Under the pieces are notes generated by a model, which made no database searches, was not told where the DNA came from, and saw only the letters and a program-made list of their open reading frames with translations. Positions 1 to 64,000 of a DNA stretch of 64,000 nt are shown in pieces (within the stretch, counting starts at the first letter, position 1; every line of letters begins with the position of its first letter). The DNA comes from Isoetes taiwanensis (lineage: Eukaryota > Streptophyta > Lycopodiopsida > Isoetales > Isoetaceae), in the NCBI GenBank assembly GCA_021234155.1, contig JAJEKV010000075.1, positions 3,279,280-3,343,279 on the forward strand. Reading direction: 5' to 3'. A program made the position numbers and the translations under genes.

Positions 1-63
1 CGTCCGTCCATTGGTGGTGCCACGTGGATGATCAAGATAAAATTGTTTCAGAATGTGGACTAA

Positions 64-69
64 GGCCCA
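64..69 (+). promoter_or_regulatory. Possible site II-type motif (GGCCCA) upstream of eIF3d
   Basis: GGCCCA is the reverse of TGGGCC, the site II element often seen in promoters of plant translation genes. There is a single copy, about 470 bp before the ATG, and I see no clear TATA box in 1-536. Chance occurrence is quite possible. Confidence 0.2.
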
Positions 70-536
70 GATTCCACTGAGCCGGAAGTTCATACCTGGA
101 CGAATTGCAGAAATCCAAGTAGCATTTTTTCTAAGTTTTGCAATTCCATCACACCCCGGCAGTTCCTGATGTGGCGGCAATTATCAGAGATTTTACTCCC
201 GGGCAAGATCCCCTGGGAGTTTGATGGTACTGTGATAAAAACCTGCCATCTGGATGTGGCTGTGTATTGCTGAAGAATTGACAGAATTGTAGTGGAATGG
301 TGGCCCTGGTATTTAGGGTGGAAGATCGAGACTCCAGAGGTAACAGACGGCCGTTCGGTGGCCTAACAGCAGAACGAATTGCACGGTTGCACCAGAATGA
401 CGACTAAAAAGTGACGGCGCAGATTCGGTTAAAGAAGAGCGACACGTGGCGGTGATCCATTGGATGGCAGTCCTTTTCGACCTTTCCCAAAAAGGCACAC
501 TAAAAAGTATACATAGGCCTGTCCTCTTCTGGATCC

Positions 537-2157
537 ATGGGAACGATGGCGCAGCTTGGAATCCCCGACGTTGCAGACAATCCAGATGGCTGGGGGCCTT
601 TTCTGAAAGATCAGCTCCAGAATGTGCCTTATGCGCCCTTTTCAAAGGGGGAGAAGCTTGGGCGAGCAGCAGATTGGACGCGCTCTCTCCCTGCAAGAGA
701 CGGTGAGTACAGTGTTTTTAATTTCTTTGTTGATGAGGCAGACAAAGATTTTTCTTTTGTGTATTGTAGACCTCCTCCTTCCTAGATTTGGACCTCGTTG
801 GAGGTTTCAGCAACAGCGTCAATTGCCGCAGCGCAAGGATGAAGATGTTGAAGCCAAAAAGAGGGAGGCTCAGAAAGAAAGGCAGCGCAGGGATAAGTTT
901 TATAACCAGAACCGAACTACACAACGCCGTGAATCTGCAGTATTTAAAAGCTCAGTGGATATTCAGCCAGAATGGTCAATGATAGATCAGATCCCTTTTA
1001 CTACATTTTCTAAATTGAGTTCTAATGTTGGGGAACCAGAAGACTTGGTTACTTGTGGTGCTTTGGAATATTATGATAAAACCTATGATAGAGTTACACC
1101 AAAGAGTGAAAGGAGATTGGAGCGTTTTAAAAATCAGAAGTTCTTTAAGGTTTCTACGACTGATGATCCAGTGATTCAGAAACTCGCAAATGAGGATAAA
1201 GGAAATGTTTTTGCCACTGACACTATTTTGTCCACTCTGATGTGTGCTCCAAGATCTGTCTACTCATGGGATATCTTGGTTACTAAGGTTGGTAACAAGC
1301 TGTTTTTTGACAGGCGGGACAATGCTCAGCTTGATTTATTATCTGTAAACGAGTCAGCTCAAGAACCTTTACCTGAAGCGAAGGAAGATATTAACTCTGC
1401 ACATTCTCTAGCTGTAGAAGCTGCCTACATTAATCAGAATTTATCTCAACAGGTTCTTGTTAGGGATGGTAACAAAGTTGAACTGCAAGAGCCTCATCCC
1501 TTTGCAACTGAAGGTGATGAGCTGGCCTCTGTTGGATACCGCTATAGGAAGTGGAAATTAGATGATGACACATTTTTGATTGCAAGGTGTGAGGTACATA
1601 GTGTGATGGAAGTTAAGGGTAATCCTGTATTTTTAACATTGAATGCCCTGAATGAATTTGATCCAAAGATAACTGGGGTTGATTGGAGGCAAGAGCTTGA
1701 CACTCAGCGAGGGGCAGTCTTGGCTACTGAGTTAAAAAATAATGCCAACAAGCTTGCTAAATGGACAGCACAAGCACTTTTGGCAAGTGCTGATATCATG
1801 AAACTTGGATATGTATCCAGAACACATCCAAGAGACCATTTCAATCATGCTATCCTTAGTGTTCAAGGTTATAAGCCAAAGGAATTTGCTGCTCAGATCA
1901 ATCTTAGTACAGGTAATATGTGGGGCATAGTAAAGTCAATTGTAGACCTCTGCATGAAGCTTGGGGAAGGCAAGTACATAATCGTGAAAGACCCATCGAA
2001 GCCACAAGTTCGGCTTTATGAGGTTCCTTCTGATGCATTTGAGAACGATTATGTTGAAGAGCCCTTGCCAGAAGAGGAACAGGTCCAGCCACCACCTCCG
2101 GAAGAAGAAAACACTGCAAAAACAGCAGATGAGAAAGACATTGATGCAGACGTTTGA
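537..2157 (+). CDS. eIF3d: Eukaryotic translation initiation factor 3 subunit d, with one frameshift near 780
   Basis: This encodes the d subunit of the eIF3 complex, a cytosolic factor of translation initiation whose family carries a cap-binding fold. The chosen ATG (537) opens [20 protein letters not shown], followed by [20 protein letters not shown], the typical plant eIF3d N-terminus. From 781 the frame reads [81 protein letters not shown] and [19 protein letters not shown], with an acidic tail that ends at TGA 2155-2157. The first 81 codons (537-779) and the last 458 (781-2154) are in different frames. PPP (771-779) must join PRFGP (781 on) across one surplus T, or 2 missing nt. The joined length of about 540 residues is near the family size. 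I read 703-779 as coding because it gives [16 protein letters not shown], which resembles the family's SVFDF region. An intron beginning at the gtgagt at 703 is the alternative. The gene is intronless otherwise. I am sure of the family and less sure that this copy is intact. Confidence 0.9.
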
Positions 2158-2695
2158 TCAAGCTCAAATATTTAGTATGTTGCATATCTGTTTTTATTGT
2201 TTAGCCTGTTAGTCAGATTTAATGCATTTGCAAGTTGAGCTACATTTTTCTGTAAAAATAACTATACAGTCAAACGTTTTTAATAATATTTTATTATAGT
2301 TACATTGAGGGTACTATCAACTTTGCTTCTTTATAGTTTTGTCCCATCTCTTCCTTTAAAAGAAAAAGATTCTCGCTTCCTACGGGAAAAAACAATCCTG
2401 TTTTTAGCAGGATGGAATGGCGATCCATTTGTGGTTTCTTTCCTGCATGAGATGCTGACAGGATATGACGATGGAAGTTACCTTTTGTGATTTGAGGAGC
2501 CAGTTTTGCAGAGGGGTGGCAGTTCAGAATAAGGTTCTCATTGTGTTTTGTGTTGTGGTGTGCTTTGCATGGTTACCTTGCTTGCTTGAAGTTAGGAAAC
2601 ATTAGGAGTTTGAATCTTTCATGTGAACTTCGATTGTTTTTTAAAGCATCGCCTAAGCTTACGTGAGGTTGGTAGTAAGTTGTAGGTGTGTTGCC
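2158..2695. other. 3' flank of eIF3d, no gene seen
   Basis: AT-rich sequence following the eIF3d stop codon. It probably contains the 3' UTR and poly(A) site. AT-rich runs such as taataatattttattatag near 2281 could serve polyadenylation, but no single signal stands out. The repeated block begins shortly after it. Confidence 0.4.
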
Positions 2696-2699
2696 TGTA

Positions 2700-5060
2700 T
2701 CTACTACTTGTCATATTTGAGTTGAGCCCATTGTGTCTTCTAATGTTCTTCATTCTTGTACCTACAATCCTCCACTCTTGTATCCAAGTTTGAAGTTTGA
2801 TTTTTTATTTAACTGCTTTTGAATCTCCTTTTTGGTCAAGGAGAGCATTCTTCATGGACATTTTCTCACCACAAGCTTTTAATCTTGCATCCTTTTGATT
2901 CACTCTATCCTATTTGTTCATGCAAGGATGAAGCATTTGTCTTGCTATTCTTCTCGTTTGTTTGATTTTTGACCTCATTTGCCTCGACCTCTTCGTTCTC
3001 ATCTAAATTTTTTTTCCTAATCGTTTGGCAGTAGTTTTCTTCTTGTTAGGGATCTTGTGTATAGGAGCCCCTCATAAGAATGTGAATTGTCCTAGGATCG
3101 ACCTTCTAGTGACGGAGAGCATGCGATGCATGTATTGTGGTGCATGTATTGTGGATTGATAATCTCTCCATGTTATAGTGTCTTCCTCACTTTTGTTGCT
3201 AATTTGTTATGTCTAGGTAAATTGTTTTTCATTTACATGTTTCCAGCATCGACTACTTCTTATTCTTCTTTGGCCGTCCTTTGATGTTCTCCAATCCTCG
3301 AATCGCCATTATCGGATGGGAGCAACATGTATAAGATGCATGTAATTCGGACCCTCGAATTGCTAGGGGAGGCATATCTAACATGTGTTCTTCTCGTACC
3401 TTCATTCCTTTTATATATTTTTTCTGTTTCTTTTTATTTAGCCAAGCAAACTATCCTCGAATCAACATTCTGGTGATATACATACGATGCTTGTATTTCG
3501 GATCTCCAAGCAAGAGTGATCATCTTGCCATTTCCATAGTCTCTTGTGTTGCTAGTTTGTTATGTGCATGTGAATTGTTTTTTATTTACAACTCTTCAGC
3601 ATCGACTATTATCAATCGTTCTCCTATGATCTCCATTTCTCATTCTCGGAAGGAAGTAACATGTATAAGATGCATGCTATTTGGATCGTCAGGTCGCTAG
3701 AGGAGGCATTACGGCTACGAAAGCGATCTGGAACGTCAGTCCGAGATCCGACGACTCATGTTGTTTTGGGATATATCTTACAATTACGGCTATGAAAGTG
3801 ATCTGGAACGTCAATCCGAGATCCCAACTTTCTAATTCAAATATGCGAAATTTTTGTATTTGATGGGGACAAAAGCCCTACCCTCATCACCCTCACGAGG
3901 AGGAGTTGGAAAGAAACTCCTCAACTAAATGTCCAAACTTCCATTATTGATTATTTTTTTACCTTTTTATTGTTAAGTCTCTGGAATACTAATATAATCA
4001 AGACATTCTAGGGTGTCCTAACAAATTCTAGGTGCCCATGAGTAATTACTTAAGTCTAAATAAAAACTTTGGGCTCTAATCAAAATAGAACATTGTGGAA
4101 TACTCTAGATGCCCATGAGTAAGCACCTGTCATAAGTCTAAGGATTTTATAGTAGATGGATAATCTTAAACTGGAATACAACATCAAAAGATAGATTAAA
4201 ATATGAAATCCAACCCTTAAGGGCAAAGCTCACAACCGGGCTGAAAAAAAACTAAGTATTGGAAAAGAATTGGATTAAGATATGATTCAATTGAGCATTA
4301 GAGCATCCACTCTCGCAAGATCCCAAATTAAAATTAATTTGCATTACGGGGCATGGTCTAGTGGCAGGACCTTAAATCGCCACACCCAAGGTCACGGATT
4401 CAAACCTGGCCAATATTGGTCTAGTAATGGGGACCTTAAGAATCCATTGTCCCGAGGCCATGGATTCGAGTACGACCAACCGGTCTTGTGGTTGAGACCA
4501 TAAACTTGCCATATGTACTTGATAAACACATGCAAATCAGCTTCTAGCATATCACGCCCAGGTAGTGGTGGCTTCCATGTGACATGTAGAATAAAGTGAT
4601 GTAATTTGTATTTATGATATGATGATGAATAAAATGACGTCCTTCAATATAAAAAAAACTCCAAATTAAGAAGAAAGGAATAAGTTTAAAAAACTCCAAA
4701 TTAACAAGAAAGGAATAAGTTTAAGAACGGATTGGATAGGTATTGGGAAATTCACTAATAGAATTGATGGATGTCATTAGCCAATTCCACACAAAAAGTT
4801 TCTCCAAGCAAAAAAGAGTTAAGTTGGATCAAGGAACTCGTTGGCGGTTTCTGAATCTCCGAAGCCAATTCAGTCGAGGTCGCAGTTCGTCGAACCTTGT
4901 TGCTGAAGTTGATCGCTAGAGCACTGTTGAAGTCCCAATTCATGTTGTTCCTCTCCTTTATATTCGATGTAGTTCATCTTTTTGTAAACAATACGATAAC
5001 TGCTCTTTTTTATAAGGGTTCGTAGCTTTATAAAGATTAAAAGCCTGCCATTTAATAACT
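2700..5060 (+). repeat. Tandem unit A1, non-coding
   Basis: This stretch is about 70-90 percent alike by eye to 5925-8755. Shared landmarks are tacttgtcatatttgagttg at the left, the caccacaagcttttaatc segment, the cgatctggaacgtcag segment, the SINE, and ctttataaagatt at the right. No coding potential is recognised, and no terminal repeats of a known element class were found. The degraded copy-2 equivalent lies at about 20845-23080. Confidence 0.6.
4351..4505 (+). mobile_element. tRNA-derived SINE in unit A1
   Basis: A pol III internal promoter is visible: box A TGGTCTAGTGG (4354-4364) and box B GGATTCAAACC (4396-4406), about 42 bp apart start to start, as in a tRNA. A second box-B-like stretch, GGATTCGAGTACG, follows near 4463, so the element may be dimeric. 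No obvious A- or T-rich tail is present. Related copies lie at 8065, 22370 and 26045. It is present in both A units, so it was inserted before they were duplicated. Confidence 0.65.
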
Positions 5061-5400
5061 TAGATCTTTGCTATGCTAAACGTACATTTGATTAAAAATT
5101 CTTATTAACTTTAGTCTTTACCTTAGATTAACCAAAGGAATATTTTAACATGGATATTAGGGTGCGAGGTTTGGCATAAACATTCTATCCTTCTTTCTCT
5201 TTTCCTTGCTCCCATAGCAACTCCCCGGCACCAGCGTACCAATTCCTCCCCTTCCCTGGATTGATCCTCCTCGATCAAGGAATTTTATGATGAACCAAGT
5301 CTATGGTTACAACCTTGATCGAGTCCACAGTAAAAAATATTCAAGTCCAGCCCTTTAGGCTAAAAAAATTTAAGTCCAGCCCTTAAAGGCGAAAAAGTTT
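5050..5400 (+). repeat. Dispersed 350-bp repeat (partner at 15645-16005)
   Basis: Shares a run of landmarks with 15645-16005: tattttaacatgg, catictatc-type and ctttctcttttccttgctcc stretches, and agtccagcccttaaaggc. Counterparts in block 2 are at about 23080-23425 and 33230-33590. I found no terminal inverted repeats and no coding potential, so the class is unknown. Confidence 0.5.
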
Positions 5401-5449
5401 TTTAGCAGGATTGTCTAACCTCCCCACAACAAATCCTGCAATTCTAGCC

Positions 5450-5925
5450 TATCCACCTGCATATCACATCATGTCAAAAATGACGTAGCTTCATGTCTAC
5501 CATTGGATTTCATAATTTTGAATCCTATGGCTAGGACTATTAAAAAAAAAAATCCCAAGAATTCTCCTTTGCACCATGGATCCTCTCTAACTCCATTCTC
5601 CTTCCTCCTTTCTTTTCACATGTACTTAATAAACACATGCAAATCAGCTTCTAGCACATCGCGCCTAGGTAGTGGATTGGCTTTCATGTGACATATAGAA
5701 TAAAGTGATGTAATTTGTATTCATGATGTGACATTGAATAAAATGACATCCTTCAATATAAAAAAAAAACTCCAAATTAAAAAGAAAGGAATAAGTTTAA
5801 GAATGGCTTGGATAGGTATTGGGAAATTCACTAATAGAATTGATAGATGTCATTAGCCAATTCCACACAATCTCCAAGCATTATCACAGAGTAAGGAAAA
5901 GAGTTAAGCTGGATGAAGAAACTAC
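5450..5925 (+). repeat. Partial third copy of the A-unit right part
   Basis: From acacatgcaaatcagcttct (5633) to gagttaag near 5910 it matches 4530-4825 and 8265-8540, including the gaattgat...cattagccaattccacaca stretch. It precedes unit A2 and may mark the recombination point that made the tandem. Confidence 0.45.
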
Positions 5926-6514
5926 TTGTCATATTTGAGTTGAGCCTATTTATGTGATTCATTGGGTCTTCCAGTGTTCTTCATGCTTATACCTACAATT
6001 GTTTGCTCTTGTATCCAAGTTGGATCGTTTATTTAACTGTGCTCGAATCTCCTTTTTAGTGAAGGAGAGCATCCTTCAGGGACATTTTCTCACCACAAGC
6101 TTTTAATCCTGCATCCTTTTGATTCACTCTATCCTATTTTTCATGCAAGGACGAAGCATTTGTCTTGCTATTCTTCTCATGTGTTTGAATTTTTCACCTT
6201 ATTTGCCTCGACCTCTTCCTCCTCATTTTTCTTTTCTTTTTGAATTTTTTTTTTGGCCCTTTTCTAATTGTTTGGCGGTAGTTTTCTTGTTAGAAATCTT
6301 GTGTATAGGAGCTCCTCATAAGAATGTGAATTGTCTTAGGATCAACATTCTAGTGATGGAGGGCATGTGATGCATGTATTGTGGATTGATAATCTCTCCA
6401 TGTTATAGTCTCTTCCTCACGTTTGTTGCTAATTTGTTATGTTTGGGTAAATTGTTTTTCATTTACATGTTTTAGAAGCATAAATTTACCACTAGCATTA
6501 GCATTATCTTATCT

Positions 6515-6673
6515 TATTCTTGGTCGCCTTTTAATATTTGGTTATTGTGTTTGGTGATGGGGCCTAGTCTCCAGGTTTTAGATGGGCTGTTGCCCTTGCA
6601 TGTGCCGTCCCATAACCCGTTGGGTTCCCGTGGACGTAAAAATTCATCTTATCTTATCTTATCTTATTCTTCT
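6515..6673 (+). mobile_element. Short SINE-like insertion ending in (ATCTT)n
   Basis: The insert ends gggttcccgtggacgtaaaa followed by repeated atctt (6646-6670). That end resembles the LINE-A/B 3' end (GTCCCATAGG...GGTCTCCGTGGACG...AAAA plus a pentamer tail). Similar ttatcttatcttattctt stretches on both sides look like a target duplication. The equivalent place in unit A1 (about 3255) lacks it, so it inserted after the A duplication. Its degraded duplicate is at 24530-24680. Confidence 0.5.
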
Positions 6674-7194
6674 TTGGCCGTTCTTTGATGTTCTCCAATC
6701 CTCGCATCGCCATTATGGGAAGGAAGCAATATGTATAAGATGCATGCAATTCAGACCGTCGAATTGCTAGGGGACGCATATCTAACATATGTTCTTCTCG
6801 TACCTTCATTTCTTCTATATATTTTTCTGCCTCTTTTTATTTAGCCAAGCAAACTATCCTCAAATTTAGCCAAGCAAACTATCCTCGAATTAAAACTCTG
6901 GTGATGGGAAGTATACATACGATGATGTATTTTGAATCTCAAGCAAGAGTGATCATCTTGCCATTTCCATATTCTCTTACTTGTGTTGCTAGTTCTTTAT
7001 AGGCATGTGAATTGTTTTTTATTTAAAACTCTTCAGCATCGACTATTATCAATCGTTCTCCTATGATCTCCAATTCTCATTCTGAGAAGGGAGCAACATG
7101 TATAAGATGCATGCTATTTGGATTGTCAGGTCGCTAACGGAGGCATTACGGCTATGAAAGCGATCTGGAACGTCAGTACGAGATCCCACAACTC

Positions 7195-7545
7195 TTGTTG
7201 TTTCGGGATATATCTTACAATGCATATGACTTTAGGGACAATATGTAAGTGATCTTATCGTTGGTCCCAGATCATATGACTCACATTGCTTTAGATATAT
7301 TCTACAGTGCAGATGATCTAGGAGCTCATGTTGATTTGGGATATATCTTACAATGCATATGGTTTCGGGTCTATATGTAAGTGATCCTACGGTCCAGATT
7401 AATTTTGATCTTGATCATTGGTCCAAGGTCCTATGGCTTACAGTGCTTTAGATATATCTTACAGTGCAGATGGGATGGCCTGGGGTTTATACGTAAGCGA
7501 TTCTATGGTGCATATGGCCCATCATGTTCGTGATTTATTGGGGAT
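7195..7545 (+). repeat. Imperfect tandem array inside unit A2
   Basis: Phrases such as gggatatatcttacaatgca, tttagatatatcttacagtg and atatgtaagtgatc recur two to four times, giving units of roughly 150-170 bp. Unit A1 has only one such phrase at its equivalent place (about 3768), so the array expanded in A2. Block-2 equivalent: about 25210-25540. Confidence 0.55.
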
Positions 7546-8061
7546 CTCCCACTTTCTAATTCAAATATGCTAAATTTTTGTATTGAGGGGGACCAAAACC
7601 TTGCCCTCATCACCCTCACAAGAAGGAGTTGGGAGGAAACTCCTCAACTAAATGTCCAAACTTCCATTGTTATAATTTTTTACCTTTTTTATTGTTAAAG
7701 CTCTCTGGAATGCTAATATAATCAAGACATTCTAAGGTGTCCTAAAATGGTCTAGGCGCCTATGAGTAACTACTTAAGCCTAAACAAAAAGTTTGGGCTC
7801 TAATCGAAATAGAACATTGTGGAATACTCTAGATGCCCATGAGTAAGCACCTTTTATAAGTCTAAGGAATTTATAGATAGTTGGATAACCTCAAACTCGA
7901 ATACAGCATCAAAAGACAGATTAAAAAATGAAATCCACCCCTTAAGCGCAAAGCTCACAACTGGGCTGAGACTAAGTATTGGAAAAAAAAAGGATTAAGG
8001 CATGATTCAATTGAGCATTAGAGCTCTCCTCTAGCAAGATCCCAAATTAAAATTTGCCCTA

Positions 8062-8215
8062 TGGGCATGGTCTAGTGGCAGGACCTTAAATTGCCACACT
8101 CGAGGTCATGGGTTTAAACCTGACCAATATCGATCTAGTAATGGGGACCTTAAAGAATCCATTGCCCCGAGGTCACAGGTTCAAGTATGATTAACCGGTC
8201 TTGTAGTAGAGAGTT
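8062..8215 (+). mobile_element. tRNA-derived SINE in unit A2
   Basis: Paralogue of the element at 4351. Box A is TGGTCTAGTGG (8068-8078) and box B is the slightly decayed GGTTTAAACC (8111-8120). The second half again has a ggttcaagtatga box-B-like motif. It was co-duplicated with the surrounding unit. Confidence 0.6.
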
Positions 8216-9194
8216 AAGCTTCTCCGAGCATATTGCACCTTAAACTTGCCATATGTACTCGATAATCACATGTAAAGTAGCTCCTAACATATTGCGCCTA
8301 TGTAATGGACTGGCTTCTATGTGATATGTAGAATAAAAGTGACGTAAAATATACCTATGTAATGGAGTGGCTTCTATGTCATATTAGAATAAAAGTGACG
8401 TAAAATATACTCATGATGTGATGATAAATAGAATGACGTCCTTCAATATAAACCAAATTAAAAAGGAAGGAATAAGTTTAACGGCTTGGATAGGTATTGG
8501 GAAATTCACTAATAGATATCATAGAGTAAGGAAAAGAGTTAAGCGAGGTCTAGAGCACTGTTAGTGAAGTTCGTTCTGTTGTTGAAGTTGGTGGCTAGAG
8601 CACTATTACAGTCCCAATTCGTGTCTCCATCTGTCGATTGTTTCTCTCCTTTATATTCGATGTAGCTCACCTTTTAGTAAAAGGTTCGATAACCTCCTTT
8701 TTTTCTTATAAGGGTTCATAGCTTTATAAAGATTGAAGACTCACCTTTTCAATACATATATAAGGCAGTTTCCTTTTATGTTTGAAGGTAATATTTTTAC
8801 CCCAGGAAAAAGCGTGAGAACGACATGTGTCCCTAAAAATAATAACAGGAAATTTAAAAAAAAAAAAAAAGTGACGACCCCTTTCGTTCCTTTGCAAGCA
8901 ATCCGGTCCTGCTCAGTTACGAACCTTTCTTCCTCTGCAAGCAATCCGGGTTGCGTCAGCTTTCAAGCAAGCTCTTAAATTTCTTGCTCTGCAAGCAATC
9001 CCCAATCCCCTGCTCTACTCTATGCATTATGCCGTTTAAGCGGCCAGTTTCAGGCCCTTCACTTCTTCCTTCTTCTTCACTTTACTTCTCTTCACTTCTT
9101 CCTTCTTCTTCTGACGCCCCTTCTTTTTGTGACCGTGCACCTTCATTTTTCTAAGTAGTCTTTCTTGAAGGAAAAAAGGCATCGCCTCTCCCCT

Positions 9195-9745
9195 TTTTAT
9201 TTTCTTTTGTTTTGTTTTGTTGTGCAAAGTTTTTTCTTTTGTTTTGTGACCCAAGTGCACCTTCATTTTTTTCTAATTGGTAAATCATTTCAAAAAAAAC
9301 TCCTTGATTGAGCATTAGCCTAAAAGGCCATGAACAAGAATAATAAAATTGCTCCATCTTCTTTGCAGGGCTTTCTATATAGGAAAAGGTTATTGAAAAA
9401 ATTCTTTACTAGATTCTTCTCGAAGAAATTCCATCATCTTGAGATTTTGCCCTTCCATTCCAGGGGGTGCTCACCCCTTTTTCCCTATGATTTCATTGTG
9501 AACTTTAACATTGACATTACAATTCAACATGTGGATAGATATTTACATCACAATAATAAGTTTTAAAGCCTTGCAATTGTTCTAGGTCGGGCTTGCCCTC
9601 TTAAGAGTCTTATCAATAGGCTTATATGCTCGTATAATATCTGGTTTCCCAAACCCGAAAGTGCATTACCTATGAACTTAAAAAGCATAAAAGAGCATTT
9701 TTTTGCTTCAACTTAGGACAACACTATGTCAATAAATATGTCAAA
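9195..9745 (+). repeat. Direct repeat left of LINE-A
   Basis: Matches 14126-14790 over nearly its whole length (cttttgttttgttttgttg, gaacaagaataataaaattg, aactttaacattgacatta, atgctcgtataatatctggt, acactatgtcaataaatatg). This copy lacks several short internal pieces. LINE-A's tail abuts its right end. It may be one arm of a host duplication, an LTR-like pair or an unusually long target-site duplication. Confidence 0.7.
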
Positions 9746-12700
9746 GGAAGGAAGGAAGGAAGGAAGGTACTTTTATCGTCCACGGAGACCAATCGGTCTA
9801 TGGGACCCAATACAAAACGCAAAAGCGGATTCTTGCCGGATTAAAAACCCCGCCCGAAGGGGTTTTCGGGAAAACCGTGGCAAAGAATCAGCCTGTGACA
9901 AACCGTGCTAATCATATAAAATGCGTAAACATCCCAATATATACAAATCATGCACCACCCCCGTAGTGCCTAGTCACGGACAGCCGCGGGGGCAAATGTG
10001 ACTCGCAGTCCAAGACCTCTGGATGTATGACCCCCAGATTCACGTCTCGACGGTGTGTTCATCAGCAAATGCAAGGGCACGTCCCAGCCGCACTAAAGGA
10101 GCGTGATCGGCCCGGATCCGATCGAACACCGGGCAACTCTGGAAAGTGTGAGACTCATCCTCAATGGCACCCGTTTGGACAAAGACCGAGAGCACCCTGG
10201 CGGGGCTCCCCAATCCACCGCCTGCCTCGATCGCGAAGATGGTGGGCACTGTGCGAATGGAGGCAATGAGTCTGCGCTTTTTCGGGGGTACCGGGAACGC
10301 AGGTAGAGCCGTGGGCCCCGGGCTAACACGGGTTGATGTGCTCCTTGTAATGGGCCATTTTGACTCGCTTTAAAGCAATGGGGTCCCGAGCTTGCCAAGG
10401 AAACAAGCATCTAGGTACTCCCCGAAGCTATCACGATCGGCCAGCCGCGCCCGGTAGACGACATCGTTCTCACATCGTTCCATCTCATAAACCACATCGA
10501 TCTCTTACCCCCTCCAACAGGCCCTAAGCCACAATGGACTCATGGCCACAAGTAAGCCAGGTCGCGGGAGCCGAGCATCACCCATAGTAACCACTTTCTG
10601 AAAATAGACGATGTGTCTATCAAGGGCTGCCGGCCAAGCGGCAAGAATCCAGTTTCGCGCAGCGGGAATCGATAGGGGACTGAAGGTTTCACCCAAGTGC
10701 CCGTGCCAAAAATGCCTTACTCGCACTGCTCCAAGTCATTCCAGTCGCCAAAGAGACGGCATCGGCCCCCAAACCTCGACCCCGCATGAAGGACGGGCTC
10801 GACCGGTGCCCTAACAAATGTGACCGATGGCCCCAATCATATAGCTCACGCTCGGGTGATTTGTTGTTCTGCATGGCATAAATCGCTTTCCGGCCCACTT
10901 CACACCGCAGCGGATAGACGCCTCCCGCCAGAGCCGGAGGGGAACTCCACCCCTAGGTACTTGTAGGTGGGCGTGGCGCCCACAGTCCCCCCCGATATGT
11001 GAGTGCAGGAGGCATGGGGTGACGGAAGAGGATATGAGAACCACCTGGTCTTGGCCAGATTGACGCCAAGCATGTCGTAGCCCGACAAAATGTGTCTAGG
11101 GCATCCGTGTGAGACCAAGATAGTGTGGGCCAGCCAGCCAACATCGTCCCGCGATAGATGAGCTGGCCGGATGACCTGATGCAAAAAGCGTATGCCATCC
11201 CCCATGCTCGCAGAAGCGTGGCTCTAACCGATCAATGTAGAGGCCAAAAAGTGTTGGCGAGAGGGGGCAACCTCTTGGGACCCTATACTATCGGTGAATG
11301 CTTGGCCCGTCGGCCGATCCCCGCCAAAACAACTCTCATACAACACGTATATGGCATTCGCCGTGACGTGCAAATGGAGCCCCAGCTGACGCAGCTAGCC
11401 CACGCTTTTTCCCTTGGATCCGACAAAAGCCTTTGGCGAAGTCCACAAAGCAAACAATACAAGTCCGTAGATGATTCCGGGCCGCTTTCAATCGCTGCCC
11501 GCAAATGTAAAGATATGGTCAATCGTTGAGTGGCGGGGTCGAAAAGCCCGCCTGTGTGAGGGCTCGCGATCCGGCCACCTCCCAGTAGTCAACATTACCG
11601 CCGCCGAGAATGCCGATAGCGGTTTGGCAAATAATGAACCGACCATGATCGTCCCACTTGGCCGGACAAAGGTGGGGTCGCCTCGCCTTGTGAATGGGAA
11701 CAACCCCGCTTGGGTCCATTGTCGGGGAAACCCTCCTCGCAATGCTCGTTGAACAGGGTAGTGAGGACCGCACAAGGCCGCCTCTGCCCACTTGAGTAAC
11801 TCGCCTCCATACCATCGGGTCACCGCCTTCCCATTAGCTAGCCGCTCTGTGCCCTCCTCAACATCCTCGCCCACGAACCAATGGGGGCCATCCCGTGGGG
11901 GTATGGGCGACGCTGCCCCTGGCGGGTCATAGAGCTGCCGCAGTAATCGCTCCCACCGCCCGGGTGTGATGTCCCCTCAGAGGGCGGGCTGGCCTTCAAG
12001 CACTTCAAGGCCAAAAGGTTCGAGGATGAGTGTCCAACAGCCGAACATCTCCCACGATAAAAGCAGGCAAGGTACCGCCTTTGTGTCCCTTCGGATGGGC
12101 GCGGTATGGTGGTGGCCCGCAAGCGGTACTGGATCCGCATCGATTTGAGTGCCGCCGGCTCTGCTTACAACCGCATCAAACCATCGGTTACGCGGGAATG
12201 TTGCTGACCCCTTCGAAGCGCGACGGGGGTCCGCCAGCACTCGGCCCGCCGTGATCCCGTATTAGCCCGAAAGTCACCGGGTCTGTCACCGCTTCTAGTG
12301 TGGAGGTCTCGCAATTACCGGAGGGCGCCCATGAGCATCTGGCGAAGTCCTCTACCGCCATAATCGAAGTCTCAACCGAGGACGGTGGAGAGGGGTCGGC
12401 ATAGTGGGGGTTCCACGCGGCCGCCAAACCAGGTCCAAATAAAGTGGGAGGTGATCTCGAGTCGATCTCCTCATCCCGATCGCCTGGCTCACCCTAAAAC
12501 GAATCGATGAGATGCATATCTTTGGCGCAACTACAAGCACATAGTCCACCACACTAGACCCTCCCCGATTGTCCCGCTCGCATGTGCACTTTATGGTGAA
12601 TCGCCACCGTGAAAGGCCATTGCAAATTATCAAGTCAAAAATGCCACATAGCAGAGCAACCGTCGCCAAAGCGAAAGTGACTGGGGCCGGCATCCGACCC

Positions 12701-14122
12701 GCGCGGCCAAGGCTACTGGGCGGGCGAAGCCGCAGACATCGCCGTGCCGAGGGGTCAAGTCGCATGGGCTGCTCTACTCCCGTCCCGCAGCATTGAAATC
12801 TCCAAGAAGGACGACCCTACCCAACCGCCGATGCCGCCAGATGTCATCATATAGATCGACATACGGGTCCATCCTATCCGCGACGGGTGGCAGCGATAGA
12901 AGGTGCCGTCAGCGTGAGGGAAATAACAGCGCTTAAAAAGAGGGTTGCCACCGGTATTATGCACACGAACCCGGGCACCGTTATGTATGTCCGCCTTCCG
13001 GAGGATAACCGAATGTGCCAAGGTTGTCCGTAGTAGCAAGCCACTCCCCATGACCCCGCCGGCCTGCATAAGTATTGAAGACCGAGAAATGTTGGTAACC
13101 CGCAAATCGTAGCCTCAGGGCTCAAAGATGCTCCCATGTCTCCATGAGGAAGATGAGATCCATACCGGGCCGCCACGGAAGTTCGACCGGCCCCCTTCGC
13201 CAAGGGAAGCCTCGACAATTCCATGAGACCACCCGGAGGCACAATTCCTATTTGTCGCCAGGGATGGTATGCGCAGCCGAAGCTAAGGGAGGGAGGGCGG
13301 AAGCGAGGGCCGAAAGTGAGAAGTAGATGGAGCGGAGGCAAAGATGTGGTCGAGAGGGCGGGGCCGCGAGGGAGCGGGGAGTAGGAGCAGGAGAAGGGGG
13401 GCCGTGGGTAGTAGAAGCGTATGCGTGGCCGCTGCGCAACCGGTTGGGGCCGCGGGGTCCGCAGCAGATAGCGTGTCGGCCGGAAAATGTGCATCCCGCC
13501 AACCAATCCCTGCGGCACTCGCTGGCGGTAATGCCTCGACCCCCCGACAAGCTCCCCGCCTCGCGGCCTCCCGCTGCACGGGTGTGAGGTCCCGGCCCAC
13601 GCATGTGGATGTCCCTTCAACATCCGCCCCCGGCGCAATATGGCATCACGCACTGCATCCGCAACCGCGAATATGACAATGCGGTCACGCCCGGGGCGCC
13701 GAGCCCCCATGCCGGGCCGCTGAGAAATGTGAACTGCCTCGGAATGTCATCCGACGAGAATGTGTGTTCGGATGTGGTGGGCGAGACTCTCCCCGCTGTT
13801 TCGCATGCCTCGAACTACCAGATTGTGGCCTCTCCGCCAAGGCCTCGAGTTCTCATGGGCTCAAGGGTCCAAGGTGGGCGGTAAGGCCGGGTCCCCGTGG
13901 CCGGGGTGGTGGTGGTGGCCGGGATGGCGGGGAGGACTGGAGTGTGGCCGGGATGGCGGGAGTGGGCGGGAGAGCTGGGCAAAGAAGGGGGGGCGGGCCG
14001 CCGGTGTGGAGGCTATGGCGGGATAGCAGTTTGAGCCGCGTTCTCGGCCCTGTGAAGTCGGGAGGACAGCTCTTGCAGAGCCTGCTGCTGCTTGGCCATC
14101 TCCTGCCTGCACTACTGCATTT
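9746..14122 (-). mobile_element. LINE-A: GC-rich non-L1 LINE with AP endonuclease and reverse transcriptase, decayed
   Basis: A non-LTR retrotransposon read on the minus strand, about 4.4 kb and far richer in G+C than its surroundings. Visible from 5' to 3': an ORF1-like region (about 13250-14100); endonuclease start SWNCRGFPWRRG (about 13200-13225) and DLIFLMETWEH (about 13129-13160); endonuclease core DLYDDIW...RVVLLGDFNA (about 12789-12860); reverse transcriptase pieces GDPT, IMVGSLFAK and STIDHIFTF (about 11510-11700); a broken YADD where DDV survives (about 11145-11160); PTYKYLGVEF (about 10938-10970); and a C-terminal EDESHTF..CPVFDRIRADH motif (about 10100-10165). Frames change repeatedly, so it cannot make an intact protein. 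The 3' end is a conserved module followed by (CCTT)5, seen as ggaa repeats at 9746-9767. The reverse transcriptase signature differs from the plant L1 in this window. I do not know the clade name with certainty. Confidence 0.8.
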
Positions 14123-14125
14123 TTT

Positions 14126-14790
14126 TATTTTATTTTCTTTTGTTTTGTTTTGTTTTGTTGTGCAAAGTTTTTTCTGCGGTCTCTTTTGCACAAATGCTAT
14201 TATCTATTTCCTGGGCTGAAGTACAAGAAGGTCATTCTCTTTCCACATTGCACTAGTACTACTTCTACTTTGCATTGGTAAATCATAGATTCAAAAAAAC
14301 TCCTTGTTTGATGCATTAGCCTAAAAGGCCATGAACAAGAATAATAAAATTGCTCCATCTTCTTTGCAGCATGAAGTGGAAAGCTAAAGCTCTTTTTCTA
14401 GGGCTATTCTATATAGGAAAAGCATTAAGATTATTGAAAAAATTCTTTACTAGATTCTTCTCGAAGAAATTCCATCATACTGAGATTTTGCCCTTCTGTC
14501 CATAGGGGGTGCTCACCCCTTTTTTTCCCTATGATTTCATTGTGAACTTTAACATTGACATTACAATTCAACATGTGGATAGATATTTACATCACAATAA
14601 TAAGTTTTAAGCCTAGCTGAAGCTTGCAATTGTTCTAGGTCAGGCTTGCCCTCTTAAGAGTCTTATCAATAGGCTTATATGCTCGTATAATATCTGGTTT
14701 CCCAAACCCGAAAGTGCATTACCTATGAACTTAAAAGCATAAAAAGAGCATTTTTTATTCAACTTAGGACAACACTATGTCAATAAATAT
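14126..14790 (+). repeat. Direct repeat right of LINE-A
   Basis: Partner of 9195-9745 and the more complete of the two. It continues without a break into flanking sequence after aatatgtcaataaataca (about 14795), exactly where the left copy is interrupted by LINE-A's tail. No TG...CA ends or primer-binding site are visible that would mark it as an LTR. Confidence 0.7.
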
Positions 14791-15644
14791 GTCAATAAAT
14801 ACATTTTGAAAGACACAATGCAAACAACCAAAATATTGGCAATCCTACAAGGCATTGTTTGGTAATCATATGAAACAAATAAATTTATTTCATAATAACA
14901 ATTGGTGCAACCAATTCCAGATACAAGCTCTATTCTTCAAGCTCTATTACAACTCTCCTTCCATCTAGATACAAGTTTCAAGAGGGCAAACCACTACAGC
15001 ACCATGTTTCTTTGTCCAGAGATTAAAAGAACAGGTTTGAGGGAATCATATTTGAAAAACAAAGCGCAAGGAGAATAAATGCAAACTATTCTACTAGCAA
15101 AGCTTATCATAAGTGACGTAACCCCCAAAAAAGTAAAAAATGCTTGAAAACAATAGGAAGATTAATCACGAGTCGCGTAATTAACCCCCAAAAAATATAA
15201 AATGCTTGAAAACAATAGGAAGAATACCAGGCAATAGCAGTAATAGATCGATCAAATGTCACTGGCATTCCGCAAGAGCAAATATTTTGTAACGTGAATC
15301 TTGTGTTACATTTGTGGTGGTGTTTGAGATGGATTTCCATTAATTCCATTCTTACATATTCCCTGTGTAGAATATTCCATTCTGTACTTAAACATTGAAA
15401 TTAGTCACAATTATTGTTATAGGAAATAAAACAATGCAGAGAACATATGTTACATGATCAATAAGCTTCTTTGGCCCGAACTGTTTGGCAGATTCCCACG
15501 TGTTACGCACTCGTTCGCCACTTTGTTTCCAACTGAGACTCTAGCCCTCTTTCACATTGTTTAAGACTTAACACAAATTCCCCATAATTAATTTGAAAAG
15601 GAGAAATGTTCAAGGTGCCTTGCCTGCTATGATAAATTTCTTGT

Positions 15645-16005
15645 AATAACTTAAATCTTTGCTAATAGTATACGTATATTTGTTTAAAGATCCTTATTAA
15701 TTTTAGTCTTTACATTAGATTAACCAGAGGAATATTTTAACATGGGTATCAAGGTCAGAGGTCTGGCATAGACATTCTATCATTCTTTCTCTTTTCCTTG
15801 CTCCCATAGGCACGCCCCCGAGCACCACCATATTCCCTTCCTGGGATTGATCGTCCTCAATCAAGGAAATATATGATAAATTAACATAATTAAGTCCAAT
15901 GGTTACACCCCAACCCCGAGTGAGTCCACAATAAAAAATATTTAAGTCTGGTCCTTTAGGCTAAAAAATTTCAAGTCCAGCCCTTAAAGGCTAAAAAGTT
16001 TTGAA
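15645..16005 (+). repeat. Dispersed 350-bp repeat (partner at 5050-5400)
   Basis: See 5050-5400. This copy has a slightly longer middle (ttaacataattaagtccaat). Its block-2 counterpart at 33230-33590 is almost identical to it, in contrast to the damaged surroundings. Confidence 0.5.
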
Positions 16006-16517
16006 GCAATTTGAGGCTATCCACGTTGCAGCCATCTAGGATTTAGGGAGCTTAAGAATCGCTGGATTTCATCTAGGATGAGAAAAATTCATCGAAATTC
16101 CAGCATGTTCATGCGTAGCTTAGGAAGTTATGCCCCTGTTAGGGAGAATTAGCGATCAAACTGATTTTGTAGAGAACACAAATCAAATTGGTTTGTTCTA
16201 TTGGTAGCGGTTCTATTTTCGTGCATTCAAATGCACAAAATTATGCTGTAGAAACTTGCCAGAATCAACAAGAAACTGATGAAAATCGCCAAAAGATACC
16301 TAAAAACTTCAAAATCTTGGAACTTGCCAAAAATAATGGCGCCAGATCAAAATCACAAGGAACCTTGCACGTCCCGAGCGCCATTGGCGCTCGACCAAAC
16401 GATCCGGTAACACCTCTTCTTCACGGCGAGACGAGGTAAGAAAGAAAGAGAGAATGAAAGGGGAAATAGGGGATTTTTGGGCCACGCAAGATGACACATA
16501 AGCGTCATCCACGTAAC

Positions 16518-16587
16518 AAGAATGTCAAGTGACGCCTGGTGACGCCGTAACAGGCGTCGCCTGGTTGACATCCTAAGAATGTCAAGT
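16518..16587. repeat. Small palindromic insert between 13-bp direct repeats
   Basis: AAGAATGTCAAGT occurs at 16518-16530 and again at 16575-16587. Between them lies a 44-bp segment containing the perfect inverted repeat GACGCCTG (16531-16538) and CAGGCGTC (16551-16558). The arrangement resembles a tiny insertion with its target duplication. Confidence 0.4.
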
Positions 16588-16610
16588 AAGTTAGACATTC
16601 CTATAGACAG

Positions 16611-16635
16611 AAATGCCCCTAAAACAGGGGCATTT
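16611..16635. repeat. Perfect 10-bp hairpin
   Basis: AAATGCCCCT, a 5-nt loop aaaac, then AGGGGCATTT. The block-2 counterpart near 34194-34222 has a longer loop. It has the shape of a terminator hairpin, but no gene lies around it and this is plant DNA, so I assign no function. Confidence 0.5.
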
Positions 16636-17766
16636 TCACTAACTTGCCAAAAAATAATGGAATTTTTACAATTTGCCCTTTAAAATATAACCAACTAGAC
16701 CATGGATTGTCATAACCTGGAGCGATCATGGCCTTTAATAATGACAAGAAATTTATCGCAAAACCTGCTGCAAAAAGAAGTTTTGTGTGAAGTCGAATAG
16801 TTCTCAATTCTAGACATATTGTTACACACACCAAATAACTTTAGAGTGTCTTATTCGATCTGCTTCGCTTATAGAGCAAAAAAAACGTAGAAGTCTTGCT
16901 TGTAACTAAGAGTTTTGGAGAGTACAACAAAAATAAAGAAAAACTCACCTCCAAAACCAAGTCCAAAACTTACCTCCAATCACTTTGATTCCTAAAGTGG
17001 GGTGTCCAATAAACATAGGAGATTGGAGGCCAATCTCCTTGACAAATACCACTTATAAGGTATTAGCCAAGATCCTGGCCAATAGATTAAAGGCTTGCCT
17101 TATAAATGTTATAAATCCATGTCAGTCTGCTTTCCTCCCCCAAAGACATATTCTTGACAATTACATTGGGGCTGCTGAAGGGCTACATTGGAATAAGCTG
17201 TCCAAGCAAGAATGTCTATTGCTCAAGTTGGATTTCAAGAGAGCATATGATACTATCAGTTGGCAGTTCTTGGAGAAAGCTATGGCCCACCTAGGATTAT
17301 CAGAAAAGGTGTATCAAAAAGTCTTTGGATTCAATTCAACAGCAACCTCAGCTTTAATTGTCAATGGTGCAACTACTGACAAATTCCAGTGTAGGAGAGG
17401 GGTAAGGCAAGGCTGTCCTTTAGCCCCTTACCTTTTTCTGATTGCTGCAGAAATGCTCACAAAATTAGTACTACAAATGCAAGACAAAGGAGACATTCAA
17501 TCACTGCAACTACCAAAAGGGGAAGGTACCTTTTCCATAATGCAATATGCTGATGATACCTTTGTTTTTTTTTGAAGGAAGGAGAAAGTCTCCAAAAATT
17601 TCTTGCAGCAATGGAAAGGTTTGGTCTGGTTTCTGGAGTTTGCTTGAACAAAAATAAAAGTGCTATAATATTGGATTCTGAGGAGAAAACCATGCAAGGG
17701 ATTAAAGTGTTAAGTAAAGATGCAGGTACTGTCATATAAGGTATCCCTTTGTCACTAAACTCTACA

Positions 17767-18046
17767 TTGGTTTGGGTGCATATTCACACCTGGGTGACTC
17801 CAGAACGAGAGTCGTTGGATAGGCATATTCACCCCTTTATTCCTTAATCTACAAAGTGCAGACGATAGTTCCTCATTTGTGGGGTATGCAAGTACAAAAT
17901 TTGCTATACTGTATAACAAGATTCGCAAAATACTATAAGATTTCAAGCGGAATACTATATGGTGTTGATTTCGTACATGCAAAATACAATTATGAGGGCT
18001 CTCGCTGCCCTACGTCACCCCCCGTGTGAATATGCACCCAAATCAA
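17767..18046. mobile_element. 280-bp MITE with 32-33-bp terminal inverted repeats
   Basis: The left end TTGGTTTGGGTGCATATTCA (17767 on, continuing to gggtgac at 17798) is the inverse of the right end (18014-18046, gtcacc...gaatatgcacccaaatcaa). Only a few positions differ. There is no coding capacity. It lies at the left edge of the sequence that interrupts the L1. The target duplication is unclear, so I do not assign a superfamily. Confidence 0.75.
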
Positions 18047-18059
18047 AGGGGGATTTTAA

Positions 18060-18175
18060 TTTAAATGTGTTGGACCCAATGGTTGTGTTAATTAATGTCA
18101 ATGGTAGTTATGTGTTGGTTGTCAATGTCAATGGTTGTTATGTGTTGGTTGTTATGTGTTGGGGGATTTAATTTT
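18060..18175 (+). repeat. Short tandem repeat, ATGTCAATGGTTGTTATGTG type
   Basis: Imperfect repeats of gtcaatggttgttatgtgtt, with gttggttgt in between, follow the MITE within the interrupted L1. Block-2 counterpart: about 35660-35750. Confidence 0.5.
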
Positions 18176-18862
18176 TATATGTTGGATGTTAATGGTTTGT
18201 GTTGCAAAAAAAATCTTTTGGCCCCTTCGGGCCTTAGGCTACCACGCCTTGACAAAAATTTTAGAATTTGAAAAAAACTAGAATTCATTTGAGGCTTTCA
18301 TCACCTGTAGCTTTTGAATTTGATCACAATAAAACAAATAGAACATAAGTAAAAGTTACCATAAAGATAGAGCAGATTGATCCCATTATTCTGAAAGTCA
18401 TAAAGTTTGCAACACCCATACACAAACATTTTTCAACTGGAATTCAAGAGCAGCCTTTGGCCTCCATGGATTCTTGTGGTGAGAAACCAAAGTGGGAAAC
18501 TTTTCTGCTTGTTAGCACAAGGATCTAGAAGCCTTGGAATTTGCTTAATAACTGCCTCAAAATCTAAAAATGCATGGTAATTTTTTACAAGCTTCATTCG
18601 GAATGAGCCATAAAACAATATCCAATAGCGCAATCCTATATTAATCAGCTGGTAGGATGTGAAAGCCTACCAAACCCGGCCGAAAAATTATTGTTTTAGA
18701 GTAGATAACTTAACCAAACATATACATATCATACACTATCAAAAAGATCTCAAAGAGAGCTTTCCAACGCAATAAAAAGCATCTTAAACAAAGCTCTGGA
18801 TCAAAAGTTATGATAAGAAATGTGTTGCCGGCGGGGAAACTGCACTACATGCGCCCTTCAAG

Positions 18863-19063
18863 CCCTTCATGTGCCCATTATGCACCACACACACAAAAAG
18901 AGGGCTTTTGTTGTGAGCCATTGATTGTTGACCATTGGAAAAAAAAAGGCTAAAATCAATGGCCCTTCATGTGCCCATTATACATCACACGCACAAAAGA
19001 AGGGCTTTTGTTGTGAGCCATTGGTTGTTGACCATTGAAAAAAAAAAAGGCTAAAATCAATGG
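18863..19063 (+). repeat. Two tandem units of about 100 bp
   Basis: Each unit starts cccttcatgtgcccattat, contains gggcttttgttgtgagccat and ends ggctaaaatcaatgg (18863-18962 and 18963-19063). They lie inside the L1 interruption. Counterpart in block 2: about 36464-36650, with the same two units. Confidence 0.75.
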
Positions 19064-22000
19064 CTCAGAAATTATGCACTCTAGATGTACGCATTAGTAC
19101 ATCCATTTGAATACATCACGAAATCATAGGAAAACCTTAGTGAAAAGCATACAAGAACACAAAGAAAACCCCCTGTTATTATGCTACATATTGAAAGGCC
19201 TTTGGGATCCAATTGTGACTAGGATCAAAAAGAAGTTGGGATCATATTCCTCCTCTCTGTCCTTGGCAGGTAGAATTCAAATAGCAAATGCTGTTATAGG
19301 AAGCACTCATGTATATTTCTCCTCGGCTGTAATAGGGGATAAAGCATCATATGGTAAGATTGAAGCAGTTATCAGAAAATTCATTTGGCAAGGGGTCCAT
19401 AAAGTTGCATGGAATGATCTGACTAAGTCCAAGAAAGAAGGTGGGATGGGATGCAAAGATTTATTTCTACAGGCACAAGCTCTGGCTGCTAAGATGATTT
19501 GGAGAGCCATACAGAATAATTCCCCATCCCCAGCCCAAAAACTGGTTAGGTACTGGGTATTAGAGTCTTACCCTGTTGGCAGCCATAGTCTCAAGCATCA
19601 ATTACCTGATTCTGCATTCTTCCAATTTAATCCTTGTCCAAATACTTCCTCCATCCTTAGAAGAATGTTCCAGGCTTGGAATATGGCCTCTCTTTGCTAT
19701 AAGCCTCCAATTATTGACACCAAAGCCAAAGAGATAAATTTCTTTTGGCATCCAGGTATTGTTGATAGTGAAACTAATTGTCTGGCACTTATGCATCCCC
19801 AGAAGTACATACAATGGAATCAGGCTGGATTGAGACAGATTGGAGATCTTTGGGATGAAACACATGGCTGGAAACCATGGGAAGTAATAGTAGAGTTGAC
19901 CAAAGGATCAAATCTAGACAAATTGATATACAATACAGTGATGGAAAAAATTAGACATGTGGACGAGTTAGCTAGTACCACCAATCAGTAGCATTTAAAA
20001 GGTAAAGAAATATACTCGGTAAGTCTGATCTACAAAGCTTTAATCAGTCACAAACCTTCCAAGGCAACTCTACTTTGGAATTGTGAAGAAGAGACATTGG
20101 CAGTTGTATGCAAAAAGGGATGGAAAAGCTACAATGCAAACAAGATCAAAACTTTCAGGTGGCTGATTTTACACCAAGGGCTAACAACAAACTACAAAAG
20201 ACATAAAATGGATCCTAATATACCAGATTATTGTCCATTGGGTTGTGGTGAAATAGAAACATCCAACCATGTGTTCCAATGTCACAGGATTATGGAATTC
20301 TGGAACTGGTCAGCTCAGGTTAATAAAGGAACAATTGGAGATCGAGGTCTTATAGAGTTCCTCAACACAGATAACAGGATTTTATGTACAACAAGGTCAC
20401 TAGGCTCCTGGTCAATTTGGAAACACAGGAACAGGGTGGCTATGGAAAACAAGAATCCCAACATTATATGGCTAAAACAAACATTTCTGGCAGAATTAGC
20501 AAACACAGCAGTGGCACATAAGTCCTTGAAGGGAAAGAATTATGATTAGGATGGAATGCCTTTGGTAGATTTCAGGGTAACTATGATTTCTTTGTTCTTA
20601 ATCTAACTGATGATGATGACATGTTACACAGATGCCATGAGGAGACTGAATAGATGGGGAGCAGCTGACAGAGGGATGGGAGTAGCAGAAGACTCGGATA
20701 ATGAGGACACAAATCTGGGCAGAATTGAAGAAGAGGACCTCTTCATTCAACTAAAACAGGAAGTCATACATGCAGCTGCTCTAAAAAGGATTCTTAAGAG
20801 GTCGGAAACATGGAGACACAATAACCGGAGGCATTCTTCTTCATGGACATTTTCTCACCACAAGCTTTTAATCTTGCATCGCGCTTTGATTCCTTTCTAT
20901 CTATTTATTTGCAATACAGGATGAAGCATTTGTCTTACTATTATTCAACTTCTACTGTTTGATTTTTTGACCTCATTTGCCTCGACCTCTTAGTTTCTCA
21001 TCTAAATTTTTTTTTCCCTATTAATGGTTTGGCCGATGGACTTTTCTTCTTGTTAGGGATCTTGTTGGCCTTAGAAGACCCCTCATAAGAATGTGAATTG
21101 TCCTAGGATGGAGCTAACTAGTGGCGGGAAACGTCGATGCATGCTGTTGTGAGAATTGCCGCATGTATTGTGGTTGATAATCTCTCCATGTTATAGTGTC
21201 TTCCTCACTTTTTGTTGCTAATTTGTTATGTCTGGGTAAAGTTGTTTTTCATTTATGTTTCGACATCGACACTTCTTATTCTTCTGCTTTGGCCGTCCTT
21301 TGATGTTCTCCAATCCTCAAATTAGCCATTATCGGATGGGGCCAACATGTATAAGATAATTCGGTGGACCCTGAAGAATTGCTGGGGAGAACTCTCTAAC
21401 ATGTGTTCTTTACCACCTTCATTCCTTTTATATATTTTTACGTTTCTTTTTTTTATTTAGCCAAGCAAACTATCCTCAAGATAAACATTCATTTGATATA
21501 CATACGATGCTTGTATTTGATCCAAGCAAGGTGATCATCTTTGCCCGGAACTCCATGGTCTCTTGTGTTGCTAGTTTTGTTATGTGCATGTAGATTGTTT
21601 TTATTTACAACTCTTGACTCATTATTATCGATGGTTCTCCTATGATCTCCATTTCTCGTCTCAGGAAGGAATGGCAATAACATAAGATGCGTACTGTTTG
21701 GATCGTCGGTGGTCTGGCTAGAGGAAGGAGCATTACGACTCTGGCGATCTGGAACGTCGATCCAGAATCAAGAGCGACTCCATGTTGTTTGGGATATATC
21801 TTACAATTCACATTTATGAAGAGAGTGATGCAGGCGTCGTCCAGAGATCCCAACTTTCTAAAATTCAAATATGCCGAAATTTTTGTATTTGATGGGGACA
21901 ACCCTACCCTCATCACCCTCACGGGAGGTTGGAAAGAAACTCCCCCTCAACTAATCCCAGCTTCCATTATTGTTATTTTTTACCTTTTTTATTGTTAAGT

Positions 22001-22369
22001 CTACGGAATACTAATATAATCAGAGACATTCTGGGAATTTGTCTAACAAATTCTAGGTGCCCATGAGTAATTGCCAAGTACAAATAAAAACTTTGGAGGC
22101 TCTAATCAAAAATAGAACATTGATGAGTCTCTAGGTACCCATGATACAGCTTTTGTCATAAGTCTAAGGATTTTACCAGTAGATGGATAATCTTAAGTAC
22201 GGAATACAAAGAATGGAATTCAAAATAATCCCAACCCTTAGGGCAAAGCTCCTGGCAGGGCTGAAAAAGAAGACTAAGTATTGGAAAAGAATTGGATTAG
22301 ATATATGATTCAAGTGAGGCATTAGAGCATCCACTCGCCAAGATCCCAAATTAAAATTAATTTGCATTC

Positions 22370-22525
22370 GGGCATGGTCTAATTGGCTGGACCTTAAATC
22401 GCCACCTGAGGTCCGCGAGGATTTCCAAACTTGGCAATATTGGTCTAATGTGGGGATATGAGAATAATCCATTGTCAGGCCATGGATTAAATTGACCAAC
22501 GGATGTCTTGTGGTTGAGACCATAA
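22370..22525 (+). mobile_element. SINE, degraded copy in block 2
   Basis: Counterpart of 4351-4505. Box A reads gcatggtctaattggctgg and box B is broken (aggatttccaaacttgg). The damage is part of the general degradation of the second block. Confidence 0.5.
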
Positions 22526-24529
22526 ACTTGCCATATGTACTTGATAAACACATGCAAATGGAAGCTTCATATCCCACCGAGGTGGTGGTGGCTTCCATGT
22601 TGACATGTAGAATAAAGTGATGATGTAATTTGTATTTTTATGATGATGATGAATAAAGTAATTTCCTTCAATAAAAAAACTCCAAATTAAAAGAAAGTTT
22701 AAAAAACTCCAAATTAACGAAGGAATAAGTTTAAGGAGCGGATTGGATAGGTGTTGGGAAATTCACTAATAGAATTGATGGATGTCATTAGCCAATTCCA
22801 CACAAAAGAGTTTCTCAAAGCAAAAGAGTTAAAAGTTGGATCAAGGAACTGGTTGGCGGTTTACGAATCTCGAAGAGAAGCCAATTGATTGGGGTATGAT
22901 TAAATTCGAACCTTGTTCTTGAAGTTGATGTGGAAACCTTTGTTGAAGTCCCAATTCATGTTGTTCCTCTCCATTTTCCATTGTTAGTTCATCTTTTTGT
23001 AAAACAATCGATAAAGCTGCTCTTTTATAAGGGGTTAAAAATGGCTTTATAAAGATTAAAACACACCATTTAATAACTTAAAGATCTTTGCTATGCTAAG
23101 CGTACATTTGATTAAAATTCTTATTATTTGATCCTTTTGTAGATTAACCAAAGGAATATTTTAACATGGATATTAGGGTCTGCGAGGTTTGGCGCCAACA
23201 TTCTATCCTTCTTTCTCTTTTGCTCCCCATAACAACTCCCACGGCACCATTACCAATTCCTCCCCTTCCACATTTGATCCTCCTCGATCAAAGGAATTTT
23301 ATGATGAACCAAGTCTATGGTTACAACCTTACATTCAGGAGTCCACGGTAAAAAATATTCCGTCAAGGCCCTTTAGAGCTAAGAAGTCGACCCACATAAA
23401 GGCGAAAAAGTTTTTGAGGATTGTCTAACCTCCCACAAGCAAATCCACCGAATTCTAGCCTATGTATCACACATGTCACATCTGTCAAAATGGCGTAGCT
23501 TCATTATACCATTAGTTTCATAATTTTTGAATCCTATGGCTGGGACTATTAAAAAAATCCCAAAAATTCTCCTTTGCACCATGGATCCTCTTTCTAACTC
23601 CGTTATCCCTTCCTCCTTTCTTTTCACGTAAGCCTTATTAAACACAGCAAATCAGCTTCCTTCAGCGCTAGGTGGTTGACTTCCGTAGCCGACATATAGA
23701 ATAAAGTGTTGTAATTTGTGTTGTTCATGATAATGACATTGAATAAATGACATCCTTCAATATAAAACTCCAAATTAAAAGAGAATAAGTTTAGAATGGC
23801 TTGGATGGAATAGTGTGGGAAATTCACCTAATGGAATTGATGGATGTCGTTAGCCAATTCCACACAATCTCCAACATTATTATCACTGAGGAAGTGGGGA
23901 GGAGTTAAGGCTTGGATGAAGAAACTACTTGTCATATTTGAGTTGAACTATTTATGTGATTCATTGGATTCTTCGGTTGTTTCTTCATGCTTATATGCAC
24001 CACAATTGTTTGCTCTTGTATCAAAGTTGGATGGATTTATTATTTAAGCGTGCTTTCGAGATAATCCTTTTAGTGAAGGGGATCATCCGAGGACATTTTC
24101 TCCCACAAGCTTTTAATCCAGCATCCTTTTGATTCACTCTATCCTATTTTTTCATTACAGGGGGCCAAGCATTTGTCTTGCTATTCTTCTCTCTGTTTTG
24201 AATTTTCACCTTATTTGCCCGACCTCTTCCTCCTCTCATTTTTTTTTTTTTTTTTTGAATTTTTTTTTTTTTTGGCCCTTTTTTCTTGTTAGGAAATCTT
24301 GTGTATAAAGGCTCCTCATAGAATATTGATTGTCTTGGGATCCAACATTCCACAGTGATGGACAGCTTATGATACATGTATTATTGGATTGATAATCTCT
24401 CCATGTTATGAGTCTCTTCCTCTCCGTTTGTTGCTAATTTGTTATGTTTGATTAAATTGTTTTTTCATTTACATGTTTTTAGAAACATAAATTTACCACT
24501 AGCATTAGCATTATCTTATCTTATTCTTG

Positions 24530-24680
24530 GTGGCCCTTTTAATTGGGTTGTGTGTGTTTGGTATGATGGGGCCTAGTCTCCGGGTTTTAGATGGGGAACA
24601 TTTATGCCCTTGATCCCTTAACCCCCGTTGGGTTCCATGGGCCAGTAAAAATTCATCTTATCTTATCTTATCTTTATTCT
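24530..24680 (+). mobile_element. SINE-like insertion with (ATCTT)n tail, block-2 copy
   Basis: Counterpart of 6515-6673. It ends gggttccatgggccagtaaa and an atctt run. The internal part is shortened and altered. Confidence 0.4.
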
Positions 24681-26044
24681 TCTTTGGCGTTCTTTGTTCC
24701 TCCAATCCTGCGCCATGCCATTATGGGAAGAAGCAATATGTATAAGATGCATGCAATTCAGACCGTGTCAATTGCAAGGGCTTATATCCAACATATGTTC
24801 TTCTCGTGCCTTCATTTAATACATACTCTTTTGCCTCTTTTTTTTATTTAGCCAAACAGAAACTATCACTCAAATTTAAAAGCAAACTATCACCGAATTA
24901 AAACTTCTACGGTGATGAGTATACATACGTGTATTTTTTGAATCTCAAAGCAAAGTGATCATCTGCCATTTCCATATTCTCTTACTTGTGTTGCTAGTTC
25001 TTTATAGCGACATGTGAATTGTTTTTCCATTTAAAAACTCTTAGGCATGGAAACGTATCAATGCGTTCTACATGATCTCCAATTCTCATTAGAAGGGGGC
25101 AACATGTATAGATGCATGCTATTTTTGATTGTCGGGTCGCTAACGGAGGCATTACGCGTTTTCAGCGATCCGGAACGATAAAGACGCAGATCCCCACAAC
25201 TCTTGTTTTTCTGGGATATATCTACAATGCATATGACTTTAAAATAATGTAAAGTGATCTTATGTCGTTGGTCCCCGAATCATGACTCACATTGCTTTAG
25301 ATATGACCTACGGTCAGAATGATCTAAGAGCTCATGTTGATTTGGGATATATCTTACAATGCATATGGTTTGGGTTATATGTGTGATCCCACGGTCAGAT
25401 TAATTTTTTTGATCTGCATCATTGGTCCAAGATCCAAACTGAGTGCTTTAGATATATCTTGCTCTTCTCGCGGATGGGATGGCCCGGGTTTATCACATTA
25501 AGCGATTCTATGGTGCATATGGCCCATCATGTTAAAATTGATTTATTGGGGATCCCCACTTTCTAATTCAAAAAATGCTAAAAGTTGTATTGAGGGGACC
25601 AAAACCTGTCCCTCATCACCCTCTATAAGAAGGAGTTGGAAACTCCTCAACTAAAAATCCAAACTTCCATTGTTATAATTTTTTTACCTTTTATTGTTAA
25701 AGCTCGAATGCTAATATAATCAAGACATTCTAAAAGATTATAAAAATGGTCTAGGCTCTATGGTAACTACTTAAGCCCTAACAAAAAGTTTAAAGCTCTA
25801 ATAATGGGAGTATTTGTGGAATACTCTAGATGCCCATGGTAACTTTTATAAGTCTAAGGAATTTATAGATAGTTGGATAACCTCAAACTCGAATACAGCA
25901 TCCAAAGACAGATTAAAGTAATCCACCCCCTTAAGCACCAGCTCACAACTGGGTCGAGACTTTAAGTATTGGAAAAAAAGGATTAGGCATGATTCAATTG
26001 AGCATTAGAGCTCTCCTCTAGCAAGATCCCAATTAAAAGGTTGC

Positions 26045-26200
26045 CCTATGGGCATGGTCTAGTGGCGGGACCTTAAATTGCACACTGGTGGTCATGGGTT
26101 TTGAAACCTGACCAATATCGATCTAATGGGGACCTAACTATCGCCCACATAGGGTCCTGGGGTTCAAGTATGATTAACTGCCTTGTAGAAGAGAGAGTTA
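26045..26200 (+). mobile_element. SINE, degraded copy in block 2
   Basis: Counterpart of 8062-8215. The box A region gcatggtctagtggcgggac is kept, while box B (gggttttgaaacctg) is altered by small insertions. Confidence 0.5.
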
Positions 26201-27299
26201 AAAGCTTCTCAGAGCATATTTGCACCTTAAACTTGCCATATGTGCTGACACATGTAAAAGTAGCTCTAACATATTTAAGCCTATGTAATAAGACTGGCTA
26301 TGTGATATGTAGAATAAAAGTGGCGTAAAATATACCTATATGTATGGGTGGCTTCTATGTCATATTAAGAATAAAAAAGTGATAAAATATACTCATGATG
26401 TGATGATAAATAGAATGGCGTCCTTCAATATAAACCAAATTAAAAAGGAAGGGAATAAGTTTAGCGGCTTGGATGGGTATTGGGAAATTCACTAATAAGA
26501 TATCATCGAGTAGGGAAAAAAGTTAGCGAGGTCTAAGAACCTTTATTAGTGAAGTTAGTTACATTGTTGAAGTTGGTGGCTAGAGAACTATTCGGTCCCA
26601 ATTCATGTCTCCATCTGTCGAATTGTTTCTCTCCCCTTTATATTCCGATGTAGCTCACCTTTTAGTAAAAGGTTAGATAACCTCCTTTTTTTTTTATAAA
26701 AGGGTTCACATAGCTTTATAAGATTGAAGACTCACCTTTTTAATACATATATAAAGGCGGTTTCCTTTTATGTTTGGAAGGTAATATTTTTACCAGAGGG
26801 AAAAAGCGTGAGAGCGACACATGTGTCCCTAAAAATAATAACAGGAAATTTAAAAAAAAAGTGGCGACCCTTTAGTTCCTTTGCAAACAATCAGGTCACC
26901 TTTCGATTCACGAACCTTTCTTCCTCGCAAACAATCGGGTTGCGTCGGCTTTCAAGCAAGCTCTTAAATTTCTTGCAAGCAATCCCAATCCCCTGATCTA
27001 CTATGCATTATCTTGGTTTAAGACGGCCCGGTTCAGAGCCACCCTTCTTCTTCTTCTTCTTTACTTCTCTTCACTTCTTCCTTCTTCTTACCCTTCTTAG
27101 TTTTTGTAGTCTTCTTTAAGGGGAAGGAAACCCTTCCCTTCTTCTGAAGACGTCAAAGCTTTTTTGTTTTGTGACCCCAAGTGCACCTTCATTTTTTAAG
27201 CGATTGAGCACAAGCGCATTGGAGGTGGCGGGAAACCGACGAAGCCGGGTTATGCGAAAGAAAAGCTGCGGCCGCCTGAGAAGGAAGAAGGTTGGAAAA

Positions 27300-30200
27300 G
27301 GAAGGAAGGAAGGAATTATCTACTTTGCTCGTCCGCGAGGAGACCATTGTCGGTCCTATTGGACCAATTTCTACTTTGCAAAATCATAGATTCAAATTCT
27401 TGCGGGATTAAAACCCCATGAACAAGGGTTTGAAGGAAAATCCGTCGGTAACAATCGAAAGCCAAAGCTTAGGTTGCCCGCGTGCTAATCATATAAAATG
27501 CGGCTTATCCCAATCTTTATACTCGATCAATTCCATCACCCGTGATTTTGTCTTCACGGTCCAAGTTCACAACCCTTTTTTCCCATGATATCAGGAACCT
27601 TTAACATTGACATTACACCAAACATCACAGATGTTTTTGACACAATAATAAGTTTAAGCCTAGTCGGCCGGTGTTGTTCTAGGTCAAACAAAATGCAAGA
27701 GACGTATCGTAGGGTTATATGCTAAGGGGCGTTTCAAAACCCGGTGTGCCCGAACAAAAGCATAAAAAAATTTTTTTAAAGTGTGAAACTCATCCTCAAT
27801 AGCACCGGTTTGGCGGCCAGAGCTGTCTGGCGAGGGCTCTATTTTGCAGATCACCGATGCGGTGGTGCCGGGCACTGTCTGAATGGAGGCAATGAGTGCG
27901 CTTTCGAGGGGGCAGTGGGGAGCCTTGAGTGGTACGTGGGCCGGGGCTAACCGCGAGGTTGATGTGCTCCATGGGCCATTTTGACTGCTTTAAAGCAATA
28001 CGAGAGCGCGCCGAAACAGCATCTGGGCCACTCCGCGGGCTATCACCGCGATCGACATTTGCGCCCGGTATGCGCATCGTGCTCACGCACTTTCCCGTAT
28101 CTGGCGAACCAGCGTCTCTCTTGCCTCCAGCGGGCCCTAAAGCGCATTGCCGGACTCATGGCCCGCGGTGTAAGCCCGGTCGCGGGGCGAGCATCTGGTA
28201 ACCACTTTTACGAAAATGAGCTGATGTGTCTATCAGGGGGCTGCCCCAGGCGGCAAAGAATCCCGTTTTCGCCAGCGAGGAATCGATAGGGGACTGAAGG
28301 TTTTACCCAAGTGCGCGTGCCAAAATGCCTTGCACTTTTGCTCCGGAAGTCATTCGAATTAGCCCCGAAGAGGCCGGCCAAGACTAACCGATGCGTCTGA
28401 AGGACGAACTCGACCCAGGTGCACGGAACAAAATGTGGTGATGGCTTCAATCTTATAGCTACTGGTATTTGTTACGCCTCATCAGCACCGACCTGCTTGT
28501 CACCCATAGCCGGGATGGGGCCTCCGTGAAGGCGAGGGGAGGGGCTTTCCACCCTAATTGCCCAGCCAGGTGGTGGCGTCCTGAGGGCATCCCCGTGTCT
28601 GCCGAGGAGGCATGGGAGATTGTGATGAAGAAGGGATATGAGAGTCCCTACGGTCTTGGCAGTTAATGGCACATGCTCTGGCAGCGACAAAATGTGTCCT
28701 AGAACATCCAGGAGTGAGGCTACGCTTCACGGGGTGTGGGCCCGGCCGGTGTATCGTCGCATAGATGAAGCTGGCGGGATGACCTGATACCACAAAGGCT
28801 GTATGCCATCCCCATGCTTTCGATGGCAGCGAAATTAGCGATCCGCAAAAAGGGTGGTGGCGAGGCAACTACTGGCGGACCGATACTGCGGTAACTGGCC
28901 CGTGCGAGAACATCACGCCAAAACAACTCTCGCTACAACCTGTACATATGGCATTACCACGCACGGAAGAGGCAGCGAGGGAGCCAGATTGGCCGCGGTC
29001 GCCGAAGCTTTCCCAGGGGACCATTATCCCATGCCCCTAAAGTCCCTGGCATTCTTCGATCGGCCAAGGTGATTGCATGCCGGTAAGTGCCTTGGCGTAA
29101 AGATATGGTCTCGTTGGTGGCGGTTGGCTTCCCCCACATTGAGGGCTGTATCCACAGCTACCCTGCTTGACCTTGCAGTCCAAGCTGCCACTCGAGAATG
29201 CCGATAGCGGTTTGGCAAATCACCGGAAGCGGTATGATGCGGTGGGTAATTGTGGGACGGTGTGGTAAGCCCTTGTGAATGGGAACAACCGCGTGGTCCG
29301 GCTGACCAGGAGGCGCCCTCTGCAATGCTGGTAGAGCAGGGGTGGTGAGGCCGGCACAAGCGGTACGCCCGCCCGCCAGGCAACTTCCGGCCTCACCACC
29401 CGCCAGGGTCAGCCTTCGCCTTCCAGCTGGCCACGTTGCGGTACTCCTCCCAGCATCTGTCCACGAGAGTCAATGGGGAACCCATCTGTGGGTATGAAGG
29501 CGTCTGTGGCGTCTGCAAGCGGGTCATAAATTTTAGCGCAAAGTCTTACGTTTCCCTTGCAGGGTGCGATCATCCCGCCTTGGTGGGCTGGCCAGCGAAA
29601 CACTCTGTAAAAGGTTGAGGAAGTGGAATTCAGGCCGAACTATCTCCCACTGATGCGCAGCGAATGCAAAAGCAGCGTACGTCGCTGCGAATGTAGGCGT
29701 ATGCGGTATTCGATACCTGGCGGTGCACGGATCGAATAATGTGTGACGGGCTGCCCGCTTCGTTCGCTGCGGTCGCGTCAAAATAACCATGGATTCTGGC
29801 GGAGGAATGTTAGCGACCGGCGGCAGCGAGTGCCTTGTAACACTGTCCATTTGCATCCCGCGTAATAGCGGTCGGTGGTGCTGTCTGGCGCTTGCTCTAC
29901 AATGTGGAGGAGTGCAGTGGGAGGGGCGTCCATGAGCATCTCGGCGTAGTCGGCTTTGCTTTCATAATCGAGTTTCTCAGCGAGGGGCGGTGAGGGGCTG
30001 GCATAGTGGGGGATTCTGGCGGCTGCTTGGCCAGTCCAAATAAAGTGGGAGGTGATGCAGTGCGATCTCTCCTCATCCCGTGTCTGTGCCCACAGGAAGC
30101 TTGTTGATGAGAGATTACATATCTTAGCATGGCTACAAGCACACCAGTCCACCACACTGGACCCTCCCCTGATTGTCCTGGCATGTGCGCCCCAGAATCG

Positions 30201-31690
30201 AGACAGCCAGCGCGTGAAGGCCATTGCAAATTATCAAGTCAAAAATGCCACATAGCGAGAACAGCTATGCCAGCGGTGACACAGGCTGTCATCCGACCAG
30301 CGTGGCGGGCTATACCAGGGAGGCGTGAAGTGCGGGACATCGTCGGCCGAGGTCAAGTCGCATGGGCTGCTCCTACTCCTGTCCGTGCATTGAAATCTCC
30401 AAGAAGGGACTGACCCTACCCAGCTAGCGATCTTTGTATGTCATCATATAGATCGACATCACGGGTCCATCCCTATCCGCTTGCTCGGGGTGGCTGCGAT
30501 AGAAGGTCTTTGTCTGCGTGAAATAAATATGACGAGAAAAAAAGGGGTTACCCTTTGGTATTATGCACCACGAACCCAGTACGGTTATGTCTTCTGTCTT
30601 GGAGGATATAGCAAGATGTGCCAAGGTTGTCCGTGTGAAAACCTCCCCCATGACCCATTTATCTGTACAAGTATTGAAAATAGAAATGTTGGTAACACAA
30701 ATCGTCGAATTGCCTGTGCCAGTATGCTCCCATGTCTCCATGAGGAAGATGAGATCCATAAACGCCCACGGGTTCCAGGCTGTCCCCTACGCCAAGGGAA
30801 GCCTCGACAATTCCATGAGACCACCTGGGAGGCACAATTCCTATTTGTCGGCCGGGGATGGTATCAAACTTCGGTTTGAGGAAGAACCGAAACCGAATGA
30901 GTCAAAAGAGATGGAAAACCAGGAGAAACCCGGCTTATCATCATTGAAAGCCATGAAAGAGAACAAAGGGTAAAGGCAAGGAAAGAACCGGTGAAGTAAA
31001 AATGCGAAAGCGAGGCCACGTCCTGAAAGTGACCAATGAGGACGGTTAAAATTTCTTCACCGGTATCGGGCATCCCGCGGAACAAGCCTGAGCACCCCGT
31101 TGGCCGAATGCCTGCGACCCGACGAAGCTCCACATGCTGGCGTTGCCTCCTGTTGCCCGCGTTGTGAGGTCCCGCGTCTACGGGGATGTCCCCCTTCAAC
31201 ATACGGCCACGGCGCAATATGGCATCACGCGCATTGCATGCATAGTGAATATGACAATGAAAATGCGGTCTGCGACCCGGTGAGCCCCATCTTGGGAGCT
31301 GCTTTCCCGAGAAATGTGAACTGGCCCGGGAATGTCATCCGGTCGAGAATGTGTGTTGGATGTGGTGGGCGGGGCTCTCCCCTATTTGATTACGGCATGC
31401 CTCGAACTACCCAGTTGGCCTCTCCGCTGCGCTCCACAGGTGCGGCTGCGGGTCAAAGTGGTAGGCGGGGTCTGGCATCTTTGGGGTGGTGGTGGCTGGG
31501 ATGGCGTGGAGTGGTAGGTGTGGGCGGGATGGCGCGGTGGCTGGAGTGTTTGGCGGAGCGGGCTTGGTGCCGATTATGGAGCTATGGGCGGGATAGCGGT
31601 TTGAGCAGCGTTCTGGCCTGTGAAGTCGGGAGGAGACAGCTCTTCACAATTGCTTTGCTGTTGTATCCATCTCACCTTTGCACTACTTGC
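27300..31690 (-). mobile_element. LINE-A, block-2 copy, heavily degraded
   Basis: Collinear with 9746-14122 on the minus strand. Recognisable are endonuclease SWNCRGFPW and MDLIFLMETWEHTG (about 30720-30815), FNA-type residues near 30385, AGFRP-region fragments near 29050-29350 and the IEDEFHT motif near 27795. The 3' end (27300-27780) is blended with flank sequence, and 30865-31085 has no counterpart in copy 1. Confidence 0.65.
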
Positions 31691-34539
31691 ATTTTTTATT
31701 TTATTTTCTTTTGTTTTTTTTTTTTGTTGTGCAAAGTTTTTTACTGCGGTCTCTTTTTTGCTGCCTCTTATTATCTATTTCACAGGCTGAAGGTACAAGA
31801 AGGTCATTCTCTTTCCACATTTGCCTTGTACTTCTTTCTGCTTTGGTAAAATCATAGATTCAAAAAAACTCCTTGTTTTGATGCATTAGCCTAAAGGCCA
31901 TGAACAAGAATAATAAAATTGCTCCATCTTCTTTGCAGCATGAAGTGGAAGCTAAAGCGCTTTTTCTAGGGGCTATTCTATATAGGAAAAACATTAAGAT
32001 TATTGAAAAAATTCTTTACTAGATTCTTCTCGAAGAAATTCCATCATCTTTGAGATTTTGCCCTTACATCCATAGGGGGTTGCTCACCTTTTTTTTCCTA
32101 TGATTTCATTGTGAACTTTAACATTGACATTACAATTCAACATGTGGATAGATATTTACATCCTGGCTAATAAGTTTTTAAGCCTAGCTTTGAAGCTTGC
32201 AATTGTTCTAGGTCGGGGCTTGCCCTCTTAAGAGTCTTATCAATAGGCTTATATGCTCGTATAATATCTGGTTTCCCCAAACCGAAAGTGCATTACCTAT
32301 GAACTTAAAAGCATAAAAAGAGCATTTTTATTCAACTTAGGACAACACTATGTCAATAAATATGTCAATAAATACATTTTGAAAGACACAATGCAAACAA
32401 CCAAAATATTGGCAATCCTACAAGGCATTGTTTGGTAATCATATGAAACAAATAAATTTATTTCATAATAACAATTGGTTGCAACCAATTCCAATACAAA
32501 CTCTATTCTTCAAGCTCTATTACAACTCTCCTTCCATCTAGATACAAGTTTCAAGAGGGCAAACCACTCTGACACCACTGTTTCTTTGTCGAGAGATTAA
32601 AAAGAACAGGTTTGAGGGAATCATATTTGAAAAACAAAAGCAAAGGAGAATAAATGCAAACTATTCTACTAGCAAAACATCATAAGTGACGTAACCCCAA
32701 AAAGTAAAAATGCTTGAAAACAATAGGAAGATTAATCAATTAAGTCACGTAATTAACCCCCAAAAAATATAAAAATGCTTGAAAACAATAGGGAAGAATA
32801 CCGGGCAATAGCGATAATAGATCGATCAAATGTCTTGGCATTCCGCCAAGAGCAAATATTTTTTGTAGCGTGAATCTTGTGTTACATTTGTGGTGGTGTT
32901 TGAGATGGTTTCCATTAATTCCATTCTTACATATTCCCCGTAGAATATTCCATTACGTACTTAAACATTGAAATTAGTCACAATTATTGTTATAGGAAAT
33001 AAAACAATCTCGGAGAACATATGTTACATGATCAATAAGCTTCTTTGGCCCTTGTTTTGGCCGATTCCCACGTGTTACACGACTTTCGTTAAGCCACTTT
33101 GTTTCCAAAGCCGAGACTCTAGCCCTCTTTCACATTGTTTAAGACTTAACACAAATTCCCCATAATTAATTTGAAAGGAGAAATGTTCAAGGTGCCTTGC
33201 CTGCTATGATAAATTTCTTGTAATAACTTAAATCTTTGCTAATAGTATACGTATATTTGTTTAAAGATCCTTATTAATTTTAGTCTTTACATTAGATTAA
33301 CCAGAGGAATATTTTAACATGGGTATCAAGGTCAGAGGTCTGGCATAGACATTCTATCATTCTTTCTCTTTTCCTTGCTCCCATAGGCACGCCCCCGAGC
33401 ACCACCATATTCCCTTCCTGGGATTGATCGTCCTCAATCAAGGAAATATATGATAAATTAACATAATTAAGTCCAATGGTTACACCCCAACCCCGAGTGA
33501 GTCCACAATAAAAAATATTTAAGTCTGGTCCTTTAGGCTAAAAAATTTCAAGTCCAGCCCTTAAAGGCTAAAAAGTTTTGAAGCAATTTGAGGCTATCCA
33601 CGTTGCAGCCATCTAGGATTTAGGGAGCTTAAGAATCGCTGGATTTCATCTAGGATGAGAAAAATTCATCGAAATTCCAAAGATGTTCATCGTAACAGGA
33701 AGTTATGCCTGTTAGGGAGAATTAGCGATCAAACTGATTTTTGTAGAAACACAAATCAAATTGGTTTTGTTCTATTGGTAGTAGCGGTTCTATTTTAGTG
33801 CATTCAAATGCACAAAATTATCTTTACTGAAAACTTGCGGAATCAACAAGAAACTGATGAAAATGGCCAAAAGATACCTAAAAACTTCAAAATCTTGGAA
33901 CTTGCCAAAAATAATGGCCCCGGATCAAAATCACAAGGAACCTTACCCGTCCGGCGCCATTGGCGCTCGACCGCGATCGGTAACACCTCTTCTTCCGCGG
34001 CGAGACGAGGGTAAGAAAGAAAGAGAGAATGAAAAAAGGGAAATAGGGGATTTTTTGGGCCAATACCAAGATGACACATAAAGCGTCATCCACGAACAAG
34101 AATGTCAAGTGGCCTTTGGTGAGCGCAAGTAACGGCGTCACTTTGTTGACATCCTAAGAATGTCAAGTAAGTTAGACATTCCCTATGAGGCGAGAAATGC
34201 CCCTAAAAAAGCGAGGGGCATTTTTCACTAACTTGCCAAAAAATAATGGAATTTTACAATTTGCCCTTTAAAATATAACCAACTAGACCATGGATTGTCA
34301 TAACACTGAGCGATCATGGCCTTTAATAATGACAAAGAAATTTATATTAAAACCCTACAAAAAGAAGTTTTGTGTGAAGTCGAATAGTTCTCAATTCTAG
34401 ACATATTGTTACACACACCAAATAACTTTAGAGTGTCTTATTGATGCGCTTCGCTTATAGAGCAAAAAAAAAAAAGAAGTCTTGCTTGTAACTAAGAGTT
34501 TTGGAGAGTACAACAAAAAAAAGAAAACTCACCTCCAAA

Positions 34540-37500
34540 ACCAAGTCCAAAACTTTTACCTCAATCACTTTGATTCCCTAAAATTGGGGTGTCCAATAAA
34601 CATAGGAGATTGAGGCCAATCTCCTTGACAAATACCACTTATAAGGTATTAGCCAAGATCCCGCCAATAGATTAAAGGCTTGCCTTATAAATGTTATAAA
34701 TCCATGTCGGTGCCGCTTTCCTCCCCAAAGACATATTCTTGACAATTACATTGGGGCTCTTTGAAGGGCTACATTGGAATAAGTCATGTCCAAGCAAGAA
34801 TGTCTATTGCTCAAGTTGGGATTTCAAGAGAGCATATGATACTATCGGTTAAGTTCTTGGAGAAAGCTATGGCCCACCTAGGATTATCCGAAAAAGGTGT
34901 ATCAAAAAGTCTTTGGATTCAATTCAACAAAGAACCTCGGCTTTATTGTCAATGGTGCAACTCTTGACAAAATTCCGGTGCAGGAGAGGGTAAGGCAAGG
35001 TTGTCCTTTAGCCCTTACCTTTTTCGATTCTTTGCCGAGAAATGCTCACAAAATTAGTACTACAAATGCAAGACAAAGGAGACATTCAATCACTGCAACT
35101 ACCAAAAGGGGAAGGTACCTTTTCCATAATGCAATATGCTGATGATACCTTTGTTTTTTTTTGAAGGAAGGAGAAAGTCTCCAAAAATTTCTTGCAGCAA
35201 TGGAAAGGTTTGGCGATGCGGTTTTACGGAGTTTGCTTGAACAAAAATAAAAGTGCTATAATATTGGATTCTGAGGAGAAAACCATGCAAGGGATTAAAG
35301 TGTTAAGTAAAGATGCAGGTACTGTCATATAAGGTATCCCTTTGTCACTAAACTCTACATTGGTTTGGGTGCATATTCACACGGGGGGTGACTCCAGGCA
35401 ACGAGAGCTGTTGGATAGGCATATTCACCCCTTATTCCTTAATCTACAGCGTACGTATAGTTCCTCATTTGTGGGGTATGCAAGTACAAAATTTGCTATA
35501 CTGTATAACAAGATTCGCAAAATACTATAAGATTTCAAGCGGAATACTATATGGTGTTGATTTCGTACATGCAAAATACAATTATGAGGGCTCTGTACGC
35601 CCTCACGTCACTTCGTGAATATGCACCCAAATCAAAGGGGGATTTAATTTAAATGTTTGGACCCAATGGTTGTGTTAATTAATGTCAATGGTAGTTATGT
35701 GTTGGTTGTCAATGTCAATGGTTGTTATGTGTTGGTTGTTATGTGTTGGGGATTTAATTTTTTATATGTTGGATATTAATGGTTTGTGTTGCAAAAAAAA
35801 AAATCTTTGGCCCCTTCCGGGCCTTAGGACGCCACCCGGGTGTGACAAAAAATTAGAATTTAGAAAAAAAACTAGAATTCATTTGAGGCTTTCATCACAC
35901 ACGTAGCTTTTTGAATTTGATCACAATAAAACAAATAGAACATAAGTAAAAGTTACCATAAAGATGAAGCAAGATTGATCCCATTATTACAGAAAGTCAT
36001 AAAGTTTGCAACACCCATACACAAACATTTTCAAGCTGGAATTCAAGAGCGACCTTTGGCCTCCATGGATTCTTGTGGTGAGAAACAAAAGTGGGAAACT
36101 TTTACGAAAGTTAGCACAAGGATCTAGAAGCCTTGAATTTGCTTAATAACCTTGCCTCAAAATCTAAAAATGCATGGTAATTTTTACAAAGCTTCATTCG
36201 GAATGAGCCATAAAACAATATCCAATAAGCGCAATCCTATATTAATCACCGGTAGGATGTGAAAGCCTACCAAACCGCCGAAAAATTATTGTTTTAGAGT
36301 AGATAACTTAACCAAACATATACATATCATACACTATCAAAAGATCTCAAAGAGAAACTTTCCAACATATAAAAAACATCTTAAACAAAAGCTACGGATC
36401 AAAAGTTATGATAAGAAATGTGTGTTCCGTGGGAACGCACTACATCTCTCGCCCTTCAAACCCTTCATGTGCCCATTATGCACCACACACACACAAAAGG
36501 GCTTTTGTTGTGAGCCATTGATTGTTGACCATTGGAAAAAAAAAAAGGCTAAAATCAATGGCCCTTCATGTGCCATTATACATCCTGCAAAAAGAAGGGC
36601 TTTGTTGTGAACCATTGGTTGTTGACCATTGAAAAAAGGCTAAAATCAATGGCTGAAATTATGCACTCTAGATGTGCGCGATTAGTACATCCATTTGAAT
36701 ACATACATCCGAAATCATAGGAAAACCTTGGTGAAAAGCATACAAGAACACAAAGAAAACCCCCCGTTATTATGCTACATATTGAAAGGCCTTTTGGGAT
36801 CAATTGTGACTAGGATCAAAAAGAAGTTGGGATCATATTCCTCCTCTCTGTCCTTGGCGGGTAGAATTCAAATAGCAAATGCTGTTATAGGAAGCACTCA
36901 TGTATATTTCTCCTACTCGTAATAGGGGGATAAAAGCATCATATGGTAAGATTGAAAACGTTATCAGAAAATTTCATTTGGCAGGGGTCCATAAAGTTGC
37001 ATGGAATGATCGACTAAGTCCAAGAAAGAAGGTGGGATGGGATGCAAAGATTTATTTCTACAGGCCAAGCTTCGGCTGCTAAGATGATTTGGAAGCCATC
37101 TGAGAATAATTCCCATCCCGGTAAAACGTGGTTAGGATGCTTGGGTATTAGGAGTCTTACCCCATGGCGGCCATAGTCTCAAGCATCAATTACACGATTA
37201 CGCATTCTTCCAATTTAATCCTTGTCCAAATACTTCCTCCATCCTTAGAAGAATGTTCGGGGCTTGGAATATGGCCTCTCTTTTTGCTATAAGCCTCCAA
37301 TTGTTGACACCAAAGCCAAAGAGATAAATTTCTTTTGGCATCCGTATTGTTGATAGTGAAACTAATTATCTCGCACTTATGCATCCCCGAAGTACATACA
37401 ATGGAATCAGGCGGATTGAGGACAGATTGGAGATCTTTGGGATGAAAACACATGGCTGGAAACCATGGGAAGTAATAGTAAGAGTTGACCAAAGGATCAA

Positions 37501-38424
37501 ATCTAGACAAATTGATATACAATACAAGTTGATGGAAAAATTAGACATGTGGACGAAGATTAGCTAGTACCACCAATCAGTAACATTTAAAAGGTAAAGA
37601 AATATGCTAGAGTAAAGTCCGATCTACAAAGCTTTAATCAGTCACAAGCCTTCCAAGGCAACTCTACTTTGGAATTGTGAAGAAGAGACATTGAAGCGGT
37701 TGTATGCAAAAGGGATGGAAAAGCTACAATGCAAACAAGATCAAAACTTTTCGGTGGCTGATTTTACACCAAGGGCTAACAACAAACTACAAAAAGACAT
37801 AAATGGATCCTAATATACGGATTATTTGTCCATTGGGTTGTGGTGAAATAAAAACATCCAACCATGTGTTCCAATGTCCCTTGGATTATGGAATTAAAGG
37901 CTGGTCAGCTGTGTTAATAAAGGGAACAATTGGAGGTCGAGGGTCTTATAGAGTTTCCTCAACACGCATAACGGGATTTTTTTATGTACAACAAGGTCAC
38001 TAGGCTCTTCGGTCAATTTTGGAAACACCGAGGAACGGGGTGGCTATGGAAAACAAGAATCCCAACATTATATGGCTAAAACAAACATTTTTCACAATTA
38101 GCAAACACAAATTGGCACATAAGTCCTTGAAGGAAAAAATTATGATTAGGATGGAATGCCTTTGGTAGATTTGAGGGGGTAACTATGATTTCTTTGTTCT
38201 TAATCTAATGATGATGATGACATGTTACCTGATGCCATGAGGAGGCCCCGATGGGGGCCCGGCGGGAGGATAGGAAGTATGGCGGAGACTTCAGGATAAT
38301 GGCGAGGACACAAATGGGCCGAGGAGTGAAGAAAGGGGACCTCTTCATTCAGCTAAAAGCAGGAAGTCATACATCACGACTGCTCTAAAAGGATTCTTAA
38401 GAGGTGAACATGGAACACAATAAC
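34540..38424 (+). mobile_element. 5'-truncated L1 LINE, block-2 copy
   Basis: Counterpart of 16955-20833 with the same T-run frameshift after YADDTFVF (35150-35160) and the same nested insertion. Many extra indels break the frames, including within LDFKRAYDTIS and the zinc-binding region (PLGCGEIKTSNHVFQCPL near 37830-37880). The sharing of the nested insertion shows that both copies descend from one already-interrupted element. Confidence 0.75.
35360..35635. mobile_element. MITE, block-2 copy
   Basis: Counterpart of 17767-18046. The left terminal repeat is intact (ttggtttgggtgcatattca). In the right one the C-rich run is shortened (gtcacttcgtgaatatgcac). Confidence 0.65.
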
Positions 38425-38429
38425 CTTAG

Positions 38430-41400
38430 CCCTTTTTTTATGAACTTTGTTTCATAGTGGCAGCGAGGCTCGCGTCCTCTTGCTCCTGGATTTCACAAAT
38501 TACCGGTGACAAAGCTTCGATGAGCTCTGCGAATATCTTTGGCGAAACGGTGCGGGGATCGACCATCACCGGGGATCTAATTGATGCACAATAGAACTTG
38601 TGCGGAAGTATTAAAAGCGTCTCTATGATTTTGATACTCATATATGTTTCTCTATCGTATGATCAGAATTTTGGCACTACTCTAGTACTAGGAATGTGCT
38701 TTTTACCCCAGTACCGCCAAATGGTATATTCCTTATTTATGTAATCTTTTAGTATTATAGAAGTCACACCTTGCCTCCAAAAAAAAACTTACACTCCAAA
38801 ACTCCAACGAATTACTTCAAATCGTATCTCGTGGCAAAAGAACCAAACTCTAGCTAAACATAATTCAACTTTTGTGCCCTTGCAAAGAAACCCACACTGA
38901 ATCGGTGAAAATGACACATACGGCTCAAACATAAGAGCTTACCATAAGTATCATGTACTTCAAATTAAAAAAAAAAACCCTTCTGCCTTACACATGTATT
39001 ATATGAACACAAAATGTGAACCCTCCTTGAACACAAGCAAGAAGCATGTACCTCGACCTCTACCAAGTCTCCATAATTGTATAAGTTTGCGGGAACTATG
39101 AATAGGTGAATTCATTTGTTTTGATAATTGCACTCTAATTTTTGCAAAAGCTCCTATGGTATGCAATTCTTGGTTAAAACATTTTCTTGCTTAAAGTCCA
39201 GAAATAAGTTTTTCGCGTAATGGAGATTCACAGACCAAGATTATTATCGTGTGTGCCACCTATATATATGACCTATTATAATATCCAAAATGGCCATCAT
39301 GGCCCCTCATTGGGGGGGGACATTATGAGCCAATGGCATCTAACGTACACCTCACCCACCTGAAAGACCAACAATCTAGATACAATGTCGCCATGCGAAT
39401 GAAAGCTTCCTCTAAGGGAGTATAACCTCCGCGATGTTGTAAAAATTCATTCTCCCCAAAATTAGAGGCTTTTAAGAAATTCTTAATCCGACAACATTTT
39501 TAGATTTTCTCAAAATTAAAGGGGTTATCGATGAAAAGGAGATATATATTTAATAATTATCGCTTTTTTTGAGAATTAAAAATATCTTGGTGTATCAAAA
39601 AACTAAATTGGATGATGTCATTGCATTTGCCCAAAGTATGTCAGTTATCCATACAAAAGAAGATAATTACAATAACATCGTAGTAGAATACAAACGACAT
39701 TTTACCTCTCGACAAAAATAATCTTATTGAAATAAAATAAACCGATTTCTTCGCATATACCATCCTCTCGAAAGGTATCTCACGAGTGCCTTTATTATTT
39801 CTTCATATACCATCCTCTCGGTATTTTTTTATGCTGCTATGCAGTGTTATTCTACATAATGTCTGATCCTGACAGTAAGAGGCTACATTTTGCCACGGGT
39901 ACATTAAAAGCTTTTATACATAGAGTAGATTCATTGAAATAAGAATTGGTTGCCCAACACTCAACTGTGGAATTTGACCCAATAACTTACTATAAGATCC
40001 CAAATGGTCTTGAAGTAATGATACCTGCAATTCCGAGACAATAGAAGATAAATAATAAAATTTCCATTTCTTTAAGACTGGGCATCATCACCACTATTAC
40101 ATGCATACTATTTGAAGATCCATTTTCAAATAGTCCGCACTTTTATAGTTTATCTTTGAAACCATTCCAACATCAAGAATTCCACCGTTGGGCAACCAAG
40201 GAATATATGGTTGCACATGTTTGCTTTTGATGGTGGGAAATCTAATATATGAACATAGAAGTTTAGGAAAGAAGTCCCATGCATAGTGTATTGATGTTTT
40301 CACATGAAATCTGAGTTTAGATGGCAAATATGGCATTCACTTCACTTCATTTTTAAATGGCAATATGACATTCACTTCACTTCAATTTCAATCCCTTTAA
40401 TGAAAACACTCGCTTGTGTTTGCATATCTTCCATGATATGTATGTGTGGATATAAACATCTACCTTTTCTCCAACTACAAACGACCATTCTTCCTAAACT
40501 TCAAAATAGCCATTAAATTTACATGGCAAAAGATTCCCTTTGCAACCAAAAGAGTTTGCCTGTAGGCTTCCAAACAAAAGCATATCTAGCAATAAGTTAG
40601 CTTCTACAATCTTCTCATTTACTGACTTTTTCGCCAATATACAATGTTTAGAAAGTTTGTCCGAGAAAAGACACAATATGTCAATAAAAAAAATCTCTTC
40701 CTTGCTTTCTCACCTTGGGATCGAGGCATATACATTGCACAATATGCTCAATTCATGGTTGAGAATCAGCTGCATTTTTACCTCTTATTGATAAAAATCA
40801 TCTCCATTTCATCAATGGCCGAATAAACAATCCAGGGATCATATGATGAACTTATGGCAAAGCAGTCCACTTCTTAAAGATGAATGAAATATTACGAAGC
40901 TTGAAAGATGATGCAATGGAAAAGCGAGGGATAAAACAGTCTCTAAAGCTCAATCCGATTGGTGAGCGATGTACTTTCTCGCAAATAAACTTTCTCTAGT
41001 GGAAGAAAAACGCACGAGACAAAGAAAGGTTAAACAAAGTCGATTAGCTTGTCAAGCAAAGAAAACGCGTGAGACATGAGTCATTAGCTGGGGTCTCTTA
41101 GAAGGTTAGTACTTATAACAACATTTGAACTCTCTATCATTTCAAATTCTGAGTTGATAAAGTGCCCTCGATTCGCGGATATACAAAGGCAGACTGGGGA
41201 GGCCCACCCGGTGAGGTTACTGTTCTCTCAAAGTTGATATGCTCTTATGTTTTGAAATTGAAGCGTGAGATGGATCGAGATCATTGTCATTTTGATTCGA
41301 GAAGGGTGAAGTCTAAGAAAAACATTTTACATATGTCGGGTTATGACAATAAACATCAAGCCATTGTTTCTTTTTGTAAGCCCGTCTTCCCCGGATATAA

Positions 41401-42700
41401 TTAGCTTCGATGGGAATAAACACTTTCGTTGCAAATTAGGTCAATTATAAGGCTTATAGCTCACAAGCCCGAGTAAAAAAACCAAGCTTCAAGACACATG
41501 ATACTACATGATAACATATTGTATTACGTTTTTAAAACATCGTTGAGATGAGATCTCTCAAAATTAATGCGCCAAAGATCGGATCACTATGCTCCTCAAA
41601 ATGAATCAAGTTGAACGGGCAGGTTCTAGCGGAATGAAAAAGGTCTAAAGCCCGACTCCTTCTTTTACGGTAGAAAACATGCATTGGCAAAAATACTTAC
41701 AATACCAAAGAAGAGAACTAGTGATTGAGAGGTTATTCCAAGCCCTTTGCGCAACGCATTTTAGACCAAATATTGCAATGTCCGGACCATCAATAAGTAT
41801 TTGGCATGCTTCGGGCTCCACAAAACATAAAGTATTAAATATGCATGATTTCCTTGCACCTTTGTTCCAACCAACAACACCAAGTTTCTCAATTGATTTT
41901 AGGCTTACTCAAAAACCATGAAGAACCACGGGAGTTCAGGCCTATAGCACATGAACCTCAATATTTTTACGAGGAGGACCACCACGGAGAGGGGCGGTTG
42001 TTCTTCTCTACAATAAGAAGCTTCCGATAGGATATCTATGTATATTCCCCACTCTACCATTTTCGAGCAACTAGCAACACGAAGAACTCTTTAACAACCT
42101 GCAAATAATAATGTAAGCGTTAATATTCCACGATTAACTTTCATCTACTAAAATAAGGATCAAAAGCTTATGGTCTCTATCATCTAAACGCATTAGTGGT
42201 ATCCGACATGGAAAAAATATTACCAATTGGTCCGGTCAAGGGAAGTAAGAACTTGCGGGGAAGAATAAGTACATCGGAAAAAAATCATCCATAACCCTCC
42301 ATAGCCATAGCTTCACAGTGAGTGCACCATATGAACTCGGATCTACCTAAGAGGATTCTATTGCTTTTGCACATAAAATGTTTGAATCACGTGGCGATGT
42401 CTCAAGAGAAGAAAGGAACAAACAGCGACTTGTGGAAGATCTCTTCCGCTTGCAAAGGAAGAAACTTCGAGGCGATGTTGACACCGGATGCCATATTTTG
42501 CACGTACTGAACAGCGAGAGGATGGCCCAATAGTGCAAAAGGGGCCGGCCGAGATTGGTGTGGATTTACGGGGAGGAGAGGTGTAGCATTTTTAGGCGGA
42601 TTTGCAAGGGCTTTGTTAAGAGTTGTGATTTTTAAGGCTATGGGGCAAAATGGTGGAGGCGGCTAATTGACGAATCTAGCCATAGCTATGGCCTTCTCGG
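38430..42700. other. 4.3-kb intergenic stretch, no recognised gene
   Basis: No conserved protein was recognised. A 67-codon frame on the minus strand (38438-38641) has protein-like composition but no family I know. Near 41180-41215 the plus strand reads RGYTKADWGG, faintly like the GYxDADWAG motif of Ty1/copia RNase H, but nothing else of such an element is clear. Small local repeats occur (catataccatcctctcg at about 39758 and 39804; cattcacttcacttca at about 40334 and 40371). Confidence 0.35.
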
Positions 42701-42734
42701 GACCACCACTTCCAACCAACGGGCGTTAAAAGGG

Positions 42735-42935
42735 ATCTCCTTTCTCTCTCTAGCGCCCTAGCACTTTCTCTCTCTAGCCCTCTCTGACCTCACTTTCTCT
42801 CTCCATTCCCTCTCTTACCTTCTTCCTCCACTGCTATCTCTCTAGCCTTCTTACATCCTATTTTCCTCCTCCTCTATCTCTCTAGCCTTCCCTTCCCTAC
42901 CTATCTTCCTCCTTGCTCTCTCTCAACACCTTGCC
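42735..42935 (+). repeat. CT-rich tract
   Basis: Runs of ctctctctag, ttcctcc and related pyrimidine-rich sequence just before LINE-B. It could be the 5' leader of that element or a simple-sequence tract. Nothing in it decides between them. Confidence 0.5.
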
Positions 42936-42940
42936 CTGGG

Positions 42941-43074
42941 TCTCTCTAAGCGACCCATGGCGCGCCAATGACTTGTTCCGGATCCTAGCATGCTCAAAAT
43001 GGGGATGTCGATCTCTCTAAGCGACCCATGGCGTAATGACAATGACCCGGATCCGGATCTAGCATGCTCAAAAT
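42941..43074 (+). repeat. Two tandem units of about 71 bp
   Basis: tctctctaagcgacccatgg starts at 42941 and, one unit later, at about 43012. Both units run to tagcatgctcaaaat and differ in the middle. Confidence 0.6.
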
Positions 43075-43299
43075 CTTGCGGGATGCGTAGCCTTCTCTGC
43101 TTGTGTTAGTCCTTTCCCATCTAAGCCTATTCCAAAAAGCACATTCAAAACCAAGCCCATACCAAAAACATTCCGGCCGGCGGCCCGGAACCTCCCCCAC
43201 AAGTTGAACCCCCAAACCCCCGCGTGCCAACCAGGCGGGCATCATTTGTGCTTTTAAACATCTTCCAATTCTTCATAGCACTTTAGTTCTTTAATCCCC

Positions 43300-46200
43300 A
43301 TCCATACCATACAACTTCATGGCTGCTTTTTAGTAGCCCCCTGCCCGCCCCCATTTGAGGGAGATATTATTCCCCCGGCCCGGCCCCATGTCCCCCACCT
43401 CGGGAGAACTGGGGGGAGGGGTCAGCCACAAACGGCCCCTGGTCGACATAACAAAGAGGGGGAGAAACCTCTTCCATGAGGAGGGAAGTCTCAAGGAAGG
43501 CCCACCCACGAGATTGGCTCCGGAGATGGATGAAGGTCGCTCAAGCTCGACACAGCAGACGAGGGGCCATGGAAACAGCCGGAGGAACATCGAATACCGG
43601 GGAACCCTGATTGCGGGATTGACAAAGCAGAGATAATCCCGGCATCCCATGTGCTCAAAAGACGGCTTTGGCGGTGGAAAGGCAACGGGTTCTGAACATG
43701 GAGACCCGCGATGCGGCTGCTTAGAAGATCTGCCATGGGCCCACTTTGAGAGGCAAGGATAAGCGGGGCCTTGTCACCCGCGAAGCTCGCGTGGATTCCC
43801 TCCTCACCACCGTGGGAGACTATGGCATGCGATGCGAAGGGTGTGGAGCAGACATTTGGCAACTATTTCCGCCCGAAGCCCAAGCCGAGGTAATACCCTT
43901 TGTGGATACGTAAACGCCCGTCAAACCATCGTCGAAGCCAACCGTGCAGTGGTGAACCCTCCGAGTAGAACAGAGACACAAGATCGAGAGATCCAGAGCT
44001 CAAAGCAACCATTGCCCAAAGAAGGCGGCGGCCTCCGTGCTTTCGAGTCCATGAACACCGCGGCCTTTGCACAAAATGAGTTGGCCCGGCGGCCCAGATT
44101 CCAAATGTGAGCTAGGGCTCCCACTCGGCGGCAGAGGGGCCTTTAACAGGGCAGCCAAGCGCCGTGCCCCACGTACCCGGGAGTGTCGCCAAGCAGCAGA
44201 CAGACGCCACCACCTCCTCCATCCTGCGGCAGACACCACACCGCCCTCGCCAGGAGCAGCCCACACACCCGCCCAACAAAGGCCACCGCCGGGGCGGCCC
44301 AATGTTGCCCCTCACCCCGGCGCGAGGCTAGGAGCTGGGCCCATAATGTGGTGGTGCGGACTTTCGAGGAGCAAGGAGAAGATCTCACCAAGCCGATTCG
44401 TGATGAGATCCTATCCTCAATGGCATTCCCGGATCATGGCATAAATTGCTAGAGCGAAGCCCCTTTAGGCTCGGGCCAAGATGATCGCCTCTCACAAGGT
44501 TGTCACCTCTACCGGGCGCATACGCGAAGTGCCGAGGCCATCCCGGCCGAGTAGACAACCTATGGGATCGCTCAGATGTTGACCGTGATCTCACCCCGAT
44601 GCAACAGAGTCCCACGGGCAGCAACGGCCTGTGTCGTGGACGCCCGCCGTCGGGGGGCCGCAGTCTTGTCCGGGGTAAGCCAGATTTTCGTGTGGGCCAC
44701 CGCCGGGAGGTAGCCGAGGCACGCGTCAGTCGGCCGCCACTCCCCGGGCCGGGCTGCCGCCGCCGCTGCCGGGTGTACTCCCTATCGCACTCCTCCCCGC
44801 CTCCTCATTGCTTGCTTTCGGTAAGCCCGCTGACACCGCTCCCACGAATCGGGACCAGATCATGGCGTCCACATCGAGATGCCCGCCAAAATAGGAATTG
44901 TGCCTCGGATGGTGTCTTGGAACTCCTCGGGGCTTCCCAGCGGAAAAGCGGGAGTCTCAACTCTATTGCACCGATATGGATCTCATTTTTCCTCATGGAA
45001 ACATGGAGCATCACGAGAACACAGATCGCCCGGACCTCCGAACTATCTCAGATTTCTGGTGTTCAATGAGTGCACAGGGCAAGCGAGGGCATGGCGGGGT
45101 TTACTGCTACTACCCGTGCAACCTTGAGGCACTTCGATCTCGTTGCACAAAGCAGGCAGTACAATCGCTACTTGTGGAGCGCAAAGATGCGGCATGGCGG
45201 TGGCGACACTCTCCTCATAGCGGCATGCTACTTTTCCACATCTGAGAGCAACTTTATAACACTCATTGGATGTGGATCGATTGGAGCCTTATGTCGATCT
45301 ATATGATGACATCTGGCAAAGCAAGACAAACAGCTTAGGCGGGGTTATGTTGTTTCGGCGACTTTAATGCACCACGAGCCGAAAGCAGGTTCAAATTTGA
45401 GCCGGCGGAGGGCGTCTTGCGGCTGAACCCCAGGTGGTGGCTTGGTCATGATATCGGATAAGCAGACCATATTTCGGCTATATGGCGTGCGCTTGTTCGA
45501 CGTCGGTAGTATCTTTGACCCGGTTATCGCCAATGGGTTGGTGCAATGGCCGCCTTCCACCGGGCCGTGACTTGTAGACGTGAGAGAACCAAGGGGCGGC
45601 TCGGTGTGGGATTATCTGGCCGGTTGAGGAACCCGGTGCGCACCGTTACTCATTTTCCATCGGGGACGCACGCATTCGGACGAGGAAGTAGACTCACCAC
45701 CGCCCCCGCTTCATGCATCTCCAAAGGGAAGCTCCCGTGCACCTCACGCCTCAACACCTTTGGGTGCCTCACCAAGCCGGACTACGCCGTCGCGAGGGAC
45801 CTATGCCCACCGCTTGAGCATGATCTCAAGGGGATCTGCCGCAACTCCCCACACTTCAAGAACACCAAGCCACCGGGACTCCACCGCCGGCCGACGCCGC
45901 AAAAGATGCTTTGGGAGAGGCCGCCACGGCAAGCCTCGTGCACCACCACCTTTCCCTCAACCGATGGTTTGATGATGAGTGCTCGAGCTCAAACGACACT
46001 CCGTAAGTCATCGATCCATCTCTCGCCCACAGTGCCGCCGGGCCAATACCGTTCCTTTCTCAAGAACAAGAAGGCCGATATACCTCAAGTAGAGCACATC
46101 AGAATGATGTTTGGTCTCCCCGACCGCACCCCGTGACATTCGAGAAGGGTCTTGAGCAAGCCTGCACAGCCCACGGGAACATCACCCTGAGCAATGGGTA

Positions 46201-48362
46201 CGCATTACAAATAGCGTATGACCCGCCGGGGCCGCACCAGTCCCTCCACGAGATAGGCATGGCTCGTTATCACAGAGGGATGTCATCATGGGCCTACAGC
46301 CCTAGCTAATAGGAAGGCGCGATTTAGATGGCATGCAGCAGAGCTTCCTGGAATGGGCGGGCCTCCACCAAAGCCTGCTCTCACGGCATTGTTCAATAAA
46401 GCATTGCGAGAAGGCTTCCCTTTTAATGGACCACTAGTAGAGTAGTGCCCATATACAAAGCGTGGGACCCTCAATGTCCGCCAACCACCGCACTATTATG
46501 GTCAGCTCTCTTTTGCAAAACCGCTATCGGCATCCTTGAGCAATGGGGCGACAATATGGGCGAGGAAACGGAGGTGCGAAGCCTACACAGTAGGCTTTTC
46601 GGCCCGATATTCCAATTATTGATCATATCTTCACTCTGCGCACATTGATTGAAGATAGCAGGAATCGCCGGCAGAACCTGTACTGTTGTTTCGTGGATTT
46701 TGCAAAGGCATTCGACACAGTACCCCGCAATAAGCTATGGGACAGATTGCGGCAGCTGGGGACCCCCCTGGACTTGCAGAATGCAGTATATAGGCTCAGT
46801 ACGAGGCATGCTCAGGCCGTATCACATCAGCAAGACCCGGTGACCTGTTAGCATTGAGTGCGCCGGGTTGCCCCCTCTCCCCCACACTCTTTGGCCTGTA
46901 CATTGATCAGTTGGAAGATTGGCTCTCTGAGCATGGAGGTGCGGGCGCACATATCATGCATCACACAATCCGGCAACTCATATATGCTGACGATGTCAAC
47001 CTCATGGCCTATACTCCAGAGGACATGCAACGTCACCTGGATGCTCTTGACACTTTTGCCAATTCACGGCATGCAAGTTAACTTGGCCAAAACTAGGTGC
47101 CGTTAGTTGCATCATCCCGTCGACCAAGGCTTCCCACATTCACTTACCGGGGGCAAGAGGTAGAGGTGGCTCCGACCTACAAGTACTTGGGGGATTGAGT
47201 TCTCAACTACCACCCATTGGGATGCGCTATCGCTGCGGGTCACCGCGGGTTGGAAAGCACTATATGCCATGCGTAACAACAGCCACAAGGCAAAGTTGTA
47301 TGCCCAGGTCACCAACACATTTGTTTCGCCTTGGTTGAGCCGCCCTTTGTATGGGGCGTAAGTTTGGGGTCCGGATATCCCCTCAACACCGGAATGACCT
47401 CGGCGCAGGTGCGTATAGCCTTCTTGGCACGGGCCCCGGGGTGAAGTCCATTCCCGCACTGCATCCTACCCGTGAGACAGTGATTTCTACCCCTTCAACG
47501 GGTCGCATTGGAACGCCATATCGCTTTTCGTAAAAGGTGGTCGCTATGGCTGATACACGCTTGCCCCGCCTTGCTTTGGCCACGCGCAATGGGTCCCCAA
47601 CGCCGAAATCTCCGGCTGAAAGACAAGCGTGTTCGCTGGTTCTCACTGGGTGTGCAGTAAACAGATGTGTCCGTGTCGACAAAGAAAGATCGCGAGGCAC
47701 TTAAACCATACCTTGATGCTACTTTCCTTCAGCAGTCGTGGGATGCGAGAGGCTCGACATGTTAAGTCGGCACACTATCGCCAGCTTAGAAGTCAATCCT
47801 AGGCTCACAAGAGGCCCACACCAAGATTTGTACACCCACCCTACCCATGAAGAAACGCAGTTTATAGCTTCCATTCAAGACGGGGCACATCACCCCGCGA
47901 TTGAAACAGAGGCGTTGGGCTCGTGAAGCACGGGAGCAAAGGCTTTGGCTGTTACCCCACCCGTGGGCGATTGAGGATGAATGTCATGCCCTCGGACTGC
48001 CCGCAAGATTTGCCCATATCCGAGCCGATATGTTCGATTACTAGTGCACGGCCACCGCTGCATCGCTTATTACAGCTACGGCGTCCGGGGGTTTGTTGGG
48101 GTCATACCTCCGTGAGGTTATGGATGCACCGGACTCGTTTGTGTCCCACGGGGCGGTATTGAACTGCCCTATGCAATTGTATGCAGTGTGTACCGGCTTA
48201 TTCTCGCTAAGGTTTTTCCTCAAACCCTTTCCCGGCGGGGTTTTAATCCCGCGTGCAATATGCTTGCTGCGCTCTTTTTGTTTGGGTCCCATAGGCCAAT
48301 TGGTCTCCGTGGGACGCTTAAAACCTATTCTATTCTATTCTATTCTATTCTATTCTATTCTA
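43300..48362 (+). mobile_element. LINE-B: second member of the non-L1 LINE family, decayed
   Basis: Plus-strand counterpart of LINE-A, about 5 kb. Visible in order: an ORF1-like part with RDAAA, LTTVGDYGMRCEGCGADIW (about 43700-43860) and RTFEEQGEDLTKPIRDEI (about 44355-44410); endonuclease region VSWNSSGLPS (about 44911) and DLIF/ETW-type residues; VDLYDDIW and a broken GDFNA (about 45292-45370); reverse transcriptase NKALREGFP (about 46390), NLYCCFVDFAKAFDTVPRNK (about 46675-46735), RAGCPLSPTLFGLYIDQLED (about 46860-46920), LIYADDVNLMAY with an intact YADD (about 46977-47012), VNLAKTRC (about 47080-47105), PTYKYLG (about 47176-47195); and a C-terminal region with EDECHALGLPARFAHIRADM (about 47970-48030). 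Several frameshifts and stops break it. It ends with the family's 3' module and a pentamer tail. The 5' end is uncertain and may lie nearer 42700. Confidence 0.8.
48286..48360 (+). repeat. LINE-B 3' hairpin and (TATTC)7 tail
   Basis: GTCCCA (48286-48291) pairs with TGGGAC (48310-48315) around ccaattgg. Then come cgcttaaaacc and seven TATTC units (48326-48360). The same module is found at the 3' ends near 9770, 27330, 55870 and 60820, so it defines the family's 3' terminus. Confidence 0.75.
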
Positions 48363-48467
48363 TCCTTCTCTCGCCAAATTGTTACACCGCCCATAAACAG
48401 AGATGCAAAGACGCTTGCTTCAAAGGAAATAGAAGAAAAAAAATTTAAGCTTACATAGAATCGCAAG

Positions 48468-48563
48468 CTTTGCTTGGAAGCAAAGTTTTTTCACTTCATC
48501 GTCAACAGCTGGCACCTTTGCTTGGAAGCAAAGTTTTTTCACTTCATCGTCAACAGCTGGCAC
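48468..48563. repeat. Exact 48-bp tandem duplication
   Basis: Two identical units (48468-48515, 48516-48563) that each begin with the perfect palindrome CTTTGCTTGGAAGCAAAG. The unit is a multiple of three, so a minus-strand frame of about 60 codons repeats VPAVDDEVKKLCFQAK twice. I do not recognise that frame as a gene. It lies 0.6 kb beyond the 3' end of the HSP90 gene. Confidence 0.9.
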
Positions 48564-49194
48564 CGAGACAGCTAGAAACAAATGGAGCCAGCAAATAAAC
48601 ACCGAGATCCATCAAATCCGGCAGTATTCAAGAACAGGGAAACACTGAAAACATGAATTCTTGTCTGGATCCAAACTAGAACATCGGAAACATGACGAAA
48701 TGCTGCAGAGAATGGCGGCCAAGATGTCTACGAAATGGACGGTCAGGATGAGTGCCCTGGTGACATGAATATTCCAAGGCACAAACCAAGCAGGATTATA
48801 TATGATTAGATAGATGATTTTCTAGCAATTTCTTCAGCATTGCTGGTTGAATATTAAGATTTAACGGCTAATATCAATTTCTTTATTTTTTCAACATCGA
48901 TGGCATCCACATGGATAGCCAGTTTGAACGAGCTTGCTAAAAAACACAATTATCCCAACAAGAGTTCTGAAAACATTTAGTACATGCTGAAATGCAATAA
49001 ACCTGTTATCTCAGCATGCTTCCTTTTCATTCAATTGGAAACACCAATACCGTTACATATAATGGAATTCAAGACTACTGAAAAATTTTCATTCTGATCC
49101 AGTCCTGCATAAATGATTATATTTAACTTTTGAGTCGCTCCATTTGCCACTCCTTTTGAGAAAAATTGGGTTAATATTGTCATCCAGAGATGCT
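48564..49194. other. 3' flank of the endoplasmin gene
   Basis: AT-rich sequence that should hold the 3' UTR and poly(A) site of the minus-strand HSP90 gene. No other gene is seen. Confidence 0.4.
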
Positions 49195-52100
49195 TCATAG
49201 CTCATCTTTGACAGCTGAATCTGCATCACCAAAGCTTGCAATGTCCTCTTGTGGCTCCACATTTTCCTCATTCTGATACTCCATCGCATCAACCTGCTTA
49301 TAACCAAATTTAAGCATCAACAATTAGCATACATATTTAAATCCAACCCACTTGTCACTACCTTAACTTGTGGTTTTTCTTGTCCAAACTCTGATTCTGA
49401 GCTTATTTCCTCATCAGCATCATCCTCTTCATCCACAGCAGCATCTGGACTTATATTCAAGCTTGACTTGATGATAGAATAAATGCGAGAAGCAAATTCC
49501 TTGGAATCATCAACTAAGAAACCGCTTTCCATCAAGGAGGTCTGATAAATTAGCTTGGCAGTTTCTATGGCAGTAGCGTCCTACAAATCATTGTAGGTGT
49601 CAGGATTAGGGCGTAGGGTGCAATCAGGGACAAGGCAAACAAAAAAAATTACCTCAGAATTTTCAGCAACTTTGTCTCTGAGCTCCTTGATAATTGGATG
49701 ACGAGGATTAATTTCCAATACACGCTTGCCCCGCATATAATTTTGTTTGCTAGCATCAGTCAAAGTTTGAGCTCTCATTATTCTCTCCATATTTGCACTC
49801 CACCCATACTTGGAAGTCACCACAACTCCTGGTGTGTTGGATAACCTGTTGCTGATCTTAACACTATCTACATTGTCACTGCTAAGGAGATTTTTCCACC
49901 ACTTTGTCAAGTCTTTAAAAGATTCCTTAATCTCTTTAACCTTCTCCTTCTCCTTCTTTGAGCCAATCTTCAAACCTTCCTTTGAAACATTTAAGAACTT
50001 TTTATCTTCATACTCGGTCAAATATTGTGTTAAATATTCATCAACTGGATCCGTGAAGTAAATGACCTGAAACATTATATACGTGCATTAAGACACAAGG
50101 AATGCTTCTAATATAATGGCATAAAACTGCTTCCAATGTCAAGGCAAAAAAGCACAGACATACCTCATATCTTAAGCTTTTCTAGGAAAGGTGATTTTTC
50201 AAGTTGTTCCCGGTCTTGGCCTGTGATGTAATATATTTCCTTCTGCCCAGGCTTCATACGGGAAATGTATTGGTCCAATGAAGAGAGTTTGTCACTAGAT
50301 TTTGAACTGCAACAAAAGCATAAAATAAGAACTCCCATCTTACCCTCGTTTAGATAATGCTGTCGAACTGTTACCTGTGGAATCTGAGTAATTTTGCAAG
50401 ACGTTCCCGATTGGTTGCATCCTCAATAATTCCAAGCTTAATGGATTTCCCAAACTCGTTCCAGAACTTTGTGTACTTACCTTTCTTCTCCAAATCGGTG
50501 TTTTCGATTTCATTTTCTGAAACATCAACTTATTTGGAATCACCGGCCTCAAAATTAGATAATGCAAAAGTCAAACGTTATTTAATACCTTCATCAGATG
50601 AGCTCTCATCAGCAGACTTTTCATCCGGATCCTCTTCCATGAGCTTACGAATCATGTCAAGAGCTTTCCGTACTAGCTTCTTCTTGATTGTTTTCAAACT
50701 ATTGTGCTGCTGAAGCATTTCACGAGACACATTCAAAGGCAATGTGTCTGAATCGACTATACCCTACATACCAAGGGCTTTGTCAAAACCAGTATAAGAA
50801 AGTAACATGAATTCAGAAAAAATAAAAACTGCATTAATGAAACCTTCAAGAAACTGAGATATTTGGGTAGAAGCTCATCAAATTCTTCCGAAATGAAGAC
50901 TCGGCGCACATAAAGCTTCAACGTTGCTTTATTGTTATAGTAGTTCTCATACAGGTCATATGGAGCCTTAGGTGGGATAAAGAGGACTGCCTTGAATTCA
51001 ACATCCCCTTCTGCTGAGAAATGACTCCAAGATAAAGGTTTTTCTTCACCAAAGTCCTGCATTATTATATGCATATTACAAAATGCTCTGTAGAAAATGA
51101 ATTTCAAATGGAAAGCCCATAACATGTAAATCGTACCTTAGCCAAGGAATGGTAAAACTTCGAATACTCTTCATCTGTTACATCCTTTGGATTTCGTAAC
51201 CAAACAGCTTTCACATCGTTCAGAAGTTCCCAGTTCCATGTGGTTTCCTTGATTGTCTTTGTCTTGGGTTCTATGACGTAAATGCTAGCTTAGCAACATA
51301 CTTGAGAGAAACAACAGCTACAAAATAGCTTAACAGAAATAAAATAGCTACAATTTACTTTTTTCTGCCTCCTCATCTTCATTCGCTTCCTCATCTGCAG
51401 AGTTTTCAAAAATTGTCAAACTCCATTTACAAAAAGGGTGTCAAGTGAGATTTCTTAGTCTTACCAGCCTGATCTTCTTGGTCAGTTACTTCTTCTGTCT
51501 CTTCTACAGGTACCTCAACATCTACTTCTTTACTTGCCCATATATAAATGGGAAAGTTAATAAATTCTGAGTAACGTTTCACAAGTTCCTATCATGGACA
51601 TCACAAAAAGGTTAGCATGAAATAATTCATATTAAAGCATTACAGCATGTCCCATTGCTAACCTTCAGCTTATCTTCCTGTACGTACTCACTAGCTTCAT
51701 CTTTCAAATGCAACCTAATTTCTGTACCGCGCCCAAGTGGTTCATTTTCGGTATCCTCAGAAACAGCAAATGCCCCATCCGCCTTGGATTCCCAGATGTA
51801 CCTACGATGCAAACAGTAAAAAAGATTGGTTTTTGCTACCATGAACAGAAATGCATAAAGAGCAAGGACCCGCAAAGTCTAATAGAAGATGAACTCACTG
51901 TTTGTCATCATTATGCTTGCTGATGACTTCTACATAATCAGCAACCAGGTACACAGAATAAAATCCCACTCCAAATTGACCAATCAGATTTAAGTCGCCA
52001 CCCTTTTGCATTTGCTCCAAGAATGCTGAATGGAATACAAATATAAGTATTTTAAGAATGTCATGTTGTTTTGACTACCAGTGCAGTCACCTCAATACCT

Positions 52101-53068
52101 GAAGTGCCAGACTTGGCAATAGTTCCAAGGTTTTTAATTAAATCTTCCTTTGTCATTCCAATACCCCGATCTCGAATTGTGAGGATCTTCTTCTCCTTAT
52201 CCAAGGTAATCTATAATCCAAAACTTTCACAACTTTAGACAAATAAATACCATAATAGTAGTAGTGAAATTCTTCTTGATAATTCAAGATAGATGATAAT
52301 AGAGGGAAATAGCATAACATGTGGCAGCACCTTTATCTCTAGCTTGGCATCATCACCCTCGCCAAGAACCGATTTATCAGTAAGTGCAAGGAATCGTATC
52401 TTATCAAGGGCCTGCATAAGTAGAAAAGCAAAACGCAGATCATAAATCAGATTTGAAAAGTGCAAGCTGGGATCCTAGACTCCAGCTGAAAATTGAAACA
52501 ACTTTGTTGTATTTACTTACATCAGATGCATTAGAAATTAGCTCTCGAAGGAAAATATCCTTGTTGCTGTACAATGAATTAATGATGATATCCATAAGCC
52601 GGGATACTTCAGCTTGGAATTCAAATTTCTGGGCATTGGCCCTGAATGTCTTTGAGGACATCGATTCTGATTCTCTGGAAATTCACAAGGAAAGGTTACC
52701 AACAATGTAGGCAACAAATCAATGCTGTCCTGCTCCACTTACCTTTGAACAACATGAGGATCGGTTGACAATGCATCAGGGATGGCCCCAAGCTTTTCCT
52801 CGAGCTTGGGTGGTGCAGTTGCATCTCCAGGAACCTCAGTCTCTTCTGCATGGGCTTTTCCATTGGGACCTGCACAACAAATGGATGTCCTTAAAACCAA
52901 TAACTTATAGAGAAGAAGAAGAAAAATCTTCCTTTCTCAATGACTCTAAAGAAGGATCAATGCAGCATATATGGAGAAGATCTGAAGCAAACCTTGCTGA
53001 GGAAAGCATGCCAAAGCAAGCAAGACGAAGAGCACATAGGCGATCGTAGTAGGCCGGAGCCTCGCCAT
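49195..53068 (-). CDS. HSP90B: Endoplasmin (ER-resident HSP90, GRP94/SHEPHERD type), 17 exons, frameshift in exon 14
   Basis: ATP-driven chaperone of the ER lumen that folds secreted and membrane proteins. Exons, 5' to 3': 52993-53068, 52743-52869, 52521-52674, 52331-52411, 52210-52099, 51899-52025, 51663-51801, 51465-51588, 51359-51394, 51137-51270, 50844-51056, 50589-50763, 50375-50516, 50164-50306, 49653-50066, 49362-49580, 49195-49293. All introns are GT-AG. The first 25 residues ([20 protein letters not shown]...) form a signal peptide. The HSP90 signature [17 protein letters not shown], ATPase-domain [15 protein letters not shown] and [19 protein letters not shown], middle-domain [18 protein letters not shown] and [19 protein letters not shown], and C-terminal [15 protein letters not shown] are all present, and the protein ends in KDEL, the ER-retrieval signal. 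Exons 1-13 and 15-17 keep phase. Exon 14 is 1 nt out: after FLEKLK it reads ATA TGA (stop at 50165-50167), where the family has KKxYE, as if 8 nt were lost. With them restored the length would be about 840 residues, normal for the family. Confidence 0.95.
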
Positions 53069-53120
53069 CGGACCAGTCTAAGTAAAATCTGTTGTTCCAG
53101 ATTCTTCCTCTGTTTGGTGT

Positions 53121-53126
53121 TTTATA
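53121..53126 (-). promoter_or_regulatory. TATA box of the endoplasmin gene
   Basis: TATAAA on the minus strand (plus-strand TTTATA), 53-58 bp before the ATG at 53068. This position predicts a short 5' UTR of about 20-25 nt. Confidence 0.6.
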
Positions 53127-53174
53127 CCTACGAATTTTTTCATGCGTTGGACTTAAAGGACGTGGCGAAATGGA

Positions 53175-53193
53175 CGTGGCGACCATTGATTGG
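53175..53193 (-). promoter_or_regulatory. ER stress response element (ERSE-I)
   Basis: On the minus strand CCAAT (53193-53189), nine bases, then CCACG (53179-53175), an exact match to the CCAAT-N9-CCACG consensus. It lies about 50 bp upstream of the TATA box. ERSE is the known control site of ER chaperone genes in the unfolded-protein response, read by NF-Y together with ER-stress bZIP factors. Confidence 0.75.
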
Positions 53194-53273
53194 ATAAAAT
53201 GTTTGTAAGCCAATCAATTTCGACCTTTCATAAGTAGCAAACAATTATTGGTTGAATCAGCACCCCTGATTTG

Positions 53274-53281
53274 CCACGTCA
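53274..53281 (-). promoter_or_regulatory. UPRE-type site TGACGTGG
   Basis: Minus-strand TGACGTGG (plus CCACGTCA), about 206 bp before the ATG, within the near-palindrome ccacgtcatgacg. It matches the TGACGTGR core bound by ER-stress bZIP factors. Confidence 0.55.
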
Positions 53282-53336
53282 TGACGAAATATTGAACTTG
53301 TGTTTGTGTTACTTGCATGCGGCGTTGGCCTAGAAT

Positions 53337-53344
53337 TGACGTGA
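53337..53344 (+). promoter_or_regulatory. Second UPRE-like site TGACGTGA
   Basis: Fits TGACGTGR on the plus strand, about 270 bp before the endoplasmin ATG. A weaker candidate on its own, supported by the neighbouring ER-stress sites. Confidence 0.4.
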
Positions 53345-53429
53345 AGGTGTCCATTCTATGTTTTTGGGTTGCCCTAAAGGGCAAACCTTCACCTATGTTG
53401 CCGAACGGGAATATTCTTGGTTTATGCCA

Positions 53430-53447
53430 GAATATTCTTGGATATTC
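53430..53447. promoter_or_regulatory. Heat-shock-element-like site
   Basis: Four units in correct phase: GAA (53430-53432), TTC (53435-53437), GGA in place of GAA (53440-53442), TTC (53445-53447), each separated by 2 bp. A further GAATATTC is at 53409-53416. It lies about 360 bp upstream of an HSP90-family gene, which makes heat-shock-factor binding plausible. One unit is mismatched. Confidence 0.45.
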
Positions 53448-53449
53448 TT

Positions 53450-54640
53450 ACCTATCAGCTTAAACCTCCTATTGCAGGTAATTTGTTGGTGGAATTCATG
53501 CTCTTCATCTAGCTCACTAAAAAACAGTGTAGCTATTAGAAGTAGTAACATTCATATGGTGCTTTCTTTTGCAGTTTGAAAGGATTCTAAAACCTCTAAT
53601 CTAGCATGGCAGATTCAGCAATGTGTTGGAGCTGCTACATGCATCAATGCCTGTTTCTGCCAGTCTTTCACCATCTTAGAATGTTGCAATCTTTCTTTAG
53701 ATTCTGAACAGCAGACGGAGCGCCACAGAGAGAAGCAGACAAGGCTGCTGCTAGAAGAAATGAGCTGGATCTTTCAAACACAGCTCGCATGGATACTATC
53801 CAGCCTACAAGGAGAAATAAATTTAGGTTAGTATGCTATTAAGATTTGGTACACTGATAGCAAATTTGGGTTATTATCTTCCTATATATATATGATTAGT
53901 AGGAAAAAAACAGGAAATTTTTCGGCTAAAAAAAATTCAAAAATAAATATTTCAGGCGAGAAAAAATCCAAAAAGAATTACATTTGGAACCGGAAAAAAA
54001 GTTTGGGGAAGCCCTCCGCCTAGATTGTTTGGGCGGCCTAATTGGACATGTGGAAGTTGTGCATGCCTACGGCCAGATTTGCGTCGAGGATTTGCCTTCG
54101 AGCCTGGGCGGGGCTTTCGTTTGAATTCCAAGAGGGCCTTCCTTTGGCAGAGTATTCTGCTTGCTTTAATGTGAGGTATGGTTGAAACCTGCGATGCACC
54201 CAAGGCTTAGGTATTCTGTTTTATATTTTGGTTTTGATTTCTGCATCGATGGACATGGTTTGAATCCATGCCTTCCTTGCTCGCTAGGAAGATAGAACTG
54301 GCAGAAACTGGAGGGAAGAACCTAAAAGAAAAAACTCTGGCAGTGGAAAAGTTTGTTTTCTTTTGATAGGTCTGGAATTTCCCCGAAGCTTGCATCCTTA
54401 TTTGCCTGGAATGCCAGAAAGAGACATCACCACAAATCAGGGGGATGTTCCAAAATTTTCTGTTACTTTTGTATCAAATATAATCTGCCGGCTAAGTTTG
54501 GCCATACAAGTGCTGACATGAGGATTTATTCGTGCATTTTTTCCTCTATTATTTGCCATCCTGAACCGGATTGGGTTGTTTCTCTTAAAAACATGTCAAG
54601 CCGAGCCCTCCAGATATGTTTCGAATAAAATTCGTTACTC
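53450..54640. other. Intergenic, no gene recognised
   Basis: AT-rich with several short frames but no protein family I recognise. It contains the upstream region of the endoplasmin gene on its left and the start of the ABCG remnants on its right. Confidence 0.35.
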
Positions 54641-54660
54641 CGTCCGTGTTTTTCTTGAGC

Positions 54661-55372
54661 AGAAATGCTTGCTGAACTTTCAAAAAGAGACTCATGAGCA
54701 GGAATAGTTCCAGATCCAGACTTCGACCTCTATATGAAGATAAAGGTATGGCTTCCTTTGGTGAATATTAGAGTGAGTCGCAGACTTAATAACATTATTT
54801 GTTGGTCTTCCATAGCAAGGCATTGCTACAGAAGGAATTCAAGGCAGCCTTATCACTTATTATAATTTGAAGGTGGTGTTGTCTCTGCAGAGCACCATGT
54901 TTGAAAAGTTCGCTCCTTATTTACTTACATTGTATGTGCAACCTTGATGTATGTTCGGATACCATATTTGGTGATGACATGCGAAGAGGAATCTCGAGTG
55001 GACAAAAGAAACGTATTACAACCGGTGAAGCAGGGACCTCGTGAACATGTTGTAGAGTTTTTGAAAGCTGTGGATTCAATTGTCCAAAGAGGAAGGGAGT
55101 ACTGATTTGTTATAAGAGGTAAGATCCTTTGCCATCTCTAAGTAGACTATAAACATCTCTTAAGTCACAATGAGCTTGGATACATTGGCTAGTAAGATTA
55201 TGGTCACATGCTTCTCAACTCCCAATGACATGTTGTAACTATAGGTGACATCACGAAGGATCCAGAAACAATATTGGGATGACAAAATGTGGCCTTATCA
55301 TTATGTGGATGTGAAGGAGTTTGTCGGAAGATTCAAGACATTCCATGTTGGTCGAAAGCTTGCAGAAGTCAA
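54661..55372 (+). pseudogene. ABCG/PDR-type transporter fragment, copy 1
   Basis: Remnant exons of a full-size ABCG (pleiotropic drug resistance) transporter, a plasma-membrane ATP-driven exporter family. Pieces in order: MLAELSKRDS*AGIVPDPDFDLYMK (54665-54745, in-frame TGA at 54695-54697); [18 protein letters not shown] (about 54820-54872); [20 protein letters not shown] (about 54960-55015), which contains the ABC signature loop; [13 protein letters not shown] (about 55033-55075); and VTSRRIQKQYWDDKMWPYHY and VDVKEFVGRFKTFHVGRKLA (55246-55371). Walker B and the D-loop, which should lie between TTGE and YQGPREH, are missing. With the internal stop, this gives a dead fragment. Only part of the first nucleotide-binding domain is present. 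Confidence 0.8.
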
Positions 55373-55705
55373 AGTACATTTTTATTTCCTTGCAAAAACT
55401 GAAGTTGTGAGTTTATAGTTGCAATTAGGAAAGAAGATACACAAGTGGATTATTTTTGCCATGGATAATCCAGTTGGAGCTTAGAACTGCTAGAATACTT
55501 GAGCAAAGCTTCACATCTTAGCGTTTTCAATTTCTCTAAGCTTTTGATTTTGCATAGGATAAATAGAATCTTGGTGTCTCCGCTATAGATGTGGCTCCAC
55601 TACAAGTATTTTATGATCAAAATTGGCACAAAAAACTAGGCAAATGTTTGCCGAAATGGAAGGATTTCGTAGTGGATTGGAGCATTTCAACCTTTTTCTA
55701 GACCT

Positions 55706-56620
55706 TCGACCTCTACATGAAGGTAAAGGTATGGCTCCCTTTGGTGAATATATCTAGATTGAGTCGCAAATTCATGACAGGGCATTGCTATAAAAGGGAT
55801 TCAAGACAGCCTTATCACTGATTATAATATGAAGGTGTTGTCCCTGTAGAGAATAGAATAGAATAGTTTTTTTAACGTCCACGGAGACCAATAGGTCATG
55901 GGACCCATACAATGGGCTAGTACAATCATTATACTAGGATTAAAAAACCCCTGCCTCGAAAGGTTTTCAAGGGAAAAACCTTTGCAGTAATGATGATACT
56001 AGACAAGCAGAGATAATGACTACTGAGGGCTCAGTAATTGCAGATGTGTATCTAGAACCTCAAGTATGTATAATGCCAAGTCATGCACATATGGTGCTCT
56101 GAGAAGTTGTGGAAGCGTGGAAGGGAATGCTAAGGTCAAAAAATGATTCCGGACTATCTCAAAAGCAGGGCTCCTTATTTACTTATATTGTATATGCAGC
56201 TTTGATGTCTATACGGATACCATGTTCGGTGATGACATGCGAAGAGGAATCTCTGGTGGACAAATATCAGGGACCTCGTGAACATGTAGAGTTTTTTGAA
56301 ATATGTGGATTCAAGTGTCCAAAAAGGGAGTAACTGACTTTTTATAAGAGATGAGATGCTTTGCCATCTCTAAGTAGACTATAAACACCTCTTAAATCAC
56401 AATGAACTTGGATAAATTGGCTAGTAAGATTATGGTCACATGCTCCTCAACTCCCAATGACATGTTGTAACTACAGGTGACATCACGGAAGGATCAGAAA
56501 TAATATTGGACTGACAGAAGATGGCCTTATTGTTATGTGGATGTGAAGGAGTTTGTTAGAAGATTCAAAACATTCCGTATTGGTCGAAAGCTTGCAAAAG
56601 TCAAAGTACATTTTTATTTC
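55706..56620 (+). pseudogene. ABCG/PDR-type transporter fragment, copy 2
   Basis: Tandem partner of 54661-55372. Pieces: DLRPLHEG-region sequence matching the copy-1 DLYMK exon (55706-55740), GIAIKGIQDSLITDYNMK (55785-55836), [20 protein letters not shown] (about 56197-56252), then directly YQGPREHVEFFEICGFKCPK (about 56268-56325), and VTSRKDQK..W and VDVKEFVRRFKTFRIGRKLA (about 56479-56600). The signature loop is joined to YQGPREH, so Walker B is absent here too, with a slightly different junction from copy 1. A solo LINE 3' end sits between its second and third exon remnants. Confidence 0.75.
55851..55995 (-). mobile_element. Solo 3' end of the LINE-A/B family
   Basis: Minus-strand copy of the family's 3' module: (TATTC)3 tail (gaatagaatagaatag on the plus strand, 55851-55866), gtccacggagaccaataggt, atgggaccca, then aaaaacccc...ggttttcaagggaaaaacc matching 9770-9880. 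It has no coding part. It is either an extreme 5' truncation or a SINE that borrowed this end. Confidence 0.65.
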
Positions 56621-57189
56621 CTTGCAAAAACTGAAGTTGCGAGTTTATAGTTGCAATTAGGGAAGAAGATACACATGGATTATTTTTGCCATGGATAATC
56701 CAGCTGGAGCTTAGAACTGCTAGAATACTTGAGCAAAGCTTCACATCTTAGCCTTTTCAATTTCTTTAAGCTTCTGATTTTGCATAGGATAAATAGAATC
56801 CTGGTGCCTCAGCTATAGATGTGGTTCCACTACAAGTAGTGTATGATCCATGCTGCTTAATATATCTGTGGTCCTGCTTTAAACTATGCATTTTGGCCCC
56901 CAAATGGAAATTCTTCAAACACCTTTGCAAATTGGCACAAAAAACCAGGCAAATGTTTGCCGAAATGGAAGGATTTCGACATGGATTGGAGCATTTCAAC
57001 CTTTTTCTAAATCTTGCTATAGAAGAGAAATGCCTCCTATGGCAGATACTAGTTTCTTTGCCACATCTATGGCGTCTCTTTCTTTTTATGTCTAACACTC
57101 ATTCTAGAATTTAGGAGGGAGAACATTCTAGACTCTTTTGTCTTGACAGCTTAAAAAGTTGGAAATGAAAAATGAAATGTAGTTGTATT

Positions 57190-57640
57190 GTTTTCTGAAC
57201 TGCTTGGTGAAATGCATGTTAGAAGAACTTATAACAGAGAGAATCAGGCCCAGTAGCTTGCATTGCTTACAATAAGAATTTTCTAAACTTCTCTCTCTTT
57301 TGCATGATTCAAGCTTGCCCTAGGATTTAAACTTTGAGCTTCTTCCACATAACCCACTATTCAAGTGCTCACTTCTTGATTTCTCAAAAATTCAAATTGT
57401 GCACATCTTTACCTAATTAAATATGATTATCATTGTATTCAAATCTAGTATTAAACTAACACCACAACTAGGATTAGAATCTAACATTCTAGGATTAGAA
57501 TCTAACATTTAGTCTGCTCCACGCAAACAATGGCCGTCCTAGACCATGTGCTTCAAATGGATTGTTATCTAAGCACTAAACTTATTAAGACACAACTTTA
57601 GATCGTATATGTCTTATCTATAGTTGCCAATGTTTTTTAC
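57190..57640 (+). repeat. Duplicated non-coding segment, left copy
   Basis: Shares long stretches with 58990-59445 and 60290-60330: tttaaactttgagcttcttc, cacataacccactatt, tctcaaaaattcaaattgtg, aaatatgattatcattgtat, accacaactaggattagaat. No gene is recognised. Confidence 0.65.
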
Positions 57641-58989
57641 TCCATCGTTTAATAATTCCCTTCGTTTGGAAACACTCCATTGATCCAATTTGTTCAAACT
57701 CACCTCATTGTTCGAACACAATTTACTGAACAATGCATCTTACGAATACCACATTGAATGCATAGATGTCTTAGATATTCACATGGGGTCACATGTTGAT
57801 GTCAACAGAAAAGAGCAATTATTTAATGATAATAGTGATTCCACTAACTTTTTTTTACGCGTGTCATTTTTAGAATGGCACCATGCAAAGATGGTCTCTT
57901 CCATTCGAAGGAAAGAGCCCCTTGAAGGGAGCCATATAGACATGAATTCATTCATGTCAAAATATATACATCTTTTTTTTTTGTTTTAATATTGATGGCT
58001 CCATATTGATGTCTACATGTGACCCAGCCCTTAGCCCAGACTCTATCGAGCTCTGCTAGCTTCTTGTTCCCCCATCCTTCCAACTCTGATGAAATTTTAC
58101 CACTCCCATCCAACTTTGATTTCTATCGATCCGGCTCTTCTTCTCTACATTTGGCAAATAATTTCATAAAAGATGAAGCGGACCTCTGTCTTGAAATTTT
58201 TTAATCTCCACTAGTTCCCGTTCTTGGAGTCATTGCTTATTTAAGATCTTGGGAGCTTAATGGATCTCTAAACTTACTTGGGATGCACCGCTGTTGAAGC
58301 GGAAGATTCTTCTTCTTACGATCTTCTCAAACAAGTTTTAGGGTAGATTCTGGCGGATTTAATGGATTTCTATATAATCTCTAGTGAATCTATGGTTGGT
58401 GGCTTCAAGAATGATATGCATTCTTCGTCTATGTTAATGATATATTAGTTTTTTCGTTACAACAGGGCACCACATGACCTCGTCCCTTCCCCTAGGTGGC
58501 AATTCTTCTAAGCTACATTTTCTACATCCAGATAGTCTATTTTGAACTAAGAGCATGGAAAAGTGAACTAAGAGCATGGAAAAGTGTATCGCTTTCAAGA
58601 AGACATCATAAGATACCATGTTGGCAATAAAGTACAACTGATTGCTATCATAATTTTTGTTAACATGTTTCAAATCTCAGAAGTCAAGGTACATTTTTAT
58701 TTCCTTGCAAAGCTAGCATAGTGAGTTTATAGTTGCAATTAGGAAAGAGGATATACAATAGATTCTTTAGAAGGCACTTCAACCTGATTTAAGTGCATTT
58801 AGGTCTATCTGGTTTAGCTGCATAGATCGTCGTGTTGAAGACAAATTTACTTACTTAGATATGTCATACAACTTTGCAAAACAGATACATTACAGGTGCT
58901 GAACGCTGGAACAATTAAATCAAAGGTCACTTTTTCTAACTAATTCAAGCAGCCTACATAATCTTTGTCGACTTTTAACTTTCTTAGAA
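57641..58989. other. Intergenic, no gene recognised
   Basis: AT-rich. A 99-codon plus-strand frame (57690-57989) has no recognisable motif and low-complexity ends. The only repeat seen is gaactaagagcatggaaaagtg, twice in tandem near 58543-58585. Confidence 0.35.
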
Positions 58990-59446
58990 TAGGTTTTTAC
59001 GTAATGAAGTTGAGTTGTTTTTTGAGGTGCTTGGTGGAATGCAAGTTAGAGGAAGGCTATAACGAGAGAATCAGTCCAAAGAGCTTACATTGTTTAAAAA
59101 AAGAATTTTCTCAACTTTTCTCTCGTTTGCACATTGAAGTTTACTCTAAGATTTAAACTTTGAGCTTCTTCCACATAACCCACTATTGAGGTGCTCACTT
59201 TTTGGTTTCTCAAAAATTCAAATTGTGCACATCCTTAGCTAATTAAATATGATTATCATTGTATTCATCTAGACCTAAGGTTAGTCTAACACCACAACTA
59301 GGACTAGAATCCAACTTTTAGTTTGCTCCATGCAAACAATTATGTAGTGATGTCTGACATAAACCATGTGCCTCGGATGGATTGTTTAACTTTAGTATCT
59401 AACCACTAAATTTATAGAAGTTGAGGCACAAATTTAGATAGTACTC
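58990..59446 (+). repeat. Duplicated non-coding segment, right copy, split by an L1
   Basis: Partner of 57190-57640. Its continuation (tattatctatgaatgccaat...ttactccatcgttt) is displaced to 60291 by the L1 insertion. A further short repeat at 58676-58760 (aaggtacatttttatttcct) matches the sequence after the ABCG fragments at about 55370 and 56600, so this area arose by repeated segmental duplication. Confidence 0.6.
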
Positions 59447-59448
59447 TA

Positions 59449-60290
59449 TTATTTTTTTTTTTGAAGGACGACAAACTCTTATTCAAAATTCCAGAAGAAG
59501 TACACACATAGATGCAGAGACAGGAATAAAATCTCTCGCCAGACAAAGATAATCCAATCGAAAGTGCCACCACGCCTATGCATAAGATAAGATACCTAAA
59601 TATTCCTCAAAAATCAAACATTTTTTCTCAGGAACAAGCTGAGAACATAAGTATGCCTTTACCAATCTATCTTGCGCCTCGTGAAGAAGTTGGTTGACAG
59701 TAATTGATAAGCCCTTGAAGATATACATTCGCCTTCTTTTCCAAATAGACCACAACAACTAGCCTGAAGCTAAGTGGAAAGCCCATTCTTTTAACCTGTT
59801 CCAAGTGGAAGGATAAATGGCGAGAAGCACCTGCTGGCTAGTCAAGACCACATGGAAGAGAGATAGTAACCATGACCAAACTGGCTGAACTTCGTCACAT
59901 AGAAAAAAGCAGTGCTCGATACTCTCAACTTGCCGCTTACATAGTGAGCAGAGTTCTGAAATGCGGGGATAAAACTTATGAACCAGCACATTAACCCGCA
60001 GACATCTGTGAAGGAGTTGCCACCATAAGGTAGAAACTTTGGGATGCAACAATTTATTCCTGACCCAGGACCACATACGCCCAATCGAGGAGGGGAATGC
60101 GGAGCCGCCAACCAAACGAGGGGACAATGTCAACATCAACCAGCTTTTGATATAACGAATGCACAAGATGTTGTGCATTAACAATTTCGGGACCAGTCCA
60201 AATAGGCACATCAACTGATTGTGAAGGAGCGTCTAGCAGAATGCTAGCCAGCTTTTGCCACAGAGTTCTGTCCCATCGAGATAGCATAAA
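59449..60290 (-). mobile_element. 5'-truncated L1 LINE fragment with poly(A) tail
   Basis: On the minus strand: RLVGGSAFPS..IGRMWSWVRNK, HPKVSTLWWQLLHRCLRVN, CSLCKRQVESIEHCFFLC (the C-C-H-C pattern of the zinc-binding reverse-transcriptase domain), WNRLKEWAFHLASG, then LWSIWKRRRMYIFKG. It ends at an A-run (T-run at about 59450-59461 on the plus strand). It interrupts the duplicated segment described at 58990, whose two halves lie on either side. It is a different L1 lineage from the one at 16955. Confidence 0.8.
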
Positions 60291-60744
60291 TCTATGTATT
60301 ATCTATGAATGCCAATGTTGTTTACTCCATCGTTTCACCAATATCTTTATGTTGCCAATCTAGAACAATAGCCCAATCAACGTTTGGAGAGACACAAATC
60401 AAGATGTAACTCATATCCAATTCTAATAGGCTGAGTATCTCGTGTCTGCCAGCATTTTTGGATTTGCATAACTACACTTAGAGAAATTAGAGCCAACTTC
60501 ATAGGGGATATCACGGCCGACGGGAATCCGCCAAAGAACCAACCAACCAAAATCTATCTTGATACATCTTGACACATCTTGATTCACCCCATATACATCT
60601 TGATACATAGTGATCGATGCTCCCTCTATATGTAGCACACTTGGATTCAATTCCCAAGGGTGCACCCGGCCAAGCAAAATTCTTGTATATTTATAAGTTT
60701 TTTTTTTTTTTTTTTTTCAAAATCTTTGCCTATAGTCTTATAAC

Positions 60745-60876
60745 CCTTCAAAAACCCTTCAGGGCGGGGGTTTTTTAATCCTGATAATAATACACCTTTT
60801 GCTCTCTCTTTGTTTGGGTCCCATAGGTCAGTTGATCTCCGTGGACGATAAAAACATATTCTATTCTATTCTATTA
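60745..60876 (+). mobile_element. Solo 3' end of the LINE-A/B family
   Basis: Plus-strand copy of the 3' module: aaacccttcagggcgggggt, tttgggtcccataggtcagt, tgatctccgtggacgataaa, then TATTC repeats (60857-60876). A long T-run (about 60698-60718) lies just upstream. There is no coding part. Confidence 0.65.
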
Positions 60877-60879
60877 TGT

Positions 60880-63800
60880 TCACTAGACATTACATCACTG
60901 CTTTGAACGTTATTTGATCAGGTTCAACTTGCATATGCTGTATGTATTCCTTCATTTGGTAAATTCTTGGCATGAGAGCACCAATATTTTTTGAATTGTG
61001 ATTTGTAATGAATAGGCAAATTAATGTGCACATTCCGATATAAGCAAAGTTTCACCAAAATGAGAAAATTCTCATTCTCATTTCGCTCCAAATAGCATAG
61101 AGTATACATAGATACTTAATTTTAGTTCTATCTGTTATGAATATGGTAGCTCAGGGGAGTGGTCTTGGATGTTAGTCTTGGTGGACTAGCGTGGGTGTCT
61201 AAGTTTGGCAAATTATTGGCAAGGAAAGGCAATGATGGCAACCTATGGTCGATATTTATGAAGCTAAAAAGGCATAGCTAAATAAAAAAGGGCTAAAGTC
61301 GTAGCAGAGACCTATAAGTAGACCCTGAACTTCAAATACACATATCTAAAACTGAGAGGCTCTGGATGGAGGCGATTCTTACTTTGTTGGAACCGGCTCG
61401 GAGTCTAGTTTCTGAATTAGGGAGCAGTTTCCGTGATTCATCCGAATAAGAGAGATATAGCCAGAAGAGTGATAGGGGGTCAAAGAAGACTGCTCTACAC
61501 AGTCGCTCTTGAATCTGATTCTAAGAAAGCCATTACTTTTTCCTAGAGCTTCTGATGTTCTTATTCAATAGCCTGTTACTATTCTAGAGCCTAACTCTTG
61601 GTGTCTTATATTGAGGACTGCTAGCTCGAGGGAGGAGCTACCAGTGGAAGCTGATTGTCAGGCCTTGCCATAATTTTGCTAGTTCTTAGCACCGAGTGAC
61701 CCGGTTGGGCGGTGAACTATCATACATTGGTTATTGCATCTAGATCTAGCTCTAGTTTTGGTGAACTAAGAGCTTGACCAATCCGAGTTATTGGTGTAAC
61801 TCGTATGCTATGTTTTATTGGACCTGTGCTTATTTGTCTTCTTATTACATACTTAGATTATTTTGACATTGCTAACGGTTTGTTCTGTATAATGTGTAGC
61901 AAATCTGGATGGTTTACAGATTATGAGATCATAATTTGTTTGAAGAAGTCTGGTACTCTGTTTAGAAGATATAAAAGGTATGGTTCATTGTTGTGATCCA
62001 TAACACTATCTCACCTTTTTATCTTAACATATATAATTATTAGCAGGAGGAATCTTTGGTCCCGCAAAAGCAGGGGCCCTGCTTCTTCCTCGCGACCATC
62101 AAATAATCGACAAGCAATCTAAACCGGGGTCTGCTTCTTCGTCGTGACCACGGAATAATCGACAAGCAGGCTAAACCGGATAAGGTTGAATTCGCAAGGC
62201 GCGACATCCAAAGACCGACCGCTTTTTGGTGCGCACAGAGCCATGGATGATTTTTGCGGATGGAGACATCCATTGCAATAGTTAACGACTTTCCTAATGG
62301 GTTACGACATGCATAAATAACTTTCTTTAACTACCGGGTTGAATTCAAGGGCGCAGAAGGTATGTCCAAAATCCGAGTTCTTGTGGTTCCTCTTTCTGTA
62401 TTTTTTGATGCAAGCTTTCTAAAAATGATTTCGATTCTGTAGTTTAGGTTGAAGGCACACTGTTGCTTTCAATTCTTATATCTAATCTTAGTTAAAAAAC
62501 TACCTGATTAGACTTCCCTGTGCAAAAAGACGCAGCCTAGGCTATTTGTTTTGGCTCTATGTGCAATACTGCAATGGAGAAGAAACTTCAAACCTGTTGA
62601 AGGTAATTCCTCTGCAGGTTATGTTTTCATACTTCTACTTTCTTCCTGTTGATCTCTACCAAGGGAGGCATTAGCCGCAGAACAAAATGTCTAATGCCAT
62701 ATCGGTATCCTCTAAATGATAGCAGATCTGTCCATGTTTAAACAGATTTCCAAATTTATCATGCTGAAGAGGACAATAAAGATGTTGGATATTTGTTTTA
62801 CGTTAACTAGGGCTGTCGGACCATTTTTCGAATATGCAACAGCCAGTGATCTTAATGAGGAAAACGGTGAGAATTGGGTCATTTTTAGCATATGTCTTTT
62901 TTATTTCAGCTGCTAGCCTTTCGAATGCTGGAGGTCTGGGTGCATAATCTGCATAATTGGGTCCCCAAATTGGGTGTGCTTGATGGCCATTGGCGTACTC
63001 ATACTGACTTGCCATTGTTCTTCTGCAAAATGGAAATGCATCTGCTCTGTAACAAACTTTCGCTTAAATATTGTCCTGCCCCACATCTTAATTGCATTTT
63101 GTTGAATAGTCTTCATGGACTTGGCATCTTCATAGACTTCATAAGTTGTAATGTTAGACCCAAAAATCTGTTGCATTTACTTGAGGAAATCGCAGTAACA
63201 TCTGGGTCTTACATGCTAATGACCTGCTTCTTTCAGGTTATTCAAAGACTAAGAAAGTCTTGGAAAGTAAGTAAGCTTACGTTTTAATAACATAGAAGAT
63301 TATCAAAGATGGAGACGATGAAAGTCCTAGAGTTTGTAAAATGGATGGTTATTAAAGCCACAAGAATGGGCTAGAGCCACACTTGGTTGGGAATAACTAA
63401 CTATATGAGTGGATCTGTAGTCTTAGCCACAAATAGCTTTGCTGACTTTGTTTACTGGCATTATTAGGTTAACCAAAGTCATGTTTGGATATGTTGAAAC
63501 GGACATGCAGAAGTTACAATTACACCAAGTAGCATTCTTGGCTGAAACGGACATGCAGAAGTTACAATTACACCAAGTAGCATTCTTGGCAAGTTGCTTA
63601 AGGTATTTGATCTGTATTTGTTGTTAGCAGTCTTGGAAATGCCAATGCAATAGTCAAGTCAACAGTGAGATATGCACCCACCAAACCATGGGAAGCTTCT
63701 GTCGCGAAAACGCCATACTTTCTCTCGGTCCCACATCACATTGGTGATTGCTATTTTGCCAAATATACTGAGGTTTGTATTACACCCGATTCAGCGAGAA

Positions 63801-64000
63801 ACAGATGACCATTCTCGGCTTAATATTTAGAAGACTCAGGACGCCCGGTGTGGCTTAACATTTAGAAGATTCTCGCAAAGTGTGATTGTGGTTAAAAGAA
63901 GGATGCTCATTCAATTAGTTTCATAAGAAAGAAAAGGACGTCACACTAGTCTAGGCAATGCCGTGATCCACATTGAATTATGCGAGTTCGGCATAATATT
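60880..64000. other. 3.1-kb stretch without a confident gene
   Basis: At 62030-62300 an imperfect 52-bp tandem repeat is seen (ctgcttcttc..cgtgacca...aataatcgacaagca...ctaaaccgg). Around 62800-63000 both strands have protein-like frames. The plus strand has a good donor (aacg|gtgaga, about 62869) and acceptor (tttatttcag, about 62910), giving GPFFEYATASDLNEEN then AASLSNAGGLGA and stop. The minus strand has ANGHQAHPIWGPNYADYAP. I cannot match either to a family. Confidence 0.3.
63496..63591. repeat. Nearly exact 48-bp tandem duplication
   Basis: Units 63496-63543 and 63544-63591 (gaaacggacatgcagaagtt...gcattcttggc) are identical but for the final base. The plus-strand frame repeats ETDMQKLQLHQVAFLA twice, but no gene is recognised around it. 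Confidence 0.9.

What the first reader, a model, noticed from the sequence alone, without database searches (positions are those of the whole stretch)
2842..38424. An 18-kb block is present twice in tandem, and the second copy is systematically damaged
20834-38424 follows 2842-20833 element by element, including the same nested MITE-in-L1 and LINE-A with its flanking repeats. Natural decay would hit both copies alike and evenly. Here copy 2 carries most of the indels, in patches, next to stretches of about 500 bp that are virtually identical (33170-33680 against 15590-16098). That points to a false duplication or an unpolished consensus, or to a very recent true duplication with bad base quality. 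Gene-copy and repeat statistics taken from this assembly would be distorted.
Basis: partly seen in the sequence, partly recalled or inferred. Interest (0 to 1): 0.75.

Follow-up and report, generated by a model that had tools for sequence, protein, structure and literature searches.

The report
Likely false duplication from raw reads
A doubled 18-kb stretch of a plant genome is most likely a genome-assembly mistake: the second copy looks like uncorrected nanopore read sequence of the same place, so it should not be read as biology.

Summary
The pair is really in the sequence (2842-20833 against 20834-38425), and the damage sits in copy 2. Three polarity tests agree: an internal four-unit repeat (private substitutions 403 in copy 2, 84 in copy 1), 11 other genomic copies of a nested segment, and 3 copies of the LINE 3' part (copy 1: 1-2 gap openings; copy 2: 83-91). 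With read-like scoring, substitutions, insertions and deletions are about equally common, as in raw nanopore reads. In clean contexts 48 old repeat differences are kept in both copies and none is private to copy 1. The damage passes 38425 and runs to at least 42.7 kb; the sequence is clean again by 48.5 kb. So a noisy tract of 22-27.5 kb starts at the junction, and its first 17.6 kb repeats the end of the clean sequence. Assembly size points to Isoetes taiwanensis v1: nanopore/miniasm, Bionano scaffolding, two rounds of read-based gap filling, short-read polishing between them. Best reading: a false tandem duplication from an unmerged overlap or over-extended gap fill. A real, very recent duplication filled with raw read sequence is not excluded without reads.

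The parts
2842..20833 (.). Copy 1: clean sequence; ends inside a LINE
   Evidence: indel counts like those of other genomic copies in the LINE parts tested; for the repeat units
20834..38425 (.). Copy 2: same sequence with raw-read-like noise; its LINE runs on past 38425
20826..20837 (.). Junction copy 1 | copy 2
   Evidence: of 40 matches listed for 20584-21083 (40 of 475 candidates scored) only the window itself extends more than 24 bases past the junction
20834..48363 (.). Noisy tract, outer limit: copy 2 plus flank; shown to 42748, inconclusive in the GC-rich insertion 42749-48363, clean by about 48500
33168..33675 (+). Error-free island in copy 2 (matches 15590-16098)
2703..5920 (+). Unit U1 of an older 3.3-kb tandem repeat in copy 1
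5921..9110 (+). Unit U2 of that repeat; both recur in copy 2 at 20837-23920 and 23924-27089
27160..27780 (.). Copy-2 stretch with copy-1 blocks in changed order; possible stitch of two reads (inference)
   Evidence: read by eye
16985..20833 (+). LINE in copy 1 (RVT_1, zf-RVT), cut off at 20833; start approximate
34572..38787 (+). Same LINE in copy 2, continuous across 38425 to about 38787; start approximate
17767..19192 (+). 1.4-kb element nested in the LINE; absent from the sister locus on C1060

Best explanation
Copy 2 is not a decayed genomic duplicate but uncorrected, patchily polished nanopore read sequence (shown as far as sequence alone can show it). The duplication is most probably false (inferred): a polished contig ends at 20833; a raw read, or two stitched reads, anchored on the contig to the right was inserted to fill a scaffold gap, or formed an unpolished contig tip. 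Its left 17.6 kb covers ground already present at the end of the left contig, and the overlap was not merged. Short-read polishing then corrected only scattered islands.
For: Polarity: four-unit repeat, 2297 ungapped columns, private substitutions U1 46, U2 38, U1' 202, U2' 201; private indel events 43 in copy 1, 139 in copy 2 (binomial P 5e-51 and 5e-13). Nested segment against 11 loci: copy 1 32 substitutions/3 insertions/3 deletions, copy 2 119/10/13, the 11 loci 16-39/0-3/0-4. LINE 3' part against 3 loci: copy 1 1-2 gap openings, copy 2 with its continuation to 38787 83-91. C1060:7.17 Mb paralog as outgroup: copy 1 70 mismatches/6 gap openings, copy 2 86/28. Error make-up: 195 mismatches, 204 insertions, 182 deletions in the last 7.3 kb. 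Same underlying sequence: with 5 clean flanking columns on each side, 241 sites, 48 keep the U1/U2 difference in both copies, 0 are private to copy 1, 2 to copy 2, 2 others. Tract: copy 1 is clean to 20832, noise starts with copy 2 and passes 38425. The sister locus C1060:2.066-2.075 Mb carries the right part of the block once and runs on into the 38.4-kb flank; the adjacent 9.5 kb (L035) has no match to the window at E 1e-10. Pipeline: miniasm, racon, pilon, Bionano, then two LR_Gapcloser rounds with pilon between. LR_Gapcloser can insert from the nearest tag to the end of a read and its fills were about 88% identical to truth in a benchmark. Bionano scaffolding leaves overlaps unmerged, and short reads then tend to polish one copy only.
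Against: No reads, depth or optical map were seen. A real tandem duplication would also break a contig at 20833 and could be filled with raw sequence. In the nested segment, 57 columns set copy 1 apart from the family; copy 2 shares 27, shows the family state at 23 and a third state at 7; 13 of the 23 lie in one cluster beside poly-C (18232-18249) and 7 at one gap-placement site, but the cluster may be a real difference or a copy-1 error. With only 3 clean flanking columns, 4 of 546 sites are private to copy 1. The middle third is worse (64% matching columns) than one-sided read noise explains and has changed block order. The C1060 sister locus is itself noisy in its LINE part. No 13-N gap remains.
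Confidence: 0.8

Rival explanations
1. A real, very recent tandem duplication. The assembler broke at the end of the first copy, and the second copy plus part of the flank were filled with raw read sequence, so the noise is technical but the duplication is real.
For: Underlying sequences are nearly identical, which fits a very young duplication. Contig ends are expected at repeat boundaries (general knowledge). LR_Gapcloser's one-read mode requires tag distances to agree within 20% with the scaffold.
Against: The sister locus C1060:2.066-2.075 Mb has the right part of the block once. The noise continues at least 4.3 kb past the duplicated part, which this reading does not require. The left breakpoint lies inside the 3.3-kb unit and the right one inside the LINE, with no longer repeat seen at both (by eye).
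Confidence: 0.17
2. A real older duplication whose second copy mutated faster (for example mutagenic repair synthesis at duplication).
For: A strong excess of private changes in copy 2.
Against: The excess is also there in the unduplicated 38.4-42.7 kb flank; with read-like scoring insertions and deletions are each about as common as substitutions; exact islands up to 505 bp remain; copy 1 shows no private changes in the strict clean contexts.
Confidence: 0.02
3. A sub-form of the best explanation, counted inside its 0.8: the overlap joins two different haplotypes, the left contig from one and the noisy tract from the other.
For: BiSCoT's authors say such duplications usually correspond to allelic duplications. 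The sister locus on C1060 is identical in places (50501-51000: no difference) yet lacks two insertions, as alleles can. One cluster at 18232-18249 differs between the copies.
Against: Strict clean contexts show no allele-like differences on the copy-1 side.
Confidence: 0.25

Closest known systems
Unmerged contig overlap in Bionano hybrid scaffolds (described with BiSCoT, PMC7649008; passages seen)
   Same: End of one contig repeated head to tail at the start of the next; short reads tend to leave one copy unpolished
   Different: No run of Ns remains here, and the noise goes on at least 4.3 kb beyond the overlap; so it works like this but is not filed as a proven member
Raw-read gap fill by LR_Gapcloser (PMC6324547, section 8 and passages seen; benchmark PMC8848313, passages seen)
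   Same: Used in two rounds in this assembly; takes raw reads and in some modes inserts up to the read end; 87.7-88.3% identity in the Arabidopsis, hummingbird and human figures that I saw
   Different: The passages that I saw do not describe tandem duplications as a result; DENTIST's text says some gaps may be 'overfilled', without naming this case
False duplications in genome assemblies (PMC9516828; search listing with start of abstract only)
   Same: Same general class
   Different: Those were platypus, zebra finch and hummingbird assemblies; this is a plant and carries raw-read-like noise

Membership tests
Unmerged-overlap (Bionano-type) false duplication | Head-to-tail order: the end of the left part matches the right end of the copy; the start of the copy matches inside the left part | tested here: met
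Unmerged-overlap (Bionano-type) false duplication | Underlying sequence the same in both copies | tested here: met
   0 copy-1-private sites of 241 strict sites, 4 of 546 with a looser filter; exception cluster
Unmerged-overlap (Bionano-type) false duplication | 13-N gap between the copies | tested here: not met
   no N in the window. The later gap filling could have removed it, but this exact form is not claimed
Raw-read gap fill | Error make-up and rate of raw reads, with a sharp start | tested here: met
Raw-read gap fill | Pipeline step that inserts read sequence after consensus polishing | tested here: met
   (methods passage); that raw rather than corrected reads were given is inferred
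Raw-read gap fill | An actual scaffold gap at this place before filling | not testable with these tools
   intermediate assembly not available
True tandem segmental duplication | Reads spanning the junction and double depth | not testable with these tools
   no reads available
True tandem segmental duplication | Post-duplication mutations on both copies | tested here: not met
   strict filter; a very recent duplication would also lack them

The most novel reading that the evidence does not exclude
The duplication is real and so young that the copies had not diverged: an 18-kb copy-number change next to an eIF3D gene copy in Isoetes, hidden behind raw-read noise.
Probability: 0.17. Interest if true: 0.25.

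Novelty: not a real feature. Interest (0 to 1): 0.2.

Why it matters
Counts of genes, tandem duplicates, pseudogenes and repeat ages taken from this assembly could be biased by such tracts. Copy 1 has three LINE frames of 150 aa or more, copy 2 has none, so copy 2 looks like an old, decayed duplicate when it is probably the same DNA. The paper reports low-Ks syntenic gene pairs on separate scaffolds as possible recent segmental duplications; some could be retained haplotypes or unpolished overlaps, which this locus and its C1060 sister make worth checking.

Tried and rejected
Rejected: natural decay alone, and a mutation burst in copy 2 only (noise continues into single-copy flank).

Corrected on the way: my first self-comparison used blastn's default megablast scoring, which inflates gap counts; I repeated it with blastn scoring and with read-like scoring. 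The GC-rich middle looked at first like ribosomal DNA to me; Rfam found nothing at gathering thresholds, and an open frame of the second GC-rich element (46794-47078) is a reverse transcriptase. Aligner choice changes the substitution:indel ratio, so I relied on comparisons made with one aligner and with controls. A first run of the family test took only 5 of 11 family members because of strand; it was repeated with all 11.

Led nowhere: two other near-identical pairs, C1082 (offset 19.4 kb) and C1051 (offset 20.3 kb), have indel-heavy differences, but I could not show a head-to-tail structure (no match above 200 bits of the fetched C1082:4331000-4357000 pieces to 4366000-4371500; the fetched C1051 pieces match for 4.0 kb, plus 193 bases elsewhere), so they are not counted as further cases. 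Relatives of the GC-rich elements are indel-rich themselves, so noise inside 42749-48363 stays inconclusive.

Full report
Where it is. The window is G000:C1084:3279280-3343279 of an assembly of 1,658,258,908 bases in 1110 contigs. The Isoetes taiwanensis v1 paper (PMC8566536; I saw passages, not the whole text) gives 1658.30 Mb, 204 scaffolds and 909 unplaced contigs. I infer that this is that assembly; 1113 against 1110 pieces is a small mismatch that I cannot explain. Nearby genes are an eIF3D (PF05091, 622-2154) and HSP90 exons (PF00183, 49.6-51.1 kb, minus strand).

The observation. The pair is real in the letters: 2848-9110 against 20837-27089 and 13491-20826 against 31070-38425. In the middle third only 3066 of 4809 columns match, and near 27.2-27.8 kb I read copy-1 blocks in the order 9262-9313, 9750-9940, 9428-9700, 10145 onward (by eye). 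No N occurs in the window.

Which copy is damaged. Copy 1 contains an older 3.3-kb tandem repeat, so four units can be compared. Of 2297 ungapped columns, 1358 are constant, 302 separate U1+U1' from U2+U2' (differences older than the duplication), 34 group U1+U2, 4 group U1+U2', 112 are multi-state; private substitutions are 46 (U1), 38 (U2), 202 (U1') and 201 (U2'). Private indel events are 43 in copy 1 and 139 in copy 2; binomial tests give 5e-51 and 5e-13. The nested segment 17867-19148 against 11 other loci gives 32/3/3 private substitutions/insertions/deletions for copy 1, 119/10/13 for copy 2, and 16-39/0-3/0-4 for the 11 loci; one search listed 58 matches and cut out 12, one of them the window itself. 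The LINE 3' part against 3 loci gives 113-136 mismatches with 1-2 gap openings for copy 1 (19191-20832), and 223-251 with 83-91 for copy 2 with its continuation (36782-38787). The paralog at C1060:7.17 Mb agrees: 70 mismatches and 6 gap openings for 14866-15692, 86 and 28 for its copy-2 counterpart; 42 and 7 against 44 and 15 for the neighbouring part, which contains the clean island.

What the damage looks like. With read-like scoring the last 7.3 kb has 195 mismatches, 204 insertions and 182 deletions, mostly 1-2 bp; the first 6.3 kb has 301, 255 and 235. C>T plus G>A make up 37 of 119 private substitutions of copy 2 in the nested segment, 15 of 32 in copy 1. Exact islands of 505, 176, 155, 154 and 138 bp occur in the last 7.3 kb, where evenly spread differences would give a longest run of about 65 bp; in the first 6.3 kb the longest is 60 where about 40 is expected.

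Same underlying sequence. Requiring 5 clean columns on each side leaves 241 sites: 189 constant, 48 with the old U1/U2 difference kept in both copies, none private to U1 or U2, one each private to U1' and U2', 1 multi-state, 1 grouping U1+U2. With 3 clean columns, 546 sites: 426 constant, 98 kept, 4 private to copy 1, 13 private to copy 2, 4 multi-state, 1 grouping U1+U2. In the nested segment, of 57 columns where copy 1 departs from the family, copy 2 shares 27 (18 of them substitutions), shows the family state at 23 and a third state at 7. Of the 23, 13 lie at 18232-18249 beside a poly-C run, 7 at one deletion whose placement is ambiguous, and 3 elsewhere. I cannot say whether the poly-C cluster is a true difference or an error in copy 1.

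Where the noise begins and ends. Copy 1 is clean up to 20832 in the LINE comparison. After 38425 the sequence continues as the LINE 3' end found in many genomic copies, with 40-47 mismatches and 21-23 gap openings in about 390 columns for 38426-38787. In 39842-41980 the window has 179/37/13 private substitutions/insertions/deletions, the C1060 copy 18/4/1, L030 14/5/3 and L031 3/1/4. Differences from the C1060 copy stay dense to 42748; 48364-48500 has 3 mismatches and 5 gaps, 48501-49024 has 1 mismatch and 2 gaps. In the GC-rich insertion 42749-48363 the window has more private changes than either of two relatives in 12 of 14 bins, but those relatives are closer to each other than to the window and indel-rich, so this part is inconclusive. 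The noisy tract is thus 20834 to at least 42.7 kb and at most about 48.5 kb, that is 22 to 27.5 kb, and only its first 17.6 kb is duplicated.

The sister locus. C1060:2,066,000-2,075,000 matches 10197-20826 and continues into the 38.4-42.7 kb and 48.4-49.0 kb parts; the segment 14850-17450 has one match there, besides two matches in C1084 and partial ones at C1060:7.17-7.18 Mb (41 matches listed). The next 9.5 kb (L035) has no match to the window at E 1e-10. It lacks the nested 1.4-kb element and the 5.6-kb GC-rich insertion. It is itself noisy in the LINE part: 61 gap openings against copy 1 at 19762-20826, where copy 1 has 1-2 against three other copies. Further right, 50501-51000 is identical and 51001-52000 differs by 57 mismatches and 30 gaps. 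Whether it is an allele or a recent segmental duplicate is open. Of the 40 matches listed for the junction stretch 20584-21083 (40 of 475 candidates scored), only the window itself extends more than 24 bases past the junction.

Mechanism. The methods passage says: ONT reads assembled with minimap2/miniasm, polished by racon and pilon, scaffolded with Bionano, gap-filled by two LR_Gapcloser rounds with a pilon polishing in between, then purge_haplotigs. That passage mentions no polishing after the second round. [quoted passage not shown] DENTIST's benchmark puts its fills at 87.7-88.3% identity in the Arabidopsis, hummingbird and human figures that I saw (passages; PacBio reads, simulated or real). 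BiSCoT's authors state that the Bionano tool leaves overlaps unmerged and that short reads then tend to align to one copy only (passages). The left contig ends inside a LINE, where tags would be non-unique; that this is why the left side was not anchored is my inference. Which of the two routes, over-extended fill or unmerged raw contig tip, made this tract is not shown. I lean to the fill, because the noise extends into the unduplicated part.

In print? One search for 'Isoetes taiwanensis' with 'false duplication' gave no paper in the held library; a broader one listed 8 of 650 papers, none of which holds the species name.

Verdict. An assembly artefact of a known general kind, well supported for the noise (about 0.97) and likely for the false duplication (about 0.8).

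Noticed in passing
C1082:4331513-4341756 and 4350833-4361184 (L019-L021, L015): A second near-identical pair, offset 19.4 kb, carrying eIF3D twice; against window 396-2379 and L014 the L019 copy has 10 private indels, the L015 copy none. Not shown to be head to tail.
   Followed up: partly
C1051:2833582-2837601 and 2853910-2857908 (L042, L043): A 4.0-kb pair at 20.3-kb offset, 97.7% identical, with 44 mismatches and 27 gap openings.
   Followed up: partly
C1060:2.056-2.075 Mb against the right part of the window: Collinear sister locus, identical in stretches; could be a retained haplotype. The paper treats low-Ks syntenic pairs as possible recent segmental duplications.
   Followed up: partly
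504-782 and 607-2154: eIF3D is split over two frames in the window, while the C1060 and C1082 (L015) copies keep one frame; the window has private indels in that part.
   Followed up: partly
9.9-13.8 kb (minus) and 42749-48363 (plus): Two GC-rich LINE-like elements whose genomic relatives differ with many indels (about 0.5-0.75 gap openings per mismatch); poor polishing or real decay is open.
   Followed up: partly
9195-9744 and 14133-14795: About 550-bp direct repeat flanking the GC-rich element in copy 1.
   Followed up: no
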